Program-made: the position numbers and the translations under genes | NCBI GenBank assembly: GCA_963931925.1 | Contig: OZ007582.1 | Coordinates: forward strand, 23,459,224 to 23,523,223 | Reading direction: 5' to 3' | DNA from: Onchidella celtica | Lineage: Eukaryota; Mollusca; Gastropoda; Systellommatophora; Onchidiidae | Length of the DNA: 64,000 nucleotides | Notes under the pieces: generated by a model | Databases searched by the model: none | What the model was told of the DNA's origin: nothing | The model's input: only the letters and a program-made list of their open reading frames with translations | Shown here: piece by piece, positions 1 to 64,000 of the stretch | Layout of the letters: each line of letters opens with the position of its first letter | How positions within the stretch are numbered: position 1 is the first letter of the stretch

Positions 1-510
<510 letters not shown>

Positions 511-2514
511 AAAGTTTGGGATTTTATGTTACAACGATATCGAACATTATAACGTATAATATCATTTATTCCTCACTCTTGAACCCGTTCATTTCAGCTA
601 CACAAAAGAATCTAACATTCACCCAGGTAATATCTAGGATTACATAATTTGTCATTCCCAACCCAGGTTTTGTGAAGCAGAAACAGCGCTGTCATATTTA
701 ACTGTTTTTAACACTTTATGCATAGGCACAAAACATTATTATTAGCCGTCACTCTTGGCTGAGTTAAACACAACGTTTTTTTTTTTTGCGTGCCAACTTT
801 CTTCTTACACCTAGCCCAACTGCCACTCACCGCGTATCGGTTTCCATTTAACCTGCATTAACACAATAACATTCTTGTGTAAAGCTGGCGGTGATACGTG
901 ATATGGTCATGAAGTTTGAATTCTTCTTAGGCCTTTGCCTTTAGCCTACTGTCGGTTTATGTTCTATTGCCGCATTCAAGAATCACTGGACTAGGATACA
1001 ACCAAATGTGGGGAAAATGCCCCCCCCCCCCCATATCTTCGCACCATAAGGACCTCTTTACACCTACAGACAAAACTGATAGCGTAAAGTTGGATAACTT
1101 CGCTGGGATCGTAAATTCGCCACCTGCACTACCTGAACACATTAATAGTGGAAAAACCCATTCTCCCCAGTCTCAGTCCAGTACAAGACTCAGTCCATGT
1201 CAAAATTGGACAAAAACAAAAAGTTGTATGTAGCGAAGCCCCGCGTGAGAAATAGTACCCAAACGATACAAAGCAAACTAAAGAGAAGACTTTCTTTTTG
1301 CCCAATTTTGACATTGCTTGTAGCCCTGCTGCGACCTACAGTTTTTCTGTGTTTTTTAAAAATAATATTTCGTCAAAGACTCAGTCCAGTATAAGATGTT
1401 TATTGTTATAAGTCTCGCGGTCTTTTTTTTCTGCAGCCAATCAGGGCATTTTCAGTCAGACGTCCCGCGAGTGTCGCGGTTACGAGTGCATGTCACTTCA
1501 CAGCTGTCTGCTGTCCCCGTCTTTGTCTGTCTTGCATTTGAACGTTCTGTGTTTTGTTCTTTTCTTGTTATTGCTCTCATTGCAAACATCTATTAACTTT
1601 TAAAGCAGCTTGTATTATGTCTATTTGAATCACTCAAAGAACTTAATCCTGCTACATTAGATAATTGTTTAACTGCATTTGATCTAAAATTATCTTCAAA
1701 TTTGTTTATTTAATGCTCGTTAGCCTAGTTGTGTAAATTCGCCAGCTTGAATTTTTTTATTGTTGTTTGAAGAGCTTTAGTTATTTTGAAACGGGTAAAA
1801 CCAGCAAAAAGGTCTGTAATAAATATTCCCGAGACGATTTAGAAAAAGCCACTCAGGCCTTTAAAGATGGCCAAGCCTATTCTAGTGCTGCAAAACCATT
1901 TAAAATACCCCGGGAAAACACTGGCCGATCACCTGCCTGGGCGCTGAAACATCTCCAGGAAGGCAGGCAGGGAGGGGTGTTACTCAAAGTCTCTACGTAC
2001 TCTACCAGTATTGCACTGCTAACCCTTCCTAAAATTACAAAGTCAGTCAAACATAAAGTTTAGAGAAGGCACTACAGAGAAAGAAAATTAAAACAAACAC
2101 AACAACAAATACAACAACAACAACAACAACAACAACAAAAAAATAAATAAAAAAGATTGCACAAGGCGAAATAATGCTGCCGCCAGGTCTGGCAAATTTC
2201 CCCGACACGGTGGCGGATTTACCCGACAGTCAAGTATGCAAAGAAAATGACCGAAAAATATCCGAAATGAAACTTGGTCAAACCAAACATGCATCATCTA
2301 GCCAATCGGTGTTTCCAGCTTGATCCGTGTCACAATGGTCACACACATTAAGAAAGTAGTATGAAATCAAGCATACCTGCTCTGAAGTGGCCAAATTACC
2401 CGACTCTACTCTATATGAAAGTTTCACACCAAATCGTTTCCTGTAATTTTAAGAAAACATCTAAAAAAAAACTGATGGCCTGACGATAGATAAAGAATAT
2501 CACATAGCGCCTAA
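511..2514 (+). repeat. 2-kb long direct repeat, copy 1
   Basis: From aaagtttggg at 511 to the equivalent of the window's last base at 2514, this stretch aligns almost without gaps to 61999-64000, with scattered substitutions and a few small indels. Both copies follow a GATA tract. No gene was recognised; open frames are short. It holds AAC-rich and poly-G tracts and a segment (about 1197-1330) resembling the foldback repeat near 32 kb. It may be a dispersed element with a GATA head or one end of a tandem segmental duplication. The true right end may lie beyond 2514, because copy 2 is cut by the window edge. Confidence 0.93.
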
Positions 2515-5500
2515 AATATCCGTCCGACCAATACGGGGGGGGGGGGGGTGGTGGGGGGCGGGGGAGTTATCAAATAATAATAATAATAATAATAAAAACT
2601 AACTTCATTTTCGTAATCAGTGCGTCAAAATTAGCAACTTGGGTTTAGAGAAATTCAGTTCAATGCTTTGTTTAAAATATAAAAAACGTGAAAAAAATTG
2701 TTCTGTTTCAAAATATCTACGTGAGAGTTCTCAACTTGACAATACGTTTCCTTGGAAATATCTGGCCTGTAATGTGTTCTTCGAGCGCAACTGTTTCTTT
2801 GGTTTGCCAGTCTCTTGTCCAAATAAACCTTTTCTCGTTTTTTTTATAGTTTTTCACAAGAACAGAAAATGCTGAGAAATCATTAAGGCAGTCGTTTTCG
2901 ATGGTACATCTTGGCTCTCTACGAATTCGATCGAGTGAGAACTGTACGCTCGGGAGGACAAAGCTGACAGAAATCAAAGCGACAGAAGTGATCTGTTTTG
3001 TTGTACTTGTAATGAGGCCCTAAAGAAAACGTGCACACAGTCTGCACCGTTTAGAGGTGTATATCTATGGTCTGCACGCAGATGGGGAACGGGGGCAGTG
3101 GCTCATGCAATCGGCAACTTTACACATTTTATGCATGAATTAATTATAAAGTTTTGTTTCAGTACTACCGCCAGTAAAAATAAATGGCCAGAGTTTTCGT
3201 ACAGCGACGGAAGTAATAATTACAAAATAATTATGCTGCTTCAATCAAGGCTCATAGCAATAGCTTAACAGGGAACAAAACTATTTTCCCCTTGTTTTTA
3301 AAATACGCCGTCGTTTTTCACCCCAGCGGATTCGCCGCAAGATAGTATTGCGAAACCCGCGCATGCACAACCCGCGCATGCACAACCCGCAAGGTATCCC
3401 ATCTTATCGTATCTAGTATCTGTGATACAACCCGGCTCACACTGTCTCATCCGTTTTCGATAAATGAATAATCAAGACAAACAATAAATCCAGTAAAATA
3501 CTATTTTTGTTTTCTTTTTACGTTTAGACAGACCACGACTTAAATGGTCTTTAATTCAAATGATTTTGAAACTGCAGAAAAATACAATGGACATTATGCG
3601 AACTTTCCCTTGTGTTGGACTGGAATTGTAATGTGTCCCAGTTAAAAACTACAGTCCCCGTGGAAATCCCAAGTGAACCACGCTTTTTGTTGTTGTTCCT
3701 TCAAGAACCCCACCGTCGTCCCTGGTAAATCTGTATTAATTTCCAATTTGGCATGGCCTTCTAATCCACGTTTTTAGTAACTATAAAATATGTTTTCATT
3801 TAAATTGTAAGAGTGCGCTGGGGAACGCAGAAGAAGAAGAAGAAGTAAGAGTGCGCAAAGAAATTGTTTCATGATCTTATTGAAATCGGTAACTTGTGAA
3901 TTGTTCTCCCTTTGTTGACATTGGGTGTTGTCGTCTCCGAGAATTGGACAATGGCTATTGTTCCAAAGTATGCATTACTTTTAGTTTTAGACATTAAAAT
4001 TGTATGATTGCAGATCTTTATTTCAAATTTTGGTTTCACAGGAAAGAGACTTGTGAACTAAGACAGGACACAGAATTGGAGCCAGTGAACATCATTTTTG
4101 TCAGGATGGTTATTATTCCCCGGTCATCTTTACATGGCATACTCGTATGTCCATGGATACAAATACAATATGCACAAGGTGTCCGATTTTCTTTGACGCA
4201 AATCCCCAACTCATTGTACACTTTGCATTTTATAAGACACTACGTCCTTGAGAAAACCACCTTATTTCATAAGAGCAAGTAAACTTTCGCTACATAGTGA
4301 CAGATTCATGATGGAACAAATACAGTAATTTTGATGAAGAGCAATAAATGATTTTAAGATATGATGCATTCAGAATGTCTATTTGCTCAGTCGTATGCAG
4401 TGACATTTTTTCGAAGTAAATTTTACTTGCATTGATAATGCAAAATTTTCTGTGCAAAAATTTCATGTTGTTATTCAAATAACAATAATAGATAATACAT
4501 GTATAAATATAGTAATAGTTTATCTGATCCGACAAGTGGGACAGCATGCGAATTTAAAACATTTTGTGTCCTTTCTTTACCTGATAATCTTAAATGGTTT
4601 CGCAATACCCTTTCTCCGTAACTCTAGATACTTATTAAGAATATACCTAAATAACTGTGTCGATAGCGTGTTAGATATTTCAACATGTCTGCAGCTTCAA
4701 AGTATATGTCCATTTGTATAATCATAGCAAGAATTTGGAGAATCACACCTCTGCCAGGTACAAAATAATGAAAGTTCGTTACAAGAAAAGTTTAGAGAAT
4801 ACAGTGTAGTTGTCGTCACAATTTCAGCATGGTTGCTTTGCTGATGATACGGTTGCAAGCACACTGTAAATAGGATATGAGGATTCCCTACCCAAAAAAT
4901 AGGACTGTCATACGCCTATCTAGCTTAATGGTAAATCCGGTGCTGGTATGGTTGCTGCGTTCATTTGACATTGTTTATTTCGTTTTGGCTTATAAGATGT
5001 GGTGTCACATGTTCGAAGTTAAAGGCCAAAACATGTGATGAAAGAACTAACTTACTCTTCCTGTGAAGATCGACACCTGTCTCCCTCCGCCTGAGGAGTT
5101 TCTTACCACGTTGTTGTCATGCAATCTTGCAAAGCTTTATATCTCTAGTGCACAGCAAGGACGACACTGGCGGCACCCGATGTGCCTTGGTTGCAACAAA
5201 CAACATTATTAATTATAGAAAAAGAGGTATTCCATATTAATAGAATAGAATATACGACGTTGTAACTTGCCATCCATAACTTTTACGTTTTTTGCTGGTT
5301 ATATACCTTTCAAAATGTAATGGTTTCGTCTTGATAAAAATTATTATCTTCAGATTTATTACTTTAATTTTTTCAAGCATTTGAAATCACAATGGGTTCA
5401 TTTCAATTCATTTTCGTAACTCCTGTTCAGGACACTTATTGTTCGACTGATGTTTATAAATGACAGCAATGATTCTCAATAAGCCAAATTACATTATGGC

Positions 5501-8223
5501 ATGATTCTCATGTACTCTAGCTACAGTTTTGCAGATTTGTCTGTTTCTGATTCCTGTCATCTCCTGCATGTCATAATCTCCATAATTTTCCCTCTGCTCT
5601 TGTGTGTCAATTTGAGGTGTGGTCAAGAAAGAAAACATCGAAAAAAGTAAGCGCATATTAATATTGAAATTTGGGGTCACATGAATCACAGATCTCAGAG
5701 ATATATGAGGCCATAGCTGAGTTATCAACCCTTTGCCTTGCAGCCTCATCTCACTATAAGTAGCAAAATCAATTGGACGATCTCCAGAATGGCATCGATG
5801 GCCATTTCATTTCCAAGCAACAACAAAAACAAAAGCTACGAGCCTTTCAGGGTTAAACACCAGGACATATTTTCTTCCCTCTGAAAACAGATGAAGTTCC
5901 TAGAGGTCTTTCCATCTTCCTCACTTGCGGAAGGATTTCTTCATGCAGTAACGAGACCTCCCAGAACAGCGGGACAGGTTTCAGTTAGGTGAAAGGGGTC
6001 ATCTGGGTTTACTTCTCACAGATATAGTTAACGAACCTGACATTATGGAACTTCCGATAGCACACCAACAACTTAGAAACCACTGGAGTTTTAAGAACTG
6101 GAAAGACCAGCTGGTTTTAGTGCATATGATAATGAAGGCCTTCTGCTTTTGCTTACATTGTCTGTTTAGTCCCACTTTTAAAGTTTTGAAAAAAAGCAAC
6201 ATCTTTATTTATGTATATTATGTCCTTGTGGTTTTATGTTGGAAAGGGGGAGGTGGAGGGCATGGCAGCAAATTCAGGCTCATAGGGGGCGATTGCCTGA
6301 AAAAGATTGAGGGACACAGGAATAGCTAGCCCTGCAGGAATTATCAGGTTCCAATCTTGGAGTAAAAAGAAAAAAAGACGGGTGTTGTCAATAAAGTAAA
6401 TCAGGTTTGTAAAACTCTGGTAGGGTATACTCTTTGGTTTCTTAAGAACGAATGTCTCATATCAGAGCAACGGGATGTGTGTTGAAAGGAAGTTTAAAGA
6501 CACTGAAAAAGTAAAATCTCGTTCAGCATGAGCAAATGCCCTTTTAGTTGTTGTCATTGGTGCTAGTGCTGTTGTGGTTGCTGTTGCTGTTACTGTTGTT
6601 TTTGTTGTTTCGAATCACAATTTAAGAAATTAAGAAACCAGAAAAACAATCGAGAGTGGGAAAAGAGGAGACACGTGCACAAAGAAAAGAAAGCAGAACA
6701 AGAGGGAAAGACATACTAAAGACAAACAAATCACAAATTAGATCAAACACAAAACTCAATCATATTGGAAAGGCTGTGCATGAACTTTTTAATTTCATTA
6801 AACAAGCGGATGCTTTCATGGTCATGAAATTAAAATTGAATCGTGATTTACTGAAAGAGAAACCATAAACTAAAACAACAATGCAAACGCATGATTTTCT
6901 TTTTTTGGTTTTTTGTATAATTTGAACCATCTTCAAACTATGACACAAGTTCGTTTTCTTGTACTTTACAAAACGAGAAATGATTGACTACATTCAATTG
7001 TGGGATTTCCTGTCTGTGATTAAAATCAAAACGTGTTTTTTTAAAATTATATAAATTGTATCATCATCAAGCCATGACCCATGTTCGCTTTCTTGTACTT
7101 TACAAAACGAGAAATGACAATTCCGTGACCTCTGGTTACATTCAAGAGCGAGATTTCTTGTCTGTGATCAAAATCAGAAAGTTTTCTGGCTTTTTGGTTC
7201 CAGCGCATTGTCCCGGTTTATGTCAGCAGTAAGGGATGAAACGGTGTGGGCAGTGCCTAATGTATTAGTGGGATGCATAATTTACGGGTGGCGAGCCACC
7301 AGTGTGGTGCCTACACCACTGCTTGGTCTGTTTCACCCCTAAAGACTACTTTATTTAGTCAGGTTGAGGGTGGGTGGAAAAATCCGGAGGAGGGAGCATG
7401 TCATTAAAAAGCAGATTAAAAAAAAAAAAGCAAATCAACAGCCTCATTATTTTGACTGTCCAGAATTAATTTTATCTTTATTTTTTCGAAACAATGAATT
7501 TGAAGGGCCTGGGTAGGCTTAGTATTAGGTTTGGCTGGCAGGTTGGCCACAAGAACAGTTTCCTTCGCAAATGGCCACTCTACCATTTTCGAACATTATT
7601 CTTATTTTTAAAAAGTTTCTAACAGCCCGACAGCTAATAACACTTTTCGAAATACACCTTGCGCGTCGAGTCAGTATGTATGACTCAATTTGGACTCTTG
7701 ATATAATTAACTATCATGATTCTGGTGATATTGTGAACTTTAGAATATCAGTTCAACGAGAAGAATGTTAGTGAAAGAAGGTAAAGGGATCATTTTGGGG
7801 TTGACATAGTTGTCGTGGCCATCTGAAAAACAATACACTGATCATTTAAACCTTTGAGCTTTGTTACAGAAGTAAAGACATCATGGACAGTGGTTAAAAA
7901 TCTTTGGAATATCTTGATATTTATCTGAATTACAGATTATTAATGATATTTTAATCTTTTTTTTCCCCAGACAATGCCAAATTCCTTTTTAAAATTTGCC
8001 AGTGGATTGCAAAGCAATGTAAAACAAAAAAGTACAAAGATGCACTGGGTTTTTTATATCGCAGTGGCAGCAAGATTGTTTTTACTGTAAAACTACATGA
8101 CATTTGGAGGAGGGGTTTTGGCAGTTATATAATTATGTGGAATAGTAACAGGACAGGAATCAATCATTTACATTAACAAAACAATAACACTTATAGTTAT
8201 TCATGTTACAGGAATGAGGAAAT
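2515..8223. other. Intergenic DNA 3' of gene 1
   Basis: AT-rich non-coding sequence with only short scattered open frames. Visible landmarks are a poly-G run near 2536, an AAT microsatellite near 2573, a short duplicated cacaacccgcgcatg motif near 3360, an imperfect tandem duplication at 6911-7185 and an inverted-repeat patch near 7220-7345. No gene could be supported. An ATTAAA-type poly(A) signal for gene 1 may lie on the minus strand near 7950-7955, which is weak. Confidence 0.6.
6911..7185. repeat. Imperfect tandem duplication, unit about 135 bp
   Basis: Two adjacent copies share cttgtactttacaaaacgag followed by aaatga, and also a tctgtgat(t/c)aaaatca block. The first copy is about 6911-7040 and the second about 7043-7185. 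Confidence 0.75.
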
Positions 8224-8555
8224 CTAGAAAATCTTGATAACAAGAAGAGCCAAGATCAGGCTTGTCAACGAATAAAAGAGTTTAGGGGAATGATTTTTGG
8301 AACCATCACGTAGTTCACGATACGCTTTGTGAACATCAAAATCACACAAAATACCAGCATCACGAAGTGAATTCTCAGCTATGTTTTCAAGCTGGTGAAG
8401 TTCCTGTGATGACAAGCCTTCATTGTGCAAATCATTAACTCGCAAGGCACATTTCAAATATTCCTGAGCCACGTCGCACACGCGGTCTGGACGCTGAGAA
8501 ACTTGGGATCTCAAAACATCGATGCATTCACCAACATCCTTGGCATCATCGAATT
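8224..8555 (-). CDS. Gene 1 exon 3, type B domain and hydrophobic C-tail
   Basis: Acceptor TCTCCCCCCAG, entered in phase 1, then 110 codons to TAG at 8224. The domain has spacing C-x15-C-x8-C-x34-C, with GECIDVL, QEYLKC and GILCDFDVHK motifs. After RELRDG the chain ends in a hydrophobic tail (LFYSLTSLILALLVIKIF). This resembles a GPI-attachment signal or a single C-terminal membrane segment; the small polar run DGSKNHS before it could hold an attachment site. A possible N-glycosylation sequon (NSL) lies in the domain. The tail makes this the natural last exon. Confidence 0.8.
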
Positions 8556-11500
8556 CTGGGGGGAGAAAACACAAAATAAGTTGCTTGAGATATTTAGCTT
8601 TGACTTACTAACAATCATCCATTTGTACTGCAATGAATGTCTGGATTTCCTCGCATGTCGAAATAATCAGACAAGACATTTAGGTCGAAATCCTCTTTGC
8701 ATGCTTAAATAAGTCAGTTGTAGTTGTCCAATATCCTAGCTGGGATCAGAAAGCTTGAGCATATGTATCTGATATTACAACTGCAAAGGTCAGTCGAAGA
8801 AAAAAAAAAGAGAGTGGTGGGAACTGTTTGTATTTGGAAAGTCATCAAAACATTATTCGTTTTATTCATTTATTTGCTAGTTGTCAGGAGAGGAAAAAAA
8901 TCAGAGAATTATTGTTATTATTTTTTTTGGTGTGTGAATGTAATTCAAAGCATTACTTATTTATTTCTCGTATTTACTCGCGTTCTTTTATGGAGCTTTT
9001 TTTCATGGTCAGTGAATCAGAATGTCTTTGGGTCTATCTATTGATTGTTCGTCAATTAACTGATTGGTTGGTGGCTGTGGTGAACACTTATTTTTTTTAA
9101 AACCACAACACGGCTGTAGGCTCGCAACCAGGCATGGGACAAATTTCATCCATTTTCAATTCTTTCGTAATTGATTGCATAGTTTGCTTTTTGTTTCTTT
9201 GCTTCCCTGTTCTTACTTTTGAATCTTTGGTCTTTGAAAAATAGCAATTTCTCTTTTTCTCCTTTGCAGGCAAATAATAAGAACAGCAGTAATTTTAGGG
9301 GTAAAAAAGGGACATTATGCAAACATTATGTATATAATTAATATTTACATTGGGTTTATGCTATTGCTGTTGTTGTGTTTGTTCTTGATGTTCTTCTTGT
9401 CCAAACATGAAGTTGTCTTGAAACAATCAATACAATTTGGCCGAAAGACCTTTCCAACAAAGTTTGGAATCATGCCTTCAGAGAACGAGATCGTATCTTC
9501 TGTGATGGATTGTTTTCTGCCAATACGTGTCAATCAGGGGGTAAAAGTCTAAGGAGCAGCACTAAAAATTGACCCAAACCAAGATAATGAAGAAACAGTG
9601 GCAAGTGCAAAGTAACCGTTATCGTGCCGAGGCAGCGTTAAATCCAAAAATCAGGCTCAAACTAGGGAGCAGCTTATGTTAAACATTTAAGTCTTCAATG
9701 ATAATGCTGATCATTCCTGACAAACAAAAACCTGAAAAGTCTTCCGTTGATTATGTAAATTTTAGTGTCAGCCTACTGACATTTGAAATTCCAAATAACG
9801 GTACGAAATAAAATGGTACTCAGAGCATTATCAAAGTTACCGTTGTTATTATTAATAGGATGATGTCATTGCAGGATATCAAAAACGGTGTCAATGTCAC
9901 TAAGAACGATTGATTCATCTGGAAATGTTGGTTTAGTGGGAAAAAAGGTTTCTCAGGTTCTGCCTTGAAAATTGTTATTGGAAATAAAGCATAATAATAT
10001 ATATGCCTAACATTTAATACGAATCGGAGATAACTGGGTTTTATCACTGGGCTAGGAATTACATTTCCTACAATTTTGAAATTTGTCAAATTGTGTATTA
10101 GAAAATGACATTTAATATGAATAACTTTAATTTCACGAACCTTCTACTGCACTTCATAAACCATAATCACATTTACTAAGATATGAGTAGCTGGAAAAGC
10201 AACAGTTGGGCCATATCTTATAAGAGATTAAAATGCATAAAAAAATCGTCAGATGGTGAGATAGAAGAGCGGCAGGTAACAAAATAAAGCACAAAGAGTT
10301 CATGCTTAGTGAGGTATAAAGTAAGGCCGATGTGCAGATAATTGGGGATGTGAGTGGAATGTAGGGAATCTGGCAGATCTGCATAATATAGGGAAGTAAA
10401 GAAGAAAAGAAGAGAGTGTATCTTTAGGTGGGTGGGTGGATATGAAGATAGGTAGGTAGGTAGATAGGTAGGTAGATAGGTAGGTAGGTAGGTAGGTAGG
10501 TATTTCGGTAGGTTGGTAGGTAGGTAGGTACGTAGTAGGTAGGATACACATTATTTATGTCACAAGGTAGGAAGTTAAAGCACTGTTGCCATAGGCTGTT
10601 CAAGAATAAAATCTACATTTGCATGAGGTGTAATTCAAACTATAAATAGACAAACGTACCCTGAGGTCTATTAACCGGGCGCTGGGTTGTCACCTCCTGA
10701 AGAACTTCGTCTATCGCCGTTTGAACGTTCAAGTCACAAGATTCCCCAGCTTCCAAGAGTGCTGCGTCCAAATCACTCTGTACCTGATGAACCGGAATGT
10801 TAACGGCTCCAACTGTCCTCTCGTCTATTCTGATCAGACATTTCAAGTACTCCTCAAAAATATCACATGGTCTGCCATTCCCGGCTGACACACCGTTTAT
10901 CAGGTCATTATAACACTGGCCAAAAGTCTGGGCCTGAACTTCACTCGTGCCTGAAGAAGAAAACAATGGAAAACTGTTCTCAAGCGTATCATGGAAAGAG
11001 CTGCGGGTTTTCAAACATATTACCATCATCTTGTCAACAAAAAAAAAGTGATGAAAAGTGAAATTGCTCAGATTGCTCTTGTGTTTTATTGTGATGGAGG
11101 GCATTGTGATGTAAGTATTGTCATGATGTCAATCTTGTTGATGCTATGTTTTTGTGAAATAGTGATGATGCTATTGTTTCATGATTTATATTGCTTTTTC
11201 AGCCCTGGGTTTAAAATCTCTTCTGAAATCCTTGCACTGACTGCCAGTTCCACCCTGTACTTTGTATAAAGTGGCCACATCATGTCTCAGATGTATAATA
11301 ACGCACCAACCTACGTTATCGAATTATTGAATCTTTATGCAACATCTAGCCAGCCACCATCTTCAACAGATATAACAAATTAGAAGTTCTTATTATGTCT
11401 TCCAGTTCGCTCGATGAACGAAGACTTTTCTGTTGGCGGCCCGAAAACCTCGAATTCGCTGTCTCAAAAACCTAGGAGCTATTCTAAACACTGAGACTTT

Positions 11501-12357
11501 GAAGAAACACCTGAAAACAGAAATTTGTGATTGACAGAATGCAACCATAGCAAGCTGTTTCTGACCCTTGTCACAAGTTTAGTATGTTCTTTATATAGTT
11601 GATTTGAATGCTGATTGAAGTATGACTGTAAAACGCGTAGAGCTTGCATTTGAAGGGCTGTTGTGTTATTAAAAAATTATTATTATCATTATTGAAATTG
11701 TTATAATATTGTTATTGGTGCCGAGTCTAGCCGGGAAGCAGTTGAAATTCCCTGAGCACATTCGTCGAAAGAGGCGCACTTTCAGCAATTTTGAATACCT
11801 AAATTCACTTGTTTGATAAACTTCGAGTTGTCGTTTTGGCATGGCCTTGAAAGGACAATAGATCTACTCTGCGCCTCGTCCAGAAGATGAGACTATTCGG
11901 CCCCTCACCCCGAGTAGGACTAAAGAAAGAACCGGTTGTAATTATTACATACATTTTCATATTGCTTCGTTTAGTTTTCATTTTACGCTTCCAAATGTAT
12001 AAAGATAACCACAGATGTTTTTATTATGTTTTGTTTTTAAGTACAACAACAATGGTCGAGCCTACCATAATGTAAAACTTTAAAAAAAAATTGTGTTTCA
12101 ATTTTGGATACAAAACAATAATGATATACTTTCTTTAAACTGAATCTTCCTTGTGTTTTGATATTGATACAAATTAGAAAAACGTAAAACAAATAAAAGA
12201 TTGTTCTGTAAGTGTCCTGACGCTTTTTTTATGTGCTGCCCTCACCCCACTTCTATTTCAAGACTTGCTTCTACCCCTAATATTTTCTATAGCAGAACTT
12301 TTACTCACCAGCTATGAGAATCAACACAGTAAAGATGTTAATCCAGCGGGACCACAT
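8224..12357 (-). CDS. Gene 1: secreted two-domain four-cysteine protein (3 exons)
   Basis: Predicted CDS joins 12357-12309, 10950-10660 and 8555-8224 on the minus strand: 672 nt, 223 aa plus stop, open across both junctions. Order: signal peptide, type A domain, type B domain, hydrophobic C-terminal tail. Both introns are GT-AG and phase 1. The first exon has the same length and phase, and a related peptide, as exon 1 of gene 2, so the two genes are tandem paralogues. The product should enter the secretory pathway and may stay membrane-attached through its tail. I do not recognise the family; function is unknown. Splice sites come from motifs and frame agreement only, without transcript data. 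Confidence 0.8.
8556..10659 (-). other. Gene 1 intron 2
   Basis: A 2104-nt GT-AG intron. Non-coding, with a TAGG-type microsatellite at 10431-10545; nothing else supported. Confidence 0.75.
10431..10545. repeat. (TAGG)n microsatellite in intron 2 of gene 1
   Basis: GGTG and TAGG tetranucleotide repeats with GATA and TACG variants. Confidence 0.93.
10660..10950 (-). CDS. Gene 1 exon 2, type A four-cysteine domain
   Basis: A 291-nt symmetrical (phase 1-1) exon, acceptor TTCTTCTTCAG and donor GTACGT. It carries the mature N-terminus and one domain with cysteines spaced C-x15-C-x8-C-x33-C. Key motifs are GQCYNDL at the first Cys, EEYLKC around the third and GESCDLNVQ at the fourth, followed by a helix ending VLQE. 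The end of the exon (TTQRPVNRPQG) is Thr/Pro/Arg-rich and probably an inter-domain linker. Predicted all-helical by residue pattern; function unknown. Confidence 0.8.
10951..12308 (-). other. Gene 1 intron 1
   Basis: A 1358-nt GT-AG, phase-1 intron. No linker microexon like those of gene 2 was found in it. Confidence 0.75.
12309..12357 (-). CDS. Gene 1 exon 1, signal peptide
   Basis: Forty-nine nt encode MWSRWINIFTVLILIA plus the first base of a Gly codon, then the donor GTGAGT. The hydrophobic core INIFTVLILIA continues in exon 2 into a likely signal-peptidase site after SEVQA. The matching exon of gene 2 encodes ISIFTVLIILV in the same place and is also exactly 49 nt with a phase-1 donor, which fixes this ATG as the start. 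Confidence 0.82.
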
Positions 12358-13367
12358 CTTTGAGCTACAATTATTTCCCGTTCAAGGTAATCTGAAAGGA
12401 ATTCTTCACCTTCCTGACAGCAAACTGTTCAACTGAGAGCACTAAACAATAATATGGGTGTATCGATGATGGCGATCTTCCTGTGATTATTTCGAAATAT
12501 GTCGAATGGTTTCTTTAAATATTTTCAAAGTGTATCCCTCCGCCAAGCCTCTCCTCAGAAAAGTATTATTAATAGCTGGCAATCTTCAAAAAGTAGTGCC
12601 TGTTATTACAAAATAAGCTTTGTAGTTCATTCTATCCATGCACCAGGAAATACTCAAGATGTGATTCGCCAAGACGGTGCATTTCACTGTTAAACAAGCT
12701 TAAAAGCCCCACCTCGCACGGACCACCCAACCACCGCCTCGTCAATTCCTACCCTATCCATGTGGCAAACTTACCTTTGCTCTGGAGCTGTGTTTTTGCC
12801 ACACGTATATTAGATAAGAGCTGCCTTGACATGTTAGGATTTGAGTGCCAAAGTGCACAAATTTAATGCCCTGCACAAATTTTTCTTATTCATAATTCTG
12901 TGCTATTGAGTGTTCTCCCACTCCCAATCTCATGCAACGTCAACTTTCTCCATGTTCATGGATTGGATTAAAGAAATCTAGGTCTAGACTAGTATAAAAT
13001 TGATTCCTCCTTCCGCCACAATCGCCGCCAGATAAATTACTTTAGACAAGACGTCTATCCATAGATCTTGCTAGGTCTCATTTCTGCATCCGCCTCAGTC
13101 GCTGCCAAGTAAATCACTTATATCTAGACTTGGGGGATACCTAGTTAGGCTTAAATTTGAAGGAAGGGTTATAAATCTAGCTAGGTTTAGAACTGATTCC
13201 TCTTTCAGTCACAGTCACGGCCAAATATAATACTTAGACTTAAGTGAGGGCGAATAGATCTATGCATTTAGTTTTAGAATCGCCGCCATGGGGAACGGTT
13301 TACGGTAAAAAGAATGTAAACAACGCGTGTGGCAGGTGATCAAATCCCTGCACGTTGCAAAAAAGCG
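12358..13367. other. Upstream region of gene 1
   Basis: About 1 kb 5' of the gene 1 start codon on the minus strand. A CTTTTAAG-like TATA candidate (minus strand, near 12700) and a possible 5'UTR splice acceptor (TTCCTTTCAG) near 12400 are visible but unproved. Positions 13000-13240 hold about three degenerate copies of a block containing gattcctc, taaat.ac.ta and ctag(g/c)t motifs. Confidence 0.45.
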
Positions 13368-13375
13368 ATAAGAAA

Positions 13376-14936
13376 AGGAAGTGTATATCCGTACAATACG
13401 TTGTATGGATATGGGCAGTGCATATCCGTACAACATGTTTACCAAAAAGCGCGACTGGTGAAGGTTTGCTGAAACAAAACTTGGTATGGTGTTTGTCAAG
13501 AGCAAGTTAAGTGTATAAATGCCGTGCTAGGCCACGGTTTGAATTCAGTTTTTTTAATCTAGTCATAGTGAAGTGTTCTTGAGCTATTCTCGTGAGCAAC
13601 ATGTTTTGAGTAATGTTTTTTTCGAGGTAAAAACTGTAGATGGTTAAAAAGGAATATGTGTAGGTAAACCAGGGATGGCAGAGCAGCTCCAGTTCGTGAT
13701 TCAATAGCATTGTTAGAGGGTGTGAGGTGGTTGTAATTGACTGTTGACATTCAGTGGTTCGTGAAAGCACGAATTGTGCTGAGTCAAGTTAATAAGATTT
13801 TTGATTTAATTGTTATTAACATATTTAGAAGACGACCTTGTCTGTCTTAGTGCAAGGCCGTAACCGACTTACACAATAGAATAAATTAATACTGCGAGCT
13901 CAGCTCGCATGACCGCACCAATCAAATCTAGGGATTTGGACGGTAGTTGCAAGTGGCTAGACATTATAAAAGTCAGCCCATACCTATGTCCATTATCACA
14001 TGCAGAAACGTATCCACTGCGGAGTGGTCGGCTAATTTCGAGCCAGATCGGAACAGAGACGCAATATAGCAGACCATCTATATGAGGAGCCTAGAAATGA
14101 CGAGCTCCAGCTAATAGCTACCCGGACTTTGTCCACCACGCAACGCCTTTGTTGATAGTCCCTGGTTCTTGATGGCCAGGGAAAAATGGTATGCATTGTA
14201 ATTGTATGTCAGAATTCAGATGTTACCAGCAGTATGAGAGTCTGCTCCTAGAGTCACAGCCAGGCAGTGCCAGTATTAGAATATATGACAGGAGCCATTG
14301 CAATGGAGCTGGCGTGTGCCGAGACAGCGAAGACTATAATTTGTATTAAATATCCTATGAGTCATTAGTTATATTTGATCCAGTACTAGGACCTTTTAGT
14401 CCATTCTAAAATTGTATTCTCATTTTGCAGTTACCCTGACGGTCATTTCATTTATATATGTTATCTTATGCAGCTAACTCAATACATTATTGTGGCCCTA
14501 CAGGTCTGACAAAACTAATTCATTTGAGTTGTTAATTAATTCCAGTAGGAAAGTTAGTGTGTTCGTCGAGTGTGTGTTTTCCTCTTGAATTGCAGTCGAT
14601 TGCTATAAACCACATTCGCGACAGTGTTCACGAATTTAAAATGACAACACGTGGAATAGTCAGATGGACCTGGGGGCGTGAGGGTCTAGTCAGTTTGTAT
14701 CAATGGGCGGTAGACAGATTGACTAATCAGGCGAAAAGGGGCTGGACTAGCCATTGGTGATCGACGTACACTCAAGTATATTATTAGCGCAGATCACGCA
14801 ATCTCCGAGCAGCTGAAGTCGGATTGTTTTGCTCTTAAGCCGATTCATATTTTAAAAAAATATGCAAATTAACAAGGTCATTCCGGTGTGTGTTTTACGT
14901 GATCGATGTGTGTGCGTTGTACGGATATGCGCTTTC
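13376..14936. mobile_element. hAT-like MITE, split by a solo LTR
   Basis: Same element as 40227-40696. The left end begins aggaagtg and the right end finishes gcgctttc; arms carry compound inverted motifs (atatccgtacaac and gttgtatggatat). ATAAGAAA at 13368-13375 and 14937-14944 is an apparent 8-bp target duplication, a size typical of hAT elements. The MITE itself is about 426 bp; the rest is the inserted LTR 13494-14623 with its 5-bp duplication. No transposase is encoded. Confidence 0.8.
13494..14623 (+). mobile_element. Solo LTR, nested in a MITE
   Basis: Starts TGTCAAGAGC and ends GCGACA (1130 bp). It is flanked by the exact 5-bp duplication GTGTT at 13489-13493 and 14624-14628. Comparison with the uninterrupted MITE at 40.2 kb shows the empty site, which confirms the boundaries. 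The first ten bases equal the sense start of the 41-50 kb element's LTR, and the block GTGGCCCTACAGGTCTG lies near its 3' end, so the sense strand is plus. No internal coding region remains, as after LTR-LTR recombination. Confidence 0.88.
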
Positions 14937-15255
14937 ATAAGAAAGTAGAACTAACATCTGTTTTATTCATAAAATGACCGGCGTATTTTGTAAAAATCAT
15001 AATTAAACACTAGAATCCCGAAGAACGAAAACGGAAAAAAAAAGCCAATTGCAGGAAGTTAAAAAAAAAATCGGAATACCAACCTTGCTAATCCGAAAAT
15101 TGGAATCGTGCCCGTTTTTCAAGATAAATCGGAACGTTTCCCCAACCACCCACCCTGCCACTGACTGGCCCGTCACTTTCTACCCTCTCTACATGGTATT
15201 TCCCAAGACACAGGCGTTCCTGTGTTCTAACTTTAGCCCTGAGACACAGGTTTAA

Positions 15256-16022
15256 CTCTTTGTGTGCCAATAGCCAATGAATCGGTTCTCCCGCTGGTCA
15301 CGTTTGTGCCAATCACCGATGTATCGGTGCACAAGAATGCTAGGCTAATGTATCGGCCAATGTGGAAGAATTCATGGCACACAGTTTGTATTTTTATATA
15401 TTATTCCCGCTCTTTTTCGATGGCGCCACGAGGTTGATTAATACTTTGCTGTTATCTGACAATCCATATAGTAATTTAGTATTGTTAAAATAAATAACTA
15501 TACCTTTCTATATCAAGGTGATCTTTTGAATATCGTTACTGTCACTGTCACTCTCACTGATCCCATAACCCGCCGGGGTCGTAGGGGCGCTGCAGTGATA
15601 AACGCTGCAGTGACCAGCTGGCTCCATTTGTGGCGATTGTGGGCGATTGCCTGGGTTGTGGGAAAGCTCATCTTGGTCCATTCTGCGATGCTGTCTGCCC
15701 ATTTCTTCCTCGGTCTGCCTCGCCTTCCCTTCCCCTGCACTGTTCCTTGTAGTATGGTCTTGGTTATTGTAAATGATTTAGTTTTTCATAACCTTGATGG
15801 CTCGTCTGAAACTGGGTAGACAGAGATTGGTAGAAGGAGGGTAAAGAGGGGAAGACAGATGTTAAATCCACGCGTGGACAAGACTAATTAATGGTTAATA
15901 TTTGTATCCTATGCTATGCCCCCCCCCCTGCCCATACAGGTCACGGGGCAGAGCAACCCCCAGGCTCGCACCAGAGTGGTGCCATCACTGTCAAATATTT
16001 TCTCATCACCGCACACAAAGAG
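15256..16022. mobile_element. piggyBac-like non-autonomous element
   Basis: A perfect 17-bp inverted pair TTTAACTCTTTGTGTGC (15251-15267) and its complement (16011-16027) bounds 767 bp. A TTAA sits exactly outside each CTCTTTG terminus (15252-15255, 16023-16026). TTAA target sites and a YYCTTTG..TGCCA terminus are typical of piggyBac-type ends. No transposase was seen; the interior carries the non-LTR fragment at 15513-15783. Confidence 0.72.
15513..15783 (-). pseudogene. 3' end of a non-LTR retrotransposon ORF
   Basis: Minus-strand peptide with KGRRGRPRKKWADSIAEWT and later HNRHKWSQLV, the conserved C-terminal tail of many RTE/CR1-type reverse transcriptase ORFs. The frame stays open back to about 15783, where similarity ends, so only the last 90 or so residues survive. 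The 3' end carries a short GTGACA-type repeat. It lies inside the TTAA-flanked element. Clade assignment is tentative. Confidence 0.7.
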
Positions 16023-16410
16023 TTAAATCAGCCAACAGCAGAGTAGTATAGACAAGGCTGGGTCTGGACCAGCCCGCCCCTGTGGGAATGTTTTTGGGCC
16101 GATTTGAATGCTATTTCACACATAAATTTTTTTAAATTTTTGCAAAAACAGTTTTTAGATCCCAAATCGTAAAAAAAAACAACACCTAGCCACAACCATA
16201 AAGAAGGAAGTAGTCTCGGGCACACATTTTTGACAAACACCCCAGAAAACCTAAACCTTATAGCACCCTGTAATTTTCATTTAGATATGTGAGCATGTTT
16301 ATTGGATCGGAAGAAAACGAACGGCTATCGGAAAATTTACTACCACCAGAACCGAAAAAGAAGACCTACAAAATATCCACATACAAGCAAGACAAAATGT
16401 ACACTATACA

Positions 16411-17729
16411 TGTCAGAATCAAATGTGGTCAAGGGGAAATAACTTAATTAATACAACCTAGAGTGGGATATCAAGATTAAATACGTTGGCCTCAGAGTAA
16501 AAGTAACTTTTGTGAAAAACCAAAATATCTATTAGAGTGGCCTTAAAGAATTGTCGTCTGCTATGTCAATTTTTAACTTTTAACAAATTAGCATATGGGA
16601 AGTTAATAACCAAGTACAGAAATCTTCGTATATTGATAATAATAAGAAAAGTAAAACTAAACATGTATATTGGTAGCTAGTAAAGAGTTAAATAAAAGCC
16701 GTTAAGGTTTAGAGGAAAGATTAGCGCCCCAGTTTTACTTTGAAAAGGGGATTATATTTTCGCTTACGTCATTGAGCGTTAAAGGGCTAAGGGTTAGCGT
16801 AGCGATCCATGCGGGGCAAACCGTGCGGGCAGTACTTCTTATTTCATTCTAAGCAGGTTATCCCTTGCGATAGGATCAGTCAGATTCCACTAGAGAGAAT
16901 TACTCTTATAACGTACAGTATGTCTGGATGAAGATCTAGTCATCGATCCATATGCCTGATTTGAGATCCACAACGCTTTTGTCCACTGTTCCCTGGCCTA
17001 GCGCCAGGGCAAATCGTGAGTAATTTGTCTGTTGATGACATCGACAATGAATGAGGCGAAGAGCATGACATTTATCCAGTAGGAGAGTCTTGACGAATAT
17101 ACCAGGAGTGATTGCCGGAGAATGCAAGATGCAAAATATATAACTGTGAATCCTAGAACTGCAACTAGTATTAATGTGTGAATTATATAACTGTGATTGA
17201 ATTGTCTGGGTGAGGCTGGGAGTTGCCAGCCCATCCTAGAATTATATTTAACTGTGCCGACGTCACTTCGACGGGCAAGACCTAGACCTATAAATTTGGA
17301 TCTAAATATCTGAGATGATCTTATGTCTCCAGAGACTATATTAGTATATTGATTGCCATACAGTAAGCAGACCAGATCTTAGATATTATATAATTATTAT
17401 TTAGATAATTAGCGAGAACAGAAGTTAAATGATATTATAGGAAACCTAGAGCTAGACTTGTAATGAAGTATTATTGTCTATGAAATTGATGCTGCTGATA
17501 TTTATCCTTACTACATATTAGATCTCTAGTCGAAGTGAACTTAACGTAAATAAAATGTGGCCCTGCAGGCCTGTTTGTTGAATTTAATTCAGTTTGTTTC
17601 TTAGTAATTGGCATGGTCTGGAAGTTAAGGGTTAAATTTAATATTACTATTAGAAATATGCAGTCGAACAAACACACCAACACAACATTATAATACCATC
17701 TATAATAACAAGTGAATGGAACCATAACA
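16411..17729 (+). mobile_element. Solo LTR
   Basis: Starts TGTCAG and ends TAACA (1319 bp), flanked by the 5-bp duplication ATACA at 16406-16410 and 17730-17734. AATAAA followed closely by GTGGCCCTGCAGGCCTG lies near 17550-17574, as in related LTRs here, so sense is plus. No internal coding sequence. Confidence 0.75.
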
Positions 17730-17868
17730 ATACACACCTATACAAGCAAGACAAAATATACCCTGCATGTGCATCTTTTTTCTACACTAATACAAAGCAA
17801 AATATATATCTATACACACAAAGTAAAAAATATATATCTATACACACACAGACTAAAATATATATCTA

Positions 17869-18264
17869 CTAGATGACCGACCGGGCATTGCCCGGAATAA
17901 ACAATCATGTGCTCCCCCCCCCCTCTCTCTCTCTCTCATATAATAAAAGTAATAAACTACAGTCTTGCTTCAGAACTCATGCGCACCAGAACACTACGCA
18001 CCAAACTGAACGCTTGATATGGTTACCTTTTATGACATGCACGGTACTATATATTAGGAAACAAACATGCAAAAATACAGATGTTACATAGCAATAAAAT
18101 TTTTTATTTTTGTAAAAATACACGCTTGAAGTAAACCACTTAATAATAGCCACCATCTTCCTAATCTCAATTGCCACTTTCCTGCCAAATTTAAGGCCTG
18201 AAGAGTGTATAGTTTGGTCAGTGACTCATGCCAAAGGTTGCAAGTTTCTGAAATATATAATAGA
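17869..18264 (-). mobile_element. Helitron-like element, downstream copy of a dimer
   Basis: 396 bp. On the minus strand it starts TCTATTATATA directly after the CTAG of the neighbouring copy. It ends with the hairpin CCGGGCAATGCCCGG, eight bases, then CTAG, followed by T. TC start, a 3' hairpin and a CTRR end in an A/T target are the hallmarks of Helitrons. Non-coding, so non-autonomous. Confidence 0.8.
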
Positions 18265-18663
18265 CTAGATGACCTACCGGGCATTGCCCGGAATAAACAA
18301 TCGTGTGCTCCCCCCCCCCTCTCTGTCTCTCTCTCTCATATAATAAAAGTAATAAACTACAGTCTTGCTTCAGAACTCATGCGTACCAGAACACTACCCA
18401 CCAAACTGAACGCTTGATACGGTTACTTTTTATGACATGCACGGTACTATTATATTAGGAAACAAACATGCACAAATACAGATGTTACATAGCAATAAAC
18501 ATTATTTTTTAAAAATACACGCTTGAAGTAAACCACCTTTAATTATAGCCACCATCTTCCTAATCTCAATTGCCACTTTCCTGCCAAATTTAAGGCCTGA
18601 AGAGTGTATAGTTTGGTCAGTTACTCATGCCAAAGGTTGCAAGTTACTGAACTATATAATAGA
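18265..18663 (-). mobile_element. Helitron-like element, upstream copy of a dimer
   Basis: 399 bp, close to the adjacent copy over its whole length. The minus-strand 5' end is A followed by TCTATTATATAG (a short stem-loop), and the 3' end is the same hairpin plus CTAG. The junction to the next copy is CTAG followed immediately by TC, with no host base between them. Confidence 0.8.
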
Positions 18664-19877
18664 TACACGAAAGACAAAAATATATCCATCCTACAAGGCA
18701 AAGAAAGCCTGCAACGGAGACTATATGTACAAGCCTGTATTTTTTCTTTTTGTCCTTAGTAGCAAATTTGTATACAGTCTTTATAATGATATATGGTCTT
18801 TTAAAGGGTACAGATATTTTATTGTTGTTATTGAAGACATAGATTAGGAATAATATTGACATGTTGCGTCTGGTACCTGAAACATTCTATTTCAATCATT
18901 AAGTTTGTGAGGATAAAATATTAACTGAAATGACCAGGACAAGCCATCCCATTCATTAGATGAAAGACTATTTAAAACCGATCTTTGTCAGAGAAGAAAA
19001 GGCAAACAACTTGACAACAACAAAAAAACACAAAATAACACATAATCAAAAATGATAAAAAAACAACCCCCCCCCCCAAAAAAAACAACAACAAACAAAC
19101 AAAACAAAACAAAAAAAAGACAACCAACCAATACAAAACATTTCTAGTTTCTAAAGCTGCAGTTTCTCAGCTTCTCAAAAAATATTAATTTTGTATCTAA
19201 AACTGCATGACGAGATCTCCGGCTGATGAGGATGAACGCAATTGTTCCCAAACTGAGGGCTGAATCATTTTCTACCAACTTAACAAAACCTTGCTGCAAT
19301 AAAATTAATGTTGCGTAACACCAATAGACGCCCCTCTAAATACACGTACTGTAATTGCTAAGGTGAGAGGTTTGATGGGCCAGAATCTGAGCGAATCAGT
19401 GAAGCGCAAACCTCTGCTGTTCAGGTAAGAGGATTGATGCGTCAGATAACGGGCGAATCAGAGGCGAGCAAACTTCTGATGTCCAGCACAGACGATTAAT
19501 CAGCCAGACAGATAAATCGGGACTTAATTAGTTTGATGGGCATGTCGACGCAGGTCTCATTTGTTTTCTCAGGTTTCAGTCATTTTTTTTTTTAAGTTGT
19601 AAAAATGTAAATTTCAGTGATCTCTATTTGTGCAACCTTTGATAAACCCACCGCATGGGGAGACTGACAAGCTCTAACTTGGCGCATATTGTCTTGGCGT
19701 GCATGATTTCTGAAGCAAGACTCTGGATTATTATGGGAAAATGTCTAGGTCAGAGATTAGTGGGAACACCGGTTTATCCGAAAACCCCGGGTACTCTATC
19801 TAGTTAAACGAACGAACAAAAATGTAGCACGAGTATTTCACTGTGCAATTTTCTCCGATTTTTTATTTTTTATTTCA
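18664..19877. other. Non-coding spacer
   Basis: AT-rich, with A/C-rich simple sequence near 19020-19130 and two or three degenerate copies of a block containing gcgaatcag and gcaaac(c/t)tctg at 19380-19500. No gene supported. Confidence 0.5.
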
Positions 19878-21062
19878 GGCCAACCTTCTTGCTCTGTTTC
19901 TTTATTATGATCAGGTTGGTTTCCATCTGCTGTACGTCCTCTGTGCAAAGTGCCACATCGTCCGCATTTCTCAGGTCTTTCAGACACTCTCCATTATTCT
20001 ATGTTGACACCAATTTCTAGGCTCACTACTGTAAGTAGTTTTTCAATCGCTTCTGTAAATAATTTGGGCGAAATAGGGACTCCCTGTCTCACTCCTCTTT
20101 CCATGGCAAACTTTTCTGACACATGGTTATCAGTATGGATTCTGGCTGAGGCTTCTTGATATATATAATTTGCAATATTTTTATGTTAAACTTCGTTGAT
20201 ATTGATTTTTCGTAGGGCCTCAAAAATTGATAAATTTTCAATGGAATCGAAGGCTTTTTCATAATCGATAAAAGCCCGTCTTTCTTAAAGCCATTTCTAT
20301 CACTTCCTCTTCGAAAGGTGGTACTTGATCATTTTCTTGCACAGTGTTTTGTAAAAATCTGAGCAGACAGATTTCTTCTCTGTGGCCGCTTCACTTGTCC
20401 TTGTGAACATGCTTGTGATTTTCTTTCGATTGTCTTGTTTGTATATTTCTTTTCATCACTTGCCGCCTCCAATTATTCCCTTATTAATTTCTTTTCTTAT
20501 TCTTCTGTCTCAGTCTCTTCATATTTTCTTCATCGTCTTGTTCAGTTCAGGATATTCAATTTTTTCTTTGTCTTTCATTCTTTTTTTGTGTGTAGTTTTC
20601 CTCTTTATGTCTAGTTCTTCTAACATTTTGTCATCCTTTGATTTTTCTTTCTCTGGGCTTTCTTTCGGGTCTTGTATTTTCTTTATTTCTTCCGTTTCAA
20701 TTTTGTTCAGTGTCTCGATAGAGGCTACATCTTCCTCCAGAGATTCAAATCTGTTTGTCAGTTCCAGCTGAAATATGGTCTTATGTATTTTCAGTTTTTT
20801 CATATTTATTTTGAGAGGTTTTTGTCACTTTATTCTTTTCAATCTCACAAGCTTTCTGTTCATTCTTATATTTGGTTCTAATCATACGATGATCACTCCC
20901 ATTGTCGACTGCTGTAATCATCTCACAGTTTCTTATGATGTTCCTGTCCGAGGTAAGGATGTAGTCCAGCTAGTTTCTGTGTTCCCCGTTTGGGCTTTCC
21001 CAGGTCCAGTATTTCTTTTTCGCCTTTTTTGAAGAAGGTGTTTTCATACCCCATTGTGGCCT
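19878..21062 (-). pseudogene. Decayed endonuclease-reverse transcriptase of a non-LTR element
   Basis: Read on the minus strand from about 21060 downward. The end of an APE-type endonuclease is visible (KPKRGTQK, DYILTSDRN, then GSDHRMIR near 20890). A Lys/Glu-rich connector follows (ESLEEDVASIE, EYPELNKTMKK). Reverse transcriptase motifs come last: FIDYEKAFDS near 20260, GVRQGVPISPKLF near 20075 and the catalytic ADDV at 19954-19965. Stops and frameshifts interrupt the frame repeatedly and the RT thumb is missing, so it is dead. RTE/BovB-like affinity is likely but unproved. Confidence 0.8.
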
Positions 21063-24000
21063 TGGGTCTTACGGCCTTCCAGTTTTCGTTCTTTCTTCGT
21101 TGTTGGGATTTGGCCTACTATCGTCGCGCTGGCCAGGCGTGTGTCGACGGGCTTTACATTCGATATTTTCTTACCGTAGCCCTTCGACCTTCTAGTCTCT
21201 CCCGCAGGACACTGAGATTTGATCAGATAATAATACCGCTGATCGCTCTGTCCACCCTAGCAGGCTTAGCCTGTAGTCGGCCGTGGCCCACTACAGTTCC
21301 GTCACCCGGGTGGGCTTCCCAGTGGGAGAGCCTCGGACCCGCTGTTAGGGGATTTACCCCCAGGAGCCAGTGCCAAAGGCTGTGGATCTAGGGGGTTTGG
21401 GTGACCCGTTCATCTCTACACCACAAAATTAATCCTGATGTAGATTATCCTGGATATAATTTATTGCTCAATAAGGAGGAGCTTCGGTAATTTCCTATCC
21501 CTTTCAGTACTGTTTCAACTAAGCGTAACCCTTTGCTGTTTCACTTCCCCATTTGAAATCTCTGGAAAGCAATGAAAGAGGTGGATCTGGATCAGTACAA
21601 AGAGTTTTTTGTTTTGTTTTTTTGTTCGTTGGTTTACTGCCCATGTGGAGAAAAAAAAAAGAAAGTGAAAGAGTTCTCATGCATCTTAGTTTACGATATG
21701 TTCGTGTATAATTATATTTGTAAAAATTATTTTAATTTATTTTTGTATTTTGTATGTCTTTAGTCCCATCTGGGAAATTTGCCTTACTGCCATTTGCAGC
21801 CCAGTTACAACAGGAGTAGACACGTCGTCGCCACAATGCAGCGAAGGTGGGCAGCATAATAACTTATGGGTATGTGGATGTTAGGATCGGCAATGTTTTT
21901 CTGGTGCTTTTCATTTTCATTGTCGTTGTTGTTGTAATTTAGAGATCCGCGCTATAGAACTTGAATGTCAATGATTGTATATAAAACACTAAAATTAGAG
22001 CTCAGAGTTTATTTCCACTCCACCTCTCCTCCTTCACAGTTTTAACTTTCGAAGGAAACTCTACATATTGCTCTTTTGACACCTCCGCTTATTATCTATT
22101 AACTGGGTACGAATGGTGCTATTTTCGGTTCAAATAATACACAAACTGTGTTATTGACTTTCCACAGAGCCTGAGCCTTGTATGCGTGCAAGTCGGGGAC
22201 TTCAGTGCCACCAACCTTAAAACACACTTAAAATCCAATTTCACTGAATCCTTGACTGGATGACATCTCCATGGTATTGAATTTTGCAAGTCTAAAAAAA
22301 TTGCAGTATTTACATTTATTCGTTCTCTATGATCAAAAAGGGTGGGTTCTACTCCGCAAGCTTGTGCCTAGTTTGATAGCAGATTCTATCCGACAAAACT
22401 CCACCCTATTTCACAGTCGCTCATTCATTATGTCTTATTGCAGCAAAATTTCGCCACGCCCAAGGCCAAGAATGGCAATCCTTTGGCACCCGTGCTCACG
22501 ATGGCACACTAAGGAAATAGTATATTATTTTATTGGAACAGTTTTTTTCTGTACGCTCAGGCAAATACCTTTTGAATGTGACAGAGACGGGGGAGCTGTG
22601 ATTGGAAAAAATACCAAAAGAACAATATTATAGTGCCTATGAAAAAGAGAGTGTTCGAACTTCACTTTAACTGTTCTCAAATAAATCTTTTTAAAATCAT
22701 TTCTTTCTAGGTATTATTTAAATAGTATACCAAGAGAAAATACCAGAAATATTATTGTTTATTTTTTGTCTTGCGGTAACGGGCGTGCCTTTGTTCATTG
22801 AAAGGCTGGAAGTTCTTGTGCGTGTTCATAATGTTATCCCAAATGAGATGACCACTCTTTTATTCTTAGGCACATTTTTTTGTTGAAACGAAATATGAAA
22901 GACGCCTGTTTACTGATTCTGTGAAGAGCAACTTAAAAGTGAATACAAGTTGGTGTAAAACTAAACCAAAAAAAAAAAAAAATGAATTGGAAGCACTTAA
23001 AACAAGAAGTACATTCAGGGATGTGCTTTTCCTTAGGAATGTTGTGATTCATCTCAGCTTTAAGTACAGAGGTGACATATCTCTCCACCAGTCAATCCAT
23101 CCAAAAAATGATTCAGACTATAAGATCACAAAAGACGAAACAATCTGATCAAGGGTGGCATGCTTTTATTTGTTCGAAAGTGCGTGATGATGTCAGATGT
23201 CAAATATATCAGAAATGTTGCCATGGCATCTAGCAATATTTTGAAAAATAATATTCTCACTAGAACTCAAATTATGCCAAGTTTCATTTTTATAATAATT
23301 ATATTTTCCCAAAAAAAAAAAAAAATCTTTAAATAGGAATCAACTATTGTGAAAGCCTTTTCAAAAGTTAATGACGAGAACAACTCTTTGACAAGCAGTA
23401 CTTTTGGTTGTAGCATTGTATGTTTTCATTCTTGAAAAGTTTCAATAGTTTGGAAATTTCGTAAACCGATTTTTGTGGCCGAAAGAATGTTTCTTGAATC
23501 ACCCATTGAAATTATATAATAATGCCACTGCCTCGTTCAACAGAAAAATAGAGTATGGGACCATTCTTAATCTGCTCATAGATAAAGTTTCACGTCCTTA
23601 TACTATACAGACTCTCAAACAAAGGCCGTTATTGAGACTTTACATAAATCACTGGACATAAAATTACAAAATACTATTCAGAAAAAAAAAAGCACAAAGT
23701 CTGTGGGGTCGTAGCAAGGCTTGAAACAGTAAAAGTGTGGCAAAAAAGCCTCGAGGGAAAAAAATGATTAGGCTTTGCAACATACAATCTTTTTCTTTTT
23801 CCTCCAGTTGTAATTCGGATACCATACACTTGATTTTACTCATGCACACTTTCCGCCCTACAGATATTTCATAATTTTATTTGATGATTAAGAAAAAAGA
23901 AAGTAAAATGTGTGATTTCTGTGCTTGAAACAAGGCAAGATGACCTACTGAATCACTACATATATATAATACTATACATGCTATTTTCATGTTCTGCCCA

Positions 24001-26195
24001 ATGAGATCTAATAATGAAAATACGAACATTTAAGATTGTTCCGAACAAATTGACATTCTTTTTTTTAAAACTTTTATTCTTTTTTACATTTTGTTGATTT
24101 GCCCTTGTACAAAGTTTGGGCAAGATAGTCCCCTTAGAATGACAGTGTTCTAACTCCCTTCCATCAACTGTTTAGAAATCCAGGATTGAAGTTTCATGTG
24201 ATCATAGCTTTAAAAGCACAGAATGTTTGTTCTTTTTAGTAATATTTACAAATTACACACCGAATCTGCTTGATACTTTGACACAAAATGGAGAAGGACT
24301 GGAGATGTAGTGTGTAGTGTGTAACTCAGTTCAGCCAAAATGTGGAGTTAGAATCTTGTCATTCTAATAGGACGAGATGACTGTCTCAGTTATTTTTACA
24401 TGAAAAAGTGATATTTCCTGCATGAAAAACCAGTCCATTTTTCACCAAATACAGCGGTTCCACGCATCAGAGACATCCGGATGGTAGTTTTTGAGGTTGG
24501 CATTGTTGTCCAAACTGCTATTAGTGTAGTTGCTGTAGCAGCTGCTGTTTCTCTTTAAAATAAATCTCACGTAAACGTGATGAATAGTGATTTTTGAATT
24601 CCAGTGAAACTAATACTGATATTAGTTATTATAAGCAGTCATAGATCGGTAAAGTATACCAAAATTCTTGCGAGATAGATTGTTCCCTAATGGTGGGCTA
24701 AGCTGCTTTCAATTGAAAAAAATGTACATAACTCTGAATATCAAATGAATATCAGACATCATATGTTGGGTATATTAATAAAATCTGACAGAGGCTGTTG
24801 GTTAGGAAAGAACCAGATAAATCAGATTAGATTATGTCATATTCCCCAGCATTTCCGGGGTACTTTCCTGGCTGCGATTATGTGTAATTCTCACTTCAAT
24901 CTGGCTGGGGAACCATCAATTGGAATCCAAACCTTCAAAAAGTTATCTTGCCAAGTTAAAAATTGGGAATAAGATTTATAACACGTTGATGATTAAATCT
25001 ATTATTACAATGTGTATTTTTCAACTCGCGAACACGGGAATATGTTTCCAATGTATGATATACGGAAATGTGCAAAACTGCGCGAAGACATAATAAGAAC
25101 AACAGCAGTCTTCCCATATTGGCCAGAATAAAAGCTCCAGCTAGAACATTCTATCATGTTGATCACTAGGCTAACTTTATGTATTACCATCTCCTCAGCA
25201 GGGTGACGGGGGGAGGGGGGGGGGCATATTTGCGATGAACGATGTGGAAACGTGCAAAAATGATGGAATGCACAAGAATAATAACTGATGTTGTTAACGG
25301 CCGAAAAAAAAAAAGCTATAGAACTTTCTTTCGTGTTGATCACAGAGTTAATTATCACCATCTCACAAGGGCAGAGAAAAGGTTTAACATTCTAGAGCAG
25401 AGAGAACGATGAGAACAGGCAAAGTGCCACATAAGTAAAATGGAACAGGTTTAATCCCGGAGCAGCTGCGTTGCCAGGTGCCTTTGTGACATCACCCGTC
25501 CCCGGTCCCCTAGATACGGCTAGATATGAAAGAGAGGGAAAATCAGATAGTTTAACATTAATTTTATAACTTATAACTTAACTTACTAAATAAAAATAGC
25601 CCAACGTTGGACAGGCATATAAAACACAATTATATAACGCACCTACTGTCGTGTGTGGTTCATTCTTACAGTAACAATTTATTATGTGTCTTGTATGTGT
25701 ATGCATATTATGTGTAGCGGTTGTCTTCTCTCTCTCTCTCTCTCTCTTGTAATTATTTTGATTTGTCATTAATAATGTTGTATTAATATTTTGTTGTTAA
25801 TAAAAATGACAGCGTGAAACTGACGAGAAAATATAGTTTCCTACGAGGTGCAACCTCATCAGTACACCATTGTTTGCACCGAGAATTCTGCTGGGAGAGA
25901 TGATGTCTTGGACTCATGCATTTGTGAATAATATTGGTTTCCTAAACAATTTCTCAACTTTTCATACCACATTAATTCAAAGCAAGTTTTTCGTATTCCT
26001 AGATCCTATTTCAATCATTTTTTTTACTGCCATATCACAATTATTTGTTAAGAGGAGTACTCATTCTTTCCCACAGCTAAAGAATTAAACTAACCTAGAC
26101 CCTCTGCGCTCTCTCTCCCTACGTCATGTCGGCGTCACCAATTGAAGCTCGCTCAGGCCATATCTATGTTGGTTGAGCCGTCCATTAGGCTAGTG
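21063..26195. other. Non-coding spacer between gene 2 and the non-LTR relic
   Basis: Mostly AT-rich and without supported genes. Positions 21060-21400 are a GC-richer patch unlike its surroundings, possibly another repeat. 23685-23760 resembles the arm of the foldback repeat at 31.9 kb. 25640-25935 holds one copy of a block repeated in gene 2. Homopolymer and CT tracts are scattered throughout. A last small exon of gene 2 could hide here. Confidence 0.45.
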
Positions 26196-26515
26196 TTAAT
26201 TATATGTACTAAAGCTTACCAGTGGGAATGGCAATTTCAAAGACTTCAAAACATTCAAAAGTTCAATCTGACCTCTCTCCAGTTCCCGAATTATCAGCTG
26301 TGCATTCCAATTACATCTGAGACCATCTCCACGTAGTTCCTCTACCAAGTCGTCATGTAGTTTCTGAATATCTTGAAATGACTGTGGGTGTTGGTGCATA
26401 TTGTATACTCGATATAGACACTTTAGATACTGTCTTGCTAGCCCGCAGTTCAGGTCTCCTTTCTGAGAGACCAAAGTGTCCAGACAACCACCAGGTGTCG
26501 CGGCGGCATTGAATC
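26196..26515 (-). CDS. Gene 2 exon 7, type B domain 2 and C-terminus
   Basis: Acceptor TTTTTCCCCCAG, then 105 codons to TAA at 26196. Motifs GGCLDTL, RQYLKC and GLRCNWNAQ. Spacing is C-x12-C-x8-C-x34-C, three residues shorter in the first loop than all other copies. The tail after RELERG (about 25 residues) is not a clear membrane anchor, unlike gene 1. Two donor-like sites lie inside: GTCAGA in the homologous position of exon 4's donor (phase 1) and a strong GTAAGC at 26219 (phase 0). The true last exon may therefore lie further downstream. Confidence 0.7.
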
Positions 26516-29500
26516 CTGGGGGAAAAAATCGCACATACATACACGGTTAGTTGTAGAAATTTGATAAAACACACAACTTCATGTACAGCGGGACTTTTCT
26601 TTCAAGTAATGTGAAAAACCCTGACCTAAAGTAAGGCAGTATTGTTATAACACACTAGCAATGGCCTCAGGATGCTGGATGGAATTGGATAGTATATGTA
26701 TATACACAATATGCACTATCATACTTACTTCTTCTTTTGTTACCTAAAACAGAAAAAAAGGAAAAGAAAACAACAACAACAACAGTCTGACTACCCTGGT
26801 GATAAAATATATGTGTCTACCAGGATGCTGTTGTATTCAGTTTATTATGTGCAAGTGTTAAACGATTTGTTTTTCATACAGATAAATATCATATAATTTA
26901 TTTATTTGCTAGCCAAGGTCCGGGCGTTCCCCATGGTAAAATGTTTTTGTTGATTTCAGTTTTGGGTGATTGTAACAGATCTGTTTCACTTTGCCCGTCA
27001 TTTTTGGTTTATTTTGTAATTGTGTTTATCTGTTTGCTTTTAGGTAAGTCTTAGTGTATTACTGTTGCGCGCCAATGCTTACGCGCCCCCCCCCCCAACC
27101 TCTGCTTGGTCAGCAGTGGAGGCGAAGATGGTCGTGAAAGTGCAGTAATGTGCCCAGTGGGCAGTTTTTTGTTTAGATAACTGCTCTGTTCTACGAACGA
27201 CAATAGACAAAATGCACCACTTCAGACGTAAGGGATCAGCACAAGAAGTCAAGTTTCGCCTCTAACCTTCTATTATCCACCCCAACCCACGTTAGCGATT
27301 AAGCGATTAAGAACAAAAGTGAGAGAGGGCAGGGGGCGTTGTGGGGTGGAATATCATGTAGCACTCTGTAATAGAAAGTAGGCCCATTGACATTATTACA
27401 CAGCACTGTGCGCCAATTGTCTAGTTCTATGAACGTTCAAGGACTAAGGCTATGGAAAAGACCACATTCTATTTTCAGTCGCTAACGGATTATTTACGGG
27501 ATTCTGGTTGGCTATGCTAATGATCACTGATAAGGGTTGGGTTTGTGTGTGTGGGTCCCGAGTTCATGCATGGAAAAGAAAGAAATGCTGCGGTAGAAAC
27601 ATTTTTAACTTCCAAGCAAGCCATGTAGAGAAAAATAGTGAGTTGTGTTTTCTGTCCCCCCCCCCCCCCCCCTCCCCCAAACAATTAAAAACATTTCTTG
27701 CGTATTCAAATCAACCGGTAGTAAATAAGGAGGTCATTTGTCACGCGTCCATGGAAAAGAAGTGATCGTGGGACGAAAGATGAAATTAATGACACAATGC
27801 AACATTTCAGTTGACAAAAAAGAAAAAAGGAAAACGTATTTGACAGTAAAGCGATTAGCCCTAATTGTTTCTTATTTTTATGCAAAATTTCATCGACATG
27901 CGTTGTCAAAGAGTTTGTAGGCTTGACTAAAGTTTGTATAGGCTGGCGCGAGTTTTCTTTTATTATACTAGACGATTTCTTTGTCGTCAGCAGCAACAAC
28001 GATAGGCAGCTGGTAAGAAACGAAGATACCTGGTCACAGGCATCAGGTAGGAATGTACTTGATATTAGAGAAGGAATGGAGGGAAGACATTAAATAGTCA
28101 GTTTGACTGGCCAAAGGAGAAAAAGATTCGCTGACTGACTGACATATTGTTACTATGGAGATAAGTAAAGCCAGATTAATGTGGTAACTGACTGGTTGGG
28201 TGAGCAGCTACTATTCCTTGGTGTAAGTATAGTGGATGTGCCAGCAATCATGCTAACAGAAGTCTAGATTTTGTTAATTGTTTTTTTTTTTTATGTCTTA
28301 ATATGTAAAAAAAAAACATGTAATCAATTTTTTATAGTGGCAATTTTATTTATCAGAATATGTGTGAGTTCTTTTGTATGTGTGGTTGTATTTCTTAAAT
28401 TTCTCTCTCTCTCTCTATCATTATCTGTCTGTGTGTCTCTCTTTCTGTCATTCTCTCATTTTGTGTGTGTCTCTCTCTCTAGCTGAATCGTTCTCTCTCT
28501 CGGCATGCGTATATGTATATCTGTCTATCTGAATGGCTCTCTCTGTGTCTTCCTTGCCCTCTCTTTGTCTCTATCTCTCTCCATTTACATCTCTCTCTCT
28601 TTCTTTCTCCCTCTCTCTGTTTCCCTCTCTTCCCCCCTTTTGTCTCTCTTCTTTCTGTGTCTCTGTCTGTCTGTCTCTCCTCCCTAATCCATATCACCAT
28701 CCAGAACTGATTTTGTTTACCTGGAGGGGTACTCTCTATTTTCCAGACAATTCCACTTCTCTGTTCCTGAAGAAGTTCTTCTTTTATCTTCTGAACACTG
28801 ATGCTGCAGAACAGGCCAAGCTCGTTTAGTTGTGAATTAACTGCAAATTGTGTTGCACGGACACGCAGGTCGTCCTCTCCAAAGTCGGCAATAAGCAGTC
28901 TGATGACACATTTCCAGTTTTCTCTTTCTGATCTGCAAGATGGACCGCCGTCTCTTCTCCGGTTGCTCCTCAAATTGTTGAGGCAGCGACCCCGACTTAT
29001 AACTTCAACTGTGGAACCTTTAAAGTGATATACTAAGTGTCAGCCTAAGCTCTCACAAAACAATTTGATTGGCCGATTATTTGGATGTGACATCACGACA
29101 CTAAGTGTCACCAGAGAGTATAGATGTATAGAGAGATCTCACTGCCGCCAAATCGCGAAACCAAGTCGCTGCGGTAAACAAGAAATCGAAAAATTGAAAT
29201 AGGCTGCCTTCACCAAAGAGAGTATATATATCTGTTTATTGTGGTCTGTTCATATTAATTTTTTTTTTTTAGGCTGATTGAAACTATTTAGAGCCGTTTG
29301 TAAGTTCTTACGCCCTATGGAAATGCACCAACGGGTATTGTTTGTCACAGAGACCTACTTTCCACTCCATGCTAACAATGGTTTCGCAGAGCCTCCCGTG
29401 TCTCGCAGTGCCAATCGACCAATAGTGAAACCACTCGACATATCTATACTCTCTGGTGTCACCGAGACTTCGCCCACCAGCCAATTACTTTATTTCTCAC

Positions 29501-30591
29501 TGAGAATCGTGAACCCATCATTCAGCCGGTAAACAGCTGGATCTCATTACAACTCAATGTCGTGGCGTCACTACCCAACTAATCGGCAGATTAAAATCGT
29601 TTAGTCCCTGCTGGGCCTTAAAGTTCCTAGCACATAACCAAAAATTATGTGTCGACCGTTTTAATACTTAAAACTATTGTATTATGTGAGAGGTAGTTTT
29701 TTTTCCCGTTCTTGTACATCTGGTGCTCTGGCATTAACCATAATGTTTTGTCATTTTTATTCTTGCTGATCCGGATTATAATAATTATGATCGTGATGGA
29801 AATGCCTAAACAAGGAAAAGTATTAACGTGATCAGGCAGAACCGGAGACAATATTATACGATTTTCAGAAAAGATGAAAGGTGTGTGAAAAGATTTGATC
29901 ACGTGCTAATGTATAACTCATAAAATACTTACACAATACAATGATTAACGCAGCTGTGTTTCATTTTCACCACAAACATGTTTTACAAAAATCACAAAAT
30001 AAATTTAGATAAACAGTGATTTCCACAGGTGATTGATTTTTGGTACAGGATCCAGATGTTGTATTATAATTTATAATTTACCTGGTGGTGCAGGAGTCGT
30101 TACAGGTTGATCACCTGAAAGAGATATAAGATGGAGATGGGTTGGGTTGGGTTAGTTAATGGCGGGTAAATTGAATAGTGTCAAATGTTTAAGATATGTT
30201 TAGACGCCTGTGACGCCCACCGCTGTTACCAAGAACGTGCAGTTTAAATTAATTTTAATTAATGAACTTTGCCATGTGAAATTACGTTTAAATGGAGCTG
30301 TGGTGATTTTTTCATTCCCTTTAGAAAAACATGAGAGTCATTTTTGCTAAATATGCTCTGACATAAATGTGTTTGACGGACTAACTTGTGAATGAAAACG
30401 ATGGCCACTGTTACCCTTTAAAAAAAGTTTACATCATATTATTCAACATCTTTAATCTGATAGTTTATGTCTTGCATTTTTTATGATTGCAGTTTTATTT
30501 ATTAGAGCATGTTTGAATGCTTTTGACATGATGTAATTGTCAGACTCTCTCTCTCTCTCTGTCTCTCCATTTCTCTCTCTTTTTCTCTTCC

Positions 30592-30626
<35 letters not shown>

Positions 30627-30629
30627 GCC

Positions 30630-30672
<43 letters not shown>

Positions 30673-33600
30673 TTCTGATGAAATCACCAACGCTCCCTGT
30701 ACTTTCAGGGCAATGGCTCATGAATCGAAGAACTAGAATATACTGATGGAATGGCAATAATTTCATCAATTCTGTCCTACAACGTCCAGAGTAAAGATAC
30801 TTAACCCAGAACGCAAACAAGTACTGTTAACTAAATTCATACTTCCATTCTCACCTTTTTGCAAGTCTCGTAACATCTCGTGCACTTCCAAATCACAGAT
30901 GAGACCGTCTTTCCGTAGATCAGCCTCTATCTCATTCTCTAATTGCTGAATACCCTGATTTGACAACTGTGATTTATGCAGTTCAAGGACTCGGAATCTA
31001 CATTTCGTGAACTGCTTGGCTATGTTACAGTTCGAGTCTCCAGCCTGTTCCACTTCAACCTCTAGAGTATCCAAACAGCCACCAATTGTAGTGGCGTTGT
31101 CGAAACCTGTCAATAGAATCGCACACAGACTCGATGAAATATGAAAGGAGACGAAAGCGGAAGCACCATGCACTCTAAAAGGCGATGTGAAGGTTTCTGA
31201 CGTCTTCTTGACTATAGGCAAGATGAGACTAACGTCATTCGGCAGAACAGCCGAAAACCAAAAGAAACTCAGACCACTGTATCTGAGCTCTGAGGATGGC
31301 TGAATTTTTGTGAATGTCTTGTTTTATGGAAGAATATTCAGCTCAGTTGGCAAAACACCACATATTACATTATACTAGCTAACCTGCCAAGAGTGTCTTA
31401 CAGGTTTTAAATCAACTAATTGGTCAGCCTACCAATCTGATACCAAATAACACCAATCCCATCCCATCCTATCTTACATCCACCAGGGTTACCAGATTGA
31501 AATTTTAAGTTCAAGCTTACCAATACCAAAAGACAGAAATAGGCAAACAAATTCCAGTACAGTTTTCACACTAATATCACATGAAAAGCTCCAGAACCAA
31601 TTTAATGTCCTCCTCCCCACTAGAATGACTGGGACATTTGGCTTAAATCTTGCCAGTTGTGGATTAAAAAAAAAAAACAACACAAAATTTCTGGAGATGC
31701 AATGAAAGACTTTGCAACACTTACTTGAAAAATTCTCCCTCGAATCTCATATCATCAAGAATATTCAGCTGCATTTCTTGTCTTAGCTTTAACGGAAGAT
31801 ACATGAGAAAATATCCTTTGAACTGCAACATTGATGACTGGGATTATTAGGTAAATGAAGACAAAAGTAGCCAGCTATGTAAATGCTTCATGGCGAATTG
31901 ACGAAATGTTATAAAAACCATAGAAAAAGTGTGGGGTCGCATCAAGGCTTGAAGCAAAAACAAAATGTGGCAAAAGGAAAACAGTTGTATGTAGCAAAGC
32001 CTCGCATAAAAAATAATACCAAAATGATAGAGTAAAACGCGAAGAGAAGACCTAACTTGTAATACTTCGAGGCTGAACACTTGGGCGGATGTGCTGCGCT
32101 CCGAAAATTCAAGTCAGGACTCGCAGTTGACTATTCGTACTGATTTAATATTCTTCAGTTTTTGTTATTGTTCAGTTGTTTCATCTGTTCAATTATCCAA
32201 TTTTGTTTTGTTTTTTCCTGAAGCAGGTTTACAACCCAAAGCTCAATTTGTCTTCCTTTTTTCTTTGCGTTTTATTGTATTGTTTCGGTATTATTTCCTA
32301 TGCGACACTTTGCTACATAATCCTATCTTTTTGCCATGTTTTGACTTTGTTTCATGGCGAAGTAAATCAACCCAGAACCACAGAGTGTGCATGGGGTTCT
32401 ATCGTGGGTGAAACTCTGTCGAAAACGGTTGCAGTTTAAAAAAAAAAAAGAACAAACAATGAACCATAGAATCCAGTGCCAACTGCACCCTGACCTTGCA
32501 GGTAGGCCCTTTTTTTTTTTGACAATTAGCGAAAGAAATCTTGGCACTTCTACATGCAACTGATAAAAAAATATTTCATCGAAAGTAAATATTTTAGAAA
32601 AAGGGTGCTCTGTAATTTTAGTGCAGGTCATTTTAGTACGTCAGGAAAAAAAGCCAGGAGAAAAGCCAAAAAGCCAATCAATTTTTTAAAGCCAACAAAA
32701 TCTCTAAAAAGCCAAATTTCTGGCATTTGGCTCTAAAAAGGGCCAATTTGCTAACCTTGTTAGAAACCAATGGATCTCACGATTCTATGCGTAGCTTATG
32801 AATGAGTGAACCCACAAGTTGTTCTTTTTTTTTTTTTTTGCCTGTGTCAGTCTCGATATCATTAAGTTTGGCTAGGGAACTTTCTGATGACCAGGGCCGA
32901 GATGAAAGACAGACTTATTTTTGATGTACGAAACCATGTGTAACGGTCAGTTGTATTAAATTGTTCGTATTCAGCCAGGCCTAAATGGCAAAGTGACAGA
33001 ATTGTAAATCTTGGAGGTAAATGCAAAAATGGACGTTCCAATTGACATGTAAATTACACAAAGTATATGATAGTGTACGATATATGACAATAATTTCTTG
33101 AATACTTATTTATTCAGTGTCAACGATCGGATGATCACTGGATAATGAAAAAGGGCTTTAATAAATAAGTTACAAAATTAAGACATTGGGTAGGAATAAA
33201 GAATACAATAGTTTTGTGGGACAAAAAATCCATAAGAGATATTTTATTGTACTTAGACCGGTTGTTCAATGGGTATGCAGTAAAAAATGAATGCCGTCTG
33301 ACATAACACACCAAACAGTAGTAAGCTGGTTAGGAGGGAGATACATTAAGATTAGGGAGATGGCTGAGTCGGTGAATAGTAAGGTGAGTAGATGCACAAA
33401 TAGTTCAGTATATAGGTGAGAGTCTGCGTAACTTTTCAAGTATAGAATCAGGCTGTCGAATAGGTATGTAGATTAGATAATCATGTTCCTGCGTAAATGA
33501 CTAGATGACAGTCATAACGATTTGCCTTTAAAAGGAACTTGATCCGACGGGACAAATCAACATCTGGAGGAATAGAGATCTTTACCTGGAGGGGATATGT

Positions 33601-36600
33601 TTACTGTGTCCCACACAATGCCGTCCCTCTGTTCCTGAAGAATTTCATTTATCACCGCCCGAGCGTTGATGTCACAGGGCTCACCGAGTAGTGCAGTTTC
33701 TGAGTTCAAAATAGTCTGTAACCTTCTAGCAGAGATGCTGTTCGCCCCCTCCTTGGCAATGTACAATCTGGCCTGACATTTCCAATATTCCCTGTCTGAC
33801 CTACAGGATGGACCGTTGTCGTTTGCTTCGTTGATTTCTTGCTCGTCATAACAGCGGCCAGCACTGATGACTTTAACTCTTGTGCCTTGGTAATAATACA
33901 GTATGAGAGTTAAGTTTGTTAGCATTTGATTGCTATCGTGTGTGGTACATTCTCACAGTACATGATTTATTGTGTGTCTTACATGTATGCATAATATGTG
34001 TAGCGGTTGTCTTTTCTCTTTCTGTCTTTCTCTTGCAATTATTTTGAATTGCCATTAATAATGTTGGATTAATATTTTGTTAATAAAAATGGCCATGTAA
34101 AAACAGATCAGAGAACATAATTGACACTAGGTGCAAACTCAAAAGGTGTTCCTGGACACTGAAGGGAAACATTTTTACAGTCATTACCTGGCGGTTGACG
34201 AGTTGAGGTTTGTCCAAGACTTATATGCCCACCTGTGAAAGATGAAAAATTATGAGGGGTTTATTAGATGTTTACTGCTGAGTAAATTTGACGTAAAATT
34301 GGCACAAAAAGATAGGTTATCATATCCGTCGGGAAACGTAGCACTGGATCATTCACAAAATTCAGCGAGTTATATTAGCTATAGACAGTCAGAATAGTAT
34401 ACAATTGTTTGCATAGAGAATTCTGCTGGAAGGGATGGCGTCTTCACCTCAGGTATTTGTGAACATTTTCTCTCTTGTAACTATTTTGATTGGTCATTAT
34501 AATGTTATATTAATATTTTGTTATTAATAAAAATGACCACGTGAAAACAGATAAGAGAACATAGTTTACCACGAGGTGCAAACTCTACAGGTATTTTTTG
34601 ACATTAGAGGGAAATAGTTTTACAGATCGGGGGCAAAATCAGCGACACAATCTAAGAAGAAAAAAAATTCTGCATGCCTGCACTCTAGTGCACTCTAGTA
34701 TATTTATGATTTGCACCGAGAATTCTGCTCCCGGCGATGACGTTTTGGACTCATGCATTTGTGAACATGCATTCGTGAGTAAAGTATCGGAGGCGAAATC
34801 AGCTACACAAGTAACAACAACAACAACACAAATTACTTGTCCATCATCACAGGCCCCGTGATCTAAAAATGAACCCTCCGCAGGACGAAAGGAAGGCCTC
34901 TCACTTTCTAAATTTTACGGGAATCCGAGCTGTATGTATAGCGGTAATGTAGGTCTTACTGAAAACATCTGGTGCAAATCACGTTCTATATTATTAGAAC
35001 CACATGGATGGTGTCAACAAGTGGATTTAGCTCTTTACTAAGGATATGGTTCGACTGCATTTGAGAGGGGCTAAATCACACTCGCAAACACACACAAGCA
35101 AAATACTGATTCAACGCGAGTAGTAACAGTATGAGTCAGGCCTGCAGGGCCACAACCATTTATTTACGATTAAAAAAAAAAAGAATATAAAAACAAGTTA
35201 TAGGTTTGTGAAATCAATAGCAGCTGCAAATCAAGGATATGATATATATTTAAATCCAACTGCTTACACAGATAACTCCCCTTCACGTAATTTAAGTAGA
35301 TAACTGTTATAAGTTCAGTTCATCAGTAAGTTGTATGTCTCACTGTCCAAGGACCTAAACTCTAGGGTAATAATGGCAATTTAATCTCAATATGAAGGAG
35401 ATATTTATATCTCAAGGTCCTGCACTTAACTAGTTCCCCAAAAAATACACAATGCAACTAAGCTCTGCGAATAGATACCAGTGAATTCCATTCACACAAA
35501 TTTCATTCCAAACGTTCTATTATGGAAAGTCATTCGTCTCAGGTGGCAGCTCTTGAAGGCACACGTCCTGTGACTCAGGTAGTACTCCTGGTGGACACAT
35601 CTAGATCTAGTTGGTTATCACACTCAACTAAGAAACGTACCATTGTTCCTGGTCGGTTAGCAACCGGGAAAATCCAATACTTGCATGAACAAGTTGTACT
35701 GAGACATGAGCTCTCTTTCTCTGACTTAGCTCCTTCGTCGAGTACAGTTCAAGGCATGATTTGTCTACAGACTTTTCTGCTCTAGTGGAAAAGATCTAAA
35801 AGCACTGAGATCACCTCATGATTAGGATACCGCCATCATATGTGTCTGAATAGTCCCCAACTGACAAGCTCTTTTATATGGGGTCACTGCCCAGGCGAAA
35901 TTCTTAAGCCGCCGCGTTACTCACTGACCTGATCGGTCAGTTTACCTAACCCCTGCAAAGCGGCAACCAATGCTAAGGACGTTACCAGAAATATCTTTTG
36001 AATAACATTAAATCTGCCAATTTCATTGGTCAGATACTGCAGACTGCTGCTCTAACCCCTACTGTTTCAGACGGGGTCTAATGCCTAGACATGATGCTTC
36101 TATCAACAACAATAAAACACACTTTCTCACCCTCTCTATCTTAGTCACTTGCTGCACAACTGTTTCGTAGTAATAATATTAGCTCTCCCCCACCCTGCAG
36201 TTCCCTTTCCAAAACTCTGGTTCACGAGGTCAGCTGAGTACACGACGTCTTGCTTGAAACCAACAACTTGCTTGACCTCTCGTTAGAATTTTAGGTCTAT
36301 TCTAAATCATGACAGATGGAGTCACACGGCGAATTGGTCCTGGTTAGAGTCATTCACAATGAGGATTAACTTAAAGCTCTTTTGTGGTTTTTATTTCTTG
36401 TTTCTCTACCTTCTGTTTTTTAATAAACTAATTTTTCTTGTGCCCTCAGTGTTAGTGTAGAGATCACATTCGAAAGCTGCTAATATCACTGGGAATGCTT
36501 TCTAAGACATCAGAAATCTTATCTCTGAAGACATGGCATTTAACTAGATAAAATGTTTAATACTGATACCCTGAAAAATCCGAATGGGCTTCAGCCCAGA

Positions 36601-39019
36601 TCAATGTTCCCTCTAATTTTCACTAATTAATGAGTGCAGATATTCTGTTCTGTGCATTTCTTTCCCTTGTGACTGTACTACGTGCGCACCGAATGCTTGT
36701 GCATGTATATTATAACCTTTGAAATTGTTTCATTATAATTTGTGACAGTTTATATCTCAAGAAACAAGTGTCAATGTAAGTGTTAACAGAAACAGTAAGC
36801 TAAGAGATTATTTTCAAATTTCAATAAGAATAATTATTAATTACGATGTCAGTTTAGGTTAATGTCCTAGTGTGTACATTAATTCCTTTTGTTCGTCGGT
36901 TGCAAATGTACAATGTGCGAGCGCGCATACACGCAGCCCAGTAGAAACACTAGTAAAGATTAAGGTGATTCCACTATCAGAGGTCAATTAAGGTGAAGCC
37001 CACAGACTCCATCTGGTTCAAGCCAATCACGATCTATGAAGGCAAAATCTTATAATTTGTCACAAATCCCAGACTGGGAGATGTAATAGTTATAACAAGA
37101 CAACAATCACGAACGAACAAGTATAACACTTAACAGAACAACCCATCAGACTCACACATTTATTATACATAAAGATAAAGATAAAAGTGCAATTACATAC
37201 ATTATATTATTGAATTTAACTACCGTCCAACGGCCTTATTCCCACATGCACTCTTCCTCGGGTCCACAACCCGGTAGTTACTTTCTAAAGACACTTCGGC
37301 CTCAGCCCCGCCTCTCAGGGTCTTAATAGCACATTAATATTTCACTGGCACCGCAGTCTCTCAATAGCACCTTCCTATTGCCATAACACATTAGCATTCC
37401 AATAGCACATCAACATGGCAATAGCACATTAGCATTTCAATAGCCCATCAACATGGCAATAGCACATTAGCATTTCAATAGCCCATCAACATGGCAATAG
37501 CACATTAGCATTTCAATAGCACATCAACATGGCAATAGCACATTAGCATTTCAATAGCACACTCACAATCATCTATACGTCCCTGTCTGTGGCCAGACTG
37601 CCACGACTCATGTGCCTCTACTGTCCTGCACCGACAGCTTCACTCCTGGCCTATGTGTGGCCTCCGGCCCTATGCTGGCCTATCCCCTGGGCTCACCGTA
37701 GGCGGCGCTCTTCGGCCCGACCTCGGCACCTACAAGAATAACATTACATTGGTATAATACCATACCACTTCTATTCACTTCACCCCTCCTTACATCTCAT
37801 GAAGCGTACACACAATAGTTCACATTTCACTCACCAAACATCTTACGGTAACACATCTCCACCGTAGTACACAATACTCCCTCTCGCTACAAATCCATGA
37901 ACTCAACTTACATCTATCGCTCATGGCGCACATTGCTATATACAGTATCAAGGACTTCCACATTCCTCACATATACTTATTTACATCATGGTCATAGACG
38001 AATATTATACATCAATCATAATTATCAATCATCGTTCCACCTACCAGTCATCACTGGAAAAACACTACTCCCAAGTCTTCCGACTGCTCTCCTTATGTTC
38101 GCCCTCTGGGGCTTTCTCCTGCGTCCGTTCTCTCGGACGTCTTAGTGTGCAGTGATAGTAATACAGCGCTCTCGCCTCATTCAGACCCCCACCACTCACA
38201 ACATGCACGCTTTTCATTATTCCGTGGTCCGTGGGTTAACTTTATTCTAACCCTCTTCTCGTAACTACTGATCCTCGCTCACTCGCTCGTGACATAATTT
38301 ATAATACAATATATAGATGTCGATCTTAAGGAAGGCGCATACTGCGATGAGATTATACCCCTATCAGCATGGTAACTCTGTGTTTGGAGGAATCAAAAAA
38401 ATTTGGAATTCATTTTTTACCTGCCTTAAAATGAGACCTGTATGAGAAGCTGTGAATCTTATATATGTATAAGAGTTGTACTCCCAACATTGTACCAAAG
38501 ATACTGAATGTATAAGTGTACAGTACGGCTGTCGCGTGCCACCTAGCGACGAAAGCACAGAGGGAAGTCATCGGCAATAGCGTATCTTACAAGGCAAATA
38601 TCTAGAGAAAAAAATGTTATCCCCTTACGCTTGCCCTGTTGTGACTTACTTTGTAATTATAACTTCAGTTGCGTCAGAAAAATTGGCAGATTGTTTTTTT
38701 TTTTTTTTTTAGCCGCCGTAGCACTGTAACAGGATCACTTCATTAATTTATTACTATGCCAAGCACTCTTTTCATGCAACGCCCAAGATCAGCGCCCTAT
38801 CGCGTATTATCTAACTCTGTTGTCTCCGCTTGTACTGCGTTCTCCTCTGAATTTCCCTTTGCATTCTGTTTCTGAATACTTCACAGTAGTTAACATTTAG
38901 TCTTACAGCATATAGACTTCTGTTCTCATAGTCATAGCAAAGTAAATAGGCCTAATTAATGTCAACTTACCAACCAAAATAATCAATACGGTGAATATAG
39001 AGATATAGTAGGAAGACAT
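26196..39019 (-). CDS. Gene 2: secreted four-domain four-cysteine protein (7 exons)
   Basis: Predicted CDS joins 39019-38971, 34232-34188, 33885-33586, 31106-30855, 30114-30082, 29017-28721 and 26515-26196 on the minus strand: 1296 nt, 431 aa plus stop. Every junction is phase 1 and the frame stays open across all six. Order: signal peptide, linker, domain A, domain B, linker, domain A, domain B. This looks like gene 1 with its A-B unit doubled, each unit preceded by a Pro/Thr-rich linker. The protein should be secreted; function unknown. The 3' end is the least certain part. Intron 1 holds two solo LTRs. Confidence 0.78.
26516..28720 (-). other. Gene 2 intron 6
   Basis: 2205 nt. Non-coding, with poly-C near 27085 and 27658 and a CT-rich tract 28400-28680 just downstream of exon 6. 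Confidence 0.7.
28400..28685. repeat. CT-rich low-complexity tract
   Basis: Runs of CTCT, CTGT and CTTT within intron 6 of gene 2, ending about 35 bp from exon 6. Confidence 0.9.
28721..29017 (-). CDS. Gene 2 exon 6, type A domain 2
   Basis: 297 nt, phase 1-1, donor GTAAAC. Motifs GRCLNNL, GPSCRSERENWKC and GLFCSISVQK, with spacing C-x15-C-x8-C-x33-C. The start (STVEVISRGRC) parallels exon 3 (TRVKVISAGRC), which fixes the acceptor at 29018 although CACTTTAAAG is a poor one. The exon closes with STPP. Confidence 0.78.
29018..30081 (-). other. Gene 2 intron 5
   Basis: 1064 nt, containing an inverted-repeat element at 29109-29458 and otherwise AT-rich non-coding sequence. Confidence 0.65.
29109..29458. 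repeat. Inverted-repeat (MITE-like) element in intron 5 of gene 2
   Basis: CACCAGAGAGTATAGAT at 29109-29125 is matched by its exact complement at 29442-29458. Inner parts of the arms also pair (gcgaaacca). A related right arm (gcctcccgtgtc.tgcagtg) recurs near 57635-57660. No clear target duplication was seen. Confidence 0.6.
30082..30114 (-). CDS. Gene 2 exon 5, Pro/Thr linker microexon
   Basis: 33 nt between TCTTTCAG and GTAAAT, phase 1-1, encoding DQPVTTPAPP after a split Gly. It has the composition expected of a flexible, possibly O-glycosylated hinge between two domain pairs. Strong flanking splice signals and exact frame agreement support it. Confidence 0.7.
30115..30854 (-). other. 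Gene 2 intron 4
   Basis: 740 nt, with a CT/CTGT microsatellite at 30543-30675; otherwise nothing. Confidence 0.65.
30543..30675. repeat. (CTGT)n and (CT)n microsatellite
   Basis: About 20 CTGT units flanked by CT runs. Confidence 0.95.
30855..31106 (-). CDS. Gene 2 exon 4, type B domain 1
   Basis: 252 nt, phase 1-1, acceptor TATTGACAG, donor GTGAGA. Motifs are GGCLDTL, KQFTKC and GLICDLEVHE, with spacing C-x15-C-x8-C-x34-C. A DNATT N-glycosylation sequon lies at the start. Closest in the window to the type B exons at 8.4 and 26.4 kb (shared QxLE, DLR.DGL.C pattern). Confidence 0.83.
31107..33585 (-). other. Gene 2 intron 3
   Basis: 2479 nt. Contains a foldback repeat at 31915-32400, A/T homopolymers and an AAGCCAA-rich patch near 32650-32740. 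Confidence 0.65.
31915..32400. repeat. Foldback repeat
   Basis: Left arm (about 31920-32060; ttgtatgtagcaaagcctcgc, aataatacc, taaaacgc) is complemented by the right arm (about 32240-32400), with mismatches. The same arm sequence, also partly inverted, appears in both copies of the 2-kb end repeat (near 1200-1330 and 62695-62820). A shorter match (gtggggtcg.a.caaggcttgaa) is at 23701. Confidence 0.65.
33586..33885 (-). CDS. Gene 2 exon 3, type A domain 1
   Basis: 300 nt, phase 1-1, donor GTAAAG. Spacing C-x15-C-x8-C-x33-C with AGRCYDEQ, REYWKC and GEPCDINAR motifs, then a helix NEILQEQRDG and a short Thr/Pro tail ending SPP. Very close in layout to exon 6, with which it shares GPSCRS, WKC and LQEQR.SGIVW-like stretches. 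The acceptor (TATTATTACCAAG) has a modest pyrimidine tract; a later AG exists but would remove aligned residues. Confidence 0.8.
33886..34187 (-). other. Gene 2 intron 2, with repeated intronic block
   Basis: 302 nt. It contains a copy of a block also found at 25640-25935 and 34385-34620: tgtgtagcggttgtctt, a CT run, then ttaataaaaatg. Confidence 0.65.
34188..34232 (-). CDS. Gene 2 exon 2, linker microexon
   Basis: 45 nt between TTTCACAG and GTAATG, phase 1-1. It encodes GHISLGQTSTRQPP after the split Gly codon: the signal-peptide end, then a Thr/Arg/Pro linker. In-frame joining to both neighbours, and the analogous 33-nt linker exon later in the gene, support it. Confidence 0.65.
34385..34790. 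repeat. Repeated intronic block copies
   Basis: gagaattctgct followed by a variable stretch and (catgc)atttgtgaa occurs at about 34412 and 34717, and also at 25883 downstream of exon 7. The attached aatattttgtt.ttaataaaaatg.c segment occurs at about 25785, 34070 and 34515. The blocks are in the same orientation. Confidence 0.7.
35012..36314 (-). mobile_element. Solo LTR in intron 1 of gene 2
   Basis: Plus-strand ends TGTCAACAAG and ATCATGACA (1303 bp), flanked by the 5-bp duplication GATGG at 35007-35011 and 36315-36319. The CAGGCCTGCAGGGCCAC block near the left end is the reverse of that in the 17-kb LTR, with AATAAA on the minus strand just upstream. Sense is therefore minus, the same as gene 2. 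Confidence 0.87.
37058..38294. mobile_element. Solo LTR in intron 1 of gene 2 (second family)
   Basis: Starts TGTCACAAATCCC and ends CTCGTGACA (1237 bp), flanked by the 5-bp duplication TAATT at 37053-37057 and 38295-38299. It lacks the GGCCCTGCAGGCCTG block of the other LTRs, so it is probably another family. A 38-bp minisatellite lies inside. Confidence 0.83.
37385..37565. repeat. 38-bp minisatellite inside a solo LTR
   Basis: About 4.5 units of a 38-bp repeat built from caatagcacattagcatttc followed by aatagc(c/a)catcaacatgg. Confidence 0.92.
38971..39019 (-). CDS. Gene 2 exon 1, signal peptide
   Basis: Encodes MSSYYISIFTVLIILV plus one base, then donor GTAAGT. Same length, phase and core (ISIFTVLI) as gene 1 exon 1. 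Cleavage is likely after HISLG, in the next exon. An upstream in-frame ATG exists but would bury the signal core, so this ATG is preferred. A TTTTAAATAG TATA-like motif lies on the minus strand near 39205; weak. Confidence 0.8.
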
Positions 39020-39554
39020 CTCTGTACACTGCCTGAATACTCGTCTTGGAACAGTCTGACTTTCTTCTTGGTTCCCGCACTGTCTTCCAGAATAAATCAT
39101 TCAGGTGATATTAGTGAAACAGTTTATTTATCAGTAGCTGCACCGTTCTTTCATTAGCAGCGACAGCAACTGGTGCGACGAAATGATCACGGTGGACTAT
39201 TTAAAACGTCTCCGGTACGTATCACATGGTTAATTTCAAATTTGCATACATGTATTAATGCGCATCAATGTATCTTAGTGCTGAGGCTCCTGGTTAGTTT
39301 GTGTCGTATAAAATCAAAGGTGAATCATCTTGTAGTGGGACATAATGAAGGTTAACCCGACATTTTAAAGTGGGAAATTCATGCCTTTTGGGGGGGGGGG
39401 GGTGCCAATCACATTTATGTCATGATGACCTACAGAGAGTTATAAAATTCACATTATTCTCGATGGCAGAAGTAAGAGGAAGTATTTGAATTGGACAAGT
39501 TCTAATATTTGTTAATAATTTTGCCTTTAAGAATATTCAAGAGCCTTCCACAAT

Positions 39555-40105
<551 letters not shown>

Positions 40106-40226
40106 CGGTAACGCCTAGATCCACATGAAACACTACCCTCTTCACTCGTGGCAGGTGTCTGGGGAAGTCACATGGCATTTTCTTTATTTAAATTCTATGG
40201 GCTTTTTTTAGCATTGCTATTTAAAA

Positions 40227-40696
40227 GGAAGTGTTTAACCATGCAGCATGTTGTATGGATATGGACAGCGCATATCCGTACAACATGTTTACCAAAAAGC
40301 GCGACTGGTGAAGGTTTGCTGAAATAAAACTTGGTATGGTGTTCACGAATTTAAAGTGACAACACATGGAATAGTCAGATGGACCTGGGGGCGTGAGGGT
40401 CTAGTAAGTTGGTATCAATGGGCGGTAGTCAGACTGACTAATCAGGCGAAAAGGGGTTGGTTTAGTCATTGGTGATCGACGTACACTCAAGTATATTATT
40501 ACCGCAGATCACTCAATCTCTGAGCAGAAGTCGGATTGTTTTGTTACTAAGCCGATTCATATTTTTAAAAACTATGCAAATGAAACGGTAAATAATACAG
40601 TATTTCGGTGTGTGTTCTACATCATCGACTTGTGTGCGTTGTACGGATATGCACTGTCCATATCCATACAACATGTTGTACGGATATGCGCTTCCT
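40227..40696. mobile_element. hAT-like MITE, uninterrupted copy
   Basis: About 470 bp. Left end ggaagtg and right end cttcct, with inner compound inverted motifs (gttgtatggatat and atatccgtacaac). It is flanked by ATTTAAAA at 40219-40226 and 40697-40704 (7 or 8 bp, the end base being ambiguous). Most of it aligns to the 13.4/14.6-kb copy. No ORF of note. Confidence 0.8.
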
Positions 40697-41106
40697 ATTT
40701 AAAATCATTGCAGAGCCCGTTATCCGGTCTTGTTTACCGATCCTTGCAGGGACGTCAGGCTAACCTAATGTGTATTTTCGCTCGAATCAACTGAATGAGC
40801 CACTTGGAACATACTTGGTCTTGACATTTCAAAAAGGTTTTACCATATTAATATTGACAATTGCATGTAATGTATTTTCGTATGGCTGTCATTTTTTACA
40901 GATTGGCGACGCTTATTCGCAGACGTCTGCGAATAAGATCAGAATCTTATTCGCAAATGGATTTTTGGTTTGTGATTTTTACTTAGGGAGAGCTCCTTAA
41001 AATGGCTTCGGTCAAGGAATCGATGAAATTTTCACCTAAACATTTTTGATGGCGAGAGCTGTGTATGGGATACAAAATCGCCCAAGTACCGTAACAAGCA
41101 GGCGAG

Positions 41107-42284
41107 TGTCAGAAGTGGGATTTGGTGGATATAGTAGATGTGAACACAGCTCGTTGACTCACACCCGAAACATTCATACCTCAATAAATAAGCAACACAG
41201 GATTACTGATGTTCAGGCCTGACGGGCCATATAATCATAATACAACATTCGACTGCATAATTTACGGTAATCACAATCATAGATATTACATAAAAGTCAT
41301 CGACTACAGAAAGTCCAGCAAGTCTATCTAAAATAGGGTATAGAAAGAAAGTATTGTACTATGCACTCTTTAATTGCGCCTATCCAGGACTACGGTTCCT
41401 AAAGGACACCGGTGTAAACAAATTCAATTTGGTCGGTCTCGCTTTCATACAATCAGTAATAGCACCTAATCAGATAATTGACTGACTCATAAAGCGTAGC
41501 AGCACTCCCTAATAATTTTCACAGTAATACACTTTACAAAATATCTATGCTGCTCCACACTAAGAAGTATACAGCTGGGAAATGAACATAGTTCAATCTC
41601 AAGCAATCTAACCGCTCATTACACATCTAGTAAAAATATAGTCAATGTCCTTCTCTTCGTCACAATGGGGTGACGGAAAAACTGTCACAGTTCTTGGCAC
41701 GAACACATACGAGGGATCTCACCATTTCCTCGCTCGCTATGGTTTTGCGAGCGAGAGAGTCCAATGCAAGCGGTGTGCACACTTAAGCCTGGTGCACAGA
41801 GGCTTCGTCACTGTCCAGGTCTCTCACAGTGCGAATCTTTCTGTCTGTCATCTGAACTCAGGTAGGAGGCCCCCGTGAGTAGTCCTTTCGCCAAATGCTC
41901 GAAATATGAATCCACTGATCTTAGTACGTGTGTTAGCTTTTATACCCCCCGATGGTTACTAAGGGTCTCCCTCCCGATTGGACGATCAAGGACCTAGCCA
42001 TGAAAAACACAAGTTTGTCTTTCAGTTAACCCTAACTGCTTTCTCAAAAGGATATGTGCCCGACTCAAAAACCTACGCTCGAACTTCTACAATCCTACTA
42101 TGTAAACAAGAAAATCTCACACGCACACCAAAATCAAAGGGTTAACTTAATGTTTACAAACTTCACTCACACATCCCTCATCACGAAATCCGTGGCTCGA
42201 TTAATAGGTAAACGCGTTTCATATTCTCCCAAAATAAACCAACCCATGACTAACAGAAAAAAGGAGCTCATGCGGCTCTTGACA
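41107..42284 (-). repeat. 3' LTR
   Basis: 1178 bp partner of 48662-49839. The sense strand starts TGTCAAGAGCC and ends CACTTCTGACA. The LTR-family block (plus strand CAGGCCTGACGGGCC) lies at 41214-41228. Confidence 0.95.
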
Positions 42285-42297
42285 TATCCCCCACCCC
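42285..42297 (-). other. Polypurine tract
   Basis: Sense-strand GGGGTGGGGGATA directly abuts the 3' LTR, the usual place for the plus-strand primer. Confidence 0.8.
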
Positions 42298-42897
42298 AGT
42301 TAAAATTTACAATTTTAACGACACAAAGTCTGAAAGTGAAGGCACGAGCCAACAACGCCAAAGTGCCCTGTAGGGTAACACTAGAATTATTAAAGCTGGA
42401 AAAATTTATAATAAAAAACGCTCACTCAGGATGGACAATTTTCTATAAAAAAGCTCGACATGTACCGTCCTGCAATAATGCAGCTCTGAAACAGCACTAA
42501 AATACAAGTCATTTCACATGAACATGTTACAATCAATACTTCCCAAAAACGGTCAAACTGAGTCGCTGCGTATGAACACTTAAGCAATGGCGCAACATAT
42601 ATATATAACATCACACACAATTGAAATATTTTAAAATAAAGTTGCGTTGGCTGGCAGCAGTAGCTCTGGTTGCTTGGTTTGCCATACTTTATATCGTTGA
42701 CCCGCAGACAAGGGCGTCAGGGTTGTCCGTAATTCGGGTCATTGTCTGGAAGTTGACGCTGCGGGGAGAGGAAATCACGGGAATCATGAGACAAGTGTCC
42801 GTAAATAGTGGGACAATATAGTGTGATCTCAACCCCGGTCTCTGAATGAGGTGGTAAAATACTATCCCCCTCAACATGAGACAGACTCTTAAATAAG
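42298..42897 (-). other. Element 3' untranslated region
   Basis: About 600 bp between the pol stop and the polypurine tract. No env-like or other credible frame on the sense strand. Confidence 0.6.
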
Positions 42898-45102
42898 TTA
42901 AACCAAACGAGACAAAACATCGGCCTGTAAGTTTTCATTTCCAGGGATGGCTCGAATGACAAACCTGTACTCCTGGAGCGCGAGGCTCCATCTAGTTAGT
43001 CGAGCGTTTTTTGCTCTGTTAGATCTTAGGAACAACAATAGCCGGTGGTCGGTTTCAATTGTAAATTCGGACATCGACAAATAACGGGAGAAAGCGCTTA
43101 CGGCATAAATGATGGCCAGGCATTCTCGCTCAATGATTGCGTAGCGCCGCTCTCGATCCAATAACTTTCGGCTCGCGTACATGCATGGCCGCAAGGATCC
43201 CTCCCGCTCTTGGAGCAATACAGCCCCCAACCCCTGGTCCGATGCATCAGTACGGACAACAAACGTCTTTTCTATATCTGGTAATATGAGGAGGGGGGAT
43301 GTGGAAAACAACCGCTGGATGGTCCGAAGGGAATTCTCACACTCGGTTGTCCAAGTTATTTTGTTCGGAAAATTCTTTCTTGTTAGGTCCGATAATGGAG
43401 CCGTGAGTGACGAAAAATTTGGTATAAACTTCCTATAATAGTTAAGGAGGCCCAACAGGCTACGAACTTGTTTCTTTGTCTGAGGGGCCTGCAGTTTTAG
43501 AATCGTAAAGATCTTATTGTCATTGGGTGATTGTACCCCGTGGGCAATTGTATGGCCCAAAAATAGTATTGTGTTGTACCCCAAAAATACCTTACTTGGC
43601 TTAGCTGTAAGGCCAGCTTGATGGAGGGTGCTAAAGACTTCCCGAAGGGCCGCTAAGTGGCCAGACCAGTCGGAGTGATGGATACAAATATCGTCGAAAT
43701 ACGACAAAACCGAACGCATGTGTTGCAGTAAAATAGACATCATGCGCGCGAAAGTAGCAGGAGCCGTAACCAAACCAAAGGGCATATAACGCCACTGCAT
43801 CAGACCCAAGGGGGTCTGGAACGCGGTATATTGCTTACCATTTTCCTCTAGAGGGATTTGCCAGTATCCCTTGGAAAGGTCGATCTTTGAAAAGATCGTC
43901 GCGTTCGCTAATTGTGCGAAAAGATCTTCTTGGTTGGGGATCGGCTCCGCATCGTATATTGTAATCGCGTTCAGCTTCCGATAATCAATGCAAAATCGTC
44001 TAGTATCGTCCTTCTTTTTAACTAGGACGATGGGTGAACAATAAGGGCTCATGGAACGCTCTATTACTCCCAGTTGGAGCATGCTGTTTACCTCGGCCAC
44101 TATAGTGTCCTGCGCATGTAGAGGGTGCGGGTATGGCTTTACAAAGACGGGAATATCCGTCTGTAAGCGGATAACATGCAGTACTAATGATGTACAACCC
44201 GGTAGGTCTGTAAATATTGTAGCGAACTCCCGAAGCAAGTCCCTCATATCCTGTATTTGCGACAGGGAGAGATCTGGGTTGATATGGACATCGTCCAACG
44301 TCTCAGTGGCTCGCAATGCCGGGATTGATGTATTTATGTTTATAGGGTCATCATCATCAATTGTGACCAAGGCCGATTTGGCCTGTGCAACGGCGTTGCA
44401 AAGATTAATTCGACGATTACAATCGTCCGATAGATATTTCTTGAGCATGTTAATATGGAATATTTTATCCTGCCCTCGTATATTAATCATGTAATTAACC
44501 TTGGAAATCCTCTTCTTGACCTTAAAAGGTCCTTTCCACGTTAGGAGAAGTTTGTTCTTTGTCTCCGGTAGGAGAACAAGGGTCAGGTCTCCGACGGCGA
44601 GGGTTCGCAACTTGCTTCCCTGATCGCGATATGTTTTATAGCTGTCAGCTCGAGAATCTGCAAAGCGCTGGGCTGTCTCACATGCGTTAAAAATCCTATG
44701 TCGGAGGTCGACTACGTATCGATACGCGGATCGCGTATCGCTATCATCGGCCTTTGAGCCGGTGAATAAATCGTGAATTATTATAGACCTTGGTCAGTGT
44801 GGTTTACGACCATGCAGTAATTCAAATGGAGAAAACCCGGTCGAAGCGTTTGGTAATTCCCGGTACGCAAAAAGGATAGCGGGAAGCTGACGATCCCAAT
44901 CGTTTGGCTTATCAGCAGACACTCGCGCAAGCATAGCTTTCGTGCTGGCGTTCCACCTCTCGCAGCATCCATTTGATTGTGGGTGGTAAGGCGATGTTAA
45001 TCTCTGCTTAATACCTACCAATTCTAATACTTTCCTAAACAGATCAGAGGTAAATTGAGGTCATCTGTCTGACAAGATCTCGGTTGGAAAACCCACGCGT
45101 GC
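42898..45102 (-). pseudogene. pol: pol part 2: integrase C-half, RT, RNase H
   Basis: One frame from just after the homopolymer to the stop at 42898, interrupted by TGA at 45061-45063 and 44794-44796. Order: end of the integrase core with its Glu (SNGCCERWN), a GPF-type integrase C-terminal module (WKGPFKV), then reverse transcriptase (DYRKLN, DLSKGYWQIP, LPFG-like MPFGL, catalytic YFDD) and RNase H (RTDASDQGLGAVL, RECLAI, ETDH, ADVLSR). The RT and RNase H part (570 codons from 44610) is uninterrupted. The GPF module upstream of RT confirms the INT-RT order. Confidence 0.92.
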
Positions 45103-46102
45103 AAAAAATGGTGAGAAGGGCCTCAGCCACATGGTCGGCTGAGATGTCCTTTAAGGGGATGGCCTCCGGCCAACGAGTAGCGTAGTCAATAAGGGATAGT
45201 ATAAATCGGTGGCCTCTGTCCGATTTCTCCAGAGGCCCAACTATATCTACGGCTACGCGCTGGAACGGTGTGGAAACCAATGGCATTTCCTGTAAGGGGG
45301 CCCGCGATGCTCTTCCCTTAGGGGTTCGTTTTTGACATATATCACATGTTGACACAAAACGGTTAACATCCGCATAAACGCTAGGCCAAAAGAACTGAGA
45401 CAATATCAGCGATTTAGTTCTAGCTTTTCCTTGGTGGCCTGATAACGAAGTGTCATGTGCTAAACGAAGTATGTCGCGTCGGAAGGATCTTGGAACAACG
45501 AGTTGAAGGATTGTCTCACGTTGACCTCGGAAGTTCCGGTACAATAAATTATCCTTCAATACAAACTTTGAAGTATCCGGCGCTGTAGGGTCAACCTTTG
45601 CGAACAACGGTTTCAGTGTTATATCAGAACGCTGTTCGTCATAAAATATGGTAGGAGTTACGTCAAAATCGAAAGCAGGGATATGTAATGGACCCTCTGG
45701 CTTGCGACGTGTTTGTTGACGTGTGGTCGCATATGCGATGTCAACGTCCTCGCTCCAGATTTCTAAATCACCGGCAGGAAATTTTGGAACTTGTGGTATA
45801 TTCCCTATGATCAAATCTGCGGCTGGATTTGGTAGTACGCACGCGGTAACAACACCTGTAATAAAAGGAGTGTCAACATAAATCTCCGCCAGACGGAACC
45901 GCTCGACGGATCCGCCAAAGGTTATACAAGTCGCCTCTTTATCGAGAAATTGTGTAGGGCGGACTAGCGACTCTCGAACGCCGATCGTTGTGCATCCGGA
46001 GTCTCTCAGCACAGACGCGGGTATCGCATTGACGTGGCCCTTATAAAGTGTTAACTCGCCCAGCTCATGTAGGGCTGACATGACTGGAACGGCGTTTAAT
46101 TG
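45044..46102 (-). pseudogene. pol: pol part 1: protease and integrase N-terminal half
   Basis: In the same frame as gag, after its TGA. An aspartic protease lies near the start with active site DSG (RDSGCTTIG). The integrase H2C2 zinc-binding domain follows (HDTSLSGHQGKAR, then CDICQKR). Next is the start of the catalytic core with the first Asp (VAVDIVGPL) and YATRWPEAIPL. An A6 run at 45103-45108 (T6 on the sense strand) marks the point where the rest of the core moves to another frame; after it this frame soon ends. An ATG at 46081 is also present. Confidence 0.88.
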
Positions 46103-47451
46103 TCATCTGTCTTGAACGCGACCGTCGTCCTCATAAGGTGGCGATCTGACCGAACAAACGTTGGTGGTCTCCATCTTAACTGTACAATATCTTTGCACGT
46201 GGCCAAATCTATTGCATCTGAAACACATAACGCGCTCATCATCACGAGGGGCTCGACCCTCAAAACGAACACGCTGAGGTGGTCGCTGAGGGCGGCTATA
46301 ACCCGTGCTCTGATAGCTTCCACGACGTGGTGGACCCTGAGGGCTAAACGAATAGCCCTGGTATCCGGGACGTGGAGAGGGTATATTTCGGCGCGGACTA
46401 TCCGATGGCCTATAATATGGTGGCTCTGACTGAGCCCGAGGATTTGGGGCCTGGCGACGGGTTGATCGCGACCGCTCAGGCGCGGCAGGCGGCGTTTTGC
46501 CGACACTGGCATAAAATGGCTCACTATTTTTTTGTTTGGCCATCGAACGGTTTGGGTGGGCGGACGCGTACTGTTCCGCCCATGACGTGATTTCGCTTGA
46601 GTTCTTCGGTGCTCTCTCTTTGAGATGGGCAACCAAGTCGGGATGACAAGCCCCATAGATTTGGTCTTTCAGGAGCAGGTCATATAGTTCCGAGAAACTA
46701 CCGCGCGTAACGCCCGCAAGCTGGATCCAACGATCTAGATAATGTTTTAGTCGGTCTACATATGTCGAAAAGTTCTCGGTCGACTCCGGCTTACATCCTC
46801 GAAACTTTTGATGGAATCCATCTCCCGTGTGCTGAAATCGTTTCATTAGCGCCTTCTTGAGGATCTCGTAGTCATTCGCGTCCTCAATCTTGAGGGCGTG
46901 AAAAACCTCAAGGGCTTTGCCCGTAAGCAAGTTAACAAGGCAAGCAGTGTATGTCGATTGATCCCACCCAACGGACCGAGCATGAAGTTCAAATCGATGC
47001 AAATATGAGTCGATTTGATCGATTTTATCGTTGAATACGGGTAGTTTAGGTTTACACGTAATGTTGTTGGACGCAGAAGTAGGAGTCACGATTGACTGAC
47101 GCTCCAACTTTTTCAACGTAATTTCGTGTTCTCTTTTCTCTCTCGGCGGCTTCCTTTTCTCTTCCTCTTTCTCTTTCTGCCGCCTTCTCGGCTCTCTCTT
47201 CTCTTTCTCTTTCTCTTTGTTCCTTCTCTCTTTCAGCTCTTTTTTTCAGCTCTTGCTCTTTCTTCTTTTTTTTTCAGCTCTTTCTCTTTCTGCCGCCTTC
47301 TCGGCTCTCTCTTCTCTTACTCTTTCTCTTGGTGCGGCCCTTTCCTCTCTTTCTTTATCACGGTCTTCCTTTATCATCGTCTCGCACCACGTTTCTCTTC
47401 TGGTATACCGAAAGCCTTGGCCGCTTCTAGGTATTTCATTAATTCGGCCAT
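46103..47451 (-). pseudogene. gag: gag (nucleocapsid), N-terminus frameshifted
   Basis: The likely start is the ATG at 47451 (MAELMKYLEAAKAFG), but that frame hits TGA at 47374. The capsid and nucleocapsid are in another frame, open from about 47200 to TGA at 46103. The switch falls in a Lys/Glu/Arg-rich repetitive tract (47130-47375) with a duplicated 40-bp segment, so slippage indels probably broke it. Conserved gag features follow: YLHRFELHARSVGW, a helical capsid region, a long Pro/Arg/Ser/Tyr-rich stretch and one CCHC zinc knuckle (CFRCNRFGHVQRYC). The stop is in the pol frame. Confidence 0.85.
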
Positions 47452-48661
47452 ACTGTTGGTTACTATAACGCCGCTCTATGATTTGGGAGTTTCAACAAGT
47501 TTATTATATCTCTCTGACTACCACTCACCGATTATTTATTCAGCGTGTCGACTGACACGTGAATCACAGGCACAGTATGTGTATATAAGTAGTCTCAATC
47601 GCCAAATATCCTTTGTTATGACTAATAGCTCTCTCTCTCTCAAGATCACAAAGGCAATAACTGTGTGCCAATCTCTGTAGCAGACACTTTGCTGCTTTAA
47701 ATGTAACAATGTATCTCTCTCTCTGATCTGCAGTATCAATAATAAACTGCACCAAAATGTATCTCTCTGATCTGCAGTATCAATAATAAACTGCACCAAA
47801 ATGTATCTCTCTCTCAACACAAATTGGCAGTGTCATAAACCCACTGCAATAAAATTTTATCTCTCTCCTTTGTCAAAACCAGATGAACACTCTTTCAACG
47901 TGTCGCAATGCACGTGAATTACTCAGGCATATATTATAAATACAAATGGTTAATATACTATGAAAGGGTGATAATAGAAAAAAAATACACTGAACAGGGC
48001 GCTAGACTTACACGTAAAGAACGAACGACAACAGACCCGACAGCCTGAAAACGTATGTATAGATAGGTAAGAAAAGCGACAGGAGAGACGTCTTCCTAAA
48101 GAAAGGGGAAGAAAAGAACGCCACAATCTATACGAATAAAAGGATCCCTACAGAAACTATTCGCGTCACAAGAAATCCCCTCGGGTTATGAACACCATCG
48201 ACGCACTCGCTGTAGCCGACTGGCACAGAAGATATGTTATATCGCGATCCCGTCCAACCTACCCGCTAACTAAACTAAACATGTAAAAAAGAGAAAAGCC
48301 TGTCAAATATCAGGGAGGATAGCCTTCACTCCCCCAAACACAGACAAAACCAGGTGGGATCACTTAACTGATTTGTAGGGGATTGGATGGTAACTCCCTC
48401 AATCCGCAGCACAACAGCCACACGTCCGTCTAGTCTTTTCCCTCGAGACGAAGTGTCAGTCCCGCACCGTTGTCCTCAGGTCAACGGGATCCGCCAGGTG
48501 GACATGAAATAAGAAATACAAAAAAGACAACAGTATACAAAGTATAAAAAGTTAATTAAATTAAATCTAACTAAGTGGTGGTTGTCGGAGAGGTCACAGA
48601 CGCTGGTCTGGTGTCCCCAACGGTGTCCCGACGTCAAGTTCTTAGGGTGTCCGTCTCCAGA
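47452..48661 (-). other. Element 5' leader
   Basis: About 1.2 kb between the 5' LTR and the gag ATG. A unit containing ctgatctgcagtatcaataa and aactgcaccaaaatgt is tandemly repeated near 47710-47815. No coding function seen. Confidence 0.6.
48642..48659 (-). other. Putative primer-binding site
   Basis: Two bases after the 5' LTR the sense strand reads TGGAGACGGACACC, beginning with the TGG expected for pairing to a tRNA CCA end. The tRNA was not identified. GGACACC recurs twice more within the next 50 bases. Confidence 0.5.
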
Positions 48662-49839
48662 TGTCAGAACTGGGATTTGGTGGATATAGTAGATGTGAAC
48701 ACAGCTCGTTGACTCACACTCGAAACATTCATACCTCAATAACTAGGCAACACAGGATTACTGATGTTCAGGCCTGACGGGCCATATAATCATAATACAA
48801 CATTCGACTGCTTAATTTACGGTAATCACAATCATAGATATTACATAAAAGTCATCGACTACAGAAAGTCCAGCAAGTCTATCTAAAATAGGGTATAGAA
48901 AGAAAGTATTGTACTATGCACTCTTTAATTGCGCCTATCCAGGACTACGGTTCCTAAAGGACACCGGTGTAAACAAATTCAATTTGGTCGGTCTCGCTTT
49001 CATACAATCAGTAATAGCACCTAATCAGATAATTGACTGACTCATAAAGCGTAGCAGCACTCCCTAATAATTTTCACAGTAATACACTTTACAAAATATC
49101 TATGCTGCTCCACAATAAGAAGTATACAGCTGGGAAATGAACATAGTTCAATCTCAAGCAATCTAACCGCTCATTACACATCTAGTAAAAATATAGTCAA
49201 TGTCCTTCTCTTCGTCACAATGGGGTGACGGAAAAACTGTCACAGTTCCTGGCACGAACACATACGAGGGATCTCACCATTTCCTCGCTCGCTATGGTTT
49301 TGCGAGCGAGAGAGTCCAATGCAAGCGGTGTGCACACTTAAGCCTGGTGCACAGAGGCTTCGTCACTGTCCAGGTCTCTCACAGTGCGAATCTTTCTGTC
49401 TGTCATCTCCACTCAGGTAGGAGGCCCCCGTGAGTAGTCCTTTCGCCAAATGCTCAAAATATGAATCCACTGATCTTAGTACGTGTGTTAGCTTTTATAC
49501 CCCCCGATGGTTACTAAGGGTCTCCATCCCGATTGGACGATCAAGGACCTAGCCACGACAAACACAAGTTTGTCTTTCAGTTAACCCTAACTGCTTTCTC
49601 AAAAGGATATGTGCCCGACTCAAAAACCTACGCTCGAACTTCTACAATCCTACTATGTAAACAAGAAAATCTCACACGCACACCAAAATCAAAGGGTTAA
49701 CTTAATGTTTACAAACTTCACTCACACATCCCTCATCACGAAATCCGTGGCTCGATTAATAGCTAAACCCGTTTCACATTCTCCCAAAATAAACCAACCC
49801 ATGACTAACAGAAAAAAGGAGCTCATGCGGCTCGAGACA
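48662..49839 (-). repeat. 5' LTR
   Basis: 1178 bp, matching 41107-42284 throughout with a small number of substitutions and no length change. The sense strand starts TGTCTCGAGCC and ends CAGTTCTGACA. Confidence 0.95.
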
Positions 49840-49844
49840 GCGAG

Positions 49845-53370
<3,526 letters not shown>

Positions 53371-53372
53371 GG

Positions 53373-55536
53373 CCGGTGTGACGAAGTATTGGTCCCCCGT
53401 ATGGGACGTTCCCGCGGAACAAACACTTCTTCGGACTAAAAGGTCACCCGGAACAAATACTTCATAGTGAAAGTTCCCCCTGTATTTTGCCAGAATTCAA
53501 AGGTTTCGAGAAATTTAACATTTAATCTTGAAAACCTAATAAAATGCTACCAAACACACCCTCGAATCTTGTTTCTGTATCAAAAGCGATTTTCGAGCAA
53601 TTGTTTGAAAATGGTTTTTTTGGGGAGGGGGGCGGGGGGAAGTTGGCGTTGTACTTCGTCCGAGGGAACGTTTACTATGAAGTAACGTTCTGGGGACCAA
53701 ATACTTCATAACAATTTAAACCCCCTCCACCCCGACCAGATACTATGAAGTAAACGTCCCCCCCCCCCCCCCACGGACCTTTTACTTCATAGTTCACCTT
53801 CCTCCTAGAATAGATACTTGAAAAACTGATAAAAGATTTAAACCAAACTTAGAGAGAAATAAGGCTCATCACAAGGGCAAGAGAAAACCATTCCAATAAG
53901 ACTACTGACAGCATAGACTTCTATGAAATAACACAATAATGACAACAACAACATCAATAACAATACTAACATATCACGCATTTAACATGAATAGTTTTTC
54001 ATCAACAGATTTAACACAATACATTAATTCTTCGCCGCTCTCCTTTTGTGGCTGTGGAAGTTGGCATGCTGCTGCTTAAGCTTGGTTTTTGTTGTACTTT
54101 ATACATGCGTGGTCGTCAGGAATATGGGAGCCCTTTGTTGTTTAGTCTCTTATAGGGAAACACACGAAGATAAGAAATTTAACATTATGCGTCGTTTTGT
54201 TATGATTGTTGTTGCTGGTTTTTCTTTCTTTTCTCGTTTTCTTTCTTTCCCCTTCTTTCTGTCTTCCTTTCTTTTTCCTCATTGTTGTTCTAATCTAAAT
54301 ATAATTATATTTAGGAGTATTTACATTGCCGTTGTTGTGTCAAGTTTACATTTAATTTCTTTTGAACTGTCTTTCTTTTCGTATTATGTACATGTTTATT
54401 TGTGGGTTTTAATGTACTATTCACCTACAATTCTCGTGTGTGTGTGTTAATGTTTGTGTGTTAGTGTGTGTGTGTGTGTGTAGGGGCGCGCACTTGAGTG
54501 TGTATTTGTGAGTGTGTGTGCGTGAAAGTGTGTATATATAGTGTATGTGTGTGTGCCAACAGACAAACAGACAGAAAGAAAGATATGAGTTTGTGGTTTC
54601 TTCTTTGAACATTGTTATGGTAGCATGTCACATTCGTGCATTTGCCATTGTGCTCTTGTGATGTATGAGTAATTTGTCAATTTTGATTTGTCCACAGTCG
54701 GGGCTGGTAGAGACTCTAGTCAGTCTGCATCACAGCTCGGCAATATTTCGATGGGGGGATTTTGTAAGTGATGTTATACAACTACATTTTAGTGTCCCAT
54801 TGTCTTTGAGGAGGGGTGTGCTGATGCCAACAGACAGTATGTCCAAAAGTATACGTTTACGTCCATAAATTCTGTCGCCGCAATTATTTGGTATCCCAGA
54901 TGGCATCTCTGTTGATGTGTCTTGAGATAGTTATCTGCAGTCTGTCCATCTGTTTTTGCTTCTTGATGTGGATCATGAACTGACAAATATGGGCGACGGA
55001 TTTCTTTTACTTGCATTGCTCCTCGATACGATTATTATGAGCGAGATGGCTCGGAGGAGGCAGTTCCCGTTAGGTGTGAGAGGAGAGGAGGGTAGTAAGA
55101 AATTATCAGAGTTTTAGTGGTCAAGTTCTAATTTATTTTAAAATTTGTGTTTTTCTGAGCAGAAAAACACTGACAATTGGTAGGCTAACAACTGACAAAC
55201 ATGAAAATATCGAAACCTAATTACAAACAATGGTAATGTTTTATTTACACACTTTAAAGGGTTAGTATTCACTGAGACAGAATGTGTTGCAACGTAAATT
55301 GTTACAAATTCTCGAAAATCTTCATTTTGGGCAAAACAGAGGGGGGGGGGGACATTTTACTATTGACTATTTGTTCGGGGGGGGGGGCAACTACTATATA
55401 GGCGTTTTTGGGGGTTGGGGGGTGGGGCCATCTGCATTGGGGGAACAAATACTTCACAACGGCAACAAAGAGTGAACCACGAAGAATTTGTTCCAGGTTA
55501 GCGTCTACTACGGGGGACCAAATACTCCGTCATACA
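53373..55536. mobile_element. Candidate TIR/foldback element
   Basis: gtgtgacgaagtattggtcc followed by cccgta at the left end is mirrored by tacgggggaccaaatactcc followed by gtcatac at the right end. Inner copies of the motif (acttcatagt, actatgaagta, gaacaaatacttca) sit beside poly-G/C tracts near 53630, 53762, 55330 and 55380 in both orientations. No transposase; no sure target duplication. Confidence 0.5.
54430..54560. repeat. (GT)n-rich tract
   Basis: Interrupted GT repeats with GTAT variants. Confidence 0.85.
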
Positions 55537-56612
55537 GGCACCACTCGATACATTGGTTTCTCAGTGAGATATTTTCAGGCTTGTATGTCACACCTGCACA
55601 GTCCTTTGCACCATTTTGTAAGGAAGGAACAAAATCGGTACTCTTTGTGCGGAACAAAGGCAACAATACCATACTTTCTGCGCGCCATAAACCTGTATAA
55701 CAACATGGCATACATGTACGTTAATAAAACAATTTCTGTCGGATTAGACAGCAATTGGTGAATCATGATAAAAAGACAAAATCACTTTGCACTCTATCTC
55801 CTAACTTCTATTGAAGCAATTGTATATTTTTGGGGTCTCACAGGGCAAAAGAGACCTGTCCGTTAGCTGAGACCGTGAGACGGGGACACTTTTGCGATCT
55901 GTTTCTTGAGTGCTTGTACCTTAATCTCAGGTTTGTGGTAAATCCCAAAAAGGCATTGTGGCAGGGTTGTTTGGTAGAACTAGGATAGCGTTAGGTCTGC
56001 ATTTGAACATGGTTTTCAGACTTTACTGGAGCTGCTAGCTGAATACGCACGTCACACCTGCGGCCCTCAAGGTGCGATGTAATTTTTAGACACTTGCAAT
56101 CGATATGTAGCTAAATTCAAATCTGATTCATTATTCCCTGAACAAGGAATATATAAGATCTGTAAGAAGTTTAAGGCTGTTGTCAAAGAAAACTAAAACT
56201 GAGCGCTACTTTAAATCGTTTATTCCATCATCAACTAGGATGTTACAATAATGTCGTCATCTTGATCGTAATCTGTGCACAGTTGAATTATGTCCTGCGT
56301 GTCAGATCAATGTGTTTTAGTTAGGGAAGCATATTGTGTGCACTGTTAATTTTGTTAATTTAGTTAATTTATCAGTGTGTGTGTATATATGTGTGTGTGC
56401 GCGCTATGTATCATACTTTCTGCTTCTGTAACTATATTGTTATGTATTCAATGATCAAAACAAATTTCCTTGTACAAGGACGAATAAAATTTATCTTATC
56501 TTATCTTATCTTATCTTATCTTATCTTATTTTGTACTGGCTTGCTTGTGAGACTTCAATGCAGTGACATGCTATCACAATTTATGATGCATGTGTATTAT
56601 GTGTACTTGTAT
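55537..56612. other. Intergenic, possible LINE 3' tail
   Basis: No gene seen. 56455-56530 reads ttccttgtacaaggac, gaataaaa, then (TTATC)n, the look of a non-LTR retrotransposon 3' end with a pentanucleotide tail. The body upstream was not recognised. Confidence 0.4.
56488..56528. repeat. (TTATC)n microsatellite
   Basis: About eight TTATC units directly after aataaaat. Confidence 0.95.
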
Positions 56613-57160
56613 TATATGTGAGTGTGCATGAGAAAACCCGGTATAAGTCGGCAACATGACATTTTGAGTTCTGTACATATAATAAAAGACAAGACATTTC
56701 TGATAAATTGAAGACAATGACCCCCCTAAAACAAGAGTTTGAGAAAACGGCATTTAATCGTATTAGTGGCCATAGCTAATTGACCAAGTAATATTGGAGT
56801 GATTGCTGTTAGGAGACCGTAGTCTAATAACTAAGCAGTTATAGAGATCATAGTGATTAGTGTTCACTGCTCATTTACAGTTTACCCTGTAACATGCCAC
56901 GGTCCCCTAGCAACAGCCGAGTCGGAAGTTTTTGGATCTTGTTAGGAGGCCGTAGTCTAATTACAAAGCCGTTATAGAGATCATAGTGAGTAGTGTTCAC
57001 TGTTCGTCTACAGTTTACCCTGTAACATGCCACGGTCCCCTAAACAACAGCCAAGTTGGAGGTTTGTGTCGGACCCATATTTTCACTTCAAAGCCGTTTT
57101 TCTCAAAATCAGCTCCGCTGACTTATACCGGGTTTTCCCATGCACACTCACATATGCTGG
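56613..57160. repeat. Inverted-repeat element with internal tandem duplication
   Basis: atgtgagtgtgcatg followed by (a/g)gaaaacccggtataagtc at the left is complemented at the right near 57118-57155. Inside, a 133-bp unit starting gttaggag(a/g)ccgtagtctaa is present at 56808 and again at 56941. No ORF of note; possible MITE. Confidence 0.72.
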
Positions 57161-58168
57161 TCACTTGTACCGTGTAACAAGGGATACCACAGTATGGAAC
57201 TTACAAACGACATATAGTTGTACTTTTAATCGGGAATTATTTCCAGGTGAACATTTGTGGAGTGCCATCAAAGATAAATAACAAAGCATCATTTTCATGT
57301 ACATGTATGTTACACGTACCAAGATGACATCTCAGTAGTACCAAAGTCTCTTTCATCTTGTTTCATCCAGTGGATTTGCAGGTATGTCCAAGTCTGATAC
57401 ATGACTAAAGCTGGCTTTTCATGTGTTCGGAAATGGCACCGAAAATGTCAAAAATCCACCAAGTAATCAAAAGAAAGTGTTTACATCATTATGTGCGGAA
57501 ACGGCCATGAAAATATTCTTTATATTTTACTACTTGAGGGTTTGTGACGTTGTCGTTTCCTTTTCCGGACACATGAAAACACAGCGAAAGTCTCTTTAGA
57601 GAGTCGATCAGCCTTGCCAACAGTAGTTTCGCGACGCCTCCCGTGTCTTGCAGTGCAAATCGACCGAAACCTGTCTTTTCATACATATTCTCTGATTGAA
57701 ACTCACTGTCGTGACCTCACCGTCCCAGCTGGATGAAAAAGAAAATTGCTGTGTGAAATTGACAATTATTTGAGATTTCTTGTCTTTGTGAGAGTTGAAA
57801 CACATGAAAACGAAGGATAGTCAGCAAATTTATGCTTTTGAAGCCAAGTAAAAACAGGTCAGTTTTTTTAAAATAAGAAATAAGACAAATACAATAGTGT
57901 AACTGCTTGTTGAATAATCTTGTCATTCATAACGACATTAATGCTGTGAAATACAAGCTGATATACTGTATAAATAACTAACTAATGAAACATAGAGGAG
58001 AGACAGACATAAAAAGAGATAATGGTCACCTGGAAATTATTAAGTAATCATGGGCTGAAATGTTAATTACATCAATTCGAGGGTCAAATGATAAACTGTC
58101 GTGACTTGGTTTTCACAAATTTTTCAGAAGAAGGGAAAAACGGAATTACTTTCTCTTTTAGACTTGAC

Positions 58169-58890
58169 TACTATTTCCTGTTGCACCCACTGGTGCTTAG
58201 GGCAGCAACAAAGGATCTCCAGCCCTGTCTGTCCTGGGCCATCTTTGCGAGAGTTCCCCATGAGTGATTGAAGGATTTCATCTCTGCCTCGATTGTTCTC
58301 CGCCAGGTTGCCTTGGGTCTGCCTCGCTTGCGCCGTCCCTCCGGTGTCCACCGAAGTGCTGTTTTGGTTATAGAATTTGCTTCCTTTCGCAGCACGTGTC
58401 CAAGCCATCTCCATCGTCTCTTCGTGATGATGTTGGCTATTTCTTCTTGCTTGCATCGCCTCAGTAGTTCCTGATTAGAAATCTTGTTTGGCCAAAAGAT
58501 GCGGAGAATCCTACGAAGACATGTGGTGTGGAAGGAAGACAACTTGGCGAGGTCACCTTCTGTCATTCGCCAACACTCTGATCCATACAGGAGTGTGGAT
58601 AGGACACAGCTTTGGTACAGTCTGGTCTTGGTGTTGATGCCGTATCGTGTCGATTTCCAGATGTTGCTCATACTTTGAAAGACAGCCCTTGCATTTCCCA
58701 GCCTACTTTGGATGTCCTCCTTTGTGCCACCCTCTGGTCTGATAATGCTACCAAGGTATTTAAATTTGTCCGTCGTGGTGAGGTTCTTGTCATCTACTTG
58801 CACTGGTGCTGGAGTGTCTACATTTAGGGTCATAATCTCTGTCTTCTTCTGGCTAATCCGAAGGCCTACTTTGCATCCAAAATTATGTAG
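58169..58890 (-). mobile_element. 5'-truncated non-LTR retrotransposon copy
   Basis: About 722 bp on the minus strand, flanked by the exact 15-bp direct repeat TCTTTTAGACTTGAC at 58154-58168 and 58891-58905. That is the target duplication expected of target-primed reverse transcription. The insert starts inside the RT ORF and ends two bases after the ORF's stop codon, so there is essentially no 3'UTR. Confidence 0.87.
58171..58890 (-). pseudogene. C-terminal part of a non-LTR RT ORF
   Basis: Open frame from the truncation point to TAG at 58171, about 239 codons with no break. Motifs of the post-RT region: KTEIMTLN, FKYLGSIIRPEG, LYGSECW, RRILRIFW, RRWRWLGHVLRKE, GRRKRGRPKATWRR and DRQGWRSFV. 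Thumb and C-terminal domains only; the catalytic core was never inserted. RTE/Jockey-type affinity, clade not settled. Confidence 0.85.
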
Positions 58891-58905
58891 TCTTTTAGAC
58901 TTGAC

Positions 58906-60660
58906 AGTTATGATATATATAAAAAAAAATCGAAAACATTATTTAACCTTCAGTTTTCAGAATTTAACCCTTGACTTACAACACAACCTGCCGGCTGTCA
59001 AGACCTACAAGCATGCCAAATATCTCAATTTTTAAAGAAAAAGTCGAGTTACGACATTTTGTCCTGCTGCCCTCAAACCTGACAGCCATGAAACGTCATT
59101 GAAAATATAACAATTTATTACATCTTAAACATTTTCCACAGGGCAGGATTTAGATGGAGAAAGACCCTGGGCTCTTCTAACCGTGAGGTCCCTCCCAATC
59201 CAACTGCTTTCACGCCTAGAGGATGGAAGTGTCTTAAATAAGGAGTGTTTATTGAGGCTATATGTAACCTATATAAGGCCACCCGTTTTTTGGGAGTACA
59301 TGATCATTATTACCTTAGCGATTCAATATTACTGGAGGGTTGGGGTTAGGTAGGTTAGAGTGAGGGTTAGGTAGGGTTAGGGTTGGGCTACATGATCATT
59401 ATTACCGTTGCAATTCAGTATGATCGTAGCGATAAACGGGTAGCCCAAATAATGTTTCAAGGGTGGGATTTGGTTATGTATGCTACATGTAGCCCAATAA
59501 ACATATACAGTTTAACATGATTTTTTGGGCTATATGTAGCCTATATAAGGCCACCTTTTAAATAATTTGAGTAATGCCAATGATGATGATAGGTGTTAAA
59601 ATTCCGCATTTCACAATTCCTTCTCAGCAGAAAACAAGCTGGGAAAATCACAAAGATTTGTCGAGAAATCACGGTGTATTGTAACATCATATTTAGAAAA
59701 GGCTATGCGTGTCACAAAATATTATGCACATTGGCCTGAGGCGGTGAGTTCCCCCCCCCCCCCTTGCCTTCCAACTTTCTAGAATTTGAGGCTCTAGGCT
59801 TCAGCCTACGTAGCCTAATGGTAAACCCGGCACTGATTTTCCAAAAGAAGAAAAGACAGGTATAATGTTTATCAAGGTATATTTGCACTACACAAGTACA
59901 TGTATATGTCTTCCTCAGTATTATAATATTGTTTACTACTACAATAATAATGTGCAGAAACATACGTGTAAATAATGTCAAGTAATATCTGTGCTAAACA
60001 ACGGAAATGAATTATAGAAGGAAGTCATGAAGAAAATGATTGGTTATTGAATCCTGATCAGAAAAGGGAGTAATCTATCCAACTTCAACATTTTGAACCA
60101 GAGAAAAATGATGAGAAAAGAACGAAGAAAGGATTTGAAATCAAACGAAATCCCCTATCTCTGTCACTTCTTAATTCACCTAGAAGGTATCATAGACGCA
60201 GTAAGCCTGGTGATTTCGCAATTCTCAGTCAGTTGTTTACATTAATGTTCGGAAATTTTGAAAGCCCGCGTCTGTTTCAAGGCGTTGACATACAGTAGAA
60301 ACGTACTTTAGGAATTCTGCGTCAACAGGACCACCAAAGGTCAAGGTTGCCAGTGTCGTCACACGTCATTACATTCCTGATAAAACCTTGCCGAGACTGA
60401 AAATGTCAATGCGAAGATTGCATCAGGAAGGAAAATCTCTCTCTCACACACACAAACACATACACACACATGCATCTGCATATTATATACACGAAATAAA
60501 AGCTAAAGAATGTTTCTCCCCTACCCTTTTAAGCCCGTCCCTTTAGAGACAGTTTCTATGTGCTTGGTGTATAATCTCTTAAAATTCACCCTTAAGTTAA
60601 AATTTAATGTTTCTATTGGAAATATTTTCGCTCCGTTTAGGTATAGTATTGCTGAGTCTC
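58906..60660. other. Intergenic
   Basis: No gene supported. Holds the direct-repeat and telomere-like patch at 59256-59565, a poly-C run at 59750 and an AC patch near 60445. Confidence 0.5.
59256..59565. repeat. Direct repeats with a TTAGGG-like core
   Basis: ggctatatgta(a/g)cctat followed by ataaggccacc flanks about 270 bp on both sides. Inside, ctacatgatcattattacc occurs near 59300 (one mismatch) and 59388, and 59341-59388 reads as degenerate ggttagg and gggttagg units. Confidence 0.7.
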
Positions 60661-60699
60661 ACTCACAGACAGGCAGAAAGACAGACAGACCGACACACA

Positions 60700-60994
60700 G
60701 ACAGACAGATAGGTAGATAGATAGATAGATGGACAGATGGATGGATAGATAGGTAGATATAAAGAAAGAAAGATAGACAGATAGATGGATAGATAGATAG
60801 ATATATAGATAGATAGATAGATGGATTAGATGGATAGATAGATAGGTAGATAGAAAGAAAGAAAGATAGACAGAGAGATGGATAGATAGATAGATATATA
60901 GATAGATAGATAGATGGATTAGATGGATGGATAGATAGGTAGATAGAAAGAAAGAAAGATAGACAGATAGATGGATAGATAGATAGATAGATAT

Positions 60995-61026
<32 letters not shown>

Positions 61027-61055
61027 TTAGATGGACAGATGGATAGATGGATAGA
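60700..61055. repeat. (GATA)n satellite with an approx. 120-bp higher-order unit
   Basis: GATA and GGTA repeats. A segment with aaagaaagaaagatagacag recurs near 60760, 60855 and 60950. Confidence 0.93.
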
Positions 61056-61435
61056 TAATAATAATAATAATAATAATAATAATTGATTTATATAGCTCCA
61101 AAATCCACTAAAAGTGCTCGGTGGCGCTTAACAAACACATAGAATACACAGTCTCAAACACTCCAGAATATCACACCCACACACTAACACATCCAAAGAT
61201 ACATTTCAGTAACAGTTCTAGTGTCATCTATAAATCATACACTTTTTTGAAAAGCAATGTTTTGAGTTTCGATTTGAAGTGCTCTATTGAATTAGTTCTT
61301 TTAATATCATAGTTCAGATTGTTCCAAAGTTTTGGGGCACAGATGGAAAATGCCCTTTCTCCAAGCATTGTTCTGGATCTAGGCGTGCAGAGCTGACTGT
61401 CATTTAAGGACCTTAAATTGCGTGGCGGTGTGGAT
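61056..61435. repeat. Dispersed repeat with (AAT)n head
   Basis: (AAT)8 is followed by tgatttatatagc and ggtggcgcttaacaa, then a unique-looking stretch with gttccaaagttttggggc. This pattern is known to me from abundant interspersed repeats in invertebrate genomes, but I cannot name the family. It is embedded in the GATA satellite. Confidence 0.55.
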
Positions 61436-61998
<563 letters not shown>

Positions 61999-64000
61999 AA
62001 AGTTTGGGATTTTATGTTACAACAATATCGAAAATTATAACGTATAATATCATTCATTCCTCACTCTTGAACCCGTTCATTTCAGCTACACAAAAGAATC
62101 TAACATTCACCCAGGTAATATCTAGGATTACATAATTTGTCATTCCCAACCCAGGTTTTGTGAAGCAGAAACAGCGCTGTCATATTTAACTGTTTTTAAC
62201 ACTTTATGCATAGGCACAAAACATTATTATTAGCCGTCACTCTTGGCTGAGTTAACTCTGCAAACACAACGTTTTCTTTTTTTTTTTTTATGTGCCGACT
62301 TGCTTCTTACACCTAGCCCTACTGCCACTCACCGCTTATCGGTTTCCATTTAACCTGCATTAACACAATAACATTCTTGTATAAAGCTGGCGGTGATACG
62401 TGACATCGGTCATGAAGTTTGAATTCTTCTTAGGCCTTTATCTTTACTGTCGGCTTATGTCCTATTGCCGCATTCAAGAATCGCGGCACTAGGATACAAC
62501 CAAATGTGGGGAAAAAGCCCCACTCCCCATATCTTCGCACCATAAGGCCCTCTTTACACCTACAGACAAAACTGATAGCGTAAAGTTGGATAACTTCGCT
62601 GGGATCGTAAATTCGCCACCTGTACTACCTGAACACATTAATAGTGGAAAAACCCACTCTCCCCAGTCTCAGTCCAGTACAAGACTCAGTCCATGTCAAA
62701 ATTGGGCAAAAACAAAAAGTTGTATGTAGCGAAGCCCCACGTGAGAAATAGTACCCAAACGATACAAAGCAAACTAAAGAGAAGACTTTCTTTTTGCCCA
62801 ATTTTGACATTGCTTGTAGCCCTGCTGCGACCTACAGTTTTTCTGTGTTTTTTAAAAATAATATTTCGTCAAAGACTCAGTCCAGTACAAGCTGTTTATT
62901 GTTATAAGTCTCGCGGTCTTTTTTTTCTGCAGCCAATCAGGGCATTTTCAGTCAGACGTCCGGCGAGTGTCGCGGTTACGAGTGCGTGTCACTTCACAGC
63001 TGTCTGCTGTCCCCGTCTTTGTCTGTCTTGCATTTGAACGTTCTGTGTTTTGTTCTTTTCTTGTTACTGCTCTCATTGCAAACATTTATTAACTTTTAAA
63101 GCAGCTTGTATTATGTCTATTTGAATCACTCAAAGAACTTAATCCTGCTACATTAGATAATTGTTTAACTGCATTAGATCTAAAATTATCTTCAAATTTG
63201 TTTATTTAATGCTCGTTAGCCTAGTTGTGTAAATTCGCCAGCTTGAATTTTTTTTATTGTTGTTTGAAGAGCTTTAGTTATTTTGAAACGGGTAAAACCA
63301 GCAAATAGGTCTGTAATAAATATTCCCGAGACGATTTAGAAAAAGCCACTCAGGCCTTTAAAGATGGCCAAGCCTATTCTAGTGCTGCAAAAACATTTAA
63401 AATACCCCGGGAAAACACTGGCCGATCACGTGCCTGGGCGCTGAAACATCTCCAGGCAGGCAGGGAGGGGTGTTACTCAAAGTCTCTACGTACTCTGCCA
63501 GTATTGCACTGCTAACCCTTCCTAAAATTACAAAGTCAGTCAAACATAAAGTTTAGAGAAGGCACTACAGAGAAAGAAAATTAAAACAAACACAACAACA
63601 ACAACAACAACAACAACAAAATAAATAAAAAAGATTGCACAAGGCGAAATAATGCTGCCGCCAGGTCTGGCAAATTTCCCCGACACGGTGGCGGATTTAC
63701 CCGACAGTCAAGTATGCAAAGAAAATGACCGAAAAATATCCGAAATGAAACTTGGTCAAACCAAACATGCATCATCTAGCCAATCGGTGTTTCCAGCTTG
63801 ATCCGTGTCACAGTGGTCACACACATTAAGAAAGTAGTATGAAATCAAGCATACCTGCTCTGAAGTGGCCAAATTACCCGACTCTACTCTAAATGAAAGT
63901 GTGCAGTTTCACACCAAATCGTTTCCTGTAATTTTAAGAAAACATCTAAAAAAAAAACTGATGGTCTGACGATAGATAGTGGATATCACATAGCGCCTAA
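61999..64000 (+). repeat. 2-kb long direct repeat, copy 2 (cut by window end)
   Basis: Direct-orientation match to 511-2514, about 61.49 kb away. Differences include a shorter AAC tract near 63600 and a few small indels. It follows the 61.4-62.0 kb GATA tract just as copy 1 follows the one at the window start. Confidence 0.93.

Follow-up and report, generated by a model that had tools for sequence, protein, structure and literature searches.

A tandemly arrayed family of four-cysteine domain proteins in the mollusc Onchidella celtica, with a possible role in extracellular recognition

A stretch of 64,000 nucleotides from the genome of Onchidella celtica (hereafter the window) contains two genes assembled from a small four-cysteine domain, and this gene pair forms a single unit within a larger array. 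Our best reading is that the domain has not been described before, that gene 2 encodes a GPI-anchored recognition protein and gene 1 a secreted one. On balance we lean toward viewing the whole as a mollusc family of recognition proteins that act outside the cell and have multiplied by tandem duplication.

Two genes and one repeated domain

The sequence-derived models comprise gene 1, with the order signal peptide–A–B–A–B (405 aa), and gene 2, with the order signal peptide–A–B–tail (223 aa), A and B being subtypes of the domain. The features of the window are as follows.

38971..39019, minus strand: gene 1 exon 1, coding part; signal peptide MSSYYISIFTVLIILV(G), core SIFTVLI, phase-1 donor GTAAGT
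33586..33885, minus strand: gene 1 exon 2; domain A1, C-x15-C-x8-C-x33-C
30855..31106, minus strand: gene 1 exon 3; domain B1, cysteine gaps 15/8/34
28721..29017, minus strand: gene 1 exon 4; domain A2
26196..26515, minus strand: gene 1 exon 5; domain B2, gaps 12/8/34, with 25 residues beyond RELER and then the stop codon
12309..12357, minus strand: gene 2 exon 1, coding part; signal peptide MWSRWINIFTVLILIA(G), core NIFTVLI
10660..10950, minus strand: gene 2 exon 2; domain A3
8224..8555, minus strand: gene 2 exon 3; domain B3, C-terminal tail and stop codon
8227..8301, minus strand: GPI-type C-terminal signal of B3; small residues GS, polar KNHSPK, then 18 mostly hydrophobic residues to the stop
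8..2514, no strand: left one of two direct repeat copies of 2.5 kb, at the edge of a unit of about 61.5 kb that is duplicated in tandem
61498..64000, no strand: right copy of the 2.5 kb direct repeat, 94% identical to the left copy

The six domain exons described in an earlier note on this DNA all lie on the minus strand at the positions it gave, and both of its signal-peptide exons, with their nearly identical core, are present; signal peptides were judged by eye, here and in two relatives. Its division of the exons into two genes, each with a signal peptide, is supported at the level of sequence. The frame stays open across the introns, as had been claimed, but the models contain six introns and not eight: all are phase 1 and have GT/AG ends.

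Each of the six copies has exactly four cysteines, and the spacing first reported for them holds throughout. C1 and C2 are separated by 15 residues (12 in one copy, B2), C2 and C3 by eight, and C3 and C4 by 33 or 34, giving gaps of 15/8/33 in A1, A2 and A3, 15/8/34 in B1 and B3, and 12/8/34 in B2; E or Q stands three residues ahead of K-C3, in agreement with the proposed (E/Q)xxKC motif. The two subtypes alternate, with identities of 31–45% among A domains, 36–46% among B domains and 18–31% between A and B. Profiles built from the other five copies retrieve each copy with E values from 3.1e-22 to 2e-16; scored against the 2135 open reading frames of at least 20 aa in the window, they find no further domain exon above chance (next best E 0.36).

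The exons might also form one gene. Were the second signal-peptide exon skipped, the gene 1 exons could splice to A3-B3 and yield a six-domain GPI-anchored protein, an inner promoter giving the short form. Such skipping would preserve the frame, because all six introns are phase 1, and in a relative the order A-B-A-B (from C16:23594573) precedes, with no A exon found in between, a B exon at 23604060 that has a GPI-type tail; 99 bases between the fetched loci are unread there. Against this, B2 runs on into a stop codon; the donor GTGAGA used after B1 is altered to GTCAGA at the corresponding place after B2, and splicing from the GTAAGC donor that lies beyond it, in phase 0, would disrupt the frame. 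We regard a single gene as unlikely and proceed with two.

Whereas gene 1 exon 5 has no GPI-type tail, gene 2 ends in one. Such a signal combines a small-residue site, a polar spacer and a hydrophobic C-terminus without a cytoplasmic tail; we judged it by eye or by a sequence rule. By that rule the fetched DNA contains 13 tails, that of gene 2 and 12 related ones, each with these three elements, while the N-terminal signal peptide of a GPI-anchored protein is recognisable by eye in genes 1 and 2 and in the two relatives. The gene 2 product is very probably GPI-anchored, as far as sequence can indicate. The tail of B3 is absent from the earlier note, whose suggestion of a secreted family suits gene 1 and is otherwise incomplete: with a GPI-type signal at the end of gene 2 and of some relatives, part of the family is expected at the cell surface.

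A tail was found on 12 of the 26 B exons read. The linker between the B domain and the tail varies widely in these 12 (2, 2, 2, 4, 6, 12, 25, 25, 80, 105, 109 and 136 residues), and the six linkers of at least 25 residues consist of 57–79% P, S, T and Q. The remaining 14 B exons, which are those of the gene 1 type and seven others, carry no GPI-type tail; five of the seven have a stalk-like linker with no in-frame tail.

Known families and the predicted fold

The domain had been called unrecognised, and the searches bear this out: neither Pfam and NCBIfam nor PDB sequences and a protein collection gave a match, and fold comparison turned up nothing clear. In Pfam the gene models and domain pairs reached a best E of 0.047, under the curated cut-off, and when the 26 domains were searched singly no family matched more than one of them (best E 0.018). 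NCBIfam, a library built for bacteria and archaea, gave a best E of 0.012 and no match; PDB chain sequences likewise gave none, the lowest E being 0.11 with the gene 2 protein and 0.41 with a 26-sequence profile. In the protein collection, 550, 2948 and, at a cap, 8000 candidates were scored, with none passing E 1e-3, 1 and 0.1, respectively; the collection may contain few mollusc proteins, and the result is no proof of a restricted family. Among prokaryote genomes, none of 117 pattern matches was confirmed as a homologue, and the window holds no RNA families or tRNAs. Titles and the opening lines of abstracts in the open-licence literature, where other wording may be in use, contain nothing recognisable as the domain family. 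Twin CX9C (CHCH) proteins have two CX9C motifs, a pattern that the gaps of 15 or 12, 8, and 33 or 34 in the six copies do not show.

The structure prediction proposed in the earlier note returned confident AlphaFold models of four helices for both A1 (pLDDT 83.7, pTM 0.75) and B1 (pLDDT 87.1, pTM 0.75), and each domain is accordingly predicted to be a small four-helix bundle. Because of where the cysteines fall on the predicted helices, two disulfides, C1-C3 and C2-C4, may be present in each. Foldseek searches found no clear relative among solved structures, either in the best 50 of 146 rows for A1 or in the 15 rows for B1, and the best E in a viral fold library was 0.59. The top matches of A1 (a haloacid dehalogenase, a methyltransferase and a transposase) were rejected as being at chance level.

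The highest TM-score among the 15 rows for B1 belongs to the N-terminal domain of repulsive guidance molecule C (RGM-C; PDB 4ui1, chain D; TMq 0.49, TMt 0.56), a disulfide-linked extracellular helical domain in a protein with a GPI anchor, features that are predicted for the present family as well. In GFR-alpha/GDNF receptors, too, a GPI anchor bears several helical domains rich in cysteine, but with more cysteines per domain, and the family is absent from the Pfam results.

Small disulfide-linked helical domains often carry ligands, and a further explanation is that the four-helix domain binds a small hydrophobic lipid or odour molecule, fast change serving to tune specificity. The insect carrier protein THP12 is among the best 50 of 146 Foldseek rows for A1 (rank 23, E 3.3). 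The odorant-binding-like PpSP15 proteins of sand flies, as described, resemble the present family in being small and cysteine-rich with a signal peptide, and the last three cysteines of their pattern, CX10CX3CX46CX15CX8C, repeat the C-x15-C-x8-C stretch; they differ in having six cysteines in another order (PMC7092997). The six-cysteine pattern of insect odorant-binding proteins is not found here, 47 of 49 domain exons having four cysteines and two having five. Moreover, the Pfam lists at E<=10 do not contain the odorant-binding profile, and surface display fits the GPI-type tails and stalks better than does carriage. We consider carriers quite unlikely, and treat the resemblances to RGM-C and to odorant-binding proteins as leads only.

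The array and its diversification

The genome of O. celtica gives at least 109 matches at E<=1, at least 98 of them at E<=1e-3, the window's own copies and five tail-only pieces being counted in. In keeping with a mollusc, the molluscan haemocyanin beta-sandwich family has 33 matches in this genome and occurs in 0 of 14 control genomes. Among the 109 matches listed, 101 are on contig C16 and eight on C9. At C16:26.42–26.46 Mb matches recur 12 times at a spacing of exactly 2417 bases; a single unit of this branch that was read has two domains. From fetched loci in the clusters at 6.4 and 23.4–23.9 Mb we assembled a non-redundant set of 49 domain exons, 23 of subtype A and 26 of subtype B. An acceptor AG stands at the phase-1 place in 46 by script and in two more by eye, the B exon at C16:6504500 being the only one without it.

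Codon models were fitted to 14 of the 23 A exons (95 codons) and 16 of the 26 B exons (82 codons), and the one-ratio likelihoods equal the IQ-TREE values. For subtype A the statistic 2dlnL was 17.06 (M1a-M2a) and 16.97 (M8a-M8), with w 2.66 at 20% of sites; for subtype B it was 16.32 and 17.70, with w 2.30 at 28% of sites. In 60 M1a simulations per subtype the M1a-M2a statistic always stayed below that observed, at most 6.4 and 6.6. Gene conversion can inflate such site tests and the simulations were without recombination; four half-alignments with their own trees, which reduce the effect, were all significant (M8a-M8 p 0.0004, 0.0003, 0.005 and 0.002). Columns with an M8 posterior of at least 0.8 are 9, 13, 17, 27, 63, 67, 69 and 77 in A, and 15, 16, 22, 23, 25, 37, 40, 45, 49, 51, 58, 65, 66, 69 and 75 in B. 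These analyses show the signature of diversifying selection in both subtypes, with the cysteines fixed and gene conversion partly controlled.

Could the high dN/dS reflect mere loss of constraint in relaxed or decaying duplicates? The overall dN/dS is 0.82–0.86, and among pairs with dS under 0.8 the majority lie below 1 (medians 0.69 for A and 0.60 for B), values above 1 being confined to 14 of 114 A pairs and 17 of 123 B pairs; some copies also look damaged, for example a B2 relative near C16:23431.7 kb. Yet M8 outperforms M8a, whose additional class is set to 1, for A and B alike and in each of the four halves, and cysteines, open frames and acceptors are retained in nearly all 49 exons. Relaxation strikes us as improbable, and we retain diversifying selection. 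Tandem expansion together with sites of dN/dS above 1, as is typical of diversifying recognition families, is what we find here.

A candidate recognition family

A recognition role is, in our judgement, somewhat favoured. The basic head, by sequence, is one A and one B four-cysteine domain. In gene 2 this head would be tethered to the outer membrane via GPI, while the A-B-A-B product of gene 1, having no tail, would leave the cell as a soluble double head of this type. Positions that vary may touch a partner that itself changes, be it a pathogen or a partner among gametes or body fluids, and new variants could be made continually by duplication and gene conversion in the array. We know of no GPI-type tail on the C1q-domain proteins of bivalves. 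These proteins are reported to be secreted mollusc recognition molecules expanded by tandem duplication, a parallel to our proposed reading of the present family, but they are built from another domain (PMC6835236).

The same features would suit gamete or seminal recognition proteins, diversified by conflict between sperm and egg or sperm and female and not by pathogens. The abalone acrosomal sperm proteins lysin and sp18 provide the parallel: they reportedly form a tandem array in a mollusc and are positively selected (PMC9022041), and the family described here is predicted to be helical and disulfide-linked, with diversifying sites. The domain is nonetheless a different one; the passages on these proteins mention one disulfide pair in sp18 and no repeated four-cysteine domain, and the main text of that account does not use the term GPI (PMC9022041). 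No entry recognised as the egg-lysin family stands among our Pfam results. We hold this alternative to be possible but doubtful; for the recognition role that we favour more broadly, we make no choice between immunity and reproduction. A bolder and decidedly tentative proposal is that of a new variable mollusc recognition system, in which GPI-displayed A-B heads on variable stalks and shed double heads, the 2417-base branch included, would be diversified by duplication, conversion and selection.

What emerges is a domain without annotation, in a multigene family whose members lie in clusters and which escapes the standard libraries that we searched. The family has features typical of a recognition system: a predicted tether to the surface, a stalk of variable length, sites under selection and an array. 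Parts of the proteins change unusually fast, as would be expected where the partner to be recognised is ever changing. Invertebrates, to our knowledge, have no antibodies, which makes newly found diversified surface families direct candidates for a part in immunity or in recognition between gametes. For the present family such a role can be tested at the selected sites given above.

Two genes of alternating domains

The minus strand of the window (C16:23459224-23523223, C16 being its contig) carries six exons, each encoding one four-cysteine domain. Leave-one-out profiles regained every copy (E 3.1e-22 to 2e-16), the next-best of 2135 window ORFs scoring E 0.36 or worse. All six copies hold four cysteines, together with the C2-x8-C3 spacing and (E/Q)xxKC signature described in the earlier note. 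Two subtypes, A and B, alternate along the window – identity is 31-45% among A copies, 36-46% among B copies and 18-31% between A and B – and the exons form two gene models: gene 1, signal peptide-A1-B1-A2-B2 (405 aa), and gene 2, signal peptide-A3-B3-tail (223 aa). Each starts with an exon of 49 coding bases whose signal peptide is judged by eye. The original reading, a tandem gene pair with a six-domain repeat, was correct and indeed understated. The frame it reported does stay open throughout, but the introns number six in the two models rather than eight, all GT-AG and all phase 1. Gene 1 runs 25 residues beyond RELER to a stop, with no GPI-type tail; after B2 it reads GTCAGA at the position where B1 has the donor GTGAGA.

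Further elements in the window are:

8-2514 and 61498-64000: 2.5 kb repeat, 94% identical, at both window ends
17852-18663: 400-base unit, repeated twice, 93% matches
19994-20185: smaller LINE reverse-transcriptase-like ORF
41107-49833, minus strand: LTR retrotransposon, Ty3/gypsy type, by eye
58174-58938, minus strand: ORF similar, by eye, to part of a LINE reverse transcriptase

The Ty3/gypsy-type element, with direct 1172-base LTRs that are 98.6% identical and ORFs that by eye resemble a zinc-knuckle gag, reverse transcriptase and integrase, is apparently young.

Arrays across the genome

The assembly (1.14 Gb in 43 contigs) returned at least 109 matches to a gene 2 query at E<=1 and at least 98 at E<=1e-3, counting five tail-only matches and the window's own. 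At least 101 lie on C16, near 6.4, 15.3, 23.4-24.0 and 26.2-27.0 Mb, and at least eight on a second contig, C9, near 49.3 Mb. A molluscan haemocyanin beta-sandwich family gave 33 matches in this genome versus none in 14 control genomes.

The window is about one tandem duplication unit of ~61.5 kb, marked by the repeat at its ends. A neighbouring unit is 94-98% identical over 24105-33954 (gene 1 minus exon 1) and 87-89% over 4914-11704 (gene 2), a mosaic of the kind that gene conversion would give. A gene 1 copy at C16:23431.7 kb (fetched locus L031, 2737-3093) looks damaged, since its B2 relative ends early in frame. At C16:26.43-26.45 Mb, twelve successive matches are spaced exactly 2417 bases apart; the one stretch read was:

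C16:26433500-26436600: L051, part of the 2417-base array

Here the 684-base overlap of two units is identical; inspection by eye puts a complete domain exon in each unit, along with a partial, three-cysteine domain. This is possibly a long repeat protein or an array under homogenisation.

Our set of 49 non-redundant domain exons (23 A, 26 B) was drawn from loci fetched in the clusters at 6.4 Mb and 23.4-23.9 Mb, leaving aside the 15.3 Mb and C9 groups, matches covering fewer than ~70 profile positions and repeats of one place. Four cysteines occur in 47 and five in two. The acceptor AG lies at the common phase-1 place in 46 by script (offsets for A exons hand-set) and in two more by eye; it is absent from one, a B exon at 6504500.

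Tails, stalks and selection

Gene 2 ends in GS-KNHSPK-LFYSLTSLILALLVIKIF-stop, which by the usual rule has the layout of a GPI signal. The fetched DNA contains 13 GPI-type tails: 12 of the 26 B exons carry one, and the thirteenth lies next to a B fragment excluded from the set as too short. Linkers between domain and tail in the 12 measure 2, 2, 2, 4, 6, 12, 25, 25, 80, 105, 109 and 136 residues, the window's gene 2 having the 2-residue form. The six linkers of at least 25 residues consist to 57-79% of P, S, T and Q, and QPPTVSR-like units recur in the four longest. No tail follows the other 14 B exons; seven of these are in genes of the gene 1 type, and five of the remaining seven have a stalk-like linker running into other sequence. 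That the products are secreted, as first proposed, is only half of the picture, since gene 2 and some relatives end in a GPI-type tail and would be tethered to the cell surface.

Codon site models were fitted to gene 2-type exons (14 of 23 A, 16 of 26 B), with gene 1-type and the most divergent exons excluded, using self-written code whose one-ratio likelihoods match IQ-TREE (-1728.06, -1948.48). For A, 2dlnL was 17.06 (M1a-M2a), 19.56 (M7-M8) and 16.97 (M8a-M8), with a selected class of w 2.66 at 20% of sites; for B, 16.32, 21.73 and 17.70, with w 2.30 at 28%. Half-alignments, each on its own tree, gave M8a-M8 values of 11.43, 11.53, 6.81 and 8.45 (every p<0.005), and M1a simulations without recombination (60 per subtype) reached at most 6.44 and 6.62 for M1a-M2a. 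Counting against selection, among pairs with dS<0.8 only 14 of the 114 for A and 17 of the 123 for B have a pairwise dN/dS above 1, with medians of 0.69 and 0.60. The site models indicate diversifying selection in both subtypes, gene conversion being only partly controlled for. B sites 58, 62 and 65 fall 3-4 residues apart in a predicted third helix, as on one helix face.

Relationships and a possible role

No Pfam or NCBIfam family and no PDB sequence matches the domain; a large protein collection gave no protein match to the family, prokaryote genomes no locus, and the full-text literature searched nothing recognisable as it. Sand-fly PpSP15 proteins have a pattern of six cysteines that ends in the same C-x15-C-x8-C spacing (PMC7092997); with four cysteines in another order in the window domain, the resemblance is a lead only.

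Domain pairs, tails, stalks and selection, together with the putative signal peptides, suggest a working in which gene 2 would present a GPI-anchored A-B head and gene 1 would release a double one, with a changing partner bound at the variable positions. Anchoring of gene 2 is very probable; for the family as a whole we lean slightly towards a role in recognition, with which an immune and a reproductive function would both be compatible.
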